Part shown: positions 1 through 64,000 of the stretch, one piece after another
Position numbering within the stretch: the stretch's first letter is position 1
How the letters are laid out: each line of letters begins with the position of its first letter
NCBI GenBank assembly: GCA_019359695.1
Contig: JAHHGV010000044.1
Span: forward strand, 1-64,000
DNA length: 64,000 bases
Source: Brasilonema angustatum HA4187-MV1
Lineage (GTDB): Bacteria; Cyanobacteriota; Cyanobacteriia; Cyanobacteriales; Nostocaceae
Reading direction: 5' to 3'
Notes under the pieces: model-generated
Database searches by the model: none
Told to the model about the DNA's origin: nothing
What the model saw: only the letters and a program-made list of their open reading frames with translations
Translations under genes and position numbers: made by a program

Positions 1-141
1 CCTAAATCCGTAACTTCTTGCGTGGAAGGTTGCTTCGTGTGCTGGTTCTAATGCGTATTTTGCAAGGCATTGCCATGCTCTATCTGCAATAGTAGGTACT
101 TTCAGTATTCGGTACGTTCCGTCCTTTGTCGTGACACTTGG
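1..141 (-). pseudogene. Group II intron-type reverse transcriptase fragment
   Basis: The minus strand from 141 to 1 is open and reads 47 codons, including VPTIADRAWQCLAKYALEP and, at the left edge, a SYGFR motif. This is the RT1/RT2 region typical of group II intron-encoded reverse transcriptases. The frame has a TGA at 144-142, and the sequence beyond that encodes the HEAT-repeat protein on the other strand, so the amino-terminal part of the RT is missing here. The fragment continues past the left edge of the window. It is probably an inactive remnant, or a rearranged junction. Confidence 0.7.
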
Positions 142-1192
142 TCAAGTAAACTTGCAGATGTACCAGAAGCTACAAGAAGCCCTCAACCACTCAGGCTCGT
201 ACATGAGAAGCAACGCGGCATCTGCTTTGGGTAATATTGGCAACTCCCGAGCAGTGGATGCTTTAATTGCTGCTCTCAACCACTCAGACTGGTACGTAAG
301 ATGCAAAGCGGCACAAGCTTTGGGTAAGATTGGCTCCTCCCAAGCAGTGGATGCTTTAATTGCTGCCTTCAACGACTCAGACTCGAACGTGAGATGGAAC
401 GCGGCATATGCTTTGAGTAAAATTGACTACTCCCAAGCAGTGGATGCTTTAATTGCTGCCTTCAACGACTCAGACTCGGATCTGAAATGGAAGGTGGCAG
501 AAGCTTTGTGTAAGATTGGCTCCTCCCAAGCAGTGGATGCTTTAATTGCTGCTCTCAACCACTCAGACTCGGACGTGAGATGGAACGCGGCATATGCTTT
601 GAGTAAAATTGACTACTCCCAAGTAGTAGATGCTTTAATTGCTGCCCTCAACCACTCAGACTCGGACGTGGGATGGAAGGTGGCAGAAGCTTTGGGTAAG
701 ATTGACAACTGGCAAGCAGTAGATGCTTTAATTGCTGCCCTCAACCACTCAAACTCAGACGTGAGAAGGTACGCAATATATGTTTTGGGTAAGATTGACA
801 ACTGCCAAGCAGTGGATGCTTTAATTGCTGCTCTCAACCACTCAGACTCAGACGTGAGAAGGTACGCGGCAGAAGCTTTGGGTGAAATTGGCTCCTCCCA
901 AGCGGTGGATGCTTTAATTGCTGTTCTCAACCACTCAGACTGGTACGTAAGATGCAAAGCGGCAGAAGCTTTGGGTGAGATTGGCAATCCAGAAACTTTG
1001 GCAAAGCTGATCCAATTTCCTGAAATAAACATTTATGATAGTGACATATTTATCTCAGCAAGGACATTAGCGGTTCGATTCAGCAAGCAAGGACTACTCA
1101 GCAAGCGGGGCAAGCCTTTGATTCCCGTCTATCCTGAGTTAGTGAAATTCATACCGATATGGGCATTTGTGAAGCGCCACATACGATTTTAG
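131..1192 (+). CDS. HEAT-repeat (PBS lyase-like) protein, possibly 5'-truncated
   Basis: This 353-residue protein contains eight full copies and one partial copy of a 31-residue HEAT repeat. The unit begins AVDALIAALNHSD and continues with VR, an alanine-rich helix and GKIGSSQ. The copies are almost identical at DNA level (93-bp units), so the array has expanded or been homogenised recently. The last 80 residues are not repetitive. HEAT arrays form solenoid protein-binding scaffolds, and in cyanobacteria related ones include phycobilin lyases, but nothing here shows a lyase. The GTG at 131 lies inside sequence antisense to the RT fragment, so the true start may be ATG at 158 or the original 5' end may be lost. 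No ribosome-binding site is visible at either start. Confidence 0.8.
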   Translation: MTLGQVNLQMYQKLQEALNHSGSYMRSNAASALGNIGNSRAVDALIAALNHSDWYVRCKAAQALGKIGSSQAVDALIAAFNDSDSNVRWNAAYALSKIDYSQAVDALIAAFNDSDSDLKWKVAEALCKIGSSQAVDALIAALNHSDSDVRWNAAYALSKIDYSQVVDALIAALNHSDSDVGWKVAEALGKIDNWQAVDALIAALNHSNSDVRRYAIYVLGKIDNCQAVDALIAALNHSDSDVRRYAAEALGEIGSSQAVDALIAVLNHSDWYVRCKAAEALGEIGNPETLAKLIQFPEINIYDSDIFISARTLAVRFSKQGLLSKRGKPLIPVYPELVKFIPIWAFVKRHIRF

Positions 1193-1233
1193 ATTTTGTC
1201 TTTTCGCTTTTTGATTTAGATTGATTTAATGCT

Positions 1234-1343
1234 TGTCATTGCGTTAGCGCAGCGTGCCCGGAGGGCATACGTAACGGAGTGAAGCGAAGCAATCGCAAGT
1301 GCTTGGGATTGCTTCATTGCGCTTCGCTCCATTCGCAATGACA
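1234..1343. repeat. Dispersed palindromic repeat, copy 1
   Basis: A 110-bp element is bounded by the inverted ends TGTCATTGCG and CGCAATGACA and is GC-rich inside. A second copy with the same ends and the shared internal stretch GTGCCCGGAGGGCATACG lies at 10108-10230, next to a truncated RAYT-like transposase. The size and palindromic ends suggest a non-autonomous, REP/MITE-like element. Confidence 0.75.
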
Positions 1344-1377
1344 TATCACAAGTATTTTGCTGGATATGATATCAAGG

Positions 1378-1438
1378 GGCGATGCTCCAGAGGAGCCGCT
1401 GAGCGTAAAGCGCACGCTACGCGAACGCGATCGCACAA
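1378..1438. repeat. GC-rich dispersed short repeat
   Basis: This GC-rich patch contains short palindromic words and a HIP1-like GCGATCGC. It resembles other GC-rich patches in this window (13737-13832, 32618-32705, 42840-43165). It probably does not code for protein. Confidence 0.4.
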
Positions 1439-1454
1439 AAGACTTATCACAACT

Positions 1455-2036
1455 TCAGGGAAACACCTTAGACAAATCAACAGATAAATCCGGGAAACCA
1501 GGGAGAGTCACAACAGCATGAGGCAAAAAAATCTGCTTGTTCGCATAGCCAAAGTTGCCTTGCAAGTCTTGATAGGGCTGAGTGTAAACTTCCAAACAAC
1601 TTGCCACCAAATTGAATATCCAGTAATTTGAAATTCCAGATTCTGCGTAGAGTGGTAACTTCACTTCCTGATCATACTTGAGCGTAGCATCTGCAACTTC
1701 AGCCACTAGCAAAATATCTGCTTCTTGAGGATGTGCTGCTAGGTAATCGTCAGGACGATAACGCGCTATCACCAAGTCCGGTTCTGGTTCACTATTTGTA
1801 GCTAGAGTAATCGGTTCCTGTCCTCGGACTATTGCCTGTCCTTGTAGGAGTATTATCAATTCTCTAACCAAGCGTGTATTGCAAACAGTATGAGGCGTTC
1901 CTTTAGCTACCATCTGCATGAGTTCTCCGCGAATTAACTCTACCCGGTCATTTTCTGTAAGAAACCCCAACTCAATTAGGCGGTGATAGTCAGCTATTGT
2001 AAAACGTTTGGGAGTAACCGCTGCAAAAGTAGCCAT
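1455..2036 (-). CDS. Uma2 family (DUF820) putative endonuclease
   Basis: This is a 193-residue protein of the Uma2/DUF820 family, which is highly expanded in cyanobacteria and has a PD-(D/E)XK nuclease-like fold. Visible hallmarks are the amino-terminal YHRLIELGFLTENDRVELIRGE, the PEPD acidic motif, and the block VAEVADATLKYDQEVKLPLYAESGI followed by NYWI. These supply the usual acidic and lysine catalytic positions. The length is typical of the family. Its biological role is not established, and it is transcribed alone between the HEAT gene and hpnH. Confidence 0.85.
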   Translation of the reverse strand: MATFAAVTPKRFTIADYHRLIELGFLTENDRVELIRGELMQMVAKGTPHTVCNTRLVRELIILLQGQAIVRGQEPITLATNSEPEPDLVIARYRPDDYLAAHPQEADILLVAEVADATLKYDQEVKLPLYAESGISNYWIFNLVASCLEVYTQPYQDLQGNFGYANKQIFLPHAVVTLPGFPDLSVDLSKVFP

Positions 2037-2172
2037 ACACAGACAACCACTTAGAAATAGGAATTTTGGCTATAAAAACTAGTCTAGCTTGAACAAAAAA
2101 ACTGATTGTGATAGTGCTGGGTGCGGAGTGTGGGTTAAATGGAAAAACACTCTTTTCACGCCCTTCGGGTTC

Positions 2173-2212
2173 GCCAGTCGCCTACGGAGGGAAACCCTCC
2201 TGCAGCGCTGGC
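2173..2212. repeat. 40-bp hairpin repeat, copy 1
   Basis: An imperfect palindrome runs from GCCAGT through the arms GGAGGG and CCCTCC to CTGGC. A near-identical 40-bp copy is at 18395-18434 and a looser one at 60937-60974. Flanking text of the type CCCCTACACCC recurs with the copies. Confidence 0.65.
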
Positions 2213-2269
2213 TCCCCTACACCCTTACACCCTTACAGCCCTATACCCCCTGTGTTTCTTGAAAGCAGA

Positions 2270-3292
2270 TTAGTTCCCCATACCCAAAAGCGCCTTAACC
2301 GATCGCCCGATATTTGTTGGCTGCATCGCATCGATTGCAGCGGTGGGTTCATAACCGCAATGTACCATGCAATCTCTACACTTGGGATTTTTGCTAGCCT
2401 GACCGTATTGACTCCAGTCGGTTTTATCTAATAGTTCTTGGAAAGTTTTGTAGTGACCTTCATTTAGAAGATAACAAGGCTTTTGCCAACCAAGAACACT
2501 ATAGCTGGGACTACCCCAAGGAGTACAATCGTAGTCTTTCTCACCAATGAGAAAATCTAAAAACAATGGGCTATTAATAAAATCCCAGTTTTTCTTGCCT
2601 GCTTTGTAGGGAGCAAAAATTTGCCGGAAGAGTGCCCGTGTTTGTTCGCGTTTGAGAAAATGATCTTGATCCGGTGCCCATTCGTAACTATAGCCAGGGG
2701 AGATCGTCATCCCATCAACACCTAGGGAGGTGAGCAAATCAAACAAGTCCTGCAATTCTTTGGGATCACTACCGTCAAAAACCGTAGTGTTTGTCCCAAC
2801 ACGAAATCCTTTTGCTTTTGCCGCACGAATCGCGCTAATTGCAGTATCAAAGACACCTTTGCGATCCACACAATGATCGTGCCACTCCTTCGTCCCGTCT
2901 AAATGCACACTGAAGGTCAGATATGGGGAAGGTTTAAACTTGTGCAGACTTTTTTCTAGCAACAAGCCATTTGTACATAAGACAATAAACTTTTTGCGTG
3001 CAACCAAACCTCGGACAATTTCATCAATTTGAGGATGGAGCAGGGGTTCGCCTCCAGGAATGGAGACAACTGGTGCGCCACACTCTTCCACTGCAGCAAA
3101 GCATTGCTCAGGAGTCAAGTGTTGCTTGAGTATTTCTTTAGGATGCTGGATTTTGCCACAACCTGGACAAGCCAAATTACACCGGAATAAAGGTTCTAAC
3201 ATCAGAACCAAGGGGAACCGTTTGCGACCCAACACACGTTGAGTCACTATGTACTTACCTATTTCAATAGCTTGTTGTAAATGAATTCCCAT
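2270..3292 (-). CDS. hpnH: Adenosyl-hopene transferase HpnH (radical SAM)
   Basis: HpnH is a radical SAM enzyme that adds the adenosyl moiety to diploptene, giving adenosylhopane, the first step toward C35 extended hopanoids. The 340-residue length fits the family. The cluster motif C38-x3-C42-x2-C45 lies in [16 protein letters not shown] motif ([11 protein letters not shown]) follows, and a late cysteine group ([13 protein letters not shown]) sits near residue 305. It lies 122 bp downstream of hpnA on the same strand, so the two are probably co-transcribed. The hpnG partner that normally follows is not in this window. Confidence 0.93.
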
Positions 3293-3414
3293 AACTGTCC
3301 TCTACACCACTTTGATATAAACTCTAGCCAGCAGCAGTCTGCATTGAACCCATGAGCAAAATGCCCGATGACAATTTTGCATGGTTATGATAATAATCCC
3401 AAAAGTCTCTAATT

Positions 3415-4410
3415 TTATGCTACCTCAAGGTATTTCTCAGCTACAAACCAATTTACGGCGTCTTGTAAAGCTGTTTTGATTGACGTTTGAGGTAAACCTA
3501 GTTCTCGGACTGCTTTGGAAGCATCGTAATACATAGGTTGATGCGCCATGCGAACACCATCTAAAGGAATCGAAGGCGGTTTGCCTAAAGGCGCGAGAAT
3601 TCGTTCATCAATCCAAGCTAAACTCAAGGGTAGCCACGCTGGTACAGATTTTTGAGGAGCACTCAAACCTGTGATTTCGGCAAGTTGGTCTAGTAGCTCT
3701 TTAAGAGTAAGGTTTTGGTTGCCTAAGATATAACGCTCTCCCGTTTTTCCTTTTTCCAAAGCTAATAGGTGTCCCCTCGCCACATCGCCCACATCGATAA
3801 AATTTAAACCCGTATTCAAATAGAAAGGCATTTGCCTTCGCAGAAATCGGAGAATGATATCCCCAGTGGGAGTTGGTTTTATATCCCAAGGACCAATTGG
3901 AGTGCTTGGATTGACTATCACGATATCTTGACCCTGTTTTACGGCTTGTTTTGCTTCCTGCTCAGCTAGATACTTAGACTTCTTATACTGACCAATTAGT
4001 TCCTCAAGAGGACTTTGATGAGTTTCATCCACTACCTTCCCTAGTTCACCTACCCCAATAGCAGCAACGGAACTTGTGTAAACAGTGCGTTCAACACCTG
4101 CTTGACGAGCAGCCGCCAACACATTGCGTGTTCCCAAAACGTTATTCTGGTATAGTACATCTTGGTCAGCTTGCCAAAGGGAATAGTGAGCCGCAACGTG
4201 AAAGAGTACCTGAGCGCCCTGTATTTTCTGGTATAAATCAGGATCGTTCAAGTCACCTTTGACAATCTCTACATCTAAATTCTGTAAATTGTTCAAGGAG
4301 CTGTTAGGACGAACTAAAGCCCGGACTGCATAGCCTTCTTGAAGCAGCAAGCGTGCCAAGTTAGCACCAACAAAACCAGTAGTACCAGTCACAAACGCTC
4401 GAATTGTCAT
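3415..4410 (-). CDS. hpnA: Hopanoid-associated sugar epimerase HpnA (extended SDR)
   Basis: This 331-residue NAD-dependent epimerase/dehydratase of the extended SDR fold has the Rossmann motif GTTGFVG at residues 9-15 and an active-site YxxxK (YKKSK). It matches the HpnA type commonly found beside hopanoid genes. Its substrate is not settled, but a role in making or modifying the sugar-derived side chain of extended hopanoids is assumed. It lies just upstream of hpnH on the minus strand. Confidence 0.87.
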   Translation of the reverse strand: MTIRAFVTGTTGFVGANLARLLLQEGYAVRALVRPNSSLNNLQNLDVEIVKGDLNDPDLYQKIQGAQVLFHVAAHYSLWQADQDVLYQNNVLGTRNVLAAARQAGVERTVYTSSVAAIGVGELGKVVDETHQSPLEELIGQYKKSKYLAEQEAKQAVKQGQDIVIVNPSTPIGPWDIKPTPTGDIILRFLRRQMPFYLNTGLNFIDVGDVARGHLLALEKGKTGERYILGNQNLTLKELLDQLAEITGLSAPQKSVPAWLPLSLAWIDERILAPLGKPPSIPLDGVRMAHQPMYYDASKAVRELGLPQTSIKTALQDAVNWFVAEKYLEVA

Positions 4411-4590
4411 TGGTCGTTTACCTTGCTATCAGGTTGTTAAATAAAATACCCAGGATAGAAAAAATATAAATCACTATAGAAAAATATTGGTGAAGAATGA
4501 AAGGTTTTCTTAGTTTTTTATGGGAAATGGCTTTTTGAAAGTTTTTAGAATAGTAGATAGAAATTTATAATAACGACTAGGAATTTTCTC

Positions 4591-4848
4591 ATGCCCAAAT
4601 GCCTTTTTAATAAAATAATTGTACCTGGCTTACTTTTTTCCTTGCTGGTCATGACAACCGCTTGCAGCAAGGATGAAAGTTATAGTGACTCGAACTCTTC
4701 AGAAGTTAATCAAACAACAGAAATTAGGAATGGTGAAGTTAGAATGAATTGTTCCTCCAGTTCACCAGATAATGAGGTGACTACAACAGCGACTGTTAAT
4801 GGCAGAGAGTACAAGTGTGAAAATGGACGGGCGGTTAGGGTGAGATAA
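4591..4848 (+). CDS. Small putative lipoprotein
   Basis: This 85-residue protein has a short basic amino end, a hydrophobic stretch (IIVPGLLFSLLVM) and a lipobox-like MTTAC, so Cys25 is probably lipidated. The rest is Ser/Asn/Thr-rich and hydrophilic, with two further cysteines that could pair. I recognise no family. It lies on the plus strand between the convergent phnW 3' end (3-bp gap) and the divergent hpnA. Confidence 0.6.
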   Translation: MPKCLFNKIIVPGLLFSLLVMTTACSKDESYSDSNSSEVNQTTEIRNGEVRMNCSSSSPDNEVTTTATVNGREYKCENGRAVRVR

Positions 4849-4851
4849 CGC

Positions 4852-5943
4852 TTAGGTTACTTTAATTTGTGTGATAATTTGCCTGACAACAGCAAGAAAA
4901 CGTTCCATGTCAGCATGGGCGATCGCTCCCATTGTCGAGACTCTAAAGATTGATTTGGCTAAAGTTCCTTGTCCAGCATAAATCACAAAGCCCTGCGCTT
5001 TCAGTTGGTCGTGGAACTCGTCATAGCTCAAATTATCTGGTAAGTTAAAGGCATTCAGGACAACAGATGAACTTGTTGCAGAAAGTAAGGGTTCAATTCC
5101 CATTGCGAGTAACCCGTTCCGCACTAAACTGACAAGTTGGCTGTAATAGCTATGTCTTGCACGCCAGCCCCCTTGTTCTTCCAGTTCTTGCAAAGCTTCT
5201 GCTAAAGCATAGAATGCTTGAACAGATTGGGTAAAAGGAGTACCGCCTTTGTCTTGCTGTTGACAATAAGTCCGCAAATCTAAATATAAGGTGCGTGGGA
5301 TTGTGTCTGCACCTGCCAGCGCATCCCGCCGCACGATGACAAAAGATGTTCCAGGAATTCCATGCAGACACTTATTTGCTGTAGCCGCGCAAGCTGTGAT
5401 TCCCCAAGATTCAAAATTCAGTTCTTCAGCACCAAAACTGCTAACCGCATCTACCAAAAGTTGGATATTTCGTTCCTGACAAATTGTACCTACTTGAGCC
5501 AAATTATTCAGACGCCCTGTTGTGGTTTCGTGATGAACAACGGCGAGGTGAGTGATGTCGTTGTTTTCATCTAGAAGTGTTACCAAATCCTTGATATTGA
5601 TTTCGTCACCCCAAGGATGGTGCAGTGTCAGATATTCAATTCCGTGGATGGTAGCAATTTTGGAGAGTCTTTCACCATACACGCCGTTTTCAATCACCAG
5701 CAACTTGCCGTTTTTTGGAACTAGACTAGTAACCATAGCTTCCATTGCTGCTGTCCCAGAACCTGTCAGCAAAACTGCTGCCCAGCGTTCCCCCGGCAGA
5801 TCGTAGACTTGAAGTAGTTTTTCGCGGATTTGGCTTTGAAGTTGGGAAAATTCCACTTCACGGTGACACAAATCGGGACGTAACAGAGCATTTCTGACGC
5901 GATCGCTAAGATTAACAGGACCAGGATTTAATAAAATTATCAT
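4852..5943 (-). CDS. phnW: 2-aminoethylphosphonate transaminase (PhnW-like, class V)
   Basis: This 363-residue PLP enzyme of the class V aminotransferase fold interconverts phosphonoacetaldehyde and 2-aminoethylphosphonate. It opens with LLNPGPVNLSDRVR and has the phosphate-binding loop GSGTAAMEA (61-69), the ring-stacking aspartate in VDAVSSFG (D165) and the PLP lysine K191 in ATANKCLHG. It starts 4 bp after the phosphonopyruvate decarboxylase stop, so the two form an operon. With pepM nearby and no phosphonatase or C-P lyase visible, it most likely works in the biosynthetic direction, making AEP. Confidence 0.9.
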   Translation of the reverse strand: MIILLNPGPVNLSDRVRNALLRPDLCHREVEFSQLQSQIREKLLQVYDLPGERWAAVLLTGSGTAAMEAMVTSLVPKNGKLLVIENGVYGERLSKIATIHGIEYLTLHHPWGDEINIKDLVTLLDENNDITHLAVVHHETTTGRLNNLAQVGTICQERNIQLLVDAVSSFGAEELNFESWGITACAATANKCLHGIPGTSFVIVRRDALAGADTIPRTLYLDLRTYCQQQDKGGTPFTQSVQAFYALAEALQELEEQGGWRARHSYYSQLVSLVRNGLLAMGIEPLLSATSSSVVLNAFNLPDNLSYDEFHDQLKAQGFVIYAGQGTLAKSIFRVSTMGAIAHADMERFLAVVRQIITQIKVT

Positions 5944-5947
5944 GGAA

Positions 5948-7144
5948 TTAGAAACGAGAATTAATATGAGTCATCAGGCGTTGTAAAACTGCTTCCGGTG
6001 ATATATTAGGTCGGGGTAAGTTGTTGAGCGTTCCCGGACGGATTTTGAGGTGACCGAATTTGGGTTTATTGTTGATTTGTGCTGCAAATAGTGCATCTAA
6101 AAGCAAAGGGTCGTCTCCTTGTAATGTGATCCCATATCCGCACGCTTCGGCAATTTTAGCAAAAGAGATACCTGAAGATACAGTTGCTTGAGCGCCTGTA
6201 GAATCGTGACATTCATTGTCTAAGAGAATATGAATCAAATTAGAACCGCCATAAGTTCCGATGGTTGCAAAATTACCCATACGCATAAGTGCTGCACCAT
6301 CCCCATCAATGACCACAACTTTTAAGTCTGGACGTGCTAAGGAGAGTCCAAGTCCCAGAGATGAAGCACAGCCCATTGAGCCTACCATATAGAGATGTGA
6401 GGAGCGATAAGCCTCTGGCTTGACGCTGCGCGTAACGCAACTGGCAAAGAGTTCGCGTCCTGTATATCCGGTGGTTGCAATTATTACTGTATTTTCAGAA
6501 TCAGTAAGTTCCACAATTCGAGCCAGTGCTTCACTTCGGGAGATACGTTGCTCTTTGTCACCGATAAAAAAGTTTTTGGGAACAGCATTGTTATGGCTTT
6601 CCTCTTGGTTCCGCGATGGGATAGAAGCACGGACAAGCTTATGGGGTGCAACTGTTCCCTTCCGCATAATTAAGGCGTAAGGGCGGCGTTCTTGTTTCAT
6701 ATAAGCTTCAGCTCGTTGCAGGACACGTTCTATCTCTGCTGCTTCTTGAGGAAAATATTCCCAAGGAACAGTCATTGTTTCTAACAATTTATCTGTAATC
6801 TGCCCCATGAGTTCATGCTGTGGTTCATCTTGGAACTGTGGATCACCGCGCAGTGTACAGATAAGTAGCAGTGGAATGCGAAAGATATAAGCAAGGGAAG
6901 TCAATGGGTTAACTGCATTACCCAACCCAGAGTTTTGCATCATGACAACGGCTTTTTTGCCACCAATTGCTGCTCCCGCCGCCGTTGCTAAAGCGTCTCC
7001 TTCATTTGCTGAGGAGATATAAGTGAGTTTGACATCATTGATGACGTAGTTGATGAAAGGGGTGAGAAAGGAACAGGGTACACCAGCATACCACTGAAAG
7101 CCTAAATTGCGAGCAGCTTCTACAAATTCCTCGGCTTGGATCAT
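5948..7144 (-). CDS. ppd: Phosphonopyruvate decarboxylase
   Basis: This 398-residue TPP-dependent enzyme converts phosphonopyruvate to phosphonoacetaldehyde, the step that makes C-P bond formation by PEP mutase effectively irreversible. Visible are the cofactor-activating glutamate in SANEGDALATAAG, NSGLGNAVNPL, and the TPP/metal motif that starts with GDGAAL near residue 280 and ends in the DNECHDSTGAQ segment. The length and single-chain layout match Ppd rather than the split sulfopyruvate decarboxylase. phnW follows directly. Confidence 0.92.
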   Translation of the reverse strand: MIQAEEFVEAARNLGFQWYAGVPCSFLTPFINYVINDVKLTYISSANEGDALATAAGAAIGGKKAVVMMQNSGLGNAVNPLTSLAYIFRIPLLLICTLRGDPQFQDEPQHELMGQITDKLLETMTVPWEYFPQEAAEIERVLQRAEAYMKQERRPYALIMRKGTVAPHKLVRASIPSRNQEESHNNAVPKNFFIGDKEQRISRSEALARIVELTDSENTVIIATTGYTGRELFASCVTRSVKPEAYRSSHLYMVGSMGCASSLGLGLSLARPDLKVVVIDGDGAALMRMGNFATIGTYGGSNLIHILLDNECHDSTGAQATVSSGISFAKIAEACGYGITLQGDDPLLLDALFAAQINNKPKFGHLKIRPGTLNNLPRPNISPEAVLQRLMTHINSRF

Positions 7145-7249
7145 GAGAATAAAATACCTTCAGTTTGAATTAATGTATATTTAATTTTGCATTAGTACTT
7201 ATTGCTATATTAGAAATATTTTTAAGACAATACGTGCGGGGACTTGTCT

Positions 7250-8863
7250 ATGCCTATGGAAGCTTACGCTATATTAGACGGTGGCGGGGTTAAGGGTGCT
7301 GCGCTGGTAGGATGTCTTCAGGCGGCAAAAGATCACGGCATTAAGTTTATAGGCTATGGCGGTACATCCGCTGGAAGTATTGTAGCCTTACTAGCTAGTG
7401 TCGGATATTCCCCAGAAGATATCAAAGAGATAATGATTGAGGAAATTAATTTTAATGATTTTTTGGATGGTACTGACAAAGACTTGGAACGTTTCAAAAA
7501 ATTTCCTAAAGGATTTCTCACTTCTTTTTTTAAAAATCTCTTTTTATGGCAAAATAAAGATTTAATTGACAAGCTTAATGAAAAATTAGGACTATGCGAT
7601 GCCATAACACTTACTAAATTTCTTTTAGAAAAAATCAAAGATAGCCCCAAAGTACAAAACAGTAATTCAGATTTAAGAAAAAAAATCGAAAAAGCAACAG
7701 ATATTAATTTCCAAGATCTCAAAAAGTTAAAATGTGACCCTCTCAAAGTTGTTGCTTCCGATCTTATAAGCCAGAAAGCTGTAATATACCCACAAGATGA
7801 AGGAGAAGAGGCTTTAAATTATTCCGTTATTAAAGCAGTACGGGCGTCGATGTGTTTCCCGTTTGTTTTTACTCCAGTTAGACAAGAAAATGGCAGTGTC
7901 TTGGTAGATGGTGGGTTAAGTAGCAACTTGCCAATATTCCTCTTTCAGAAAGAGAGGTCTATTGATCACAAACCAGTAATAGCATTTGATTTGTGTGACG
8001 AGGAAGATAACATCGCTGCTCAGACTAACAAGACGAAAGAATATCAACTAGGTGAGTTGCTTGGAGATATGCTGGCAACAGTACTAGAGTCAAGCGATGA
8101 CTTACTAAGGCAGGTGATAGATAATATTTATCATGTACGCATTCCTTTACGAAAAGATATAGATACACTTGACTTTTCAATTGATAAAGAGAAAAGAAAA
8201 CAACTTTTTGATAAAGGACATAGTGTTACTTCGAGCTTCATAGTAACCAATTTATTTGTATGGAAACAAGCCAAAAATACCGTAGAACGACTGCAAGCCC
8301 TACATGCTCCTCCGCGTCTGGTTCAACCTATACTAAAAACAGTTGTGAGAGAACTGGAAGAAAGCCCTAGACTCAGTAATTGTCGTTCCTATATTATGTT
8401 GCCAACTGACGAAGGTAAATTCGCTGTTGTCTATCAGTACGGTATGGATGATGATCCAGATATTGATTGGGAAATAGAAATGAATAATGGAGGGGCTTGG
8501 TCGGAGATTTGGAATAATCGAAAACCTAATCTTCAAAATATTGAAGTTCTTAGAAAAAACATTTCTGAATATAACATTACCAAAGCTCAAGTCAACAAAA
8601 TACCAAAGGATAAAAAGACTACAGTTGTTGTTCCCATATTTGACTGGAAAATAATTACGGAACTTACAGATAATCAATATGAAGAGTTTCAAAATTCTAA
8701 TTTTCAAAATTTCCAAGATATTATTGACCAATATGCTCTGATTGGAATTCTGTGTATAGATACCAGCACTCCTACTCGGGATATACTTAATTCTCAAAGA
8801 TTTGGAAATGTTTACCGCAGTATAATGGTAAAAGCTAGTATTCTATCAGGAATATTAAGATAG
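7250..8863 (+). CDS. Patatin-like phospholipase with C-terminal GAF-like domain
   Basis: The amino half is a patatin lipase: GGGVKG oxyanion loop (residues 12-17), the nucleophile elbow GTSAG around residue 40, and the catalytic aspartate in VDGGLSSNLP. Residues beyond about 370 (SYIMLPTDEGKFAVVYQYGM through IGILCIDTSTP) look like a GAF sensor domain. A fusion of this kind suggests a phospholipase switched by a ligand. I chose the ATG at 7250; the frame also has a TTG at 7244 and an ATG at 7256. The gene is clearly more AT-rich than its neighbours and runs against the phosphonate genes, suggesting insertion. No CD-NTase is nearby, so a CBASS assignment is not supported. Confidence 0.8.
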   Translation: MPMEAYAILDGGGVKGAALVGCLQAAKDHGIKFIGYGGTSAGSIVALLASVGYSPEDIKEIMIEEINFNDFLDGTDKDLERFKKFPKGFLTSFFKNLFLWQNKDLIDKLNEKLGLCDAITLTKFLLEKIKDSPKVQNSNSDLRKKIEKATDINFQDLKKLKCDPLKVVASDLISQKAVIYPQDEGEEALNYSVIKAVRASMCFPFVFTPVRQENGSVLVDGGLSSNLPIFLFQKERSIDHKPVIAFDLCDEEDNIAAQTNKTKEYQLGELLGDMLATVLESSDDLLRQVIDNIYHVRIPLRKDIDTLDFSIDKEKRKQLFDKGHSVTSSFIVTNLFVWKQAKNTVERLQALHAPPRLVQPILKTVVRELEESPRLSNCRSYIMLPTDEGKFAVVYQYGMDDDPDIDWEIEMNNGGAWSEIWNNRKPNLQNIEVLRKNISEYNITKAQVNKIPKDKKTTVVVPIFDWKIITELTDNQYEEFQNSNFQNFQDIIDQYALIGILCIDTSTPTRDILNSQRFGNVYRSIMVKASILSGILR

Positions 8864-8874
8864 AGGATGAGATT

Positions 8875-9462
8875 ATGATAGACCCAAGCGGAATTCAACC
8901 AAAGAATGACAAGTTGATAGTCAAAGAGGTAAAGCCTGGTGTATACACCATCGAAAATGCCTATGAAGGCGTTCACGAAGATTTTACCAACGTTCACGAA
9001 GAAACAAAACTTACTTACGATGATCACGAAGAAACAAAATCGGGAGTAGATTTACTGCACGAAGAAGTAAGCAGGAAACTAGTGCAGAAAGAAGCAGAAA
9101 GAATGGATTTACTGCAGGAAGAAGTAAGGAGGGAACTTGTACTGCAGCTAGTGGAAGAAGTAAGGAGGAAACTTAACTTAACAGTAACAGTGCAGCTAAA
9201 CGAATCTAGCACTGTAAACGAATCTAGCACTGTTGTTGACACCGACGCAAATTTTCCGCTCACAATCACAGATCACCGAACACCAACAATATACACCACT
9301 ACACCACCAGAAAATTATCCAAAACAAAATTATCCATGTCCAGCACAACAAGAAGTACCACTTAACACCACGGTATTCAAACAAAAAGTACCACAATACA
9401 CCACACCTATTTTGAGTTGGGATGGGGCAGAAATAAAGGAAAAATTGTTTACGTGGCGTTGA
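8875..9462 (+). CDS. Hypothetical protein, coiled-coil-like and Thr/Pro-rich
   Basis: This 195-residue protein of unknown function begins 11 bp after the patatin gene, so the two are probably co-transcribed. Residues about 55-105 contain three related charged segments (LLHEEVSRKL, LLQEEVRREL, LVEEVRRKL), suggesting an amphipathic or coiled-coil helix. A second half rich in Thr, Pro, Asn and Gln follows. Short direct DNA repeats, such as a doubled CGAATCTAGCACTGT, underlie the text. No family is recognised. Confidence 0.55.
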   Translation: MIDPSGIQPKNDKLIVKEVKPGVYTIENAYEGVHEDFTNVHEETKLTYDDHEETKSGVDLLHEEVSRKLVQKEAERMDLLQEEVRRELVLQLVEEVRRKLNLTVTVQLNESSTVNESSTVVDTDANFPLTITDHRTPTIYTTTPPENYPKQNYPCPAQQEVPLNTTVFKQKVPQYTTPILSWDGAEIKEKLFTWR

Positions 9463-9583
9463 TAATAACACATATAAAGATAATGTTTAAGGAATGGAAT
9501 AATAACACATAAGCACTACTGCCTTTTATAAGGATTTGTTCTCTGAAATACTTTCTACGAATTCATAGGCATTTGGTGCAATT

Positions 9584-10093
9584 TCAATACCTGGCACCGT
9601 CCTGAACAAATAACTTCATCGCTATTTTCCGGTCATAACAATTAGCAAGTACAAACTTTTCTGCAACCGCCTGAACTTCTGTCGTTAATAGCTCCCATTC
9701 TGCCCAAGGTAATTTCATCTGCCCTGGTGATGTCTTTTTCTTCTTCCCCTTCACCACCTTGGGTAACAACTTACTTCCCCAACGATAACTATTTTCGGGT
9801 TTCGGCTGTGGTTTATATTTCTTACAAAACCCCCGATATTTAGCCGCACATTCTTCTAGCGATTTCCCCAATGCTAAAAACGCCGGATGCCATTCAGTCA
9901 GCCCATCATCAGTTAGCCTATCGTGAGTTCCATAATTACTAAAATCATAGAAAAATCCTGACCGCATTCCCGATGCTTTAGGATTAGCATGAATGTATCG
10001 CAGCGTGTTTAATGCCCTTTTATAATCATTTTTATCAAAGCCACTGCTATGATATCTTTTCTCCCAAAAATGTCCTGTACGATTCGGGAGCAT
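9584..10093 (-). pseudogene. Truncated REP-associated (IS200-like) tyrosine transposase
   Basis: The 169-residue frame begins in the middle of the RAYT/Y1 transposase fold: NRTGHFWEKRYHSSGF and LRYIHANPKASGM match the carboxy-terminal part of the catalytic domain. The upstream portion with the HUH motif is missing. The coding sequence abuts a palindromic repeat at 10108-10230, and the open frame runs into that repeat. The basic carboxy-terminal tail appears intact. It cannot transpose by itself, but RAYT proteins are known to be linked to REP palindromes. Confidence 0.75.
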
Positions 10094-10107
10094 CCCACTT
10101 TTTTGCC

Positions 10108-10230
10108 TGTCATTGCGTTAGCGTAGCGTGCCCGGAGGGCATACGCAACGAAGTGGAGCGTGGCAATCCCATCAACTGGTGCTTAGTGAGAGATTGTGGG
10201 ATTGCTTCGTCGTCCCTCCTCGCAATGACA
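10108..10230. repeat. Dispersed palindromic repeat, copy 2
   Basis: A 123-bp element with the inverted ends TGTCATTGCG and CGCAATGACA, of the same family as 1234-1343. It lies 15 bp upstream of the truncated RAYT-like frame and probably replaced its 5' part. Confidence 0.8.
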
Positions 10231-10298
10231 AGTTATTTTATGATTACAAAATAAAAACTGGGATGCACCCAGCAAAAATCTGCGGAGGAGTCGTATAC

Positions 10299-11954
10299 TT
10301 ATTTTTTCAACTGAAAAGCGAGATCGAGGTCTTCCAAAGAGTTAACATCTAGCCAGTTACCGCGAATATAAAGAACCTTAATCGGTTTCCCCTGCTCAAT
10401 TAAGTAATTACATAATTCTGGCATACCCAAGCTGTTAAAATCTGGTCTTGTTTGTAACTCACCCAGTGCTTGATCCAACCACTGTCTGCCTTGGCTGCGG
10501 AATTTTAGCATCCCAATCCACCGTCCACAGGATTGTCCCGATTCTGTTTGCGTTGCTTTGGAGATGTGCAAAAGGTTGACATCCTGTCCAAACAGGGAAA
10601 GATCGTCTGTGATTGAGCAATAAGCATAGTCAGGAGAACCGCTGACTGATTTGCTGTTCATCGTAGAATCAACCACAGCGACAATTTCTCCAGGACAATC
10701 TAATAAATCTCGCAAAATATAGCTTCTAAAAAGTAAATCGCCGTAAACTACCAGCATATCGTCGCTAAAGCTGGCTTGGGAACAGGCTAAAGATGCTAAT
10801 TCTCCTGTGGTTTCATACTTTAAGTTACGGATAACTTTAGTCCCAGGAACATTGATGGTTTCTGCTTTATAACCCGCGACAACCGTAATATCGTTGATGG
10901 CAAGTTTTTTGAATTTGTCCACCAAATGCCTGAGCAGGGGTTTCCCTCCAAGAGGTAACATGACTTTGGGTTTATCTTGAGTCAACCCAGCAAATTCTTG
11001 TCCTCTGGTTGCAGCAAGAACGATCGCCTGAGTATGCTGGCGTCCATTGGTGAAGTAGCGTTTTTCCGCCTCTTGCAGTTCATCTGCTCCCTGTAGCCGG
11101 AAAATTTCTTTAACAGAAGCAATCTCGTCTTCAATGTTGATCAGGGTTTCGTTGGTGTGAACTTCGCGGGCGATCGCTTGCATACTAGCAACAGCGGCGC
11201 GAATCATGTGGTTTGCCCAGATAACCAAACTAATCCCGGCTTTACGAAAGACATCGGTTGGAGTGCTGTAATATTTTGTTGGAATAATAACCAACGCAGA
11301 GCGCCCCGCCCACTCTTTAGCAAACTCTAGCACTTGGTCAGGACGGGATAATTTGCTGTGAATCACAATTGCGTCTGCTCCGGCTGTGTGGTATAGTTCT
11401 GCTCGGCGCAATGCTTCCGATAAATCCCAACCAGCAATCAAAGCTTCGACACGAGCGATGATGCTGAAATCTGGATCTTGTTGACTGTCCTTGCCTGCCT
11501 TGATTTTGCCGCAGAATTCATCGATATCAGCCAGGGGTTGGCGATCACCATTAATAAAACTATTGGTCTTCGGGAAAAGCTTATCTTCAATACAGACTCC
11601 GGCAATACCTCGCTGCTCTAGCTTCCTAACGAGACGACGCATATTATTAAAGTTACCATAACCCGTATCCCCATCTAACAAGATAGGAATCTGGGTGATG
11701 TCGGACATGAACTCCAGCATTTCCACAATTTGAGTCCAACTGGCTTCATTGTTGTCTCGTACTCCATATTGAGCAGAAACAGCAAGTCCACTTGCCCAAA
11801 TCCCTTTAAATCCAGCTTCTTCCACAATGCGGGCGCTGATACCATTGTGTGCTTCCATGATGAATTCGAGTTGAGGCGATTCGAGTAACCCCCGCAACTG
11901 AGCGCACTTGCTTGGTTTTGAACTGGTGACAACAGGTGGAGATATTTGGTACAT
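10299..11954 (-). CDS. pepM: Phosphoenolpyruvate phosphomutase fused to a nucleotidyltransferase
   Basis: Residues 1 to about 300 are PEP mutase, the enzyme that makes the C-P bond by rearranging PEP to phosphonopyruvate. The diagnostic signature EDKxxxKxNS is exact ([10 protein letters not shown], 123-132), and DGDTGYG at 94-100 supplies metal ligands. From about residue 313 a nucleotidyltransferase domain begins ([32 protein letters not shown]). Such a domain can activate AEP as CMP-AEP, as PntC does. Its Gly-rich loop reads AATRG rather than the usual AAGRG. The gene starts 6 bp after the separate nucleotidyltransferase stop, so the pair is one operon. Confidence 0.93.
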
Positions 11955-11960
11955 CTATGC

Positions 11961-12698
11961 TTATAATTGAGGTAAAATCTCGTTTTGAGCGCGTTTTATA
12001 TCTTCGGGAAAATCGATTTCTATCCAAGGTAAACCTGTGATGTCTTCGTACCCAAATGCTGAGGGGGTTTCCAATAGCAAATCCCGAATTGCTTCCTCAT
12101 ACGGTTCTTGATGCAGTCCGGCCGCGACATAGTATTCTGTACGAGAAGCAAGACGACGGGCGAGTGCACTATCAAAGCGAAAAAACCCCACAGATTCGCC
12201 AGCAAAATCATAAGAAAGATCCGCAGGGATTTGTTTACGAAACTCTACAAGAGTTGTGTCTTGCACACAAAGCTTGACTGGTTCCTCCCCTGGTTCAAAA
12301 TCCCGATCCAGTAAGAAGCAGTTAGGGATATTTGTTTTCATGAGTCGCTCAATGATGCGGCGATCGCACAAAACATCTGCATCCATTAATAACAAGTCAT
12401 CACCTGCAGCTAAGTGCTCCCTTAACGTCCAAAGGCTGATCACACTCCCTTTTGTGTAGTTAAGATTGTAAACAGTCTTGACCTTATTTTCGGCTCCCAA
12501 TGCTTTGATTTCTTCCTCAATCATTTGAGCCTGGTAACCGACAGCAATAACCACTTCTGTTATCTGGTAATCACGCAGATACTCTAAATGGCGTTGCAGT
12601 AGAGATTTACCGTTAAATCTCAGCAAGCATTTGGGTTGAACTTGCCCTTGTTCCCCCAAGCGTCGTCCAACGCCAGCAGCTAATATGATTGCCTTCAT
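11961..12698 (-). CDS. Sugar/alcohol-phosphate nucleotidyltransferase (MobA-like fold)
   Basis: This 245-residue protein has the signature AIILAAGVGRRLG at residues 3-15, PKCLLRFNGKSLLQRHL, and a metal-binding LLLMDADVLCD, as in CTP:phosphocholine and CTP:inositol-phosphate cytidylyltransferases. It is the second nucleotidyltransferase of the locus, beside the domain fused to PEP mutase. A CDP-alcohol phosphatidyltransferase gene lies 129 bp upstream. It probably supplies a CDP- or CMP-activated head group, but its substrate cannot be read from sequence. Confidence 0.82.
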   Translation of the reverse strand: MKAIILAAGVGRRLGEQGQVQPKCLLRFNGKSLLQRHLEYLRDYQITEVVIAVGYQAQMIEEEIKALGAENKVKTVYNLNYTKGSVISLWTLREHLAAGDDLLLMDADVLCDRRIIERLMKTNIPNCFLLDRDFEPGEEPVKLCVQDTTLVEFRKQIPADLSYDFAGESVGFFRFDSALARRLASRTEYYVAAGLHQEPYEEAIRDLLLETPSAFGYEDITGLPWIEIDFPEDIKRAQNEILPQL

Positions 12699-12827
12699 CG
12701 TTAAGTTACCAACTGAGCTAAGACACTAAGAAATCCGGAAATTCTTGCGGATGTTCTGAATTTTATACCAGCAATCTCTTGCTGAATACAATATTTGTTA
12801 ATTAATTCTTAATCAATTTATAAAGTC

Positions 12828-13502
12828 TCAGCTTGGCGGTAAAGACGACTGGTTGGACATCTGCACAAGTTGCCACCACATTATGAGTGCAACTACCGTT
12901 GCACCAACCGTGGCTCCCACGAGCAAAGGGAGCAGCAACCCAAACCAAGCAACAGGAGCAAAAAGGTAGTAGACATCGTCTGCATCGAATCCACCAAAAC
13001 CAGAAATGGCTTTTTTTCCCGAACCATCACGCTGCTCAAGTTCCTCAGCAAGAACTGATATTGCTGCTACAGCCGCACCGGAGACTAGCCCCATCGGTAT
13101 CGCCCACCAACCGAGTACACTACCGCGCAAACCGATGCCGATCGCAACGAAAAACAGCGAGCTGATTGCAACATCCGACCAGTAATCATACGTATGTCCC
13201 CAAGAACTCGTTTGACCGCTGATGCGGGCAAGTTCGCCATCGGCGCGATCGAGAAAGGCGGAGAGAACCCAGATGATTCCACCCCATATTTCTCCTGTGA
13301 AATTGCCCACCGCTAAACCAGCACATGCAGCCAAACCAGTGAGCAGTCGTAGCGTAGTGAGATGGTTTGGAGTCACTGCTGTATCAATCAGTGGTCGTAT
13401 CAAAGGACGAGCCAGACGATGTGTCCAAGAGTTGCTGCTTGTATCACCGCCTCCGGTTTTATTGGGTTGTAATCCAGTTTCCATTTTTCCAGTAAGTGAC
13501 AA
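12828..13502 (-). CDS. CDP-alcohol phosphatidyltransferase family protein (1)
   Basis: This 224-residue membrane enzyme carries the complete family motif D85-x2-D88-G89-x2-A92-R93-x8-G102-x3-D106-x3-D110 (FLDRADGELAR, then GHTYDYWSD), with several hydrophobic helices. Members swap CMP of a CDP-activated group for an alcohol, building phospholipid head groups. Its position directly upstream of the nucleotidyltransferase and pepM genes suggests it uses the activated phosphonate or a related CDP-alcohol. It is homologous to the protein at 18456-19073. Confidence 0.87.
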   Translation of the reverse strand: MSLTGKMETGLQPNKTGGGDTSSNSWTHRLARPLIRPLIDTAVTPNHLTTLRLLTGLAACAGLAVGNFTGEIWGGIIWVLSAFLDRADGELARISGQTSSWGHTYDYWSDVAISSLFFVAIGIGLRGSVLGWWAIPMGLVSGAAVAAISVLAEELEQRDGSGKKAISGFGGFDADDVYYLFAPVAWFGLLLPLLVGATVGATVVALIMWWQLVQMSNQSSLPPS

Positions 13503-13535
13503 AAGAATAGTTATAACAGAATAGACTGAAAACTC

Positions 13536-13733
13536 TTAGCATGGTGGCAACAGATGAAAGCCACGGATAGTCTTTACGATGCCTAGATGTAAAGTTTCTT
13601 TGAAAGCTTCAAAGCTTCTCACTTCTGGAAACAGCTTTTGATACAACTGACAGTACTCATCTACAAATTTTACTGTAGGTGTAGGCGAGCGAGGTTCAAC
13701 CATACTCTCTGCTTCGGTTTTCACGATACGCAT
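13536..13733 (-). pseudogene. N-terminal remnant of an IS701-like transposase
   Basis: The 65 residues include PTVKFVDEYCQLYQKLFPEV and RSFEAFK followed by LHLGIV, which match the amino terminus of a DDE transposase family common in cyanobacteria (IS701-like). Similarity stops after about 50 residues and the rest is absent, so this is a scar of a former insertion upstream of the CDP-alcohol transferase. Confidence 0.6.
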
Positions 13734-13736
13734 ACA

Positions 13737-13832
13737 GGCGTCTGCCCTGAATCCTTACAGACACGCTGCGCGTATGCCTACGGCACGCCTTACGGCTAAC
13801 GCATGATTGCGTGCGCTTTGCGCTTACGGTTA
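13737..13832. repeat. GC-rich dispersed short repeats
   Basis: A run of GC-rich palindromic words (for example ACACGCTGCGCGTATGCC and GCCTTACGGCTAACGC) of the kind also seen at 32618-32705 and 42840-43165. It lies between the transposase scar and the DUF1003 gene. It appears non-coding. Confidence 0.5.
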
Positions 13833-13969
13833 ATAGTTACGGCGAATTAGTTAACAATCACTTTTCTCTATCGTTTCAAAAAAAAAGACTGTTTGCTCTT
13901 ATCGTTTGGTCAGCGTACATTGAAAAACATCAGGTGAAACACAAACGAAATGACGCAAAGAGGTGCAAT

Positions 13970-14620
13970 ATGAATCCTACCAAAAAAACATTATCAAACA
14001 GTGTTGATCCAAAAGTTATTCAAAATTCTTCTCAGGTAAAGAAACAGCATTTAGCAGTCGAAAACATATCTACTAAAGAATTAACTTACGGGCAGCGCCT
14101 TGCCGATAAATTAGCAGCACAAGTAGGTTCTTGGGGATTTCTCATCGGTCAAAGCGCAATTTTGGCGGGCTGGGTAGGTCTAAATGCTATGCCTGGTATT
14201 CCTCACTGGGATAACTCCCCATTCATGATGCTCAACTTAGTGTTTTCATTTGCTTCAGCTTACACAGCCCCTATTGTCTTGATGAGTCAGAACCGCCAGT
14301 CTGATACAGACCGCAGAAATGCCGATATTGACCACCAAGTGAATCTCAAAGCTGGACAAAACATTGAACTACTTCATGAAAAATTGGATGAATTACACAC
14401 TCAACGGCTAAACGAACTGACTCAAATTATCAAAGAGCAGCAGCAATCTCTCAATGAGCTAAAAGTAACTTTAGTTCCGCAATCCAAAGAGGTTAAATTA
14501 CATATATTACCAGGACGCCATGCCCAAATCAATAGCAAATTCTCCAAGCAAGCTTCCAGTTATAAACTTATAAGTGTTAACAAGCAAATTGATAACAATA
14601 ACAAAACTGATGAGAATTGA
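13970..14620 (+). CDS. DUF1003 membrane protein
   Basis: This 216-residue protein has the DUF1003 layout: RLADKLAAQVGSWGFLIGQS, a first membrane helix, a WDNSPFMMLNLVFSFASAYT second helix, then the conserved MSQNRQSDTDRRNADIDHQV and a helical, probably coiled-coil, segment. The frame is open from 13811, but I prefer ATG 13970 because AGAGGT sits 5 bp upstream and the extra residues come from repeat DNA. The function of the family is unknown. Confidence 0.8.
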   Translation: MNPTKKTLSNSVDPKVIQNSSQVKKQHLAVENISTKELTYGQRLADKLAAQVGSWGFLIGQSAILAGWVGLNAMPGIPHWDNSPFMMLNLVFSFASAYTAPIVLMSQNRQSDTDRRNADIDHQVNLKAGQNIELLHEKLDELHTQRLNELTQIIKEQQQSLNELKVTLVPQSKEVKLHILPGRHAQINSKFSKQASSYKLISVNKQIDNNNKTDEN

Positions 14621-14921
14621 TTCGTCGATAAGAGTGAGGGAAAAATGCTTTTTTACTCCTCGACAGCAGGAGAGTCTGAATATAACTTGCCCAAATGCAT
14701 AACATTCTTAGACTCTAGACTCTTTTGACTCTTATCAAAATTATCCTTAAAGCATTTTGAGAAAAAAGAATACTTGCTTTGATAAAGCAATTTCACCGAC
14801 GGAAATGATACATGAAAGCACTTCATCCTAAGCGAGTACAGCCTATCAGTTGAATTGGAGATGCTACACCTCCATGCTTCACTAAGTAGCAGTTTCCCAA
14901 GCATTTGCAGATATAGCCCGA
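14621..14921. other. Intergenic stretch without a recognisable gene
   Basis: I see no convincing coding sequence, RNA gene or terminator here. The only structured part is its right end, where the duplicated CadD leader begins. Confidence 0.5.
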
Positions 14922-15061
14922 CGCTAGCCTCAGACAGCAACATTATGAAGATTGAGCAGAGATAAAAGTGAACGAACTTATCACTGCAATACGCCTAGCG
15001 TCAGACAGCAATAGTATGAAGATTGAAGAGAGATAGAAATGAACGAACTTATCACTGCAAT
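14922..15061 (+). repeat. 71-bp tandem duplication of the cadD leader and first codons
   Basis: The segment 14922-14990 (CTCAGACAGCAA, then TATGAAGATTGA, AGAGATA and GAACGAACTTATCACTGCAA) is repeated at 14992-15061. The second copy leads into the transporter gene from ATG 15039. The first copy has GTG in the same place (14968) and loses homology after seven codons, so it is an aborted duplicate start. Confidence 0.85.
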
Positions 15062-15749
15062 TCCCACGGGCATCACAGCTTTTATAGCCACAAACTTAGA
15101 TGATTTGGTCATTCTCACGCTGTTGTTCTCTCAGGTGAATGCAACTTTCCGTCGTCGGCACATTGTGATTGGTCAGTACCTGGGCTTTTGTACTCTGGTT
15201 GTTGCCAGCTTAGTTGGTTTTCTAGGAGGCTTGGTCTTGCCATCCCATTGGATTGGGCTTCTGGGTTTAGTACCCATCACCATTGGACTAAATTGTCTGC
15301 TAAATCCAGAAAGCGATGCATCTGCTGAGACCGAAACCGAAACCGAATTTTCTCATTCTTCTGCCTTCGCTAGTTTTGTGTCTCCCCAAGCTTATAGTGT
15401 GGCGGCTATTACTATCGCCAATGGGAGTGACAATGTAGGGATCTATATGCCATTGTTTGCTAACAGTACTTTTTCTGAGTTGCTGGTGATAGTTGCAGTC
15501 TTCTTGTTACTAGTTGGGGTTTGGTGCTACCTGACATACAAACTTACCTGCCAAAGAGCACTCGCCAATCTGCTAAAGTGCTATGGCAATAATCTTGTTC
15601 CTTTTGTATTGATAGGCTTAGGCGTCTTTATTATCTTAGACAGTGCCGCGCTAACTCCAATTATTTTGGCAGCTATTTGCCTATGTTTAATGGGACTTAT
15701 CAAAACAATTCAAATTTCCAAATTCAAAACTCAAAGTTTGTCATCGTAA
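15039..15749 (+). CDS. CadD-like cadmium resistance transporter
   Basis: This 236-residue polytopic membrane protein of the CadD family opens with the characteristic ITAFIATNLDDLVILTLLF and has a second conserved helix (AITIANGSDNVGIYMPLF). An acidic ETETETEF linker lies between the two halves. Related proteins have been tied to cadmium efflux, but in cyanobacteria the substrate is unknown. The start has AGAGATAG upstream. The gene's 5' end is tandemly duplicated. Confidence 0.8.
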   Translation: MNELITAIPTGITAFIATNLDDLVILTLLFSQVNATFRRRHIVIGQYLGFCTLVVASLVGFLGGLVLPSHWIGLLGLVPITIGLNCLLNPESDASAETETETEFSHSSAFASFVSPQAYSVAAITIANGSDNVGIYMPLFANSTFSELLVIVAVFLLLVGVWCYLTYKLTCQRALANLLKCYGNNLVPFVLIGLGVFIILDSAALTPIILAAICLCLMGLIKTIQISKFKTQSLSS

Positions 15750-15754
15750 AAAAT

Positions 15755-16075
15755 ATGAAACTTTTCCAAATCTCTTTAGTAGTCTTAGTACTTGTGATTA
15801 ATTTAATAATTGCTTTCCCCTCCTGGGCAACAACTCTTCCTTCCTTAGTTAGTAATTCTGATTATTTTGAAGTTGGGCAAAAAGTCGTTTGGCTTTATAA
15901 GGCTCGTTCAGACTCTGCTAATGTCCACAAAATTCCTGCTGAAGTAGTCAAGTTAGGCGACAAGCAAGTACAAATTAAGGTACGCAAAAAAAACAACGGA
16001 TTTATCAATCGTTGGGTAAATCGAAACAAGCTTAAAAATGTCTCCAGTCTTGAAGAAGTGAACAGTGATAACTGA
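15755..16075 (+). CDS. Small secreted protein with signal peptide
   Basis: This 106-residue protein has a clear signal peptide ending FPSWA at residue 25. The mature part is basic, with WLYKARSDSANVHKIPAEVV and KLGDKQVQIKVRKK segments suggestive of a small beta-barrel, SH3-like fold. I chose ATG 15755 because it begins the signal peptide; the frame is open from 15677, inside the end of the CadD gene. The signal peptide closely resembles that of the gene at 16502. No family is recognised. Confidence 0.65.
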   Translation: MKLFQISLVVLVLVINLIIAFPSWATTLPSLVSNSDYFEVGQKVVWLYKARSDSANVHKIPAEVVKLGDKQVQIKVRKKNNGFINRWVNRNKLKNVSSLEEVNSDN

Positions 16076-16501
16076 TAACTGATTGAAGTAAGTATCAATC
16101 AAGCGAACTATAAAACTGTTCACCCTTATAAAGCTTTCAAAGTCTCCTCAAAATCCACCATAGCATCTTCTAGTGTCAGTGACATGAACTATATATTTTC
16201 AAACTTTAAATATTGGCTCAGAAATTCATCAATTAGATTTATTGAATCAACAACTAAGAGTATTTGTTTTTATTGATTAACTTGGTTAAAGTAAAGTTAT
16301 CATAAATCCAGTAAAATGTACACTTACATCCAGTTTCTCCAGGCTAATAAACCAATAGAAGTCACTCAGAAAGATGTAGAAAATCATTAACCTTACAATA
16401 ATTATGGCTAAATACTCTCTTACTGAAGTATTAAACAGCTTCCAACTTCCTCATCACATTTTTTGTTAGAACAAATACTAATCTCAAACAAAGGAGAAAA
16501 T
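16076..16501. other. AT-rich intergenic stretch
   Basis: There is no gene that I can support in these 426 bases. The last 15 bases carry the strong ribosome-binding site AAAGGAG of the following gene. Confidence 0.5.
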
Positions 16502-17125
16502 ATGCAGTTTCTCAAAATTGTTCTTGTCGCGCTCGTGTTTATCGTGAACTTGGTGATTGCTCAGCCCTCTTGGGCAGGCAAGGATTTCACCAAGGGGGCT
16601 GACTATGCTGAAGTCACTCAGGCGCTCAATCAACTTCTAAGTGTGAAAAATGCCCCGGAGCAAGCTGGCTATACGCCTGAGCAATTTCAGCAGCGGTTGG
16701 CACAATTGCAGTTTCAGAAGAATGTCATAGAAACAGCCAGAAAACGGGCACAGTGCCGCAATGAAACTGGAAAGACGTTAGCTGTTTATGCCAATAAACC
16801 GAAAAAATCTCCAACTCAACTCTACTATTTAGGGGCAGGGAAAATCACGGATGATGATTGGGATTGCGATGGCATCTACTTGCCGGCTCTTACTCAGGTC
16901 GTTCTGAGTCCAAATGCTCAACCACAAGAGCTGAGTGAACCAATCGCTGTTAAGTTTGTCGATGGTACACAGTCTATTGCTAGAGCTAATCCAGCAACTG
17001 GTGTTATTGAATTGAATGTTGAACCTGCCAAAGTATACAAGGCGGGTGAAATCAACTGGCTAATCCCTACTTTGTCTCAAGCAGATATTGATACGCAAAC
17101 TCCCACTCCACAACTGATTGACTAA
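16502..17125 (+). CDS. Secreted hypothetical protein
   Basis: This 207-residue protein starts at ATG 16502, six bases after AAAGGAG. A signal peptide ends QPSWA at about residue 25 and is near-identical in style to that of the upstream small secreted protein. The mature part has two cysteines (AQCRNETGK and DWDCDGIY) and a carboxy half rich in beta-prone segments (PIAVKFVDGTQSIARANP). I recognise no family. It probably acts in the periplasm or outside the cell. Confidence 0.7.
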   Translation: MQFLKIVLVALVFIVNLVIAQPSWAGKDFTKGADYAEVTQALNQLLSVKNAPEQAGYTPEQFQQRLAQLQFQKNVIETARKRAQCRNETGKTLAVYANKPKKSPTQLYYLGAGKITDDDWDCDGIYLPALTQVVLSPNAQPQELSEPIAVKFVDGTQSIARANPATGVIELNVEPAKVYKAGEINWLIPTLSQADIDTQTPTPQLID

Positions 17126-17293
17126 TCCTCCCTAGTTGACGCTCCCCAGCAGGGCATTGCCTGAGCGTGGGGATTCTTGTTTCAATGAGCAGCCTTGTTC
17201 AAACTTGTTGCCCCTTCATTTTTACCTGACTTTTCACGGCATGTGCATAAGTTGATTTGTTTGCACCTAAGTATAGGCAGGTAAGCACGCCAC

Positions 17294-17319
17294 CCCGCCG
17301 AACAGGCGGGCTTTTTTTT
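17294..17319 (+). terminator. Rho-independent terminator
   Basis: A perfect 6-bp stem CCCGCC/GGCGGG with loop GAACA is followed by a C and eight T. It points rightward and ends the plus-strand transcript about 170 nt after the secreted protein gene; the intervening 3' region could also contain a small RNA. Confidence 0.85.
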
Positions 17320-17523
17320 ATTCCTCTATAGTGAGGTATAGGAGTTGCCAGGTAGATTAGGACATCAACTAATGAGAAAACACAGAAACCACGGGACTTT
17401 CACACGCCTGCTCCCTGCTATAACAGTAGTTCCACGTAAGTAATATATCCCTAGCTCAAGAAAATACGTCAAAGTTATTGGACGACAAGGCAAGCCATAT
17501 CATTTTTTTCTTGCAAGGTTGCT

Positions 17524-18282
17524 TTATACCTTGAACACGTATTTTTGATCAGGCGATCGCTCAATATCCGGTGGGTAACTTTTGCGCTTATCAGCATAGT
17601 ACTGGAGGCGATGATCTCCCTCAGAAGCACGATTGTAAGTCAGATAAAGCACTCGACGGGCATCTGTTGTCAAGTTTGGACGGGAACGATGAGGTGCGTA
17701 GGAGTCGAAGAACACAGCATCACCTGGTTTCGCGGGTATAGGAATGAATTCCATGTCTTGAATGTTTTCTTCTGTGAGCGGTTTCCAAAGTTCTCCAATC
17801 AAACCGCGTTGATGATGACCACCAGCTAACTCCAGACAGCCATTTTCTACCGTAGACTCATCAATGCTAATCAGAACTGTGATAAATAGACTAGCATAAT
17901 CATTCCATCCAGCCTGGGCATCCTGATGGGGCGTAAAGCCATTTCCACCCGGCATTTTGAAATTAATTTTTTCTTTAAATAGAACTGCTGGTTCGCCAAA
18001 GAGTTCTGATACTCGCTGTAGCATTTCTTCTCCATTTATCAGCTCATCAAAACCCTGATGGTAGGGACAGAAATTCTCGATGCGCGACAGCACCCGCTTC
18101 CCTGATTCAAGCAAGCTGTCCTCAAAATACATCATGTATTTCCCTGGAATTTCTGGCAACGACTGAACCTCATCTACCCAGGCTTTGATCTGTTCTATTT
18201 TTCCTCCATACATATCTCTAACAACTAAAAATCCCTGTTGCTTGAAGGTTTCTAGTTCGGCTTGAGAAAAGAATTTCAACAT
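17524..18282 (-). CDS. PhyH-family Fe(II)/2-oxoglutarate dioxygenase
   Basis: This 252-residue oxygenase has the facial triad H119-x-D121 (FTPHQDAQ) and H198 (DSYAPHRS), plus the 2-oxoglutarate-binding arginine in ARRVLYLTYNR near 210. The family hydroxylates many small molecules. PhnY, which hydroxylates AEP at C1, belongs to it. In this phosphonate context a phosphonate or lipid head group is a plausible substrate, but this is inferred from position only. It lies downstream of the second CDP-alcohol transferase, separated by 173 bp containing a hairpin repeat. Confidence 0.83.
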   Translation of the reverse strand: MLKFFSQAELETFKQQGFLVVRDMYGGKIEQIKAWVDEVQSLPEIPGKYMMYFEDSLLESGKRVLSRIENFCPYHQGFDELINGEEMLQRVSELFGEPAVLFKEKINFKMPGGNGFTPHQDAQAGWNDYASLFITVLISIDESTVENGCLELAGGHHQRGLIGELWKPLTEENIQDMEFIPIPAKPGDAVFFDSYAPHRSRPNLTTDARRVLYLTYNRASEGDHRLQYYADKRKSYPPDIERSPDQKYVFKV

Positions 18283-18286
18283 CTGT

Positions 18287-18330
18287 GGTCAATATCTGGT
18301 TATTGCACTTTGTGAGCGTCCGACTGACAA
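18287..18330. repeat. Degenerate duplicate of the CDP-alcohol transferase 3' end
   Basis: This 44-bp stretch (containing GTTATTGCACTTTGTGAGCG) repeats 18453-18496 (GTTATTGCGCTTTGTGAGTG), which includes the last codons of the transferase gene. The two copies flank the hairpin repeat at 18395-18434. Confidence 0.6.
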
Positions 18331-18394
18331 AGAAGCCGTCAGCAAAATATAAAAGAAACACCTTTTTCCCTTACACCCTTACACCCCCATACAC

Positions 18395-18434
18395 GCCAGA
18401 TACCTACGGAGGGAGACCCTCCTGCAGTACTGGC
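18395..18434. repeat. 40-bp hairpin repeat, copy 2
   Basis: Same unit as 2173-2212: GCCAGA, then GGAGGG and CCCTCC arms, ending CTGGC. It lies between the PhyH gene and the CDP-alcohol transferase, inside a short segment flanked by a duplicated gene end. Confidence 0.65.
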
Positions 18435-18455
18435 TCCCCTACACCCCTTTGTTGG

Positions 18456-19073
18456 TCAATTTCTCGTTATTGCGCTTTGTGAGTGTAGGAGTGAGCGGTA
18501 CTGCCAAAAGAACCATACTGCAAAGATTGGCGCACCGATAGTGGCTGTAATCAGCAACGGTACTAATCCATTGAGCAAAGTCACAATTGGAAACAAATAC
18601 AGTATGTCTTCCATATCGAAACCAGCGAAATTAGGTTGATGGGTTGCATCTGTACCGATTTGCTGTTCCATCTGGGTTCGCAAGTGGAAAATGTAAGCAA
18701 CACAAACGCCAGAGACTGTACCCATGAGTAAAGCCCAAGAACCAAGTTTGCTATTCATCAGACCATAGCCAATACCCACAAACAATACAATGTGGACGAT
18801 CGCGTCACTGGCAAGATCGTACTGGTGTCCCCATTTGCTACTTTTTGTGCTCAGCCGAGCCAATTCACCATCCGTGTGATCCAAAAAGTTAGATAACACG
18901 AACAACCAAGCCCCAATATTAACCCACTCAAGGCTACCAACTGCAAACGCTGCTGTTGCCAAAAGCCCAGTTACCAGCCTAACTGTCGTCAGATGATTGG
19001 GATGTATCCAACTGTTTTTCAAAGGTTTCACTAACCAGTAAGCAAGTTGAGCATCCCAAGATTTGTTGGTCAT
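18456..19073 (-). CDS. CDP-alcohol phosphatidyltransferase family protein (2)
   Basis: This 205-residue membrane enzyme has the full motif D65-x2-D68-G69-x2-A72-R73-x8-G82-x3-D86-x3-D90 (FLDHTDGELAR, GHQYDLASD). It is a close homologue of the protein at 12828-13502; PNHLTT and LVTGL/LLTGL are also shared. I start it at ATG 19073, 8 bp after hpnP ends; the frame is open upstream to 19148 within hpnP. Its place behind hpnI and hpnP raises the possibility that its acceptor is a hopanoid or another polar lipid. Confidence 0.85.
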   Translation of the reverse strand: MTNKSWDAQLAYWLVKPLKNSWIHPNHLTTVRLVTGLLATAAFAVGSLEWVNIGAWLFVLSNFLDHTDGELARLSTKSSKWGHQYDLASDAIVHIVLFVGIGYGLMNSKLGSWALLMGTVSGVCVAYIFHLRTQMEQQIGTDATHQPNFAGFDMEDILYLFPIVTLLNGLVPLLITATIGAPIFAVWFFWQYRSLLHSQSAITRN

Positions 19074-19081
19074 AGGTATGG

Positions 19082-20716
19082 TCAGGTGTGAACGGTCTTG
19101 CGTATTTTTTGGGAATAGAAAGAAGCTGATTCTTCCTTCTTGGCGCATTCGGTCGTAAACTTAATTAGATGGTGCCCGACCAATCCAACGTGAATCAGTT
19201 GCTCGATTTTACCAGCTTTCAATGCTGGTAGTGCCATGTTCCAAAAAGTTTTGCGATAGTTACCGAATAGACCTACTCGCAGCAGGAGATTGCTCATAAT
19301 TGTTAAACCTTTCTTAATATTTGCCCAAGAAGTACGAGCAGGGCTATTAGGAACGTCTATCCGGTTAGAGTAGGTATGCTCCATATTGTAGGCATACCGC
19401 TGATAAAGAAATTCCGGCTCATATGCGGTTGTCACACAGCGACGCCACATCTCAACAACCTGTTCATAAGGCATGAGAAATTCGATATTCGACTCGCGAC
19501 CTTCATCAAACACAAGTCGTCCTGCTTTTTCTAACCTACTCCACAATGCAGTTTTCGGTAATGCATGAAGTAGGTTTATTGTCAACATAGGAATTTGAGA
19601 CAGATTAATAAATTCCAGAATTTTGTCTGCGGTTTCTGGTGTATCTGTATCAAACCCGATGATGATTCCTGAGACAACTTCCATCCCATAACTATTGAGA
19701 ACTTTCACTGCCTCAAGAATCGGCATACTCAGGTTGTGAGTTTTGGAAATAGCTTGGAGGGCTTCCGTTTCTGGCGTTTCAATACCGCAGAAAACTGTAC
19801 AAAAATACGCTTCGCGCATCATTTCCAAAAGTTTGGGACTCTGCGCTAAATTCAATGTGGCTTCGCAGGCAAATTGAATCGGATAGCCATTGCGCTTTTG
19901 CCAGTCAATCAGGTGAGGAAGCAACTGCATGAGGGCACGGCGATTACCCACAAAGTTATCATCGACAAAATACACTGCCCCTGGGTTTCCGTATTGCAGC
20001 ATCGCATCTAGTTCAGCGAGAACTTGCTCTGGAGTTTTCAGACGGGGGTTGTTTCCATATAATGCAGGGATGTCACAAAACTCGCAGTGATAAGGGCAAC
20101 CACTGGAGAATTGAATATTGGCAAGGAAATATTGATCGAAATTCAGCAGGTGATAAGCCGGAATCGGAAATTCATTTAGGGGTAAGCGTTCTTTGGTTTC
20201 AAAGCGAATTTGCTTTTGGGGGCGATTGCTGTGCAAATCCAAATACTCAATCATTTGGTCAGTTGCATCTCCCAATTCACCCAGCTGTAAAATATCAAAC
20301 TCTGGGTAATATTCAGGACAACCAGACACCGAAGGACCACCCACAACAGTGATTTTACCTTCTCGGTGGGCAAGTTCATTAATTTGATTCATCTGTGGTC
20401 GCTGGATATGCATCCCACTCACAATCACCACATCAGCCCAGACAAAGTCAGCCCTGATTGCCGATCGCACATTTTCATCAATAAAGCGGACTTCCCACTC
20501 TTTTGGTAAATAAGATGCGACAACCAAAATCCCTTGTGGTGGCATAAAAGCCCGAACATTTCCTCTCAAGGGGTATGCATGATGAAAGGTTCCAAACGAG
20601 CGGCTGTACTTGGGAAAGATGCATAAGATGCGTTTATGATGGCGCGGAATGTAGGGAGTGTTCCGAGTCGTCTTTTGAGAAAGGGGTTTTTCTCGTGACA
20701 TTACCTCACCATTCAT
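19082..20716 (-). CDS. hpnP: Hopanoid C-2 methylase HpnP (B12-binding radical SAM)
   Basis: This 544-residue protein has an amino-terminal cobalamin-binding-like domain (FMPPQGILVVASYLP, WADVVIVSGMHIQRPQM, GGPSVSGCPEYYP) followed by a radical SAM core with C207-x3-C211-x2-C214 (SSGCPYHCEFCDIP). The whole sequence reads like HpnP, the methylase that makes 2-methylhopanoids. I start at ATG 20716, with GGAG ten bases upstream; a TTG at 20734 is the longest alternative. It lies 28 bp after hpnI. Confidence 0.93.
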   Translation of the reverse strand: MNGEVMSREKPLSQKTTRNTPYIPRHHKRILCIFPKYSRSFGTFHHAYPLRGNVRAFMPPQGILVVASYLPKEWEVRFIDENVRSAIRADFVWADVVIVSGMHIQRPQMNQINELAHREGKITVVGGPSVSGCPEYYPEFDILQLGELGDATDQMIEYLDLHSNRPQKQIRFETKERLPLNEFPIPAYHLLNFDQYFLANIQFSSGCPYHCEFCDIPALYGNNPRLKTPEQVLAELDAMLQYGNPGAVYFVDDNFVGNRRALMQLLPHLIDWQKRNGYPIQFACEATLNLAQSPKLLEMMREAYFCTVFCGIETPETEALQAISKTHNLSMPILEAVKVLNSYGMEVVSGIIIGFDTDTPETADKILEFINLSQIPMLTINLLHALPKTALWSRLEKAGRLVFDEGRESNIEFLMPYEQVVEMWRRCVTTAYEPEFLYQRYAYNMEHTYSNRIDVPNSPARTSWANIKKGLTIMSNLLLRVGLFGNYRKTFWNMALPALKAGKIEQLIHVGLVGHHLIKFTTECAKKEESASFYSQKIRKTVHT

Positions 20717-20744
20717 ACTGCATGCACTCCACAAATCTCAATCG

Positions 20745-21947
20745 CTAACTTGACAAGACTTTTGCAAAATCGTCTGTTATTTCCACTAGCTTACCGTCTT
20801 TTGTCTGCTTTAGTCGTCGCCCGCGCCATTCAATTGTGCTGCCGAATAAGCCACAACACCAGATGACAAAGGCTATAACGTCGCGTAGAGGAACAATCCA
20901 GAAAAAGTTTCGCACACAAGAGTCTTGAAGGTAGCTAACGCCAACAACCCAGCCCATGACTAATCGCATCACCCAAGTGGTAGCTAACACAGCACAACCG
21001 ATTGTTGATCCACCTGTAGCCATCAGCAGTAGTAAGCTTGTGACAGTACCATAAGTAAAAATCAGTCCCAGATAACCCCAAGGGCGAGAAACTCGTATAC
21101 AACGTGCCCAGCGAATTTGACGCTGGATAGAATCTGTTATAGTGCTAGATCCCAATACATGGTCAACCACATAATCGGAAAGTACAACCTTGTAGCCTGC
21201 TTGTGCGCTTAAGTAGCCAAGTTGAAAATCGTCTGCCAGATAATCGGCGATCGCCCGAAATCCCCCAATTTCATCTAGCACTTGTTTGCGGATGACAATT
21301 GTTGAACCAAAGGCAAACTTGATACCTTCTAGGGAATTGCTGACTAAGACACCAGGATGGAAATCAGTAGCAGTTCCAATAGCTTCTAAAATGGTTACCC
21401 ATCCTTTGGCTACAGAACGGTATAAACAAGTGACAACACCAACACTCTTGTCTTGTAGTGGCTGGATGACTCTTTGGAGATAGTCTATCCCAACTCGGAT
21501 ATCGCTATCAGCAATAATCAAGATTTCATGTTTAGCTTTGGTGACGGCGTTAGCCAAATTACTTACCTTGGGGTTAGTTCCAATGGTGTCTTCGCAGACG
21601 ACTAACTGAATATCTAATTCTGGAAAGTCGTGAATGATTTGCTTGACAACTGCTATCCCACAGTCTAGTGGATCGCGAACACTAAAGATAACTTGATAGT
21701 TGTCGTACTTCTGTTGGCAAAAAGAAACCAAGTTGTTGTATGTTTCGTCGTCCATACCACAAATGGGCTTGAGGATAGTAACGCTTGGGTGGAAATTAGC
21801 TTGCGCGGGTTGGGGATCAAGGAAAAAAGCGAACGCTGCATAAATTCCATAGCAGTAGAATAAGACAGCCGATATACACAGGATTAATAGTAAAAAATCA
21901 ATGAAATTCAGATTAGCAGAAGTTAGTAACACAGTAGAAGTATGCAT
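20745..21947 (-). CDS. hpnI: Hopanoid biosynthesis glycosyltransferase HpnI
   Basis: This 400-residue GT2-type membrane glycosyltransferase related to ceramide glucosyltransferase has an amino-terminal helix, TILKPICGMD, a DSD metal site (IIADSDIRVG), LADDFQLG, the product-binding QIRWARC, and two or three carboxy-terminal helices. HpnI adds N-acetylglucosamine to bacteriohopanetetrol on the way to the cyclitol ether. HpnK and HpnJ, which complete that route, are not in this window. It heads the hpnI-hpnP-CDP-alcohol transferase run. Confidence 0.87.
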   Translation of the reverse strand: MHTSTVLLTSANLNFIDFLLLILCISAVLFYCYGIYAAFAFFLDPQPAQANFHPSVTILKPICGMDDETYNNLVSFCQQKYDNYQVIFSVRDPLDCGIAVVKQIIHDFPELDIQLVVCEDTIGTNPKVSNLANAVTKAKHEILIIADSDIRVGIDYLQRVIQPLQDKSVGVVTCLYRSVAKGWVTILEAIGTATDFHPGVLVSNSLEGIKFAFGSTIVIRKQVLDEIGGFRAIADYLADDFQLGYLSAQAGYKVVLSDYVVDHVLGSSTITDSIQRQIRWARCIRVSRPWGYLGLIFTYGTVTSLLLLMATGGSTIGCAVLATTWVMRLVMGWVVGVSYLQDSCVRNFFWIVPLRDVIAFVIWCCGLFGSTIEWRGRRLKQTKDGKLVEITDDFAKVLSS

Positions 21948-22139
21948 TGACTGTCTGAGTGCGCGACCAATATGCGCATTTTCGTATAGGACTTGGATTT
22001 AGTTTATGACCTTAAAATGTAAAATATATGACTTTATTATGACAAAATTACGACTTTTGGGTGATGAAATAAAATTTTTTGTATATAAAATATCTTTGTT
22101 TTTAGGAGCGCAAACTGAATTGGTTTGTCATCTACCGTC

Positions 22140-23765
22140 ATGAATTTGATTTACTTTGTGTTGCGTTCTTCTTGGGGAATGGTGGCGATCGCAATTGTCA
22201 CCGGGTTTATCAGCGGCGGTAGCAGTGCTGGTTTGATAGCCTTGATCAGCACAGCAGCAAGTCGCACCGCCAGTCAGCCCCTGACAACTATCGCTTGGGG
22301 TTTTGCGGGGCTTGCTTTAGTGACACTTGTGACTAGTATCGTTTCACAGGTGATGCTGATTCGCCTGTCTCAAAGTGCTGTCTTGCAATTAAGAATGCGC
22401 TTGAGTCGCCAAGTTCTGTCCACACAGTTAAGTCATTTAGAACAGCTTGGGAACTCACGAGTCTTGGCGACTCTGACAGAAGATGTCCAAGCAGTTGCTG
22501 ATGCTGTGTATCAGATACCGTTTCTGTGTATTAATTTAGCAATCGTCTTGGGTTGCGTGACGTATATAACTTGGCTATCGTGGTTAGTTCTTTTGATGGT
22601 TTGTGGTCTTTCGGTAGTGGCGATCGCCAGTTGTCAATGGCTATTAAACAGAGGAGAGAAATTGCTCGCCCTAGCGCGTGAAGATGAAGACCAATTATTT
22701 AAGCATTTGGGTGTCATCAGCCAAGGTGTCAAGGAACTCAAGCTGCATTACAAGCGACGTCAAGTCTTTCTAGAAAAACAACTGCAAGCAACCGCTACCA
22801 AGTTCCGTCATCACAACGTTCACGGCTTGACCCTTTTCGCGACAACTTCCAGTTGGGGTCAACTCGTATTCTTTTTTGCACTCGGTTTTGTACTGTTCGC
22901 CCTGCCTCATTTCCTCACCATCAACCCCCAAACTCTTTCTGGCTACATCTTGACCTTCACATACTTGATGTTGCCAATGGACAATATTATCAGTAAACTG
23001 CCTGTGTTAAGCAAAGCCAGCATTGCTTTGCAAAAAATAGAATCGCTGGGGTTATCTCTGGCAAGTCGGGCTGAAATATCAACAGTTCCATCTGCCATAA
23101 ACACCACTTGGCAGCGCTTACAACTTGTAGGTGTGACTCATACTTACCATACAGATATACAAGATAGTAACTTTAGTTTTGGCCCAGTGGATTTAACATT
23201 TTCTCCGCAAGAACTAGTGTTTATTGTTGGGGGAAATGGTAGCGGTAAATCAACTCTAGCCAAACTCATTACAGGACTCTACATTCCCGAAGCTGGAGAA
23301 ATTTTGTTTGATGGAGAATTAATTACCGAACAAAATCGAGAGTGGTATCGTCAACACTTTTCTGTGGTTTTCTCTGACTTCTATTTATTTGAAGAACTTT
23401 TGGGATTAGATAATATTGACTTAGATACTCAAGCTCAAGAATACCTGAAGCTACTTCAACTTGACCACAAAGTCAAAATTGAAAACGGCAAACTTTCTAC
23501 TACTAATCTATCACAAGGACAACGTAAACGATTAGCTTTGCTGACAGCATATTTAGAAGATAGACCGATTTATCTATTTGATGAATGGGCTGCTGACCAA
23601 GATCCAGTGTTTAAAGAAATTTTCTACACTCAACTTTTACCAAAACTGAGATATCAAGGCAAAACTGTACTGGCGATTACCCACGATGACCGCTATTTTC
23701 ATGTAGCCGACCGGATTATCAAACTGGATTATGGGAAAGTAGAGTTTGATCAAATGGAGAATTGA
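22140..23765 (+). CDS. Cyclic-peptide-exporter-type ABC transporter (fused permease-ATPase)
   Basis: This 541-residue half-size exporter has about six membrane helices in residues 1-300 and one ATPase domain: Walker A GGNGSGKST, signature LSQGQRKRLALL, and Walker B IYLFDEWAADQDP with a Trp after the catalytic Glu. It fits the SyrD/PvdE-like cyclic peptide export family. It diverges from hpnI across about 190 bp. No peptide synthetase is nearby, so its cargo might be a lipid or product of the adjacent cluster; this is a guess from position. ATG 22140 is chosen over TTG 22125. Confidence 0.82.
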   Translation: MNLIYFVLRSSWGMVAIAIVTGFISGGSSAGLIALISTAASRTASQPLTTIAWGFAGLALVTLVTSIVSQVMLIRLSQSAVLQLRMRLSRQVLSTQLSHLEQLGNSRVLATLTEDVQAVADAVYQIPFLCINLAIVLGCVTYITWLSWLVLLMVCGLSVVAIASCQWLLNRGEKLLALAREDEDQLFKHLGVISQGVKELKLHYKRRQVFLEKQLQATATKFRHHNVHGLTLFATTSSWGQLVFFFALGFVLFALPHFLTINPQTLSGYILTFTYLMLPMDNIISKLPVLSKASIALQKIESLGLSLASRAEISTVPSAINTTWQRLQLVGVTHTYHTDIQDSNFSFGPVDLTFSPQELVFIVGGNGSGKSTLAKLITGLYIPEAGEILFDGELITEQNREWYRQHFSVVFSDFYLFEELLGLDNIDLDTQAQEYLKLLQLDHKVKIENGKLSTTNLSQGQRKRLALLTAYLEDRPIYLFDEWAADQDPVFKEIFYTQLLPKLRYQGKTVLAITHDDRYFHVADRIIKLDYGKVEFDQMEN

Positions 23766-23980
23766 ATATTATTAACTCATCCCCCGCCTTATATCCCGAC
23801 GCTAAACGGAGTACCGTTATAGCGCGGGGCTTACGGCGAAGAAGCTAAAAATAAGCTGTGACGCTGCACTAGTGCTTGACCAAAGAAACTTTGCTGGGTG
23901 AAAAATTTTGGAATGCTTACTCTTAAAGAGTTTTACAAAAAATATACCTAGCAAAGTTAGCTTGGTGGACTACTAGTCTG

Positions 23981-26263
23981 TTAAGCGTGAACGTCGAAGC
24001 GATCAAGCATCATCACTTTGTTCCAGACCGCGGCGAAGTCCTTGACCATACGCTCGTGACCGTCATCAGCGCCATAGACTTCAGTAATTTGACGAAGCTC
24101 CGCGTTCGAGCCGAAGATGAGATCGCAACGTGTTGCGGTGAACTTCGTTTCGCCCGTTTTGCGATCGCAGATGTTAAAAAGCATCTCGCGATTGTCTATC
24201 GGCTTCCACTCATAGTCCATACTGGTCAGGACACGGAAAAAGTCATTGGTCAAAACACCGGGTCGATCAGTGAAGCTACCGTGCTTTGAATAGTCCCAAT
24301 TCTGATCGAGGGCGCGAAGTCCGCCGACCAGAACCGTCCACTCAGGCGCAGTCAGCGTCAGGAGCTGTGCCCGATCGAGGAAGAGCCGCTCCGGTTTCAC
24401 TTTATAGCCGACCGCCTCATTGTGATAATTTCTGAAACCGTCCGAAACTGGCTTCAGCCATTCAAACATTTCAACATCTGTCAGTTCCTGAGTCGTATCC
24501 ATCCGACCCGGAGTAAACGGGACGGTAACAGAAACCCCAGCGTCTTGCGCGGCCTTCTCGACCGCAGCACAGCCACCGAGGACGATCAGATCCGCGAGCG
24601 AGATTTTTTTGCTGCCCGACTGAGCACCGTTAAAGTCCGCCTGAATTCGCTCAAGGGTCGATAGGACCTCGCCGAGCTCCTGCGGGCGGTTAATTTCCCA
24701 GTTTTTCTGGGGATTGAGGCGAACGCGCGCCCCGTTTGCGCCGCCGCGCTTGTCGGAATGGCGGTGGATCGATGCTGATGCCCAAGCGGCTGACACAAGC
24801 GCCGAAACAGAGATCCCACTCGCTAAAATCTTATCCTTGAGAGAATTGATATCGGCGACATCAACCACCTCGTGATCCAGTGCCGGAATTGGATCTTGCC
24901 AGATCAGATCTTCCTCTGGGATTTCCGGACCAATATAGCGCGTTTTCGGCCCCATGTCTCGATGGATCAGCTTATACCAGGCGCGCGCGAACGCATCGCT
25001 GAAGTAATCGAAGTCATCCAAGAAGTGCTGACAGATCTCGTGATAGATCGGATCGACCTTCAACGCAATGTCCGAAGTCATCATCATCAACGGGTGCTCG
25101 ACGCCCGGTTGATGGGCATCCGGTGTCTTTGGCGCATCAGGATTGCTCGGCTTCCACTGAATGGCATCTGTTGGACTCTTTGTCTGTTCCCAGTCGTACT
25201 TAAAAAGATTGGTGAGGTAACTGTTGTCCCACTGGGTTGGGTTTGGAGTCCATGATCCTTCGATCCCGTTTGTCATCGTATATTGGGCAAACCCAGTGCC
25301 TTCAGGGTTCTGCCACCCCAAGCCCATAGCCTGAATCGGCGCAGCTTCCGGCGCTGGACCGATCTTGTCCGGCGAGACCATGCCGTGACTTTTGCCAAAG
25401 GCATGACCACCTGCAATGAGCGCGACAGTTTCTTCGTCATTCATGCCCATACGCGCAAACGTCTCGCGAATGTCTCGCGCTGAGCCATGGGGGTCGCCTT
25501 CGGCGTTGGGACCTTCTGGATTGACGTAAATTAGCGCCTGGTGCGAAGCTGCTAGCGGGTTCTCAAGGTCGTAGTATTCCTCGTTCGGCTTCCCAACCCA
25601 CCGAATCGTGCGAGTGACCATCTCGTCAGGATGACCAGGGTATTCCTTGATATCGTCAACCGGATCGCCGTTCCAGAACTCCGGCCCCCAGTATGTCGCG
25701 CGATCTGCCTCCCAGGCATCAATGCGACCGCCACCAAAACCGAAGGTCTTAAACCCCATGATTTCGAGTGCGCAGTTGCCAGTCAGAGTCATCAGATCGG
25801 CCCAGCTTAGTGCCGCGCCATATTTCTGCTTGATTGGCCAGAGCAGCCGTCGTGATTTATCTGTGTTCCCATTGTCCCACCACGAATTGATGGGTGCGAA
25901 GCGTTGCATGCCCTGAGACGCTCCGCCACGACCATCTGCGATCCGGTAGGTGCCTGCGGCGTGCCACGCCATGCGAATCATCTGAGGCCCATAATTACCA
26001 TAGTCGGCTGGCCACCAGTCTTTTGAATCCGTCAGCAGCGCTTTGATATCGCTCTTCAACTGTTCAAAATCAATCTTCTCGAAAGCGCCCTTGTAATCAA
26101 AATCTCGCAGCGGGTTTGCCTGGGGCAAATTTTGGTGAAGTAGCTCGACCTGAAGTCGGTTCGGCCACCAATCATCAGTTTGCGGCTTGGAACCGAGCGC
26201 GCCGCCAATCCGGGTTCCACGGAAGGGACATTGTGCAGGAGTGGTAGGAGGGTTGTTATTCAT
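23981..26263 (-). CDS. katG: Catalase-peroxidase KatG
   Basis: This 760-residue bifunctional haem enzyme breaks down hydrogen peroxide. Both tandem peroxidase domains are present. The distal Arg-Trp-His ([11 protein letters not shown]), the proximal His ([12 protein letters not shown]) and the Trp-Tyr-Met crosslink partners ([19 protein letters not shown]) can be seen. Its DNA is visibly more GC-rich, with GCG/CGC-ending codons, than the genes around it, which suggests horizontal acquisition. A 12-bp direct repeat (AGAGGTCTATTT at 26281 and 26299) sits just upstream and may be part of the regulatory region. Confidence 0.95.
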
Positions 26264-26399
26264 AAAGTCCAGTCCCTTCTAGAGGTCTATTTTTGTCCAG
26301 AGGTCTATTTGCCTAGCTTGCTTACTTTTTTTACTGCTTCGCTCAACATCTAGGTTATCATCATTTTATCCCTTACACCCCCACATCCTTACCTGACAA

Positions 26400-26593
26400 G
26401 TGTAGGTTTTTTACACTTAGATCTGGAATGGGGTGAAACCGGGTAGACACGGGGGGAAAGAGGACAAGGAAAAAACATAATTTCTATGTATATATACTGT
26501 TTTTTCATCATCTGGGCGTAAAAAAACTTCCTTGTCTACTTTCCTTGCTTGTCCTCCAAGTCTTGCCAACACCCAAAAGTAAAAAACCTACAC
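26400..26593. mobile_element. MITE-like element with 15-bp terminal inverted repeats
   Basis: GTGTAGGTTTTTTAC at 26400-26414 is the exact reverse complement of 26579-26593. The 194-bp unit has no coding capacity and lies in the roughly 400-bp gap between katG and the methyltransferase; the remainder of that gap holds GC-rich repeat text and no gene. I cannot identify a partner transposase. Confidence 0.5.
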
Positions 26594-26666
26594 CTGTGAG
26601 CACAACCTTACAACGCCCGAAGGGCACTGGCTCCCCTTACACCCCTATCCCCCAACACCCCTCATC

Positions 26667-27290
26667 TCATTTCTTCGCCTGTATCACCTGCAAACTCCCA
26701 CCTGCATACAACTTCGGTTCACTAACTTCAAACCCAATCTCTGTTAATAACGCAGGTAAATCAGTTTTCAACAATTGCCAAGCCGTGTGTGTTTCAAACA
26801 ACAACAAAAATACCCACACTCCAGGCAGAAATAAGGGATTGGTAGGATTGTGAAAATCCACGAGTGTAAACACGCCTCCTGGCTTCAAGACTCTGTTTAC
26901 TTCTTGGAGAATCTGCCGCAGTTGTTGTTGCTCCATTTCATGCAGTGCTACGCTTGTATGCACCACATCAAACTCATTATCTGCAAATGGCATATCTTCC
27001 GCGAAAGCTTCCACATATTTAGCTTGGGGAACATTTTGCTGTGCCCGTTTTAGGGATAATGGGGAAGCATCTAAACCTGTTACATTTTGTGACAATTTCA
27101 CTAAAAACTGTGTGACTTGACCACTACCACAACATAAATCTAGAACTTTCGTATCTTTTGAAATTGTTAATCCTTGCAAAGCTAATTGCCTCAAACGCCC
27201 CTCACCGCCTACACTCAGAGCCGCTAAACCAGATATGCCATCGTAGAGCCATTGGTAGCGGTAACTCCAATCCCTCAAAATTGTAGCCAC
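26667..27290 (-). CDS. Class I SAM-dependent methyltransferase
   Basis: This 207-residue protein has the SAM-binding motif I VLDLCCGSGQVT near residue 48, an acidic residue after strand 2 (VTGLDASPLSL), motif ALHEME and the post-motif LKPGGVFTLVDFHNP. It belongs to the Methyltransf_11/UbiE-like group. The substrate cannot be told from sequence. It diverges from hemH with about 90 bp between the starts. Confidence 0.85.
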   Translation of the reverse strand: MATILRDWSYRYQWLYDGISGLAALSVGGEGRLRQLALQGLTISKDTKVLDLCCGSGQVTQFLVKLSQNVTGLDASPLSLKRAQQNVPQAKYVEAFAEDMPFADNEFDVVHTSVALHEMEQQQLRQILQEVNRVLKPGGVFTLVDFHNPTNPLFLPGVWVFLLLFETHTAWQLLKTDLPALLTEIGFEVSEPKLYAGGSLQVIQAKK

Positions 27291-27383
27291 AACCTTTCCC
27301 CTTATTGTTAACTTGGATATTTATTCAGGATATATTGTTAACATTAGTAAAAAAGATGAAAAGATTGGGGGATTTTAATAGCT

Positions 27384-28547
27384 ATGGGTCGCGTAGGCGT
27401 GTTATTACTCAATCTCGGTGGTCCTGACAAATTAGAAGATGTTAGGCCATTTCTCTATAACCTATTTTCTGATCCCGAAATTATTCGCCTACCGTTTACC
27501 TGGTTGCAGAAACCCCTAGCTTGGTGGATTTCCTCAAGGCGTGTTCAAAAATCTCAAGAGAATTACAAGCAAATTGGCGGCGGTTCACCGTTACGACGGA
27601 TAACCGAAGCTCAAGGAGAAGCCTTGAGAGAACAGTTGGGTGGCTTGGGACAGGACGCTAGTGTTTACGTGGGTATGCGTTACTGGCATCCTTACACCGA
27701 AGAGGCGATCGCCAAAATTACCCAAGATAACATTGATCGCCTTGTCATCTTACCCTTGTATCCGCAATTCTCTATCAGTACTAGTGGTTCAAGCTTCCGG
27801 CTTTTAGACAAAATTTGGCAAGAAAACCCAAAACTTCAGCTGATTGATTACACCGTCATTCCTTCTTGGTACAAATCTACAGGCTACCTGCAAGCAATGG
27901 CGCAGCTGATCGATCAGGAAATAGAACAGTGTCCCAATCCTGATGAAGCTCAAATTTTCTTCAGCGCCCACGGCGTTCCAAAAAGTTACGTTGACGAAGC
28001 AGGCGATCCTTACCAGCAAGAAATTGAGGAATGCACTCATCTGATTATGCAAACCCTCAATCGACCAAACTCTCATGTCTTAGCTTACCAAAGCCGCGTT
28101 GGTCCGGTGGAATGGCTGCAACCCTATACAGAAGAAGCAATCCCGGAACTAGGGGAAAAAGGTGTCAAAGATTTGGTTGTCGTACCCATCAGTTTTGTCT
28201 CAGAACACATCGAGACATTACAAGAGATTGATATTGAGTATCGCGAACTTGCAGAAGAATCCGGAATTCACAACTTCCGTCGCGTACCTGCACTCAACAC
28301 ACATCCGGTGTTTATCAAAGCACTAGCTGATTTGGTGATTGATGCATTAAAAGCCCCCAGTCTGAAGTTCTCCCAAGCCAGCCAATGGAAGAAGAAGGTG
28401 AGAATTTACCCGCCAGAAGGTTGGGAGTGGGGTATGACAAGTAGTGCAGAAGTTTGGAATGGTCGTATTGCCATGTTAGGCTTCATAGCATTAATTATCG
28501 AACTCGTTACAGGTCGCGGTCTACTGCACATGGTTGGGCTATTGTAG
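27384..28547 (+). CDS. hemH: Ferrochelatase with C-terminal CAB-like helix
   Basis: HemH inserts iron into protoporphyrin IX, the last step of haem synthesis. The 387-residue protein has [10 protein letters not shown] at the start, the catalytic His in [12 protein letters not shown], and [15 protein letters not shown]. The final 30 residues form the cyanobacterial extension, a chlorophyll-a/b-binding-like membrane helix ([19 protein letters not shown]). In other cyanobacteria this helix binds pigment and couples haem synthesis to photosystem assembly. Confidence 0.96.
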
Positions 28548-28566
28548 TCAAGTCGCTGTGCAATTT

Positions 28567-28714
28567 TTCGTGATTCGTCATTAACTTAGTTAGTAGCTAA
28601 TGAAATATAAGATAAGACCTCACTTTCAATCCCTCTCCTTGATAAGGAGAGGGAAGCAGGAGGCAGGGTGAGGTTTTATATTAAATTTGACCCACTTACC
28701 TGACGAATCACGAA
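28567..28714. mobile_element. MITE-like element with 14-bp terminal inverted repeats
   Basis: TTCGTGATTCGTCA at 28567-28580 is the exact reverse complement of TGACGAATCACGAA at 28701-28714. The 148-bp unit also contains the inner hairpin CCCTCTCCTT/AAGGAGAGGG. It ends 12 bp before the start of the next gene, so it may supply that gene's leader or the hemH 3' end. Confidence 0.6.
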
Positions 28715-28726
28715 TTCTTTAACCTT

Positions 28727-29197
28727 ATGTGGTGGAAACACAACTATATTACTTTTATCTTGCTTTTATTAGTCACTAGCCTGACGACACTTTATTTATG
28801 GTTTCCTGTCGATGATTCTAATTGCAACATCAAAGCAGTTTTGAGACCAAGATTCGGAAAATACGATGTGTATGCTACCAAAGTCGTTGTTCAGCCGTGG
28901 CTTGGTGAACATCATGTTTATGGAATCTTTGAAGTACCAGATAAATACAAGGAAGCCCCATTTTTTGTTTTAACTGTAAAAGGTGCTGGCAGCAACTGTG
29001 AAAAGCCATTTGGCACGTTACAAGAAGTTGATGGCATTTTTGCTGAACCAGGTACGCATTTGATCCGGGACTACATTAGAACTCGAACGGCTTTCAGGTT
29101 AATTCTTCAGGGTATGTACAATGAATTAAAAGATCCACAAAGCTGGAAATTGACTTATCCACGTAATATTACTCCTAATAAAACCTCAGAATTTTGA
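28727..29197 (+). CDS. Hypothetical membrane-anchored protein
   Basis: This 156-residue protein has an amino-terminal hydrophobic helix (ITFILLLLVTSLTTLYLWF, residues 7-25) and a soluble domain with three cysteines, two of them in DSNCN and GSNCEKP. I recognise no family. Its start lies immediately after a MITE-like element and it is followed by the CRISPR leader. Confidence 0.6.
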   Translation: MWWKHNYITFILLLLVTSLTTLYLWFPVDDSNCNIKAVLRPRFGKYDVYATKVVVQPWLGEHHVYGIFEVPDKYKEAPFFVLTVKGAGSNCEKPFGTLQEVDGIFAEPGTHLIRDYIRTRTAFRLILQGMYNELKDPQSWKLTYPRNITPNKTSEF

Positions 29198-29451
29198 AAG
29201 ACTGCGCGGATGGGTAGCTGTTTGAAAAGCCAATAGGAAATTTGCGGCTCAAAAGCTTATCAGTTCTGAGTTTGGGAGTTTTTTGATAAAATTTGATCCG
29301 CGCGATCGCTAGAATCTTTACCAGGAGTAAGTTTGAGGCTGTTTTGAAATTGGCACTACTTGACGTCGGATCGCTGAAATGCTACTTTTGTTATACATCC
29401 GCGCAACCGCACCTCGAAAACTAAATAGGTCATGGGTTTTATATGACCGCA
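29198..29451 (+). promoter_or_regulatory. Probable CRISPR leader
   Basis: This 254-bp gene-free region borders the array end where all repeats are perfect. The last 60 bases (including CGCAACCGCACCTCGAAAAC and ATAGGTCATGGG) directly precede repeat 1. Repeat decay lies at the opposite end, which places the leader and the transcription start here. Confidence 0.6.
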
Positions 29452-30966
29452 GTTGAAATTCTCTATTCCCCGTTAAGGGGATTGAAACTTCATCTTCTCT
29501 CCTTTTTCGGTCGTAGTAATCTGGTTGAAATTCTCTATTCCCCGTTAAGGGGATTGAAACATGTTTCCAGAAGTCGCTTCAACAAAAAAAGCACGTTGAA
29601 ATTCTCTATTCCCCGTTAAGGGGATTGAAACCCAACGGCTCGAACCCCTAACCCTGCCGCCATTCGTTGAAATTCTCTATTCCCCGTTAAGGGGATTGAA
29701 ACCAAAAACATAGCATCTAACTTGGGTGACACTTCAGTTGAAATTCTCTATTCCCCGTTAAGGGGATTGAAACGCTGCTGTACGAAACTCTGGAAGAAGA
29801 ACTCATTAGGTTGAAATTCTCTATTCCCCGTTAAGGGGATTGAAACAAGAATCTTCGAGTCTGAAGCATTAACAACCGCTTGCAGTTGAAATTCTCTATT
29901 CCCCGTTAAGGGGATTGAAACACAGTACTAATCAAGTTGGACGAATTAATCATAGCGTTGAAATTCTCTATTCCCCGTTAAGGGGATTGAAACGTGAACT
30001 TGCATGAAAGGACGGCGCAAACGGCTTAGTTGAAATTCTCTATTCCCCGTTAAGGGGATTGAAACAGGAGATCCGGAAACATAGCTCGGTGAGACACTAA
30101 TTGTGTTGAAATTCTCTATTCCCCGTTAAGGGGATTGAAACCTGAATCAGCTTTTCTAAATGTGATGGAAGGCAAGCAAGTTGAAATTCTCTATTCCCCG
30201 TTAAGGGGATTGAAACAATATCTTCTAAAATTGCAATTCCGCCCACGTTGTCGTGTTGAAATTCTCTATTCCCCGTTAAGGGGATTGAAACTAGCTTTCA
30301 ATACTCCTAAAGATGATGCGATCGCTTCTAAGGTAGTTGAAATTCTCTATTCCCCGTTAAGGGGATTGAAACTTCATTAACAGGGAATACACATAATTTT
30401 TCTTTAAGTTGAAATTCTCTATTCCACGTTAAGGGGATTGAAACATACTAACGTCACCTCCTATTTGGCTTCCATTAATAGTTGAAATTCTCTATTCCCC
30501 GTTAAGGGGATTGAAACAGATATTAATACATGAGTGATTTTAGGGATGAAATCCGTCAAAGTTGAAATTCTCTATTCCCCGTTAAGGGGATTGAAACCTG
30601 CTGCCATTGTTATCTCCTAATTGGGACAAAGGTTGAAATTCTCTATTCCCCGTTAAGGGGATTGAAACACAACTAGTGATAGTGCCCAGCAAATTGCGGC
30701 TAGATTGAGGTTGAAATTCTCTATTCCCCGTTAAGGGGATTGAAACGGATGTGCATAATAATATAAGTCTCTGACCTCATGTTGAAATTCTCTATTCCCC
30801 GTTAAGGGGATTGAAACTACCAAGCATGAGTGGTTCATAATAATCTTTTGCTTGTTGAAATTCTCTATTCCCCGTTAAGGGGATTAAAACAATAGAACAT
30901 CAGGATATGGCTTGTACAAGGATTCGCAAGTTGAAATCACCCACTTCCCCGCAAGGGAATTAAAAC
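29452..30966 (+). CRISPR. CRISPR array, 21 repeats of 37 nt, 20 spacers
   Basis: The repeat reads GTTGAAATTCTCTATTCCCC then GTTAAGGGGATTGAAAC (37 nt, with a CCCC/GGGG hairpin and the 3' tail ATTGAAAC). Starts are 29452, 29524, 29595, 29666, 29737, 29810, 29885, 29957, 30029, 30105, 30180, 30255, 30336, 30408, 30481, 30561, 30632, 30710, 30781, 30854 and 30930. Repeat 14 has one change (CCAC for CCCC) and repeat 20 ends ATTAAAAC. Repeat 21 is strongly diverged in the middle but keeps a rebuilt hairpin (TTCCC/GGGAA). Spacers are mostly 33-44 nt; one contains a HIP1 octamer. No cas gene is in the window. Confidence 0.98.
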
Positions 30967-31038
30967 CAAAGTAAGAGTTAAAGCGAGATATATTATCTAA
31001 TATTGAAAATAATCGCAGATGCCAACACGAACATTAAT

Positions 31039-32562
31039 ATGCTTACCGATACTCGTGCAGCAGAGAAAACCAATCATTCTCGCCAAAATGTATTGATTGT
31101 TGGGGGAGGCCCAGCAGGACTTGCCACAGCATTAATGCTAGCCAAACGTGGTTGGACAAATATTACAGTTTTGGAAAAACGCGCCACTGCTGATTACTAT
31201 GAACCCGATAAATCATTCAATTATCTCATTGATGGTCGGGGTCAAAAATTTACTGACTTCCTTGGAATGACTGACAAGCTAGTAGAAATTAGTGTTCCAA
31301 ATACAGAATTTTATCTCACAGAAATCAAAGCCAACGGAAGCAAAAAAACATTTAAATTACCTTTTGTAGATCCAAAGCAAAAAACAGCTTACTGGATTCC
31401 CCGAAGGGCATTTGTTCTTTTGCTATATCAAGAAATTGAACGTAATTGGCAAGACAAGATCACTGTACTGTTTAATACAACATGTGTTGAAATCAATAAG
31501 ATAGCCCAAGAAAACGCAGAGGGTGAACAGCTTGAAGTTGTTTCCCAAACACAGAACGGTAGTGTTGCCAAATTTGAGCCTCAGCTTCTGGTTGGTTGTG
31601 ATGGCATTTACTCCATTGTCCGAAACACTTTGAAAGAGTGGGACAAACCTACATCAGATAGATTTGAGATGAAGTGTTTTCCTTCGCCTAGCTCAAATTT
31701 GAGGTATAAAGTCTTAAGTTTACCTCCAAATTTTCCGTTAGATAAGAGTGGTGAGGAACACGCTGTATGTACTATGTCATATGCAGTTCGTAGCGCTTTC
31801 CGAGACCGCAGGCGAACACTGTCCCTTGGTTTATTACCAATTAAAAATCCAAATGAATTTCGTAGTGCAAATATCATTAGACTACCAAATCATGAGATAT
31901 GGGAATTAAAAAATAGTGAACAGGTGTATAACTTTTTTGAGCAAGCCTTTCCACAATTGCCCATACACCAAATAGTTTCGCCTGAAGAAGCTGCTCGATT
32001 TGCTTCCAGTGAAGGCGGTTACTTTCCTCCTCCTCAATATTGTTCTGGATTGCACTTCGAGTTAACACACAAACAAGCAAATCAAGGAATAGGCGATCGT
32101 TCTTCTACCGTTGGGGTAGTCTTGTTAGGGGACACTATCCATTGCTTTCCTCCAGACATCGGACAAGGAGTCAATTCTGCATTAGAAGATGTGTGTGTCC
32201 TCAACGAAGCACTTTCTAAAAATGATGATGACATCTCTAGTGCTCTGCCTTTGTACGAATCCTTACGGTTTGCTGATGTCAAAGCTTTGATACGTCTTGC
32301 CCAAATTGCTTTTCCTTGGCAGTATAACCAAGCTCCCCTTCGCACAAAGCTATGGAATATCAACACTTTGCTGCGATTTTTACTCAATCGACTGCTACCC
32401 CAAATATTTAGTCCTCCAGCCTTCTTTCTGATTAGAAATCATCAACTTTCTTACCAGGAAATCTTAGTTAAGGCTCAACGTACTACCCAAATTCTATATA
32501 TACTCGGTTTGATAGTGATAAGTGGATTTTTAGCTTCAGTTTTCAGATTAGTTCAAATCTAA
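31039..32562 (+). CDS. FAD-dependent monooxygenase, kynurenine 3-monooxygenase-like
   Basis: This protein of about 507 residues has a group A flavin hydroxylase fold: VLIVGGGPAGLATALML for FAD, the DG motif LVGCDGIYSIVRNTL, and GDTIHCFPPDIGQGVNSALED. A carboxy-terminal hydrophobic helix (ILGLIVISGFLASVF) resembles the membrane anchor of kynurenine 3-monooxygenases. I prefer ATG 31039; the frame is open from TTG 31003. No ribosome-binding site is clear for either. It sits between the decayed end of the CRISPR array and an orphan repeat. The substrate is unknown. Confidence 0.8.
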   Translation: MLTDTRAAEKTNHSRQNVLIVGGGPAGLATALMLAKRGWTNITVLEKRATADYYEPDKSFNYLIDGRGQKFTDFLGMTDKLVEISVPNTEFYLTEIKANGSKKTFKLPFVDPKQKTAYWIPRRAFVLLLYQEIERNWQDKITVLFNTTCVEINKIAQENAEGEQLEVVSQTQNGSVAKFEPQLLVGCDGIYSIVRNTLKEWDKPTSDRFEMKCFPSPSSNLRYKVLSLPPNFPLDKSGEEHAVCTMSYAVRSAFRDRRRTLSLGLLPIKNPNEFRSANIIRLPNHEIWELKNSEQVYNFFEQAFPQLPIHQIVSPEEAARFASSEGGYFPPPQYCSGLHFELTHKQANQGIGDRSSTVGVVLLGDTIHCFPPDIGQGVNSALEDVCVLNEALSKNDDDISSALPLYESLRFADVKALIRLAQIAFPWQYNQAPLRTKLWNINTLLRFLLNRLLPQIFSPPAFFLIRNHQLSYQEILVKAQRTTQILYILGLIVISGFLASVFRLVQI

Positions 32563-32617
32563 TAAGTCAACTTGCTGGCTATTGAATTGTGAGTGAAAAA
32601 TACCTGTTTATTCATGC

Positions 32618-32705
32618 AATCTGCGCTCCGGGCAGAGCGCGTAAGCGCAAGCGTGTCCCTTTGGGACTTACGCGCAGCGTCTCGTAGAGAAGCTATCGCC
32701 CATCA
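32618..32705. repeat. GC-rich dispersed short repeats
   Basis: The GC-rich block (GCGCGTAAGCGCAAGCGTGT, then TTGGGACTTACGCGCAGCG) resembles the patches at 13737-13832 and 42840-43165. It lies in the 312-bp gap after the monooxygenase and is non-coding. Confidence 0.5.
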
Positions 32706-32742
32706 CCAATTATTTTCAAGTCCTGCTCAATTCGATCCAAAA

Positions 32743-32779
32743 GTTGAAATTATCCACTTAAGCGCAAGGGGATTAACAC
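32743..32779 (+). repeat. Orphan CRISPR repeat-like unit
   Basis: GTTGAAATTATCCACTTAAG then CGCAAGGGGATTAACAC is 37 nt, exactly the array repeat length. It shares GTTGAAAT, CCACTT, CGCAAGGG and ATTAA with the decayed repeat 21, more than with the main consensus. It stands alone 1.8 kb beyond the array. Confidence 0.7.
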
Positions 32780-32874
32780 TGCATGGTCAGAGGAAACACA
32801 AGTAATTGTATCTCTGATGTGTAATACTCAATGAACAAAACAAATATTACAAAACGAATTGTGCTTTCTCACTG

Positions 32875-33177
32875 ATGAATCTAGCCGCCCAGCAGCTTAC
32901 TAATTTAACAGGAAAAACTAGGTTAGAAGCAAGAACAATACTCATCTCTCAAGGCTTTGAATTTAAAACCTCCACAACAGGCGGATATGAAACTTATGAG
33001 CATCCAGATGGCAGTGTAATTCATATTAGACCAAATGGAGAAATTGTCCGTAGCGGACCAAAGATTAAAGGTAATAATAGAAAATATTACCGTCGTAGGT
33101 ACGATCAATTTGGTAGCCAAATACAATTTATCCCTGGAGCAAATACACATAGTACCGGAGAAATTGTGATTCCATGA
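32875..33177 (+). CDS. Small toxin-domain-like protein (orphan polymorphic toxin tip)
   Basis: This 100-residue protein has the shape of a polymorphic-toxin carboxy-terminal domain: ARTILISQGFEFKTSTTGGY, YEHPDGSVIHIRPNGEIVRS, then a basic KYYRRRYDQFG and a terminal HSTGEIVIP. Its stop overlaps the start of the next gene by 4 bp (ATGA), the usual toxin-immunity arrangement. The frame is open only back to 32818 and has no delivery domain, so it is a solitary cassette or the tip of a lost larger toxin. The family call rests on motif style only. Confidence 0.5.
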   Translation: MNLAAQQLTNLTGKTRLEARTILISQGFEFKTSTTGGYETYEHPDGSVIHIRPNGEIVRSGPKIKGNNRKYYRRRYDQFGSQIQFIPGANTHSTGEIVIP

Positions 33178-33575
33178 CTATAAGCATTGCCCAAAATATA
33201 ACAACCTTTTTGGAAGATTTGAAAAGCGCTGATCTCATTGGAATTTCCTTACTTCCTCAAAATTTTGGATTGCGCCTTGAGTTTACCTTTGGTCCCGAAT
33301 CTGGTGATGCGAAGATTGAACTTTATCGAATCGTTCACCTTGTGATTTCTCAGCCTCTAAATACAGATGATGAAGATTTTTGCTTTTGGGTAGGGGAAGT
33401 GGAACTCAAGAAAATCGAGGAAGGCGGAAGTCAAATTTTATCAGCCTTGTCTTACCCATTTAAGGATTCAAAGGGAAGCATTGAGACAGATTCATCACTC
33501 ATTTATTTTCGTTTGGAAGGAGATATCTGTGTAGAAGTCGTCTGTGGCAATTATAAAATATTTCAGGAAATTTAA
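33174..33575 (+). CDS. Putative immunity protein partner
   Basis: This acidic 133-residue protein begins in the 4-bp overlap with the toxin-like gene. It has no signal peptide or membrane helix. Segments such as FGLRLEFTFGPESGD and DFCFWVGEVELKKIEEGGSQ are typical of small alpha/beta immunity-type proteins. I recognise no named family, and the role is inferred from gene arrangement. Confidence 0.5.
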   Translation: MTISIAQNITTFLEDLKSADLIGISLLPQNFGLRLEFTFGPESGDAKIELYRIVHLVISQPLNTDDEDFCFWVGEVELKKIEEGGSQILSALSYPFKDSKGSIETDSSLIYFRLEGDICVEVVCGNYKIFQEI

Positions 33576-33692
33576 CAGTAAACAGTTATCAGTTATCAGT
33601 GAACAGTTATCAGTTATCAGTTATCAGGTAGGAAACGGACTCGTCCACCCCTTGTTCACTGTTTACTGTTCACTGTTCACTGTTCACTGTTT
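33575..33692. repeat. Heptamer-type simple repeats in inverted arrangement
   Basis: Tandem copies of CAGTTATCAGTTATCAG and GAACAGT are followed by tandem TTCACTGTTTACTG in opposite orientation, so the gap between the immunity-like gene and purB can fold into a long imperfect hairpin. Such STRR-type text is common between cyanobacterial genes. Confidence 0.7.
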
Positions 33693-33697
33693 TAAAA

Positions 33698-34993
33698 CTA
33701 AATTCCCAGCCGTTGATAAACCTCCTCTAAATGTTTTAAATGCTGCTGTGCATCAAAACACTCTTCAATTTCTGCTGACGATAATTTTTCGGTAACGCGA
33801 GAGTCTTTGACAATCAACTCATGAAAATCACCGTCTGGTTTGTTCCAAGCGGTGTGAGCGTTTTGCTGCACAATTGCGTAAGCATCTTCACGGCTCATTC
33901 CTTTGTCTACCAGTGCTAATAGCACCCTCTGGCTGAATACCACGCCACCATAACAGTACATATTCCGTTCCATGTTGTCTGGATAAACCAGTAGGTTTTT
34001 CACCAACTCGGTGATTTCTTTCAACATAAAGTGAGTCAAAATGCAAGAGTCGGGAAGAATCACTCGTTCTGCCGAACTATGGGAAATATCTCTCTCATGC
34101 CATAATGCGATATTTTCCAGGGCAACACCAGCATGAGAGCGAACTAATCTTGCCATTCCTGTGAGTCTTTCTGAACGAATGGGGTTGCGTTTGTGGGGCA
34201 TGGCTGAGGAGCCTTTTTGCCCTTTGGAGAAGAATTCTTCGACTTCTAGAACGTCTGTTTTTTGTAAGTTGCGAATTTCGACGGCGAAGCGTTCTATGGA
34301 TGCGGCAAGCATTGCTAGTTGCTGCACAAAGTCGGCGTGGCGATCGCGCGATATCACCTGTGTCGATGCTGTATCCGGTTTGAGTCCGAGTTTTTCGCAG
34401 GCGATCGCCTCCACCCGAGGTTCAATATTGGCATAAGTTCCCACTGCACCAGACATCTTACCCACAGCGATTGTTTCACGCAAAATTTTCAAACGTTCTT
34501 GGTGTCGCAACACTTCTGCTAACCACCCAGCCAACTTAAAACCAAAAGTGATAGGTTCAGCGTGAATACCGTGGGAACGTCCAATCATCACCGTGGTGCG
34601 ATGTTCCTTAGCCTTTTGACGAATAACCTCAATCAAATCTTCTAGGCGTTGCATCAACACATCCAGACTAGCAACAAGTTGCAGTGCCAAAGCCGTATCC
34701 AGCACATCAGAACTCGTTAAACCCAAGTGGATGTAACGCCCCACCTCACCAACATATTCATTGACATTTGTCAAGAAAGCAACCACATCGTGGCGGACTT
34801 CAGCTTCAATTTCCAGCACCCGCTTTGGATCAAAATTCGCCTTTGCCTTAATCTCCTCAACCGCTGTAGTTGGAATATAACCCAACTCAGCTTGAGCCTC
34901 ACAAACAGCAATTTCTACTTGCAGCCAAGTTTTTAGCTTATATGCTTCTGTCCAGAGATTGCCCATCTCGGGCAAGGTATAACGCTCAATCAC
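33698..34993 (-). CDS. purB: Adenylosuccinate lyase
   Basis: This 431-residue fumarase/aspartase superfamily enzyme cleaves SAICAR and adenylosuccinate in purine synthesis. Visible are the start IERYTLPEMGNLWTEAYKLK, HLGLTSSDVLDTALAL, the TMIGRSHGIHAEP His motif and the signature GSSAMPHKRNP with the catalytic flexible loop. The length is normal. Confidence 0.96.
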   Translation of the reverse strand: MIERYTLPEMGNLWTEAYKLKTWLQVEIAVCEAQAELGYIPTTAVEEIKAKANFDPKRVLEIEAEVRHDVVAFLTNVNEYVGEVGRYIHLGLTSSDVLDTALALQLVASLDVLMQRLEDLIEVIRQKAKEHRTTVMIGRSHGIHAEPITFGFKLAGWLAEVLRHQERLKILRETIAVGKMSGAVGTYANIEPRVEAIACEKLGLKPDTASTQVISRDRHADFVQQLAMLAASIERFAVEIRNLQKTDVLEVEEFFSKGQKGSSAMPHKRNPIRSERLTGMARLVRSHAGVALENIALWHERDISHSSAERVILPDSCILTHFMLKEITELVKNLLVYPDNMERNMYCYGGVVFSQRVLLALVDKGMSREDAYAIVQQNAHTAWNKPDGDFHELIVKDSRVTEKLSSAEIEECFDAQQHLKHLEEVYQRLGI

Positions 34994-35691
34994 AGTCCGC
35001 CACTTAGTACAACCGTCATATTGTACAAAGAACGCGGGAACTCATAAAGAGTATGTAGCAGACTTTAATCAAAAGTTTGCTCTTACTTTGAAGAAACACA
35101 GGGGTGTAGGGGTGTAAGGGCACTCATAAGATTGACTTGTTTAATGTGTACACTATCACATTTTAAAGTATATATCACTAGACTGCAGTGTTATTATTTA
35201 CCTATAAAAAAATACAAGCTGGTATTTGTAGAATAATTTATGCGTAGAGTATAATTCCAACAATTCAGAGTTCTCTTATTTCTAAGTATAAAAATTATCT
35301 TTTTTGATTCTATTCCTTCTGGATGTGGGTATATTGTTAGTCTATCAGGCAAAATAAAACTACTATGCTTCTCCAGCATTTCTCTTCTCAATTACGACTA
35401 AAGCCTCTAGAGAAAACTAGAGGTTTTTTTTAAGTTTTTTTGTCGTTACTTGATAAATAGTTATACCTAAAAAAAATAACATATAATTTGAGAAGATTGC
35501 TTCCTTTCAGTACATTTTGGTCGTTGCGTACATCTTACGTTTAATTTTATTGCTCTACTTTAGTTGGAAAATTTGTGAACCAAGATGATTCAACTCTTGG
35601 CTCAACTTACCCCATAAGTAATTACTTTGTTGACTGACTACGACTTGCGGGTTAAATGCACTATCTGTCACAAACATTTTTGGAATTGCTA
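34994..35691. other. Long intergenic region with no supported protein gene
   Basis: Around 700 AT-rich bases separate divergent purB and convergent brkB. I see only the rightward terminator at 35405. A small plus-strand RNA ending there is possible. Short frames present (such as 35194-35391 on the minus strand) have no support. Confidence 0.5.
35405..35432 (+). terminator. Rho-independent terminator without an obvious upstream gene
   Basis: A perfect 7-bp stem CCTCTAG/CTAGAGG with loop AGAAAA is followed by eight T. No plus-strand protein gene ends nearby, so it could close an unannotated small RNA. Confidence 0.85.
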
Positions 35692-36657
35692 TTAGTTAGA
35701 GTCATCATCAGAGCGTTTTCTCTTTTGTGTTCGTTCATTCCTATTTTTTGGTTTCATCCCTTGATTAAGGCGAGCATCTTCTGTCAGAGGAATGGCATGT
35801 TTATCGGGGATAATGCGGGAACCATACTTTCTCGCATAAACCTGGGTAAACTCGGCACCAAAAAAGAGAATCTGGGCAGCATAATTAACCCAAGCCAAGA
35901 TAATTACCACAGAGCCAGCAGCACCGTAGGCTGATCCAAAACTGCCGTTACCCAGATACTGTCCCAAAAGATACCTGCCAATAGAAAACAAAAATGCGGT
36001 GAGCGCAGCTCCGGTTAAAACATCACTCCAAGTAATTTTAACATCTGGCAGTACTTTGAAAATTAGCCCAAATAGTAATGTGGTGATGGCAAAACCAATG
36101 ATGAAGTTGAGAAACTGCCAGATAAAATCGACACCAGGTACGACATTTTTAAAGTAACCAACTAGCGCTACTAACACTCCACTAATCACAAGTGACACAA
36201 GTAATAAAAAACCAATAACTAATACCATCGCAAACGATGTCACACGTTGGCGAACTATGTTTTTCATAACCCGTCCGGGTTTTGGCTGCACTTCCCAAAT
36301 CGTATTTAGGGCATCTTGCAACTCGGTAAATAAACCAGTAGCACCAAACAGCAGGACGACAACGCTGATAATGGAAGCGATAGTTCCCGCTTTCGGCTGG
36401 CTGGCATTTTGAATGGCTGTCTGGATAACTTGTGCGCTAGGTTTACCGACTAAACCTTGAAGTTGCTCTACAATTGCGCCCTGTGCCGCTGCTTCTCCAA
36501 ATACCGCACCGGCGATCGCAATGACAATAATCAGTAATGGGGCAATAGAAAAAATAGTGTAATAAGAGAGTGCTGCGGCTAAACGTGACGCTTTATCCTT
36601 ACTCCATTCTTGGAATGTCTCTTGGAACAGTTCTACAACTGCCTTTAAATTCATCAA
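35692..36657 (-). CDS. YihY/BrkB family membrane protein
   Basis: This 321-residue protein has about six transmembrane segments. The family opening SRLAAALSYYTIFSIAPLLIIVI is present, as are LFTELQDALNTIWEV and VIILAWVNYAAQILFFGAEF. It was once annotated as RNase BN, but the family is not a nuclease, and its function is not firmly known. The carboxy tail is short and basic, including KRKRSDDDSN. Confidence 0.87.
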   Translation of the reverse strand: MMNLKAVVELFQETFQEWSKDKASRLAAALSYYTIFSIAPLLIIVIAIAGAVFGEAAAQGAIVEQLQGLVGKPSAQVIQTAIQNASQPKAGTIASIISVVVLLFGATGLFTELQDALNTIWEVQPKPGRVMKNIVRQRVTSFAMVLVIGFLLLVSLVISGVLVALVGYFKNVVPGVDFIWQFLNFIIGFAITTLLFGLIFKVLPDVKITWSDVLTGAALTAFLFSIGRYLLGQYLGNGSFGSAYGAAGSVVIILAWVNYAAQILFFGAEFTQVYARKYGSRIIPDKHAIPLTEDARLNQGMKPKNRNERTQKRKRSDDDSN

Positions 36658-36968
36658 AATATCTCCTTTTGGGGTGATGTACTGACCAGCCCAGGCGAGC
36701 AGTACTAAAAATATTATATGTATTGCATCTTTCCCACTGACTTCTTTTGACTGACACGTGAGTTCTTTTGTTAAAAATTGCTTTCAAGAAACACGCTTAA
36801 CAGGGAACGCTTAACGCTTAACGCTTAACAGGGAAAAAGGTGTTTGTTTCATTCATAACGGGTGGCGCGCCGCTAGTCGGTTGCTCCTAATCTAGTCGGT
36901 TGCTCCTAATAAAGTTATCAGTAAACGTTCTTACACATATGTCTGATTAATTTTAGATTCAATGAGTA
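36658..36968. other. Intergenic region with short tandem repeats
   Basis: This gap holds the leader of the BrkB gene (AGGAG-type site just upstream of 36657) and small repeats: CGCTTAACAGGGAA with extra AACGCTT units at about 36793-36835, and TAGTCGGTTGCTCCTAAT twice at about 36872-36910. No gene is seen. Confidence 0.5.
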
Positions 36969-39668
36969 TCATGTGCTTAACCCTGTTTTAAAGATACCGA
37001 CTGAATCCTGTAATTCTAGCGCTACTTCTTGTGTTTGCTGCAGAGAATGAGACACTATACCAGACGAATCGGCAGTACGTTCACAAGCTTCAGCAACCTC
37101 TTTTATGGACGACACAACTGTTTGAGATGTTTTTGTCTGAGAAACTGTTTCTGTAAGAATTAACTCTAAGCAAGAATCAATCTGGCGGGACACGTCTATA
37201 ATCTGATTGAGATTATACTTGGCATTTTCAACAACTTTTACTCCACCCACCATCTGAGTTGTTCCTTGTTCTATGCCTCTGACAACTTCCCTGGTTTGCG
37301 ATTGAATGTTGTCGAAAATTTGTGAAATTTCTTTGGTTACTTCAGCAGACTTCGCAACCAATTGAGAAATTTCTTCTGCTAATTTGATAAAGATTGGATT
37401 TCCACCCATCCACGCAGCCTCAACACCAGCATTGACAGCTAACAAGTTGACTTGCATATCAATTTGCTTCATCAAGGATACAAAGGAGGAAATTTTTTGA
37501 GAAGTTTCGCCCACACACTTGACTCTGTTCGCAGTTTCCACAACAATTTGTTGTAAATTCCAAATAGTATCGAGCGTAAAATCCATTGCTTTACCAGCCG
37601 TCTGTGCTTTATCAGAAGTCGCTTCAATAACTTCTGTCGCTTGGTGAGCAATCTGTGCGACTGTTTGGATCGACACACTCATGTTATCCATTTCTTCAAG
37701 ACTGTGGTTAATTTCGTTAACCTGTATGAGTGCTTCATCTGCTAAGTGTTGGATAGCACTAGAGTTTGGCTCCATAGCAACACTCAGTTGGTCAGCAGCT
37801 GTTTTGACTTGAGTTACAATCCGCTGGAAACTGTCGATAATAGTATTTAAAAAATCAGCCACTACACCAATTTCACCAACTGAAATTTTAGCTCGAACTG
37901 TTAAATCACCATGAGTTGCTTCTTTAACATCACCAATAAGTTCTAAAAGCTGCCTTTGAAGAACTTCTTTAGTCTGCCGAAATCCTTCTTCCGCTTGCTT
38001 GCGTAAAGTAATGTCAGATAGCACTCCAATAAAATTTGTGACGCGTCCAAATGCGTCTCGTACTGGAGAAACTGTTAATTCACACCAAAATGGGGTGCTA
38101 TCTTTGCGGTAACTCCTGACAATAATTTGGTATTCACTCGAGTCACGCATAGCGTCGCGTATTTGTTCAACAGTCGTTTGATTTGTGTCGGTTCCCAGTA
38201 AAAAGCGGTAGTTGCATCCAAGCACATCTTCTTGTGAATAACCTGTGATTGTTTCAAAAGCGGGGTTGCAAAAAATGATCGGATTGTCGCTTTGGTGCGA
38301 GTCGGTAATAAAGATGGCGTTACTAGCAGCTGCAATTGCTCGATCACGAAGCAGCAATACTTTTTGTGCCTGTTGAAGTTCATCAAAAAGACTGGCTTGT
38401 TCTAAGGCAATTCCAACTTGAATTGCGAGTTGTCTAAATAAATCAATTTCAGACTTTTGCCATTTTCGAGGTCTTAAGCATTCATGGGCACATAATAAAC
38501 CTGTCAGCTGATAATTTTTTAAAATAGGTGCAACTAAATTTGCCTTAATTTGAAAACTTTCTAAAAGATTTTTCTGACTATCTGTAAAATCTGCTTTATA
38601 AATGTTGCTAGTGGCTCGAACTCTACCACTTTTGTACATTTCAATCTCATCTTCGCGAAATGAATCATTGACTTTTTGTCCTAAAGTTTTCACCAAACCC
38701 TCTGCAACTGACTCCGCGATAATAGTACCACTCCAGTCAGAATTGAAGTGATAAATCACAACACGATCTGTTGTTAATGCTTGACGAATTTCATTAACGG
38801 TTGTACCGAAAATATCATCTAATTTGAGCGATCGCCGGATGCCTAGAGTAATTTCTATAAATTGCTGGGAACGTATCGTTTCGACTTCTTGTTGTTCCAA
38901 AAGCTTCCCTGAGGCTGCTAAACGCTGATCGACAAACGAAGTTAGCAATGCAAAACCCAAGATAACAACAGTGGCGACACCAATGCCAATAGCCAGCCAA
39001 CTTAGGGAGTTAGTTATTGCTTGGGAATTCGTAAATACTTGTAAATTGCTGGCTTTAAAATGAGCCGCTGCCATTCCTGTGTAGTGCATCCCAGCAATTG
39101 CTACTCCCATGACGACTGCACTGCCAAGCTTTGTCCACCCCACGCTACTCGTCTGCATGCGTAATTGAAACGCAATCCATAGTGCGATGATCGACGCACC
39201 AATGGCGATCAGCACAGAAAGCATAAACAGCAGTGGGTTATACTCAGTGGTTGCTTCCATTCGCATCGCGTACATTCCAATGTAGTGCATCGACGCAATA
39301 CCAATACCCATGAGGGTACCACCAATCAGCAATTGCCAGAGATTCAACACTCGGCGACTGGCAAGAAAAAGTGCGCCAAGCGAGGCAATGATGGCAGGCA
39401 GTATTGACACCACCACAGTCCACATGTCGTAGAACATCGGTATCGGCAAACTGAAGGCAAGCATCGCGACAAAATGCATCGACCAGATACCGATTCCCAT
39501 TACAATCCCGCCGCCAATCAGCCAAGCCATTCTCGCCGATGCCTTGGCTGCCGTGACCCGCCCAGCTAAATCAAGAGCAGTGTATGATGCAAAAACTGCA
39601 ATGATAATGGAAAACGTTACAAGCCGTGAGTCATGGCTACTACTGATAACTAAATCTTCCTGAAGCAT
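36969..39668 (-). CDS. MHYT-GAF-PAS-MCP signal transduction protein
   Basis: The 899-residue receptor begins with an MHYT membrane sensor (residues 1-250), whose three signature pairs MHFVAM, MHYIGM and MHYTGM are thought to bind copper or a gas. A GAF domain follows (about 285-435) of cyanobacteriochrome-like build (KANLVAPILKNYQLTGLLCA), but it lacks the chromophore cysteine. A PAS domain (about 445-565) and a methyl-accepting chemotaxis signalling domain (about 640-899; NLLAVNAGVEAAW where MCPs have NLLALNAAIEAAR) complete it. No che genes are near. Confidence 0.83.
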   Translation of the reverse strand: MLQEDLVISSSHDSRLVTFSIIIAVFASYTALDLAGRVTAAKASARMAWLIGGGIVMGIGIWSMHFVAMLAFSLPIPMFYDMWTVVVSILPAIIASLGALFLASRRVLNLWQLLIGGTLMGIGIASMHYIGMYAMRMEATTEYNPLLFMLSVLIAIGASIIALWIAFQLRMQTSSVGWTKLGSAVVMGVAIAGMHYTGMAAAHFKASNLQVFTNSQAITNSLSWLAIGIGVATVVILGFALLTSFVDQRLAASGKLLEQQEVETIRSQQFIEITLGIRRSLKLDDIFGTTVNEIRQALTTDRVVIYHFNSDWSGTIIAESVAEGLVKTLGQKVNDSFREDEIEMYKSGRVRATSNIYKADFTDSQKNLLESFQIKANLVAPILKNYQLTGLLCAHECLRPRKWQKSEIDLFRQLAIQVGIALEQASLFDELQQAQKVLLLRDRAIAAASNAIFITDSHQSDNPIIFCNPAFETITGYSQEDVLGCNYRFLLGTDTNQTTVEQIRDAMRDSSEYQIIVRSYRKDSTPFWCELTVSPVRDAFGRVTNFIGVLSDITLRKQAEEGFRQTKEVLQRQLLELIGDVKEATHGDLTVRAKISVGEIGVVADFLNTIIDSFQRIVTQVKTAADQLSVAMEPNSSAIQHLADEALIQVNEINHSLEEMDNMSVSIQTVAQIAHQATEVIEATSDKAQTAGKAMDFTLDTIWNLQQIVVETANRVKCVGETSQKISSFVSLMKQIDMQVNLLAVNAGVEAAWMGGNPIFIKLAEEISQLVAKSAEVTKEISQIFDNIQSQTREVVRGIEQGTTQMVGGVKVVENAKYNLNQIIDVSRQIDSCLELILTETVSQTKTSQTVVSSIKEVAEACERTADSSGIVSHSLQQTQEVALELQDSVGIFKTGLST

Positions 39669-40140
39669 CAGCTTAACCTCAAGGTATATGATGGATTAAA
39701 TTTTATTTTTTCGTGGTTTGATGCATATAGATTAAGCTTTCCATACCACTAAAAGCATCACTATTTTTGCACTTTTTTTAGAGAATGTCTGCTGACTCAT
39801 AAAGAAGCGTTATAATTAACTTAAATTACTCTCAAACAAAATAATTTGGCTCGGGATATATAAATTTCTCTGAGTTTTCCTTTTTTCATAATTTTCTTCT
39901 TCAATTATTCTCCGTTGACAAAAATTAAATAACTTATTTTGAATTTAAAATCTTGAGTTGATATAAAATTTAATTGTTTCTCAAAGTAGGAATTCCTTGT
40001 AATATTCTGCTATTGACAATTTTCTATGAAAATTCTATTAAAATCATTGACAAAACTCAGAAATTGTACATCCTCAATAACTGGATTTGTAAAAATTACG
40101 ATTTTGTCTTGTCAATCATTTAGAAAACACAAAAATTAAT
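39669..40140. promoter_or_regulatory. AT-rich divergent promoter region
   Basis: These 472 very AT-rich bases lie between the divergently transcribed MHYT receptor and the Ser/Thr kinase. They must hold both promoters, but I cannot define boxes with confidence. No gene or repeat is seen. Confidence 0.5.
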
Positions 40141-41610
40141 ATGAATCAAGAAAAAAGAACGATACCAGCATTACTGAGTGAGCGTTATCATATCATCAGC
40201 GTACTTGGATCTGGTGGATTTTGCGACACTTTCTTAGCAGAAGACACCCAAATGCCCTCGGCACGCCGTTGTGTGATTAAACAACTCAAACCAGTCAACG
40301 ACAGTCCTCTGATTCAAGAACAGATACAAAAGCGATTTCGACGGGAAGCTATCGCTTTAGAGGATCTTGGAGCTGCTAGTCATCAAATTCCCACTCTGTA
40401 CGCTTACTTTCAGAAGTTTGGACAATTCTATTTAGTACAGGAATGGATCGACGGACAAACCCTGTTTGAGAAAGTCCAACAAAGTGGATGTTTAAGCGAA
40501 AGCGAGGTTGTCTCCATTTTGATCTGTTTGTTAGATGTGCTGGAATATGTGCATGACAAAGGTCTCATCCATCGGGATATTAAGCCAGATAACATCATTT
40601 TGCGCTCATCAGATCACAAACCAGTGTTGATTGATTTTGGTGCAGTGCGAGAAACGATGGGGACAGTGGTGAGTTCTCAAGGATCTGTCAGCAGTTCAAT
40701 TATTGTTGGTACAGCGGGTTTTATGCCTAATGAACAAGCAGCAGGGCGTCCAGTTTTTGCCAGTGATCTATATAGTTTAGGACTAACAGCTATTTATTTG
40801 CTCACAGGACAATTGCCGCAACAAATGACGACAGACTTATACACTGGGGAGAGTATCTGGCAGCGCGATGGAGTCAGTGCAAGTTTAGCAGCAGTCCTAG
40901 ATAAAGCAATTCGCAACAATATTAGGGAACGCTATCCCAGCGCTAGAGCAATGATATATGCTTTACAAAGCATAGCAAGTTCTCTTGCATCTGAGCAGGT
41001 GGGTAAGCGTACTCAACCACCAACCCAGACTCTTCCTACGACTCTAAGGCCTGCCGCTGAAAACAAAAGACAGAACAGTATATTTATTGGTAGCGTTTTT
41101 ATGATAGGTGCATTATTCGGTACATCTATAATTATTGGTCTTTTGTTAACAAACTTTCGCCAACCAACAGCGTATAAGAAAGAACCCTCCTCTGGATTAG
41201 TCACAAAACCAACTGGATCAGATGCCCCTTTTAGATTATCTCCTTCTGTAAACCCCAGTTCTCAAATGGTACAAATTCTAAAACAACAAAATATAGAGAC
41301 TGGTGCTTTGCCTAGTTCATTTCATTTTATAGCAGACTCTACCTTCCCAAATTTACAAAATGCTGTCAAGCAAACGAAAATTTTGCAGGCGGCAGGTTAT
41401 TCTCAAACAGGTGTGTTTTGGATACCAGATTATCCAAATTTGGTTGACAAGCATTTATTTGTTGTTTATGTAACTACTTTTAGTGATCGCTCTAGTTGTT
41501 TGAACTTCCTCAGGGATTATGGAAAAGTGAATCCAAACGCATACTGCGCTTTCGCAAGTAAAGATCCAAAAGCACCAACAGCACGGCTATCCTTTAGAGA
41601 AATTCAGTAG
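40141..41610 (+). CDS. Serine/threonine protein kinase with extracytoplasmic tail
   Basis: The 489-residue protein has a Hanks-type kinase domain in residues 15-280: Gly loop LGSGGFCDTFLAED, invariant Lys in CVIKQLKP, catalytic loop IHRDIKPDN and DFGAV. A single membrane helix (GSVFMIGALFGTSIIIGLLL, about 317-336) follows a Pro/Thr-rich linker. The outer 150 residues (ALPSSFHFIADSTFP through the paired cysteines C449 and C464) look like a small sensor or peptidoglycan-binding domain. This layout is common in cyanobacteria. Confidence 0.9.
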   Translation: MNQEKRTIPALLSERYHIISVLGSGGFCDTFLAEDTQMPSARRCVIKQLKPVNDSPLIQEQIQKRFRREAIALEDLGAASHQIPTLYAYFQKFGQFYLVQEWIDGQTLFEKVQQSGCLSESEVVSILICLLDVLEYVHDKGLIHRDIKPDNIILRSSDHKPVLIDFGAVRETMGTVVSSQGSVSSSIIVGTAGFMPNEQAAGRPVFASDLYSLGLTAIYLLTGQLPQQMTTDLYTGESIWQRDGVSASLAAVLDKAIRNNIRERYPSARAMIYALQSIASSLASEQVGKRTQPPTQTLPTTLRPAAENKRQNSIFIGSVFMIGALFGTSIIIGLLLTNFRQPTAYKKEPSSGLVTKPTGSDAPFRLSPSVNPSSQMVQILKQQNIETGALPSSFHFIADSTFPNLQNAVKQTKILQAAGYSQTGVFWIPDYPNLVDKHLFVVYVTTFSDRSSCLNFLRDYGKVNPNAYCAFASKDPKAPTARLSFREIQ

Positions 41611-41636
41611 TTGTGCATGATGGCTGAGTCACTTGC

Positions 41637-41878
41637 TAGCCCCTAAGGGGCGCTACGCAAACGCCCGGCTGCGCTAACAAAATTAAGAACCCCATCGATA
41701 AGAACGTAAAGCAACTGGCGTCCCAGAGAAAAAGGAAGGAGAAATAATTCTGATACAAACGGATTTGATGTGAAACGGCAAAATATCCGTAATCTTCCCA
41801 GGACGGGTTGAAGTTTAATAGCAGTGCGAAAATAACTTTTCGATGAAATATTGTTAATTAGCTTTAGGATATAATTTA
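41637..41878. repeat. Intergenic with GC-rich repeat at its start
   Basis: The stretch begins with CCCTAAGGGGCGCTACGCAA, a palindromic dispersed repeat word. The remainder is non-coding leader for the next gene, with no clear ribosome-binding site. Confidence 0.4.
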
Positions 41879-42514
41879 ATGCCTTCCATTGCTTACGTTT
41901 CAACAAAAGATGGTGACTCCCTCGCGGTTCGCAAGCTTCCTGACGGGGAAAAAATAGATTCTTTGATTAATGGTACTGAAGTAACTGTAAGCAGCGAACC
42001 TGTATATGCAGGAAACAGGAATTGGGTACAAATTGGAGCGAATCGTTGGGTAGCGAATGAGTTTATAAAAATCATCAAAGGAGCGAGAGTGGTTGCTAAT
42101 CGCTCGTTAAAAACCATCAGTGGTGGTTTGAGGATATACCAGACTCGACTCATTGATGGCAGAAATCAAGTTGTGAATACAGTACGAGGTGTTTCTGGTC
42201 GAGCGAACAAGCAAACTCCATCTGATATTGCGGGTTCTCAAACGCCTTTACCTTTTGGAATTTACACTTTCAACTATCCAGGAATAGTAGAATTTAAAGG
42301 GGGAGAATTTGGTGGTGTTTGGTCTCCAGTTACGCCGACTTTCAAAACTGAACGCTCAGAAATAGGTATTCACTACGATCCATCAGCTTTGCTACAAAAT
42401 GCTAACAGTGGTACAGCAGGTTGTTTTGCCACACCAACTGTTGAGGAAAAAGACACTATGACAAACTTTATTCGCACTTACAAACCAACTCATTTTATTG
42501 TTTACCAAGGGTAA
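41879..42514 (+). CDS. SH3b plus L,D-transpeptidase-like protein
   Basis: This 211-residue protein has an amino-terminal bacterial SH3-like domain (residues 3-65: AYVSTKDGDSLAVRKLPDG, NRNWVQIGANRWVA). A carboxy domain follows with PLPFGIYTF, EIGIHYDPSALL and SGTAGCFATP, which resembles the His-x-Gly-Cys active site of YkuD-type L,D-transpeptidases. There is no signal peptide at this start, so export or an alternative intracellular role is unresolved. Confidence 0.7.
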   Translation: MPSIAYVSTKDGDSLAVRKLPDGEKIDSLINGTEVTVSSEPVYAGNRNWVQIGANRWVANEFIKIIKGARVVANRSLKTISGGLRIYQTRLIDGRNQVVNTVRGVSGRANKQTPSDIAGSQTPLPFGIYTFNYPGIVEFKGGEFGGVWSPVTPTFKTERSEIGIHYDPSALLQNANSGTAGCFATPTVEEKDTMTNFIRTYKPTHFIVYQG

Positions 42515-42517
42515 TAG

Positions 42518-42731
42518 CCCTCTTCTGTCACTCTCCGAAAACATTTGCCATTTCTGAATTCTAGAGCTTTTGTATAGCAAGCGATTGCGCAATTCTTTTC
42601 TAATAACAAATACAAGACCCATTTTTTTCTAATAGCATAGCTTGTATTGATTGCCTCATGAGGCTTCTAGCGATACGCCTCTGGCGTCTGCCCTTTGGGC
42701 AATCGCCTTCCCGGAAAGTGACAGAAGAGGG
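42518..42731. mobile_element. MITE-like element with 20-bp terminal inverted repeats
   Basis: CCCTCTTCTGTCACTCTCCG at 42518-42537 pairs with CGGAAAGTGACAGAAGAGGG at 42712-42731, one mismatch in 20. The 214-bp unit starts 3 bp after the stop codon of the transpeptidase-like gene. Its right half holds GC-rich palindromes (GCCTCTGGCG, GCCCTTTGGGC). No coding capacity is seen. Confidence 0.65.
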
Positions 42732-42762
42732 ATAGTGCAGTTCTAAATCATTTGTGAAAAAC

Positions 42763-42793
42763 AAAAACCCCGACAATTTTTACGAAGTCGGGG
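42763..42793 (-). terminator. Leftward rho-independent terminator
   Basis: Read on the minus strand, a 7-bp stem CCCCGAC/GTCGGGG closes a 12-nt loop and is followed by TTTTTGTTTTT. It closes a minus-strand transcript from the repeat-rich region to the right. Confidence 0.7.
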
Positions 42794-42839
42794 TTCTGTG
42801 TCCCTCAATTTTAATCGCCAAGTGCAAAATATGAACTAG

Positions 42840-43165
42840 TACACGTTGGCGTAAGTCCTGCGTAAGCGATAGCTCCACTCTTACGAGAAGCCGCTACGCG
42901 TCTACGCGGAGCGAGGCTCAAATCTATGCCCTAAGTCCTTACGGACACGCTGCGCTTACGGGCACGCGCTCGTCCCAAGGGGACACGCTCTTGCAACGCT
43001 ATCGGTGATTTTGACGTCTCGGCTCATTTCGACTTCGCTCAATGTAAACCGCTCGACGTCAAAGCTGAGCGAAGCGATGCACTGAGCTTGTCGTTGTGTC
43101 GAAGCTTTGAATTTTGAATTGGTATCACCCCAACCCCTGCGAACCCACACCAGAGGGTGCCGCAA
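42840..43165. repeat. Cluster of GC-rich dispersed repeats
   Basis: Dense GC-rich palindromic words (for example CGCTACGCGTCTACGCGGAG, GGGGACACGCTC, CAATGTAAACCGCTCGACG) fill this part of the 1 kb gap between the transpeptidase-like gene and the FAD oxidoreductase. A 69-codon minus-strand frame here is repeat-derived and not credible as a gene. Confidence 0.6.
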
Positions 43166-43239
43166 GCGGTTGAGGTTCTTCGTTTTTTATAAGTGTTCAT
43201 CCGGACATGATATTACACCGAATGCGCGGTCATCGCAAT

Positions 43240-43263
43240 AAAAAAAGCCCGCTTTTAGCGGGC
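43240..43263 (-). terminator. Leftward rho-independent terminator
   Basis: A perfect 6-bp stem GCCCGC/GCGGGC with loop TAAAA is followed on the minus strand by seven T. It lies 28 bp beyond the stop of a 24-codon minus-strand frame. Confidence 0.85.
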
Positions 43264-43290
43264 ACAACAACACAACACAAATGGTCTAGC

Positions 43291-43365
43291 TCAGAGGGTG
43301 GTGAAGCGCTTACTCTGTGATAAATTAGTTGTCTTACATTGTTCAAGTAAAATCTTGGTGTTCAT
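43291..43365 (-). CDS. Possible 24-codon small protein gene
   Basis: The minus-strand frame encodes MNTKILLEQCKT, continues TNLSQSKRF and ends TTL. It has a weak AAAAGGGAAA upstream and a strong terminator right after it, which makes a short dedicated transcript credible. Codon evidence is too thin to be sure; the transcript could equally be a non-coding RNA. I recognise no known peptide. Confidence 0.3.
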   Translation of the reverse strand: MNTKILLEQCKTTNLSQSKRFTTL

Positions 43366-43557
43366 TGTTTCAGTTTCCCTTTTTTGTTTGTGTGGCGGCA
43401 TTGATTGAAACCGCTTCTGATATTTCATATGGGTGACTTTTGATTTTTATGCACTTAAGGCAAATGTATTTGTTTAATTTGTCTGGCTGAAGAAAAAAAA
43501 GTCACCAGGAAATTTGGGAAGAATGCTGTAAAAGGTGATTTAGGAGTTGAACGGATC

Positions 43558-45582
43558 TTGTTAAGAATTAAGCGATCGCTATCTATACTGACTCTTTTCT
43601 CTTTTCTCGTACCATACGCTGTCGTTGCTGCACCACCCAGAACACCAGACAAAACAGTCAACTGTGACATCCTTGTTGTAGGTGGAGGACTGTCTGGTGT
43701 CGCCACAGCTTATGAGGCAATATTGGCAGGCGAAACGGTGTGCCTGACCGAAATTACTGATTGGTTGGGAGGACAAATCTCCTCGCAAGGAACTGCTGCA
43801 CTTGATGAACGACCAACTCAGCGTCGCAAACTCTTCTACTCTCGCGGTTACTTAGAACTGCGAAAACGTATTGAGAGCAAATACCGTGGTAATATTAACC
43901 CTGGTAACTGTTGGGTAAGTGACTCGTGTTTTCTGCCGCGCGATGGTCATGAAATTTTGACTTCAATGCTCAAAGATGCTGAAAAAAAAGGCAAAGGAAA
44001 GTTGCAATGGTTCCCGAACACGGTGATTAAGGAATTGGAATATAGTAGCGACGGGAAGCTCATTAGTAGTGCGATCGCCATCCAACATCAACCAGTTCAA
44101 GGTGCACCACCCCTCAACACAACTCCATTATCTCAAACCATCGAAGACACTTATACCTACCAAAACTCATCCCGCTTTAGCAAAACTATTGTCCGCCTCG
44201 CCCCCAAACAAACCAAAAGTAAAGCTGGCAATAACGCTCCTAACTGGTATGTTGTAGACACTTCAGAAACTGGCGAAATTATCGCTCTTGCTGACGTTCC
44301 TTACAGACTAGGAATTGATGCTCGTTCTTATTTGGAACCTTCTTCTTCCAGTCCTCAAAACGATCCTTTTTGTACTCAGGGCTTTACCTACACCTTTGCA
44401 ATGGAGGCGACCAAAGACCCGCAACCGCAAACAATGCCCGCATTTTATCCACAATACTCTCCATATTATAGTTATGAATTGAAGCGCTTAGCAAGTTTTC
44501 CCTTGGTTTTCACCTACCGTCGCATTTGGAGTCCCACCAAAGGACAACCAATGGAATTTGGTGGTGTCAAGTTTAACGCTCCCACCCCAGGGGATATCTC
44601 AATGCAAAACTGGACTTGGGGCAATGATTACCGTCCTGGAACTTCTGCTGATAACCTCATTTACACTCGTCAACAGTTACAAGCGAGTGGGCAACTGAAG
44701 CCAGGAGGTTGGATGGGTGGACTGCGAACAGAATCTTTACGCAAAGCTGAGGAAAATGCTTTAGGATACTATTACTGGTTGAGCGCCGGGGATACAGATT
44801 CTCAATTGGGCAATGGTGTCAAGCAGCCACAACCAAATCTCCGCTTTTTATCGGGCTTAGATTCCCCAATGGGGACAGCGCATGGCTTGTCGAAACATCC
44901 ATATATGCGAGAAGGACGACGTATTATTGGACGCCCTAGCTGGGGACAACCCGAAGGCTTTTCTATTTGGGAAATTGATATCTCTCGTCGCAACTACAAT
45001 GACGAGTACTACCGCAAAACACTACCACCAGATATGTATCGCCGCCTAAAAGCCGCATTAGGAGGTTTGGAAGCAGCATCAGTTCTTTCAGGGCAGATCA
45101 GTCCCGATAAGGTAGCGCGGCGTACTCGTTCCACTATTTTCCCTGATGCTGTGGGTATCGGTCACTACGCCATAGACTTTCATCCTTGCATGACCAAAAG
45201 CCCTCCAGAAACGCCCGGAAATACAGATCGTGCCGGTGAAAGACGTGGTGCTGGGCAAGCTTATCCTTTCCAAATTGCACTCAGGGCGATGATTCCTCAA
45301 AAAATCGACAATTTACTCGTCGGTGGTAAAAGCATTGCAACTAGTCACATCGCAGCAGCAGCATACAGGGTACACTCTTTTGAATGGTCTGCGGGTGCAG
45401 CAGCGGGCACGACAGCAGCTTTTGCCCTGAAAAATGGCATCGCACCCTACCAACTCGTAGATAAATTGCCCTTACCAGAACCGCGATTACAACTCCTCAA
45501 ACAGCTGTTGGAGAAAAATGGTAACCCTACTGCCTTCCCGGATACCTCGATTTTTAACCAAAATTGGGATGATTGGAAGTAA
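43558..45582 (+). CDS. Secreted FAD-dependent oxidoreductase
   Basis: The 674-residue protein has a signal peptide (SLSILTLFSFLVPYAVVAAP), then the FAD-binding CDILVVGGGLSGVATAYEA with the following acidic strand end (CLTEITDWLGGQ). A late motif AYPFQIALRAMIPQ precedes NLLVGGKSIATSHIAAAAYR. It belongs to the FAD_oxidored (DUF-type) group of secreted flavoproteins, with unknown substrate. The start is TTG 43558; no ATG precedes the signal peptide. Confidence 0.8.
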   Translation: MLRIKRSLSILTLFSFLVPYAVVAAPPRTPDKTVNCDILVVGGGLSGVATAYEAILAGETVCLTEITDWLGGQISSQGTAALDERPTQRRKLFYSRGYLELRKRIESKYRGNINPGNCWVSDSCFLPRDGHEILTSMLKDAEKKGKGKLQWFPNTVIKELEYSSDGKLISSAIAIQHQPVQGAPPLNTTPLSQTIEDTYTYQNSSRFSKTIVRLAPKQTKSKAGNNAPNWYVVDTSETGEIIALADVPYRLGIDARSYLEPSSSSPQNDPFCTQGFTYTFAMEATKDPQPQTMPAFYPQYSPYYSYELKRLASFPLVFTYRRIWSPTKGQPMEFGGVKFNAPTPGDISMQNWTWGNDYRPGTSADNLIYTRQQLQASGQLKPGGWMGGLRTESLRKAEENALGYYYWLSAGDTDSQLGNGVKQPQPNLRFLSGLDSPMGTAHGLSKHPYMREGRRIIGRPSWGQPEGFSIWEIDISRRNYNDEYYRKTLPPDMYRRLKAALGGLEAASVLSGQISPDKVARRTRSTIFPDAVGIGHYAIDFHPCMTKSPPETPGNTDRAGERRGAGQAYPFQIALRAMIPQKIDNLLVGGKSIATSHIAAAAYRVHSFEWSAGAAAGTTAAFALKNGIAPYQLVDKLPLPEPRLQLLKQLLEKNGNPTAFPDTSIFNQNWDDWK

Positions 45583-45631
45583 TTAGTCATTAGTCATTAG
45601 TCATTAGTCATTGGTCATTAGACTATTGACT
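45583..45631. repeat. Heptanucleotide tandem repeat (ATTAGTC)n
   Basis: Four to six imperfect copies of the 7-mer TAGTCAT lie after the FAD oxidoreductase stop. This is typical cyanobacterial STRR; related text recurs at about 57057 and 60870. Confidence 0.75.
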
Positions 45632-45689
45632 ATGGACTACACTAGTTAATTGTAGTTTAGTTTTGTTAAGCTTTTTGGCTAGGTGTACT

Positions 45690-46016
45690 ATGGTTACAAG
45701 ACTTTCAGCAGCTGTTTACGGGATGGCAACAGCACCAACTAAAGCTCCTGAACGGTCTAGTCAAGTGACCCGCAAGCCATATCCAAATTATAAAGTGATT
45801 GTATTGGATGATGATTTTAATACTTTCCAGCACGTTCACGATTGTTTGGTAAAGTATATTCCGGGTATGACTAGCGATCGCGCTTGGAAACTGACAAACC
45901 AAGTGCATAACGAAGGTCAAGCTATTGTCTGGACAGGTCCCCAAGAACCTGCTGAATTCTATCATCAGCAGCTTTCGAGAGCTGGTTTGACGATGGCTCC
46001 CCTTGAAGCCGCATAA
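45690..46016 (+). CDS. clpS: ATP-dependent Clp protease adaptor ClpS
   Basis: ClpS delivers N-degron substrates to ClpAP/ClpCP. The 108-residue protein has the core YPNYKVIVLDDDFNTFQHV (cleft Asp-Asp and Asn-Thr), the His-x-x-Gly region NEGQAIVWTG and the terminal AEFYHQQLSRAGLTMAPLE. I start at ATG 45690; the frame is open from TTG 45663. The amino extension is longer than in E. coli ClpS, as in other cyanobacterial ClpS1 proteins. Confidence 0.9.
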   Translation: MVTRLSAAVYGMATAPTKAPERSSQVTRKPYPNYKVIVLDDDFNTFQHVHDCLVKYIPGMTSDRAWKLTNQVHNEGQAIVWTGPQEPAEFYHQQLSRAGLTMAPLEAA

Positions 46017-46028
46017 TACTGTAAGAAA

Positions 46029-46322
46029 ATGACAAAACCCACTGAGGGCAGACTTGTTTGGAATCACTCAACCCACATTAGTGGTCTTATCCCAATCCTA
46101 GAACGTCTCACACGTCAGGATGGGATTCAAACCGTAACACCGGGACAAATTGGGCGAGTCAAAGGTCATAGCCCTCATTTACAATTGCGGATTTCAGTAC
46201 CAATTCGCGGTGGGTTTAAGGCGATCGCACGCCACGGCAAAACAGTGCAAGAGGTGTTTATTGTGACGAATTTGGATCAAAATCAACTTGAGGAGGCGAT
46301 CGCCTTTGCGATGAAAAAGTAA
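46029..46322 (+). CDS. DUF2103 family protein
   Basis: This 97-residue basic protein has the cyanobacterial DUF2103 pattern: LVWNHSTHISGLIPILERL, then GRVKGHSPHLQLRISVPIRG and KAIARHGKTVQEVF. It follows clpS by 12 bp and is probably co-transcribed. The function is unknown. Confidence 0.8.
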   Translation: MTKPTEGRLVWNHSTHISGLIPILERLTRQDGIQTVTPGQIGRVKGHSPHLQLRISVPIRGGFKAIARHGKTVQEVFIVTNLDQNQLEEAIAFAMKK

Positions 46323-46368
46323 TTTCTAGTCTTTGTGTCCAAAGTCCAATGGTTAATTCTACTAATGA

Positions 46369-46689
46369 CTATTCCTGAACACGACTGACTGCAAATTTAT
46401 GTAGCGGAAGGCTGACGATGCAAGAAAATGTTAAGAAATATGACAGTGCCGTCGTTATCCTTAAACTCATGACTACAGTTTCCCAATCAGGTAAAACTAT
46501 TTTTTGGATAGCGAAAGCAACACAGTAAACTAGCCAGTAGGAAAAGCTCATTCTAAACAGAATCTTCTCTGTTTCTTCTACTTCATTATTTTCTTGCTTG
46601 CGCTCCCATAGTAACAATAGACCAGTAATGCAAGCGATAAAGGAAAGAAGCACAAAAAAATCGTGACAAACTAAATTTACTGAATGCAT
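46369..46689 (-). CDS. Hypothetical small membrane protein
   Basis: This 106-residue protein has about three hydrophobic helices (FFVLLSFIACITGLLLLW, SYWLVYCVAFAIQKIVL, TTALSYFLTFSCIVSL) and an acidic loop (ENNEVEETEK). I start at ATG 46689 rather than at 46704. There is no recognised family. It converges with the DUF2103 gene. Confidence 0.55.
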   Translation of the reverse strand: MHSVNLVCHDFFVLLSFIACITGLLLLWERKQENNEVEETEKILFRMSFSYWLVYCVAFAIQKIVLPDWETVVMSLRITTALSYFLTFSCIVSLPLHKFAVSRVQE

Positions 46690-46857
46690 GCGTTGATATC
46701 CCAAAAATTTTCTATATCTATAGGAGATCAGTCTAAAGGAATAATCTTTTGGAATAAACCAATAGTTACAAACTGAAATAGATAACTCCCAATTTTGTAA
46801 ATAAGTGCAAATAAGTTATAAGTTTGTTGTTAGTCGTTTGTTGTTAATTGTTATTTA

Positions 46858-46922
46858 TTAACAATCTTGAACTTCACAAGCACCAATACTCACCCAGGTA
46901 TTTGAACCGTCTGCCCAATGTT
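46858..46922 (-). pseudogene. Duplicated moaE 3' end
   Basis: On the minus strand this reads KKHWADGSNTWVSIGACEVQDC in two parts (KKHWADGSNTWV, SIGACEVQDC) and then a stop. It is a variant of the carboxy end of the intact MoaE (KEHWADGSSSWVSIGACEHNP). It directly follows the recombinase remnant, in frame with its shifted continuation. Confidence 0.8.
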
Positions 46923-47200
46923 TTTTTCTAGGTAAAGAACGGGATAATCTATCTAATAGGAGTGACAATTACTTTTTTTATTAATCCTAATCTTACCCAA
47001 TCCATAAGCTTTTGAAACTGTAGACGTTGAGACTCTTTATCTTCTCTACCAGATTCTACATCTGTCAAAACTAACTCAACGCTATATGCTTTTAATCTAG
47101 CTATTTGCTGGTTGAGTGCTGGTGTATTCTCTGCCTGTTCACGAGAACTGACACGTGAATAGGCAACACATTCGGGGATTTTCTCAGGGGTTGTGTTCAC
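46923..47200 (-). pseudogene. Serine recombinase N-terminal remnant (XisF-like), frameshifted
   Basis: The frame encodes AYSRVSSREQAENTPALNQQ, LTDVESGREDK and KLMDWVRLGLIKKVIV, the amino-terminal catalytic domain of a resolvase/invertase-type serine recombinase; the Ser in YSRVSS is the nucleophile. It stops at 46949, but removing one base restores DRLSRSLP, so a frameshift killed it. Almost nothing beyond residue 95 remains before the moaE fragment begins. The likely original start is GTG 47200, inside the end of moaE. Confidence 0.75.
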
Positions 47201-47672
47201 AAGCGCCAATACTCACCCAGCTACTTGAACCATCAGCCCAATGTTCTTTTTTCCAAATCGGAGCGTTGTGTTTGAGAGTATCTATCGCATAGCGACACGC
47301 TTCAAACGCTTCAGAACGATGAGGACAACCCACGGCAACTAAAACGCTGATTTCACCAACTTGCAACCGTCCAACACGATGATAAATGACGACACGGTTC
47401 ACAATAGACCATTTTTGACGAATATCAGCAGCAATTTGATAAAACACCCGCATTGCCATCGGTTCATAAGCTTGATATTCTAGAGCAATCACAGGTTTAC
47501 CATCTGTTTGATTACGAACCATCCCACTCATAACCACAACAGCGCCATTTGTTGAGTTATCCGCTTTGCCATAAACCTCTTCAATAGACAATGGCGCAAA
47601 GCTAACGGCAAAGCTATCTTCAGCTTTCGGCTGAATGGCAGAGGTAACAGAAGCTACGAGACCCAAGTTCAT
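47184..47672 (-). CDS. moaE: Molybdopterin synthase catalytic subunit MoaE
   Basis: MoaE transfers sulfur from MoaD to precursor Z to make molybdopterin. The 162-residue protein has GAVVVMSGMVRNQTDG, the active-site arginine and lysine region (YHRVGRLQVGEISVLVAVG, then HRSEAFEACRYAIDTLK) and the terminal APIWKKEHWADGSSSWV. Its last residues (CEHNP) differ from the duplicated fragment (CEVQDC) because the stop falls within the recombinase start. Confidence 0.93.
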   Translation of the reverse strand: MNLGLVASVTSAIQPKAEDSFAVSFAPLSIEEVYGKADNSTNGAVVVMSGMVRNQTDGKPVIALEYQAYEPMAMRVFYQIAADIRQKWSIVNRVVIYHRVGRLQVGEISVLVAVGCPHRSEAFEACRYAIDTLKHNAPIWKKEHWADGSSSWVSIGACEHNP

Positions 47673-48331
47673 CTGAATAATTTCTATCTGTATGGGGAAT
47701 TTATTCTTTTAAGTTGAATTCTAAAAAAGAATACCAACAATTATATAAATTTGGTTTACTTTACGTAATCTCACTGAAAATAAAAAAGTTTGTCATCCTC
47801 CTTTAGGCATACTACTATAATGAAGTGACTTAAATGGAGAATCCGATAGTAACTTCGTCGAGCTATCAAGTGCAGCAAGTACCAATTTTACCTAAAGGTA
47901 AGTTCCTAGTTCGAGCTACCAGTTGCAAGTAGTATAAGTAGCCGTCATGAACTGTGTACACCTTAGTAGGAACGGCCCGCCAGAAAGCTATCGGGGAAGA
48001 CCTCCGGTCTCACTGCGATAGCCTTGCGGTGGGCGTCTACAAGTCGGGAAAGTGTAGCCGCGCACTGCCTCACCAAAACATATGAAAATATTTCTCCCAG
48101 CCTACGGCTCGTCGCTCCGCTAACATTCACTCACTCCCTCTCTGGTAACTTTCAACTCAGGTATGTTTAGTTTTTGGAAATTAAAAAGCAAATGTACATG
48201 GCAGTTGCAAACCGACTTAGAGTAAACATTGAATTCATGCCGTCACCTTAAAACTTCACTTGTTGAAGAATCTGGAGAACCCTGTATCACATCAAGACAA
48301 GCGATCATTCAATATTATAGGAAAAGATATA
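47673..48331. other. Intergenic region with palindromic repeat
   Basis: No gene is supported in these 659 bases. At about 47960-48050 a GC-rich repeat (TAGTAGGAACGGCCCGCC, then CTATCGGGGAAGACCTCCGG and GCGATAGCC) matches, in reverse orientation, text at 63361-63475. Upstream, TAGTTCGAGCTACCAG and TCGAGCTATCAAG suggest RNA-like structure, but I cannot assign a class. Confidence 0.5.
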
Positions 48332-50932
48332 ATGAATCTTTTATTGTCTAACAATGAAGCAGCAAGGCTTGTGGCTCTCCATCAGTATGACATTCTCGAC
48401 ACAGCACCAGAACAAGCATTTGACGATTTGGCATTCTTAGCCGCCCAGACTTGCGCAACACCGATTGCAGTAATAAATTTGATAGACACTAACCGTCAGT
48501 GGTTCAAAGCTAAAGTCGGGTTGGATGTGGAAGAAATGCCTCTGGATATTGGGTTTTGTCCCCTTTGTATCCAACAACGTGATATTTTAATCATTCCTGA
48601 TACTTTGAGTGATGAACGGTTTGCTACTAATCCCATAGTAACGTCTGCTCCTTATGTGAGATTTTATGCTGGAGTTCCTTTAGTAACATCAGAAGAACAA
48701 GCAATAGGGACTGTATGTGTTGTTGATCGCGTACCGAGGAAAATCAGCCCCGAACAAGTGGAGTCGCTAAAAGCAATTAGCCGCTTAGTGATCAGACAAC
48801 TAGAGTTACGCCGAAATTTAACTCAGCTAAGTAGTATAAAAGCAGAATATCAGCAAGCAGAAGAGAAATTGTGTTGGAAAGAAGCACTTTTGCGCTCAAT
48901 GACTAGGGTCTCTCCACTAGCATTTTACATTGTTGATCACCGTACTAGTAAGATTTTATATGTCAATGAATCCTTTGGTGAAATTTTAGGCATTCAACAC
49001 CTGAAAGAGCAAATTGAATTCGGCAAATTGAAACATGAGGATGTCATCAACAAATGCGACGAATTGACAGAAGTTTCGCCTTTCATTTCCTGTCAATTAA
49101 TTCCAAGTCAAACGTGCATACGTGAGGACGAAATTTTCTTGAATGATGGTCGCATTATCAAACGGTTTTCTAAAGGTATTCGAGATGAAAATGACCAATA
49201 TTTTGCACAGCTATATATTTTTGAGGATATCACGGTACGCAAACTAGCAGAACAGCAAGTTCGTGAACAAGCAGAATTACTCGATATTGTTACAGACGCA
49301 ATTATTGTACGTGATTTAAGTAGCAATAGAATTTTACTGTGGAATAAAAGTGCCGAGAACCTTTACGGTTGGAAAGCAGAAGAAACTCTTGGTAAAAAAA
49401 CAGAGGAAATTTTCTCTAACGAACCCTTGCCGCAATACTGGGAAATTTCTAAAAATGTTTTGGAATCTGGCTCATGGCAAGGTGAGTTACAAACAATCAC
49501 GAAATCTTGCAAAAAAATTATTGTTGAAAGTCGTTGGACACTAGTACGTGATGAGTATTTTCAACCGAAATCAATCCTTGTAGTTGATACTGATATCACA
49601 GAGAAAAAACAATTAGAAAAGCAATTTTTACGCAATCAGCGTCTGGAGAGTATAGGTACTCTCGCAAGTGGTATTGCTCACGATTTAAATAATGTGCTGT
49701 CTCCAATTTTGATGTCAGTACCAATGCTCAAAGCGAGTTGCGATGATGAGCGTAGTCAGCAAGTGCTAACCATTGTAGAAAATAATGCCAAACGCGGTGC
49801 CAATTTAGTGAAACAGGTGCTGTCATTTGCAAGCGGAACTGAAGGCAATTGGGTAAAATCCAGCCCCTCTACGGATGATGCTCCGAAGGGAGCCGCCTTC
49901 GGCGATCGCGTCGGCTGTGATTATCCAAAGCGTCCCTCCCATAGGTGCGGCGAAGCACGAAATGCCTGCACTGAAGTTCCTTCAGGGAGGCAATCTTCGA
50001 TTGGCTGGGCGTATACGAGCGCTGGCACTGTACTTCAATTGAAGGAATTGATTTCAGAAATGACGCAAGTTGTTGAACAAACTTTTCCCAAATCAATAGT
50101 CGTCCAAACGAAAATTCAGTCAAATTTATTACCTTTATATGGTGATAGCACACAAATTTATCAAGTGCTAATGAATTTGTGTCTCAATGCTCGTGATGCG
50201 ATGATAAATGGCGGAACTTTGCAAATTTCTACCAAGAATGTTTTCATTGATCAAAACTTTGCCAAAATGCATCTTGATGCTCAAGTCGGTTCTTACATTG
50301 TCCTCACAGTTTCTGACACAGGAATTGGTATCCCCAACGAACTCTTAGATAAAATTTTTGAACCATTTTTTACAACTAAAGAGTTTGGTCAGGGAACCGG
50401 ACTTGGATTGTCAACTGTCATGCGTATTATTAAAGGTCATGGTGGGTTCATGATTGTATCTAGTAGCGTCGGCAAGGGCACAAAATTTCAAGTCTACCTG
50501 CCAGCAATCAAGACAGCTACGATGCAGTTAACCGAAGATCGAGAAAGTATACCAACCGGATACGGAGAATGTATTTTGGTTGTAGATGACGAACCTGCGA
50601 TCAGAGAAATTACAAAAGTTTCTTTAGAAAAGAATAATTACAAAGCAATGACTGCCAGTGATGGTATAGAGGCAGTCGCACTCTATGCCCAGCAGAAAGA
50701 TAAAATTAGTGCGGCAATTGTCGATATGATGATGCCAGATATGGATGGAATCACGACTATCAATACCTTGCACAAAATGAACCCACTGCTGCATATCATT
50801 GCTGTTAGTGGACTAGCAACAAGCGAACAGATAGTATTAGACAAAGCCTCTGAGTTAATAGCATTTTTACCCAAGCCCCATACAGCACAGGAGTTACTAA
50901 AAACTTTGCATTCGGTTATTTCTCGTCATTAG
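48332..50932 (+). CDS. GAF-PAS-PAS hybrid histidine kinase with repeat insertion
   Basis: The 866-residue hybrid kinase has, in order, a GAF domain (about 20-160), two PAS domains (about 185-435), HisKA with H450 ([13 protein letters not shown]), a HATPase with [11 protein letters not shown] and GTGLGLSTV, and a receiver (from about 745; [10 protein letters not shown]). GGAAAAG precedes ATG 48332. Residues 506-565 are absent from the paralogue at 55150 and are encoded by GC-rich repeat DNA. The terminal receiver loop also lacks the usual spacing after Ser-Gly-Leu. Confidence 0.88.
49847..50026 (+). repeat. In-frame repeat-derived insertion inside the kinase gene
   Basis: These 180 bp (60 codons) are GC-rich, contain a HIP1 octamer and palindromes such as CTCCGAAGGGAG and GCCTTCGGC, and interrupt the alignment with the sister kinase between the EG of GTEG and TVLQLK. 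The reading frame is kept open throughout. Confidence 0.8.
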
Positions 50933-51131
50933 ATAAAGTTAAGAATTAACTCATCCCACAATGAAAGTGAAAACAACCCTTACGCTTCTAGTCACAAAAA
51001 GCCGATAGATTTAAAGTCATTAATCATGACTCCAAGTGTCCTTAGGAAACAAGAAAATATCCTTGTTAAAGAGTTGAGATTTTTAATTTTTTAATGACTG
51101 TGATCTATCACGAAACTAATAACTAATGACT

Positions 51132-51189
51132 AAAACGGCTGGCGTTTACCTTGTCCACTCTCAAGGATCGCTGACTCCAGCCGTTTTTT
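51132..51189 (+). terminator. Probable terminator between the kinase genes
   Basis: AAAACGGCTGG at 51132-51142 pairs with CCAGCCGTTTT at 51177-51187, runs into six T, and encloses a second small hairpin (CCTTG/CAAGG). It lies in the 325-bp gap between the two kinase genes, which otherwise holds no gene. Confidence 0.75.
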
Positions 51190-51257
51190 GTTGAAGTCGG
51201 AAAAGATGAGGGAGAATAACAAATAGCTGATAACAAATAACTGATAATAAATATCTA

Positions 51258-54200
51258 ATGACTAATTTGATTCTGGTTGTAGACGATGACGCTTTGACGC
51301 GGTTACAACTACGAACTTTGCTACAAAAAGAAGGGTATCAAGTAGCAGAGGCAATCAATTCTGATCAAGCTTTAGAATTGTATATAAAAATACAGCCAGA
51401 CATGGTGTTGCTGGATGCCATGATGCCAATGATGAATGGCATTAGCTGCTGTGAGCAATTGCAAACACTTCCTGGTGCTACGGAAATACCTATTTTAATG
51501 ATGACTGATCCCAACGAATCAGCATCAGTGGAACGCGCTTGGGGTTCTGGTGCTATTGATTACATTACCAAGCCAATTAAGTGGCAAGTCTTGCGTCAAA
51601 GAGTGCGTCGTCTTTTGGAAGCTCATCACGCCATACAGAAATTGCGAGAGCAAACGGAACAGGCGCAGAGTCGAGAGGCGCAACTGGTGATGGCATTAGA
51701 AGCAGCCAGCATGATTACTTGGGACTGGGACATTCTGAATAACAAATTAACTTGGCCGGATAACCTCAAACCACTATTTGGCTTGGAAAGTGCTACTTAT
51801 GAAGCTTTTATTGAACGCGTTCATCCGCAAGACCGAGATTTTGTCAACCGTTCAGTGATGCAGACTCTCCAAGAAGGCACAGAATACGACATCGAATTTC
51901 GTGTTGTTTGGCACAACGGTATGGTTTGTTGGGTAGCAAGCAAAGGTGTCGTTTTTCGTGATTCTTCTGGAGTCGCAGTGCGGATGACTGGAATAGGAAT
52001 GGACATCACTAAACGCAAGCAATCGGAGGAGGCGTTAGAAGTTTATGCCAAACGGCAGGCACTTGTAGCAGAACTCACTCAAGTAGCACTAGCTGGTGTG
52101 GACTTAACCACGCTGATGGACGAAACTGTTGCCCTGGTAGCTCAATGCCTGAAAGTTGAGTATTGCAAGGTTTTGGAACTCTGTAGCGATAATAACACCT
52201 TACTGCTACGGGCGGGAGTGGGTTGGGAGCCAGGGCTTGTAGGATATGCAACTGTTGGTGCTGGAATGGACTCTCAAGCTGGTTATACCCTGTCTTCCCA
52301 AGAGCCAGTAATTGTTGATGATCTCCGCACAGAAGAGAGATTCAACGGACCTCATCTGCTGCATAAGCATCAAGTCGTCAGCGGTTTGTCAGTCATCATT
52401 CATGGCAAAGAGCGTCCTTTTGGCGTTTTAGGGGCACACACAACCACACAACGTACCTTCAGCAAAGATGACATTTACTTTTTGCAAGCTGTAGCTAATA
52501 TGTTAGCTACAGCCATTGAGCGTCAAAAAGTCGAAGATGCTCTTAGAGAAAGTGAGCAACGCTGGCAGTTAGCTTTGCGGGGCAATAATGATGGTATTTG
52601 GGACTGGAATGTTAAAACGAATGAAGTCTTCTTCTCGACTCGCTGGAAGCAAATGCTTGGTTACTCTGAGCATGAGATTCCCAATCATTTTGATGAATGG
52701 ATGAACCGCGTGCATCCAGATGATATGATTTCGGTAACACGAGTCATTCAAGACCACTTTGCAAGAATTACTTCTTTTTACATTAGTGAGTATCGAATCC
52801 GGTGTAAAAACGGTAGTTACAAATGGATTTTGGATCGAGGTCAAGCACTCTGGGATGATGAAGGTACAGTTGTGCGAATGGCTGGCTCCCATACAGATAT
52901 TACTGAACGTAAGCTGGCAGACGAAAAACTACAAGAAAGCGAAAAGCGTTTTCAAATACTTGCTCGTGCTACGAATGATGCTGTCTGGGATTGGGATTTA
53001 CTGACAAATAAACTGTGGTGGAATGACAACGTACAAACTCTGTTTGGTTATTCAACAGAGCAAGTCAAAAGTGAAGTGACTTGGTGGCATGAGCATATAC
53101 ACCCAGATGATAGAAACAGAATTATTTCTGACATTCATGCTGTGATCAACAGCAATCAACATTTCTGGTCGAATGAATATCGCTTTCGCCGTGTTGACAA
53201 TTCTTATGCCTACATTTTTGAGCGTGGTTATGTTGTTCATGACAACACAGGCAAGTCAGTGCGAATGATTGGGGCAATGATAGACTTTTCTGAACGCAAG
53301 CGGGTTCAACAAGAGCTACAGCGCCAGAACTTGCGATCGCAATTGTTTGCCAATATCAGTTTAAAAATTCGTCAGTCCTTACAAATTAATGAAATTCTCC
53401 AAACCAGTGTCACAGAGGTACAAAAGCTACTGCAAGCTGAGCGTGTCCTCATTTTTCGCTTGCTTCCAGATCGTTCTGGAATAGTGGTGCAAGAAGCTGT
53501 GGTTCCCGGTGTGCCTACCGTTCTCGGACAAAACCTCCATGACCCTTGCTTTGTCGAAGATTATGTTCAGAAATACTGCAATGGACGGATTAGTGCTGTT
53601 AGCGATATTGAGGGAGGTGGTGTTGAGCCTTGCTATATGGAATTTCTGAAAAAACTTAATGTTAGATCTAACCTTATTGTCCCTATTCTCCTAAAAAATC
53701 AACTTTGGGGGCTGCTCATCGCCCATCAGTGTACTCGTCCTCGTCAATGGACGAGCTGGGAAACTGAGCTTTTGCGACATCTAGCGGATCAAATGGGCAT
53801 TGCTCTTGCGCAAGCTCAACTCTTGGAACAAGAAACTCGTCAACGCCAAGAACTCATCCGTTCTAATGACGAGCTGCAACAATTTGCCTTTGTCGCCTCT
53901 CACGATTTGCAAGAGCCATTGCGTAAAATCAAAACATTTGGCGATCGCTTGAAAGCGACTTGTGGTCATCTTTTAACAGAACAAGGACTAGATTACCTAG
54001 AACGGATGCAGAATGCAACCCGTAGAATGCAGGCTTTGGTTGAAGATTTGTTAACACTTTCACGAGTGACTACTAGGGCTCAGCCTTTTGTCCCAGTGAA
54101 TTTGACACAAATTACGAAAGAAGTTTTGTCTGATTTGGAAGTACGTATCCAACAAACCCAGGCGTATGTGGAGGTAGGCGAATTACCTATCATTCATGCC

Positions 54201-54557
54201 GATCCGCTCCAGATGCGTCAACTACTACAAAACCTCATCGGCAATGCTCTGAAATTCTGCCGTAAAGAAGAACCACCTATTGTTAAGATTTACCAGATAT
54301 TAAACCAACAAGATGTTGTCCAAGTGTGTCAGATTATTGTAGAAGATCATGGCATTGGTTTTGATGAAAAGTATCTTGACCGCATCTTCAACGTTTTTCA
54401 ACGCCTGCATGGTCGTAGCGAATATGAAGGGACTGGTATAGGTTTGGCTATCTGCCGGAAAATTGTTGAACGTCACAACGGCAGCATCTCGGCACAAAGT
54501 ACATTAGGGCAAGGATCGAAATTTGTCATCATACTTCCAATGCATCCTCCTGCATAA
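51258..54557 (+). CDS. Cyanobacteriochrome-type (DXCF) sensor histidine kinase
   Basis: The 1099-residue protein has a receiver (D53), PAS (about 145-255), GAF (about 265-420), two PAS domains (about 430-680), a second GAF (about 690-865), HisKA with H882 (FVASHDLQEPLRK) and HATPase (HGIGFDEKYLDRIFNVFQRL). The second GAF has the cyanobacteriochrome build (NLIVPILLKNQLWGLLIAHQ), the canonical chromophore cysteine C792 (EPCYMEFL, with Tyr in place of the usual His) and a DXCF motif, D762-P-C764-F. That pair is typical of blue/green-absorbing bilin photoreceptors. Confidence 0.88.
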   Translation: MTNLILVVDDDALTRLQLRTLLQKEGYQVAEAINSDQALELYIKIQPDMVLLDAMMPMMNGISCCEQLQTLPGATEIPILMMTDPNESASVERAWGSGAIDYITKPIKWQVLRQRVRRLLEAHHAIQKLREQTEQAQSREAQLVMALEAASMITWDWDILNNKLTWPDNLKPLFGLESATYEAFIERVHPQDRDFVNRSVMQTLQEGTEYDIEFRVVWHNGMVCWVASKGVVFRDSSGVAVRMTGIGMDITKRKQSEEALEVYAKRQALVAELTQVALAGVDLTTLMDETVALVAQCLKVEYCKVLELCSDNNTLLLRAGVGWEPGLVGYATVGAGMDSQAGYTLSSQEPVIVDDLRTEERFNGPHLLHKHQVVSGLSVIIHGKERPFGVLGAHTTTQRTFSKDDIYFLQAVANMLATAIERQKVEDALRESEQRWQLALRGNNDGIWDWNVKTNEVFFSTRWKQMLGYSEHEIPNHFDEWMNRVHPDDMISVTRVIQDHFARITSFYISEYRIRCKNGSYKWILDRGQALWDDEGTVVRMAGSHTDITERKLADEKLQESEKRFQILARATNDAVWDWDLLTNKLWWNDNVQTLFGYSTEQVKSEVTWWHEHIHPDDRNRIISDIHAVINSNQHFWSNEYRFRRVDNSYAYIFERGYVVHDNTGKSVRMIGAMIDFSERKRVQQELQRQNLRSQLFANISLKIRQSLQINEILQTSVTEVQKLLQAERVLIFRLLPDRSGIVVQEAVVPGVPTVLGQNLHDPCFVEDYVQKYCNGRISAVSDIEGGGVEPCYMEFLKKLNVRSNLIVPILLKNQLWGLLIAHQCTRPRQWTSWETELLRHLADQMGIALAQAQLLEQETRQRQELIRSNDELQQFAFVASHDLQEPLRKIKTFGDRLKATCGHLLTEQGLDYLERMQNATRRMQALVEDLLTLSRVTTRAQPFVPVNLTQITKEVLSDLEVRIQQTQAYVEVGELPIIHADPLQMRQLLQNLIGNALKFCRKEEPPIVKIYQILNQQDVVQVCQIIVEDHGIGFDEKYLDRIFNVFQRLHGRSEYEGTGIGLAICRKIVERHNGSISAQSTLGQGSKFVIILPMHPPA

Positions 54558-54686
54558 TATGCTCTTGCTTAAAAGGCTTTATCATACGCCCAGAGGTTGT
54601 CGAGGATTTGGCAACCTATCTTCATTCATCTGTTGCGATTTAATAATCAATTAATCCTAAAACCAACGCAAAGGAGAAAATGCACA

Positions 54687-55133
54687 GTGAAGGGTCGGCA
54701 AATAACCATCAGAATTTTGATGGCTGATGATGATGAGGATGATTGTATGTTAGCTCGCGAGGCGTTGGCAGAAAGTCGATTGGCAAACGAGTTACACATC
54801 GTTAACGATGGTGAAGAATTAATGGATTATCTTTATCATCGTGGTATGTATACCCACAAAAGCAGTGCACCGCGACCACATATAATTTTGTTAGATTTAA
54901 ATATGCCCAAAAAAGATGGTCGTGAGGCGCTTAAAGAGATTAAAGCTGATCCACATTTAAGGCAAATTCCCGTTGTTATTCTGACGACCTCCAAGGCAGA
55001 AGAAGATGTTTATAGCAGTTACGATTTGGGTGCCAACTCATTCATCATCAAACCTGTCACCTTCACGTCTTTGGTGGAAGTTATGAAAACACTAGGAAAG
55101 TACTGGTTTAACATCGTGGAACTGCCACTATAA
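54687..55133 (+). CDS. Rcp1-like single-domain response regulator
   Basis: This 148-residue receiver-only protein has the acidic triad ADDDEDD, the phosphorylation site in HIILLDLNMPKKDG, VILTTSKAEED and the Lys of FIIKPVTF. It resembles Rcp1, the partner of cyanobacterial phytochromes. I chose GTG 54687 because AAGGAG lies ten bases upstream; an upstream frame open from 54597 has no site. Lying 130 bp after the cyanobacteriochrome kinase, it probably receives its phosphate. Confidence 0.88.
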   Translation: MKGRQITIRILMADDDEDDCMLAREALAESRLANELHIVNDGEELMDYLYHRGMYTHKSSAPRPHIILLDLNMPKKDGREALKEIKADPHLRQIPVVILTTSKAEEDVYSSYDLGANSFIIKPVTFTSLVEVMKTLGKYWFNIVELPL

Positions 55134-55149
55134 GCAAAAGGAGGCAGAA

Positions 55150-57042
55150 ATGAAAGAAAGTCCATTCAAAGTTCTTCTTGTTGATGATGATGAAGATGAT
55201 TACGTTTTAACTCGTGATTGGTTTGGTGAATTTCAAGTCGCTTGTGGCGAATTGGAATGGAAAAATAGTTATCAGGCAGCAATGGATGCAATTGTTAAGA
55301 ATCAATACGATGTCTGTCTTGTAGATTATCGTTTGGGTGCCAGTAACGGACTAGATTTGTTGCGTGAAGCAATTCATCAAGGCTGCTCTTCCCCAATCAT
55401 TTTACTCACAGGAAAAGGAGATAGGGAAATAGACATTGAAGCAATGAAAGCAGGTGCAGCAGATTATTTAGAAAAAAGTCAGTTGACTGCTCCAATGCTT
55501 GAACGTTCTATTCGTTACGCAGTTGAGCGCAAGCGAGCAGAACAAAAGATTCGCGAACACGCCGCACTCCTTGATGTTGCGACTGATGCCATTTTTGTAC
55601 GCGATTTAAACAAGAGAATTTTATTTTGGAATAAATCAGCCGAGCAACTATATGGTTGGAAAGCAACTGAAGCGATTGGCAAGAATACATCAGAACTTTG
55701 GCATGAGAAAGATATAGTACAATTTCAAGAAGCTCTTGCAACTTTATTGAAAAATGGTTCCTGGGAAGGCGAGCTGCATCAGATAACAAAATTGAAGAAA
55801 GAAATTATTGTTGAAAGTCGCTGGACACTTGTGCGCGAGTTTGATAAACAGGGACAATCAATTCTTGTTGTTAATACTAATATTACAGAAAAAAAAGAAT
55901 TAGAAGCACAATTTTTTCGTGCTCAGCGTTTGGAAAGTATTGGAACTTTAGCAAGCGGTATTGCCCACGACCTCAATAATGTTCTTGCACCCATTTTAAT
56001 GACCGCTCAACTTTTAGAATCGCAGCTGAATGACCAGCGGAGTAAACGACTGCTGCCAATATTAATATCTAACGCGAAACGAGGAGCAAGTTTAGTTAAA
56101 CAAGTGCTTTCATTTACTCGCGGGATTGAGGGCGAGCGCACTCTCTTGCAATTAAAGCACTTAATAAGAGAAATTCAGCAAATTGTTAAAGAAACGTTTC
56201 CCAAATCTATTGAAGTTTTTACTTCACAAGACCAAACCCTTTGGACAGTTTCAGGTGATGCAACTCAATTGCATCAAGTCCTAATAAATTTGTGCGTTAA
56301 TGCTCGTGACGCAATGCCTCATGGCGGTCAATTGACAATTTTGGCGGAAAATTTCATGATTGATAAAAATTACGCCAAGATGTATATTGATGCTCAAGTT
56401 GGTTCCTATGTTGTCATTACTGTTACTGATACTGGAATTGGTATTCCACAGGAAATTATAGACCGCATTTTTGAACCATTTTTTACAACGAAAGACCTAG
56501 GCAAAGGAACAGGACTTGGTCTTTCTACTGTACTTGGGATTGTTAAAAGCCACGGTGGTTTTGTGAATGTGTATAGTGAGGTAGGAAAAGGCACCCGATT
56601 TAAGGTGTTTTTACCAGCACAAGAAGCTACGGAAACTCCAGAAGAACAAGATTTGGAATTACCAAACGGTAATGGAGAACTCATTTTGGTTGTGGATGAT
56701 GAAGATTCAATTCGAGATGTTACGAAAACATCGCTAGAAAGCTATAATTACAAAGCAATAATTGCTAGCGATGGCATTGAGGCGATCGCTCTTTATGCAG
56801 AACACCAGGATGAAATCTCTGTGGTCTTAACAGATATGGTTATGCCTTCTATGGATGGAATAACCACAATCCGGACCTTAAAAAAAATGAATCCTGCAGT
56901 CAAAATTATTGCCGTTAGTGGACTCGCTTCTAGTGAAAAGGTGAATACAGTCAATAACATGGGTGTTAAAGCCTTTTTATCTAAACCGTATACCGCAAAG
57001 CAGTTATTACAGACTATTAGTGCTGTCAAAAGTGGGAATTAA
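55150..57042 (+). CDS. REC-PAS hybrid histidine kinase with C-terminal receiver
   Basis: The 630-residue protein has an amino-terminal receiver (D59 in VCLVDYRLG), PAS (about 130-255), HisKA with H273 ([13 protein letters not shown]), HATPase ([27 protein letters not shown]) and a carboxy receiver (LTDMVMPSMDG). AGGAGG lies seven bases before ATG. From PAS to the end it is a clear paralogue of the kinase at 48332, without that protein's insertion. It follows the response regulator by 16 bp, so the genes from 51258 probably form one signalling operon. Confidence 0.9.
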   Translation: MKESPFKVLLVDDDEDDYVLTRDWFGEFQVACGELEWKNSYQAAMDAIVKNQYDVCLVDYRLGASNGLDLLREAIHQGCSSPIILLTGKGDREIDIEAMKAGAADYLEKSQLTAPMLERSIRYAVERKRAEQKIREHAALLDVATDAIFVRDLNKRILFWNKSAEQLYGWKATEAIGKNTSELWHEKDIVQFQEALATLLKNGSWEGELHQITKLKKEIIVESRWTLVREFDKQGQSILVVNTNITEKKELEAQFFRAQRLESIGTLASGIAHDLNNVLAPILMTAQLLESQLNDQRSKRLLPILISNAKRGASLVKQVLSFTRGIEGERTLLQLKHLIREIQQIVKETFPKSIEVFTSQDQTLWTVSGDATQLHQVLINLCVNARDAMPHGGQLTILAENFMIDKNYAKMYIDAQVGSYVVITVTDTGIGIPQEIIDRIFEPFFTTKDLGKGTGLGLSTVLGIVKSHGGFVNVYSEVGKGTRFKVFLPAQEATETPEEQDLELPNGNGELILVVDDEDSIRDVTKTSLESYNYKAIIASDGIEAIALYAEHQDEISVVLTDMVMPSMDGITTIRTLKKMNPAVKIIAVSGLASSEKVNTVNNMGVKAFLSKPYTAKQLLQTISAVKSGN

Positions 57043-57056
57043 AATAAGGGAAATCG

Positions 57057-57091
57057 TTAATTGTTAGTAGTTAGTCACTACTAACAATTAA
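57057..57091. repeat. Perfect 15-bp hairpin
   Basis: TTAATTGTTAGTAGT and ACTACTAACAATTAA form a perfect stem with the 5-nt loop TAGTC, 15 bp after the kinase stop. No T-run follows, so it is more likely STRR-derived or an mRNA-stabilising hairpin than a classical terminator. Confidence 0.7.
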
Positions 57092-57129
57092 TAAACAACA
57101 TTTGCTATTCCCAATCTCCACGAAGAATA

Positions 57130-57522
57130 ATGAGCAACCAATCTTCTGAAGTTTTAGCCGTCAACGCAGCTTTTTATCGAGCTTTTGAAAAAAAAGATAT
57201 CGAGGCAATGAGTACTGTCTGGTCTCAAGGAACTGGTAGTTTTTGTGTTCATCCCGGATGGAATGTACTGCGCGGTTGGAAGGAGATTCGCTCCTCCTGG
57301 GTTAACATTTTCAAAAATACTGCTTACATTGAGATAAATACGGAGATAGTGACGACAGTTGTGCGTGATCACATCGCCTATGTTGTACTTGTAGAAAATG
57401 TTCTTCAAATTATTAACGGTCAGAGAAGACTAGAAGCACAATCAATTGCGACGAATATGTTTGAGCTTCTAGGTGGTAAGTGGTATCTTGTGCATCATCA
57501 CGCCAGTCCAATTATGCGCTGA
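57130..57522 (+). CDS. SnoaL/NTF2-like protein
   Basis: This 130-residue single-domain protein has the NTF2-like cone fold pattern: NAAFYRAFEKKDIEAMSTVW, CVHPGWNVLRGWKEIRSSW and GGKWYLVHHHASPI. Members are diverse in function, and no catalytic set can be assigned. It follows the kinase operon by 87 bp. Confidence 0.8.
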   Translation: MSNQSSEVLAVNAAFYRAFEKKDIEAMSTVWSQGTGSFCVHPGWNVLRGWKEIRSSWVNIFKNTAYIEINTEIVTTVVRDHIAYVVLVENVLQIINGQRRLEAQSIATNMFELLGGKWYLVHHHASPIMR

Positions 57523-57546
57523 AGGAGTGATAGGAAAGATAAGGAA

Positions 57547-58095
57547 CTAATCTCCAATTAACTCCACTGCATCACGTCTATCCCAATTGTCTAAGTAAAC
57601 TTTGACAATCTCTTCTTTAGCAGTGGGTAATTGCTTACCAACAAAATCTGGATGAATTGGTAACTCCCGATGACCTCTATCTACCAGCACGGCTAAACGA
57701 ATGATCTCTGGTCTCCCATACTCGTTTACCGCATTTAAAGCCGCACGAATTGTCCGTCCTTTATAAATGACATCATCGACGAGGACAACTGTTTTCCCTG
57801 TTAAATCAAAAGGGATGTCAGTTTTTGCAGGAGTCCGCAACCCAATTTGGTCGAGGTCATCACGATAAAATGTAATATCCAAGGCTCCCGTCGCTATCGG
57901 TATACCTTCAAGCGCCTCTATTTGACGCGTCAGTAAGTGAGCTAGAGGTACACCTCTAGTATAAATACCTAGTAGTACGAGTTGAGACAAATCACGCGTT
58001 TTTTCTACGATTTGAGAAGCGAGACGATTCACGGTACGACGGAGTTCTTCAGGTGAGAGAATCTCAACCACTTTGGTTTCGACAGACGCAGTCAT
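57547..58095 (-). CDS. pyrR: Bifunctional pyr regulator/uracil phosphoribosyltransferase
   Basis: This 182-residue PRTase-fold protein has the PRPP motif [20 protein letters not shown] and the PyrR-type opening [19 protein letters not shown]. In Gram-positive bacteria it attenuates pyr operons; in cyanobacteria that role is less certain and enzyme activity may be weak. Confidence 0.92.
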
Positions 58096-58162
58096 AGACC
58101 AATACCCCTGAACAATGAGTTAGACGACTATAACAAATGGGTCATTGTGACTGCTAGCTTTG

Positions 58163-58190
58163 GTGGTTAGTAGAATTTTCTACTAACCAC
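58163..58190. repeat. Perfect 12-bp hairpin between cobD and pyrR
   Basis: GTGGTTAGTAGA and TCTACTAACCAC form a perfect stem with a 4-nt loop. It lies after the cobD stop and before the pyrR start on the minus strand; no T-run follows. Confidence 0.65.
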
Positions 58191-58292
58191 TGATTATTCA
58201 CAACTAGCCATTCCCAATTCCCTATTTCCATGATGATTCATGATCACGCTCAAATTCAAAGTTTGCTTGTTCAAAATTCCAAAAAATAGCCC

Positions 58293-59252
58293 TCACTGAC
58301 TCAGCAGCAAAACTATTGCAACCCCCAACCACAGCAAAAAAGAATATCGAGTGAGTTGCAAAGCTTGATAAATGCAATTTGGGGTGATGGGATGGATGGC
58401 GTCTCCCAGGAGAGGTTTATGTTTTGCTACCCCACGATACCAATTTGTACCTCCCACCTGCACACCTAAAATAGCAGCATAGGCGCACTCACTCCAGCCA
58501 GAGTTAGGACTAGGATCACAAACAGCATCTCGACGGCAAATTCGCCAAACATATAAGGGTTTCCCCGACAGAAGTGCCAGAGTCATCACAGTTAACCGAC
58601 AAGGAATCCAAGTTAAACAATCTTCTAACCGTGCACTGAACCATCCTAAATATGTATAAGGTTTTTCTCGATAGCCTACCATTGAATCAAGAGTACTGCT
58701 GGCTTTATATGCCAAAGCAAGGGTTGTTGGACCGATAACAGGGATAAATGCACCAAGAATCGCATAAAAAAGAGGAGCCATAACTCCATCAGTGGCATTT
58801 TCTGTTACTGTTTCTAGAACGGCTCGTAAAATTTCTAGTTCTGTTAAATTTTCTGTATCTCGTCCGACGTAATGACTTAAAGTAGAGCGGGCATCTACAA
58901 TATGTCCTGTTGTTAATGGTTGTAAAACTATTTCGGCTGCTATTCTTAAACTTTTAAAAGCAAAACAGCTAGCTAAGAGAATACTTTCTAACGCCACTCC
59001 CAAAAACGGATGCAGTAATCTAGCACTTTGAATAAGTAGGTAGCCTATAAACCCGCTACCAATTATTAGGATAATGCCTAGCGCAATTCCGACAATGCGC
59101 TGTGTCAGGGAATTTTGACAATATGTGATACTAAATTTGGTAAAGCGAGAAATTGCCCACCCCATGACTCGTACTGGATGAGGCCAACCCCACGGATCGC
59201 CAATAAAGTAATCTAAAGTAGCAGCAATAATTAAAACAACAGCTGATGTCAT
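58293..59252 (-). CDS. cobD: Adenosylcobinamide-phosphate synthase CobD/CbiB
   Basis: This 319-residue membrane protein attaches aminopropanol (phosphate) to cobyric acid in B12 synthesis. Typical features are DYFIGDPWGWPHPVRVMG at the start, VGRDTENLTELEILRAVLET, ATDGVMAPLFYAILGAF and the terminal NSGWSECAYAAILGVQVGG. A link with the B12-dependent HpnP is possible but only at whole-cell level. Confidence 0.93.
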   Translation of the reverse strand: MTSAVVLIIAATLDYFIGDPWGWPHPVRVMGWAISRFTKFSITYCQNSLTQRIVGIALGIILIIGSGFIGYLLIQSARLLHPFLGVALESILLASCFAFKSLRIAAEIVLQPLTTGHIVDARSTLSHYVGRDTENLTELEILRAVLETVTENATDGVMAPLFYAILGAFIPVIGPTTLALAYKASSTLDSMVGYREKPYTYLGWFSARLEDCLTWIPCRLTVMTLALLSGKPLYVWRICRRDAVCDPSPNSGWSECAYAAILGVQVGGTNWYRGVAKHKPLLGDAIHPITPNCIYQALQLTRYSFLLWLGVAIVLLLSQ

Positions 59253-59319
59253 TAGTCAATGGTCAAAAGTCAAGAGTTAACGATCAAAACTTAAGAGTCA
59301 ACAGTCAAATTACTAATGA

Positions 59320-59763
59320 CTAAACAATAAAATTGGCTTCTTCCCCAAGAGAAGCCTGCCAACTACGAGCGTCGTAATAAAGATCTGCCAAGGTAATACT
59401 GTACAATGCTTCTTTGAGCTTTTGGTGCAGCCTTTGCCAAAGAGTAAATGTGACCCAATCTTCTGCTTGTGTTTGAGAAGCTTGGTGGTGGGGTAAAGGT
59501 TCAATAGTTTCTCCAACTGCTTCTAAAACTTCTCCTAGAGAGATTTGTGCAGGTTCTCGAACCAACTGGTATCCACCGATGCTACCACGCATTGATTTTA
59601 CTAATCCAGCACGACGCATTTCTATAAGCAGTTTTTCTAAGTAAGGAGCTGGAATATCTTGACGAGAGGCGATCGCCTTAGTAGAAACAGGACCATACCC
59701 AGGCTGTAAACTCAAATCGAGCAAGGCTTTGACACTGTAGTGTCCTCTAGTTGTTAGTTTCAT
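59320..59763 (-). CDS. Rrf2 family transcriptional regulator
   Basis: The 147-residue winged-helix protein starts MKLTTRGHYSVKALLDL and has the recognition helix RQDIPAPYLEKLLIEMRRAG and wing RGSIGGYQLVREP. It has no cysteines, so it cannot carry the Fe-S cluster of IscR or NsrR. I start at ATG 59763; upstream residues to 59814 come from simple repeat text. Confidence 0.88.
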   Translation of the reverse strand: MKLTTRGHYSVKALLDLSLQPGYGPVSTKAIASRQDIPAPYLEKLLIEMRRAGLVKSMRGSIGGYQLVREPAQISLGEVLEAVGETIEPLPHHQASQTQAEDWVTFTLWQRLHQKLKEALYSITLADLYYDARSWQASLGEEANFIV

Positions 59764-60452
59764 TTTCGTAAGCTTTGTCCTTTGTCCTTTGTCTTTTGTA
59801 ATGACTAATGACAAGTGCTAATGACTAAGAATCAGTTTTGCTTATCATTTTCTCTGCTAGTGATCAAATTTTGTAAGTAGACAACTTTTTTAGGTATGCT
59901 TTATAAAACTTAAACAAATACAGCGTAGTCGTCACCACCAAGCCAGAACTATAAAGTATGAATTATCCTGTACCATCCATTAGGGGGTGAAAACAGTGAA
60001 CAGTGAACACTGAACACTGAACACTTATCTAGATTTGGTGATCCAGATTTAGACAGCGACTGAAATATACCACTTAAATAAGTCAGAGACTTTAGCTCTC
60101 TCAAAAAAAGTGGGCAGCAATTGCTGATAACTGATAACTGATAACTGCTTGAAACAAGGATACTTCACTGGAAAATTTTCTCTATGGTTCAATCGAGGAC
60201 TTGTTTCCTCTTACTTTTTCCTTAATTTGGTCATTGACAAACATACAAACTATAGTTATCACCATTGCCTATCTTCTTTAAAATATATTGTATTGTTAAT
60301 GTTGGTCATTCCGTCAAAATTTTGCTATCTGGGTGCAATCTACTTAGCAATAGCACCAGATAAAAAATAAATAATGGCGCTCGCACTAGCATAACATCAG
60401 CTAAAATAAAATCGATTCACTGTATTTGACCATTCGTTTTTGAATTAAGTTG
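59764..60452. other. Intergenic region with simple repeats
   Basis: These 689 bases between divergent genes hold simple repeats (CAGTGAACACTGAACACTG at about 59996 and TGATAACTGATAACTGATAA at about 60124). A 73-codon plus-strand frame at 60149-60370 has no supporting feature. I see no RNA gene. Confidence 0.5.
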
Positions 60453-60866
60453 ATGGCTAAACAGAAAAAAATTGAACCCCTAGTTGGTGAAGATCTGCTC
60501 AAGAAAGTCAAAGAGCTAGAAAATCTAAGCAAAGAAGAAAAAGCTAAACACTGTGGCTACTATACCGTAACCAAAAACGGTATAGAGCGCGTCAACATGA
60601 TGAAATTCTTAAATGCTCTTATTGATGCTGAGGGCATTCAGTTAGACAGCGCTCCGAGTGCAAATGGTCGAGGTGGACGCAGTGCAAGCTATAGAATTAG
60701 CGTGCAGTCGAACGGTAACTTGTTGATAGGTTCAGCCTATACCAAACAAATGAATCTCAAACCAGGAGATGAGTTTATCATTACTTTAGGCAAAAAGCAT
60801 ATTCGTTTGAGACAAGTAGACTCCGACGAGAGAGAAGAGGTCGAGCTAGCAGAAGTTGCTGTGTAA
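60453..60866 (+). CDS. cyAbrB-type transcriptional regulator (CalB-like)
   Basis: This 137-residue cyanobacterial AbrB-like regulator has the amino half GEDLLKKVKELENLSKEEKA, CGYYTVTKNG and VNMMKFLNALIDAEG, and a carboxy AbrB-like swapped hairpin (SYRISVQSNGNLLIGSAYT, LKPGDEFIITLGKKHIRL). The order of domains fits the cyAbrB2 group, which regulates carbon/nitrogen balance genes. ATG 60453 is preferred to TTG 60450. Confidence 0.9.
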   Translation: MAKQKKIEPLVGEDLLKKVKELENLSKEEKAKHCGYYTVTKNGIERVNMMKFLNALIDAEGIQLDSAPSANGRGGRSASYRISVQSNGNLLIGSAYTKQMNLKPGDEFIITLGKKHIRLRQVDSDEREEVELAEVAV

Positions 60867-60936
60867 ATAGTTATTAGTCGTTAGTCAAAAGTCATTAGAC
60901 TCCAAAGCTGTTGACTAATGACCGATACGGCGAACC

Positions 60937-60974
60937 CCAGTTCCCTGCGGCGGGAGATCCGCCTACAGGACTGG
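60937..60974. repeat. Hairpin repeat, divergent copy 3
   Basis: A 38-bp palindrome CCAGTTCCCTGCGGCGGGAG to its complement ending GGACTGG, related to the 40-bp units at 2173 and 18395 but with changed arms (GGCGGG/CCGCC). Confidence 0.5.
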
Positions 60975-60994
60975 ACTCACTTTTGACTGTTGGC

Positions 60995-62899
60995 TTATTG
61001 ACTTATGCTCACACCTGTTTTGCGAGTCATTGGTAAGTAGTGGCGAAGTGCTCTACGCGTTACAGCGACGTTGCAGGTTAATCCAATTTGCTCTCTTTCT
61101 AGTAAACCTAAAATACGCTCTTGGTTATCTCGATCAACCACTGGTAAGTGATGCAAACCTTTAAGAGCCATGCGGTCTAAAGCTTCGGCTAGAGGTTCAT
61201 CTTGTAATGCATAAAGAATATCAGTGGTACAGATATCCATGAGTGTTTGATTGCCTGTATTAGCTTGGATTTCACTTGAGGAACTTGGATATTTTTCCCA
61301 AAGGCAAAGAGCTCGGTTGACATCTTCTAAAGAGACGATACCGACTAATTGCCCTGCTTCATTAATAACTAAAGCACTTTGGCAGAGATCACCACTCATT
61401 TCCAAAGCTGCTTCTATCACATTCATGGTCGGTAGCAGCTTTTTCGGACTAGAATACATAGCATCTTCTACCAAGATTTGCTGCAAAATTTCTGATTGCT
61501 CGTCTTTCAACTCTGGAAGACCGATTTGCTGTAAGTTTGAATTCGAGTTAGAAGTTGGTTTAATTCGTTCTACTAGCCAAACACTCAAACCCACTGCTGC
61601 CATTAACGGTAAAACAATGCGATAGTCTCGCGTTAATTCAAAAAGTAACAAAATAGCTGTTAATGGAGCTCTGACAGTTGCAGCGAGAACTGCTGCCATC
61701 CCCACCATTGCGTAAGCAGGAGGAGCTGCCATATACTGTGTAACTACAGGTACTAGGCTTGCTAAAATTTTTGCATAAGCTGATCCGAAAGAAGCACCTA
61801 GAAACATGGCTGGTGCAAAAAGACCGCCAACAAAACCACTACCAGCACTAACAGCCGTCATGAACAGCTTGACTACCAGCAGCACAAGCAATAACTGTAG
61901 AGAAAACTTCACATCCTGAAGCATAGCTTCTATAGTGCCGTAACCGATGCCCAAAATTTGAGGAAACTGTAAAGCAACAATGCCAACAATGGTTCCACCA
62001 ATAATCGGATGAATCGGTTCGCGTATATTACCTAGCCATCGCAAATAAGGTATTTGCCCATGAAAGCAGGCTTTTGCCAAAGCAATGAGTTGAGTATAAG
62101 CCAGAGAAACTAAACTAGCTCCCAAACCTAAGCCGAGATAAAGCGGTAATTCCAGAAGGCTGCGGACTTGGTAAGCGGGTAGGGCAAAAGCAGGCTGTGC
62201 ACCCAAACCAATTTGAGCAACTAATGCCGCAACGACCGCTGCAAGCAGCACGACACTCACGGCAGAAGTGGCAAATGATGTCGCGCCTAACACCACCTCT
62301 AAGGCAAAGAAAACTCCGGCGATGGGGGCATTAAATCCTGCAGCTAAACCAGCAGCAGCACCAGCAGCCAAAAGCAATCGCTGTCGTTCTTGAGATACTT
62401 GTAAAACAACAGACAGCAGCATACCAAAACTTGCGCCAATTTCTACACTTGGTCCCTCTGGCCCTAGAGAAGCACCACTTCCTAAAGACACTGATGCGGC
62501 CAGCATCTTTGTTACTGGTCGTAATTGTCCCTTGATCTCTCCTCCTTGGGATGCGGCGATCAGAGTTGACAGTCCAGGACCAAAATCTTGGGTGCGCCAG
62601 CGCATCAATCCGATAATCAGTCCACCAAGGATGGGAACACACGCTAGAGTCCAAGAACCCCAAGCACCAATGACACCCATAAAATTTTCCAGCGTCAAGC
62701 GGTGAATCAGCTCGATCAAATAGTGAAAGGTCACCACACCCATGCCAGCACCACCGCCTATGAGGACGGCTAAAAGCAGCACAACAGTTTCTGGGGATGG
62801 TTGAAAACGGTTAAGCAGATCAGTCAAACGGGCAGAAGGAGTGGTAAAAGCAGGTTGTTCTACCACCTTCCTCAGTTCAGTTGAAGGCAGAAGAGTCAT
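60995..62899 (-). CDS. ClC-type chloride channel/transporter with CBS domains
   Basis: The 634-residue protein has a ClC membrane domain (about 35-445) with the selectivity motif GSGASLGPEGPSVE and the GFNAPIAGVFFALE and GSGFVGGLFAPAMFLG segments, then two CBS domains (about 475-610; ALVINEAGQLVGIVSLEDV, LHHLPVVDRDNQERILGLLE) that may sense nucleotides. The Glu after GPEGP, the gating position in GSGxGPEGP, is kept. Confidence 0.93.
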   Translation of the reverse strand: MTLLPSTELRKVVEQPAFTTPSARLTDLLNRFQPSPETVVLLLAVLIGGGAGMGVVTFHYLIELIHRLTLENFMGVIGAWGSWTLACVPILGGLIIGLMRWRTQDFGPGLSTLIAASQGGEIKGQLRPVTKMLAASVSLGSGASLGPEGPSVEIGASFGMLLSVVLQVSQERQRLLLAAGAAAGLAAGFNAPIAGVFFALEVVLGATSFATSAVSVVLLAAVVAALVAQIGLGAQPAFALPAYQVRSLLELPLYLGLGLGASLVSLAYTQLIALAKACFHGQIPYLRWLGNIREPIHPIIGGTIVGIVALQFPQILGIGYGTIEAMLQDVKFSLQLLLVLLVVKLFMTAVSAGSGFVGGLFAPAMFLGASFGSAYAKILASLVPVVTQYMAAPPAYAMVGMAAVLAATVRAPLTAILLLFELTRDYRIVLPLMAAVGLSVWLVERIKPTSNSNSNLQQIGLPELKDEQSEILQQILVEDAMYSSPKKLLPTMNVIEAALEMSGDLCQSALVINEAGQLVGIVSLEDVNRALCLWEKYPSSSSEIQANTGNQTLMDICTTDILYALQDEPLAEALDRMALKGLHHLPVVDRDNQERILGLLEREQIGLTCNVAVTRRALRHYLPMTRKTGVSISQ

Positions 62900-63805
62900 T
62901 GAGTGGAGAAGTAAATCTAATAAAAAATTTAAATTTTTCTGTCTTACATTTCATTGTGAGTGATCATTTAGCAACCAGACAAGTCAATTGCATATGTTAG
63001 TTTTACAAAGCTTTGGTAAATTAATTCCCGTTGCTGGCAATTTGTGTAAGGACAATGCTTAAATGGGAAAGAATTGAAGGTGAATGGTTATTAGCAGCGC
63101 TCATCTAGAGTAGTGAGGAGTAAATTGAAGGTTAAAGAGTGTAGACGCCTTATGACCATCAGACAGCGCTATCCACGAGGGCAGCCACTGCAAGGGAAGC
63201 GGGTTTGCCGACAGTCGGTGCAAGTGGCGTTTTCTCGCGTCTTGGCGATTGTGTGTCTTTTTGAGAGACGCAGTCACGTTGGTGTAAGCGCAAAACGCAC
63301 GAACCCTTGTGTTGCAAGAACATGTGCCTTTGGGATTTACAAAGCAGCGGGCAAGGCAGGGTGATAGAAACACCCGATAGCCCTCCGGTGAAGACTTGAG
63401 CCCTGTGGGCACGGTTCCGTGCCAACGGTCTCGCTACGATAGCCGTAAGGCGTGGCCGTTCCCACTAGGGGTTGCCATTGCTACGAGCAATTATTAACTA
63501 AAGGCAAAAGTGCATATACACCTTGAGGATGACTCCCGACAGAGTGGTACTCACGATAATGTGAAGTATGGAGTTATTGATCATTTATCCTTTTTTGGTC
63601 ATTCTCACAAAAATCTAGCTATACTCGTGTTGCAATCATTCAGCCATGGTCGTAGCACAAGCTTTTGCTTGTCTAAATTATGGATGTTTTATGCGTGATT
63701 TCTGACTAATGTCAGATCACACTAGGCAATCTACACGCATTTTGAGCAGAAATTCTCGCTCAGGTATTGAAAAGAGCAAGTAAGTGGACTAGACGGACGA
63801 GGTAG
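62900..63805. other. Long intergenic region with GC-rich repeat block
   Basis: No gene is supported across these 906 bases. At 63361-63475 a repeat (CGATAGCCCTCCGGTGAAGA, then GTTCCGTGCCAACGGTCTCG and ATAGCCGTAAGGC) matches the reverse complement of 47960-48050. Several short frames on both strands between 63101 and 63425 arise from this repeat text. Confidence 0.55.
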
Positions 63806-64000
63806 ATGAATACACACACCTTTGATAATCATTATGTGACTTGCCCAATTTGCCAAAAAAATACTAAGCCAAAGCTAGTAAAGACGTGTATGGGATTGTA
63901 TACCTGTCCGTATTGCCAGGAAAGGCTTGTAGTCTGTCAAAGCGGTCATTATGTCCGCGACCCGTTTGCCTACAAACAGATAATGATATCGTCGGTACTC
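63806..64000 (+). CDS. Zinc-ribbon protein, partial (cut by window end)
   Basis: From ATG 63806, with GACGAGGT just upstream, 65 codons stay open to the window edge. The sequence has two CxxC knuckles, CPIC (13-16) and CPYC (34-37), with CMGLYTCPYCQERLVV and SGHYVRDPFAYKQ. This looks like a conserved cyanobacterial zinc-ribbon protein of unknown function. The carboxy end lies outside the window. Confidence 0.65.
   Translation, partial: MNTHTFDNHYVTCPICQKNTKPKLVKTCMGLYTCPYCQERLVVCQSGHYVRDPFAYKQIMISSVL

Follow-up and report, generated by a model that had tools for sequence, protein, structure and literature searches.

Phosphonate genes among hopanoid genes in Brasilonema angustatum: a candidate locus for phosphonate-bearing hopanoids

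Hopanoids correspond in bacteria to sterols and give rise to widely used bacterial molecular fossils, and the 2-methylhopanoids that HpnP makes are read as such fossils. The HpnI-HpnK-HpnJ pathway leads to bacteriohopanetetrol cyclitol ether, whose head group, an amino sugar or cyclitol, contains no phosphorus. PhnY* is a PhyH-type enzyme, and class I CDP-alcohol phosphotransferases are recognized by the motif D..DG..AR.{8}G...D...D. In the degradation of 2-aminoethylphosphonate (AEP), the dioxygenase PhnY* is described as converting AEP to 1-hydroxy-AEP (PMC8154272). Phosphonyl tailoring pathways of the PepM-PntC type are described as having cell-surface glycans and lipids in general as acceptors (Rice et al. 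2019, PMC6697681), and in Roseomonas shc is reported to be linked to pepM, an undiscovered terpene-phosphonate being guessed at (PMC8776678). Among the open-licence papers considered, we met a link between phosphonates and hopanoids only in the latter source; the portions of PMC5862535, PMC8692599 and PMC5395668 considered here contain no link between hopanoid and phosphonate genes. The original prediction for the locus analysed below treated a hopanoid-AEP conjugate as not known to be described. This stands for the hopanoid-AEP class, undescribed in the literature considered, whereas the shc-pepM linkage as such already appears in the Roseomonas passages.

Gene content of the Brasilonema locus

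The window, that is, the whole stretch of 64,000 nucleotides of Brasilonema angustatum HA4187-MV1 DNA that was analysed, holds hopanoid and phosphonate genes together between positions 2270 and 21947 (Table 1), all on the minus strand: hpnH, hpnA, phnW, ppd, the pepM-nucleotidyltransferase fusion, NTP2, CAPT1, a PhyH oxygenase, CAPT2, hpnP and hpnI. NCBIfam and Pfam scores, together with an orthology test for hpnP, bore out the originally predicted gene list in every entry, place and strand, and the predicted 8-bp gap between hpnP and CAPT2 was correct (hpnP ends at 19082 and the CAPT2 ATG lies at 19073). The run is broken by a plus-strand patatin-like gene (7244-8863), a plus-strand ORF (8875-9462) and further plus-strand genes within 13811-17125, and a minus-strand ORF with no family given (9584-10093) sits inside it.

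Table 1. Positions of the hopanoid, phosphonate and transferase genes and of a divergent exporter, with the family matches on which their names rest
Gene	Product	Position	Strand	Family match
hpnH	adenosyl-hopene transferase (radical SAM)	2270..3292	-	TIGR03470 545 bits, cut-off 225
hpnA	hopanoid-associated sugar epimerase-like reductase	3415..4410	-	TIGR03466 481 bits, cut-off 368
phnW/aepZ	2-aminoethylphosphonate aminotransferase	4852..5943	-	TIGR03301 424 bits, cut-off 361
ppd	phosphonopyruvate decarboxylase	5948..7144	-	TIGR03297 435 bits, cut-off 313
pepM	PEP mutase fused to MobA-like nucleotidyltransferase (PntC-type domain)	10299..11954	-	TIGR02320 395 bits, cut-off 320; PF12804
NTP2	stand-alone MobA-like nucleotidyltransferase	11961..12698	-	PF12804 61 bits
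CAPT1	CDP-alcohol transferase	12828..13502	-	PF01066 51 bits; full motif
PhyH	PhyH-type Fe(II)/2-oxoglutarate oxygenase	17524..18282	-	PF05721 85 bits
CAPT2	CDP-alcohol transferase	18456..19073	-	PF01066 54 bits; full motif
hpnP	hopanoid C-2 methylase (B12 radical SAM)	19082..20734	-	PF02310, PF04055, PF13282 + orthology
hpnI	bacteriohopanetetrol glucosamine biosynthesis glycosyltransferase	20745..21947	-	TIGR03472 363 bits, cut-off 310
	divergent ABC exporter	22125..23765	+	TIGR01194 499 bits

PEP mutase, Ppd and the AEP transaminase all exceed their cut-offs in one run, PepM has the EDKxxxxxNS motif at residue 123, and the predicted steps from PepM through Ppd to PhnW are set by family membership. 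A candidate second PEP mutase in the same genome (contig C79) was rejected, its match being isocitrate-lyase-like at 132 bits and under the cut-off. PF12804 domains are found both in the PepM fusion and in NTP2, and the fused domain and/or NTP2 are predicted AEP cytidylyltransferases: the nearest solved relatives of NTP2 are LicC (1jyk, E = 8e-10, residues 1-108) and the AEP cytidylyltransferase PntC of Treponema (6pd1, E = 2e-8, residues 2-244). The top NCBIfam match of NTP2, far below its cut-off, is an inositol-1-phosphate cytidylyltransferase fusion, which would agree with a scheme in which NTP2 makes some other CDP-activated alcohol for the CAPTs to load onto hopanoids, the phosphonate being a product in its own right; a pair of nucleotidyltransferases alongside a pair of transferases would likewise suit two activated head groups. 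We regard this scheme as distinctly improbable, given the solved relatives of NTP2 and a CAPT family that tracks pepM, not hopanoid producers generally (see below). The PhyH oxygenase has an HxD motif and a distal His that are conserved in five homologues, and its nearest NCBIfam model is the PhnY-type phosphonate hydroxylase NF052437, at 202 bits against a cut-off of 500; the HxD...H residues and the gene context make it a candidate AEP hydroxylase.

HpnH (with CxxxCxxC at residue 38), HpnA and HpnI each score above the curated NCBIfam cut-off. Since the hpnP protein reached no NCBIfam model above cut-off, its identity was tested by orthology. Among 299 Pseudomonadota genomes, 13 proteins are 53-57% identical to it over nearly the full length and the next ones drop to 41% or less; hpnC, or hpnC together with hpnD, is found no more than 10 kb away from 7 of the 13 orthologues, and the one annotated locus (L191) has HpnC, HpnD and HpnE over cut-off. 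The window's B12 radical SAM protein thus appears, by this indirect route, orthologous to the gene of alphaproteobacterial-type hpn clusters. Identification as PhpK, HpnJ or HpnR was rejected, all these models scoring far below cut-off. The genome has two paralogues of hpnP (37% identical), and both Shc and HpnJ are encoded on other contigs. A segment of the hpnH DNA, searched against plasmids, gave no match, and a search of viral contigs for the hpnP protein found none.

Bacterial phosphonate capacity is thought to serve mostly cell-surface tailoring (PMC6697681), as would be the case if AEP decorated a glycan or protein of the cell surface and hopanoid genes adjoined only through shared envelope regulation. 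Such a destination is improbable here: hpnI is the sole glycosyltransferase among the ORFs scanned in 2270-21947, and the transferases of the locus are CDP-alcohol phosphotransferases with hopanoid neighbours. The ABC exporter, relatives of which (identity of at least 70%) occur in 15 of 34 cyanobacterial pepM loci, might conceivably be an export partner of the pathway.

Gene neighbourhoods and co-occurrence in other genomes

We surveyed the loci of the best 80 of 486 pepM relatives (34 cyanobacterial and 46 non-cyanobacterial), and the resulting counts are lower bounds because flanks were at most 10 kb and contigs often ended sooner. A hopanoid gene was found in 22 of the 34 cyanobacterial loci. 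Nostocales cyanobacterium HT-58-2 (L047) has an unbroken one-strand core, hpnI-hpnP-CAPT2-PhyH-NTP2-pepM-ppd-phnW, and another cyanobacterial locus (L062) reads hpnP-hpnJ-hpnK-hpnI-CAPT2-NTP2-pepM-ppd-phnW on one strand. Other named strains with the locus are Nostoc punctiforme NIES-2108 (L060), Calothrix NIES-4101 (L074) and Dulcicalothrix desertica PCC 7102 (L071). In 12/34, no hopanoid gene lay within these flanks of at most 10 kb, and five loci (L048, L051, L059, L061 and L066) had none despite a full 10 kb on both sides. At least one of hpnH, hpnA, hpnG, hpnN, hpnB, hpnM or shc was within 10 kb in 34/46 non-cyanobacterial loci; the 12/46 without these genes in the flanks include four Cupriavidus loci with only hpnL nearby, and L088, with full flanks. 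PhyH genes were near pepM in only 1/34 cyanobacterial and 3/46 other loci.

Gammaproteobacterial loci carry the same phosphonate genes inside hopanoid operons. The order in L078 is shc-hpnG-PhyH-hpnN-hpnA-hpnL-NTP2-pepM-ppd-phnW, followed beyond an opposite-strand dxs by hpnH-hpnB-hpnM-mlaA-like (hpnM identified by tblastn), and L090 is similar. Hopanoid genes were seen around only 9 of the 18 gammaproteobacterial pepM genes sampled. The two gene sets are interleaved in both Cyanobacteria and Gammaproteobacteria, with hopanoid neighbours that differ between the groups.

At the genome level, shc and the CAPT family were each present in 46 of the 50 pepM carriers tested (50 of the best 80 loci were taken). 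In a sample of 274 gammaproteobacterial genomes, shc occurred in 16/18 genomes with pepM vs. 23/256 without (p = 1.6 × 10−13, a value that overstates independence because many of the genomes are MAGs and related). This sample overlaps the locus set, G401, G406, G409 and G420 having been known beforehand; without them the count is 12/14. The cyanobacterial class sample showed no clear association of pepM with shc (5/7 pepM genomes vs. 179/388 overall), pepM being present and shc absent in G040 and G078. The original prediction would have been refuted had hopanoid and phosphonate genes failed to occur together in relatives; the gammaproteobacterial frequencies and the interleaving in two phyla do not refute it.

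CDP-alcohol transferases

CAPT1 and CAPT2 both carry the complete class I motif. An AlphaFold2 model of CAPT2 (pLDDT 90.3) predicts the helical membrane fold of the CDP-alcohol transferase superfamily, with AF2299 as the top match (E = 8.3e-6, TM 0.74), followed by PIP synthases, IPCT-DIPPS and then CEPT1; none of these are hopanoid enzymes, and the modelled fold says nothing about the acceptor. The CAPT2 stop overlaps the start of hpnA in 12 of 14 loci checked, a subset of those with a CAPT beside hpnA. CAPT1-type genes adjoin hpnK/J/I/L in relatives, and CAPT1 groups in the tree with the type that does so in gammaproteobacteria (support 100/99); in 11 non-cyanobacterial genomes, no more than 1.2 kb separates a CAPT from HpnJ. 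Even apart from pepM, CAPT genes are still among hopanoid genes in several loci (L238, L249 and L250; sqs-shc-hpnG-PhyH-hpnN-CAPT2-hpnA in L238), and of the 15 gammaproteobacterial CAPT carriers sampled, 11 had a clear hopanoid gene in the fetched stretch and 2 a weak one.

The CAPT family was then compared across a control set of 80 genomes: all 18 sampled gammaproteobacteria with pepM, all 23 with over-cut-off shc and without over-cut-off pepM, and cyanobacteria, namely 6 of the 7 pepM genomes (the seventh, the Brasilonema genome, was analysed separately) and 33 with shc and without over-cut-off pepM, among which G073 has a sub-cut-off match. The family was present in 15/18 gammaproteobacterial pepM genomes vs. 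1/23 hopanoid producers without pepM, and in 0/33 such cyanobacterial producers; the CAPT of G532 is a weak member (112 bits). We therefore reject a general hopanoid enzyme, as the family follows pepM. shc is present in every one of the 15 gammaproteobacterial genomes that combine pepM with CAPT. CAPT is also missing from the two pepM genomes that lack shc (G484 and G647), which speaks against a general phosphonate enzyme with no tie to hopanoids, though by two genomes only, whose pepM are more distant (31% and 55% identical). Single departures are G445 (CAPT2 inside an hpn operon, pepM not found in the genome), G401 (pepM inside an hpn operon, CAPT not found) and G405 (pepM and shc, CAPT not found).

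Both the hpnA overlap and this control strengthen the earlier proposal that a transferase located next to a hopanoid gene has a hopanoid as its substrate. The main rival acceptor is diacylglycerol, which would yield an AEP glycerophosphonolipid, the phosphonate twin of phosphatidylethanolamine, co-expressed and packed together with hopanoids in the outer membrane. The reaction type would be that of the choline/ethanolamine phosphotransferases of eukaryotes, represented among the CAPT2 fold matches by 8gyw, 8ero and 9uet, and both annotated gammaproteobacterial loci hold lipid-transport genes (hpnN in L078, hpnM in L090, and mlaA-like). We nevertheless consider diacylglycerol unlikely, as it does not readily explain the lack of CAPT in the two pepM genomes without shc, the overlap with hpnA, or the pairing of CAPT with tailoring genes that differ by lineage (hpnP, hpnI/J/K, hpnL and hpnN/hpnA). 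Chance adjacency in this one genome, to which the unrelated plus-strand genes breaking the run could be taken to point, has next to no likelihood; it is rejected because of the strong gammaproteobacterial co-occurrence of pepM and shc, the interleaved arrangement recurring in two phyla, and the CAPT control.

Proposed pathway and comparison with known systems

We estimate a probability of roughly 0.6 that the locus builds phosphonate-bearing hopanoids, AEP or hydroxy-AEP being CMP-activated and then transferred to bacteriohopanepolyols by the CAPTs. Going by their families, PepM converts phosphoenolpyruvate to phosphonopyruvate, Ppd converts this to phosphonoacetaldehyde, and PhnW forms AEP, which the PhyH oxygenase may hydroxylate at C-1. 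The PepM-fused nucleotidyltransferase domain and/or NTP2 would produce CMP-AEP, while Shc and HpnH would make a C35 bacteriohopanepolyol that HpnP may methylate at C-2. CAPT2 would then use CMP-AEP as donor and attach its phosphonate to a hydroxyl of this bacteriohopanepolyol, and CAPT1 would perform the same transfer onto a different acceptor, which may be the hopanoid that HpnI/K/J furnish with glucosamine or a cyclitol ether. Here we infer the acceptor and the hydroxylation. The predicted product is a zwitterionic hopanoid, e.g., bacteriohopanetetrol-AEP, C37H68NO6P, with a computed [M+H]+ of 654.4857; the computed values are 670.4806 for its hydroxy form and 668.5014 and 684.4963 for 2-methyl forms.

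More broadly, the balance tips slightly towards phosphonohopanoids being a widespread undescribed lipid class, in which two dedicated transferase types load AEP or hydroxy-AEP onto bacteriohopanetetrol and the hopanoid made by HpnI/K/J. Their makers would be heterocystous cyanobacteria, many gammaproteobacteria, some Burkholderiales (Cupriavidus) and, from a literature hint, some Acetobacteraceae, with HpnA and HpnL serving this branch there. If true, this would add a new hopanoid head group, would mean that some of the AEP in the environmental pool ends up in lipid, and might open the functions of the poorly understood hpnA and hpnL to testing; the proposed product gives a concrete mass to seek in organisms with named strains.

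Compared with known systems, the HpnI-HpnK-HpnJ pathway likewise places a polar head group on bacteriohopanetetrol, and its genes adjoin CAPT1 and CAPT2. The known bacterial sphingolipid with a hydroxy-AEP head group is likewise a membrane lipid, with a sphingolipid and not a hopanoid core. PhnY* (PMC8154272) catalyses the same reaction as that proposed for the PhyH of the window, but PhnY* starts degradation, whereas PhyH sits with synthesis genes. The Roseomonas linkage (PMC8776678) has in common with the present loci a squalene-hopene cyclase beside pepM; it concerns Acetobacteraceae only, in a few sentences that contain no transferase, wider distribution or named acceptor. Finally, hopanoids are not mentioned in the relevant passages on PepM-PntC tailoring (PMC6697681), whereas here the transferases pair with hopanoid genes.

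Gene order and the identity of HpnP

Read in transcription order on the minus strand (from high to low coordinates), the locus consists of hpnI, hpnP, CAPT2, PhyH, CAPT1, NTP2, pepM-nucleotidyltransferase, ppd, phnW, hpnA and hpnH, where CAPT1 and CAPT2 are two CDP-alcohol transferases and NTP2 is a stand-alone MobA-like nucleotidyltransferase. HpnH, HpnA, PhnW/AepZ, Ppd, PEP mutase and HpnI scored over the curated NCBIfam cut-offs, and Pfam identified two CDP-alcohol transferase domains, two MobA-like nucleotidyltransferase domains and one PhyH domain, all on the minus strand, bearing out the original prediction of hopanoid and phosphonate genes on the same strand. The spacings of only 4-10 bp at phnW/ppd, pepM/NTP2, hpnP/CAPT2 and hpnI/hpnP suggest transcriptional units; the array is interrupted by unrelated genes on the plus strand (patatin-like, DUF1003 and cadmium-transporter-like). 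The segment between ppd and pepM looks like an insertion because these genes adjoin in the cyanobacterial locus L047. The PEP mutase shares 99% identity with the Brasilonema sp. CT11 protein, so a Brasilonema-like cyanobacterium is the probable source of the window; in CT11, part of ppd is duplicated close to the site of the insertion. In the window's own genome (8.5 Mb, 98 contigs), the single squalene-hopene cyclase (shc) match is on another contig, and HpnJ scored over the cut-off on a third.

No NCBIfam model names the hpnP protein. Among 299 Pseudomonadota genomes, it had 13 matches at 53-57% identity over nearly the full length, with the next at 41% or less; in 7 of the 13, relatives of EutB and EutC flank the gene on either side and hpnC is within 10 kb, and at L191, the sole annotated locus of this kind, HpnC, HpnD and HpnE scored over the cut-offs. 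Two paralogues in the window's own genome are 37% identical. The identity gap and the vicinity of hpnC uphold the earlier call, and we take this radical SAM gene as HpnP.

Features of the window and of compared loci (L-numbers)
Feature	Position	Observation
Whole locus	2270-21947	minus strand
CAPT1	12828-13502	
CAPT2	18456-19073	
Between ppd and pepM	7244-10093	patatin-like phospholipase, 195-aa ORF, minus-strand ORF of 169 aa
ABC exporter	22125-23765	TIGR01194, 499 bits; divergent from hpnI/hpnP; relative at >=70% identity in 15/34 cyanobacterial pepM loci; possibly exporter of the locus product
Catalase-peroxidase katG	23981-26263	1146 bits; 2-kb bin 55% G+C vs ~38-46% in other bins
ppd piece	L045:3961-4131	Brasilonema sp. 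CT11; 57 residues, 96% identical, upstream of full ppd
Third, more distant CDP-alcohol transferase	L243:15234-15935	PF01066, 42 bits; beside HpnL in HpnI-J-K-CAPT1 run; relatives in L239, L246, L247
HalD-like (halogenase D) proteins	L090:9227-9994, L117:7356-8207	weak Pfam match; adjacent to pepM operon in loci with no PhyH found
hpnP with eutB and eutC (ethanolamine ammonia-lyase) relatives	L191:8667-12670	flanked by both; near hopanoid genes

Hopanoid genes and pepM across genomes

Of 486 relatives of the window's pepM protein, we examined the best 80 with flanks of up to 10 kb; 34 of these 80 were cyanobacterial (L045-L079 minus L078). At least one hopanoid gene was present in 22 of these 34 loci (HpnP in 16, HpnI, HpnH and HpnA in 7 each, HpnJ in 6 and HpnK in 3), together with CAPT2 in 20, NTP2 in 30, ppd in 29, phnW in 27 and PhyH in 1. 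The order is HpnP-HpnJ-HpnK-HpnI-CAPT2-NTP2-pepM-ppd-phnW on one strand in L062 and HpnI-HpnP-CAPT2-PhyH-NTP2-pepM-ppd-phnW in L047; in two genomes (L249, L250), CAPT2 is distant from pepM yet still follows hopanoid genes. No hopanoid gene was found within the flanks of the other 12, of which L048, L051, L059, L061 and L066 had full flanks and several of the remaining seven (L046, L064, L070, L072, L073, L076, L077) were short.

Of the 46 non-cyanobacterial loci among the best 80, 34 contained at least one of hpnH/A/G/N/B/M or shc, and 16 a CAPT2 relative. Two were annotated in detail. L078 carries shc (836 bits), hpnG-like (184, cut-off 187), PhyH, hpnN (1007), hpnA (510) and hpnL (338), then NTP2-pepM-ppd-phnW, dxs (other strand), hpnH (564), hpnB (386) and an mlaA-like gene, with hpnM found by tblastn. 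L090 carries squalene synthase-like and hpnG-like (153) genes, both under cut-off, CAPT and hpnA (488), then NTP2-pepM-ppd-phnW, dxs, hpnH (552), hpnB (387), hpnM (209) and an mlaA-like gene. Four Cupriavidus loci had CAPT2 and an HpnL relative (L117: TIGR03476, 342 bits) and lacked every other hopanoid gene searched for in the fetched stretch; L088, with full flanks, had no searched hopanoid gene. A MAG contig titled Klebsiella pneumoniae (L097), probably a mis-assignment, reads hpnA-NTP2-pepM-ppd-phnW, as in environmental gammaproteobacterial loci.

To avoid similarity-based picking, we used a tool-drawn sample of 274 Gammaproteobacteria, of which 18 had PEP mutase and 39 hopene cyclase over cut-off. 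The cyclase was present in 16 of the 18 pepM genomes vs. 23 of the 256 without pepM (Fisher p = 1.6e-13, relatedness ignored), and in 12 of 14 after removal of four genomes already known (p = 2.6e-10, relatedness ignored). Hopanoid genes surrounded 9 of the 18 sampled pepM genes; the other 9 stretches had none, several being on short contigs. In the cyanobacterial class sample, pepM was over cut-off in 7 of 388 genomes, 5 with shc (G000, G375, G369, G334, G258) and two without (G040, G078), vs. 179 of 388 overall. The co-occurrence that the original prediction proposed as a check is thus found in Gammaproteobacteria, whereas the association is not clear in the cyanobacterial sample.

The two transferases

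Profile A1, built from 24 CAPT proteins, detected the family in 46 of 50 genomes that contain the loci. With a limit of E 1e-20, CAPT was present in 15 of 18 gammaproteobacterial pepM genomes (weakly in G532, 112 bits) and 2 of 6 cyanobacterial ones, vs. 1 of 23 gammaproteobacterial and 0 of 33 cyanobacterial shc genomes without over-cut-off pepM. In the CAPT-negative cyanobacterial genomes (G040, G369, G258, G078), pepM is only 34-57% identical to the window's. Being present with pepM and nearly absent from shc genomes without it, the family is thus a feature of organisms that make this kind of phosphonate. The sole carrier without pepM (G445) reads hpnG-hpnN-CAPT2-hpnA.

All 15 gammaproteobacterial CAPT carriers with pepM have shc, and CAPT is missing in both pepM genomes without shc. 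The fetched stretch held a clear hopanoid gene in 11 of the 15 (G499, G556, G420, G644, G631, G680, G569, G406, G465, G609, G532), a weak one in G555 and G409, and none in G522 and G448. Overlapping stop and start codons commonly indicate translational coupling; the end of CAPT2 overlaps the hpnA start by ATGA or GTGA in 12 of 14 loci checked, with no overlap in L107 and an ambiguous case in L090.

As for the two TRANSFERASES, the tree groups the window's CAPT2 with cyanobacterial CAPT2, and places CAPT1, itself one of the longer terminal branches, together with seven proteins from non-cyanobacterial genomes in one group (eight members, support 100/99). The CAPT1 relative in L243 adjoins HpnK (355 bits), HpnJ (762), HpnI (406) and HpnL (251), all over cut-off; others accompany hpnI and hpnL in L239, L246 and L247, and hpnI up to the contig end in L244, with HpnJ over cut-off at these loci also. 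A CAPT gene and HpnJ are no more than 1.2 kb apart in 11 non-cyanobacterial genomes (G412, G413, G415, G416, G417, G420, G422, G423, G430, G680, G569). Each of the two types thus has hopanoid partners of its own.

Proposed pathway and known systems

The family membership of the enzymes establishes the route from phosphoenolpyruvate to 2-aminoethylphosphonate (AEP), which relatives of NTP2 suggest would be CMP-activated; NTP2 aligns to LicC, and to Treponema PntC over residues 2-244. PhyH may act as a hydroxylase; its HxD...H is conserved in five homologues, and it did not reach the cut-off of the PhnY-type model. The HalD-like protein of L090 and L117 is perhaps an alternative oxygenase. CAPT would then transfer the phosphonate to a hopanoid hydroxyl. 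The CAPT2 model (pLDDT 90.3) has a CDP-alcohol transferase fold, nearest to AF2299, then PIP synthases, IPCT-DIPPS and, more weakly, CEPT1; as modelled, the fold settles which kind of reaction is catalysed but does not single out an acceptor.

The activation logic is already known (PMC6697681). The original prediction knew of no description of such a conjugate, and searches of the open-licence literature turned up no account of a phosphonate-hopanoid. They yielded one anticipation, PMC8776678, which reports linkage of pepM with the hopene cyclase gene in some Roseomonas and raises the possibility of a terpene-phosphonate yet to be discovered. The phosphonate-hopanoid prediction comes with an exact mass and named strains.
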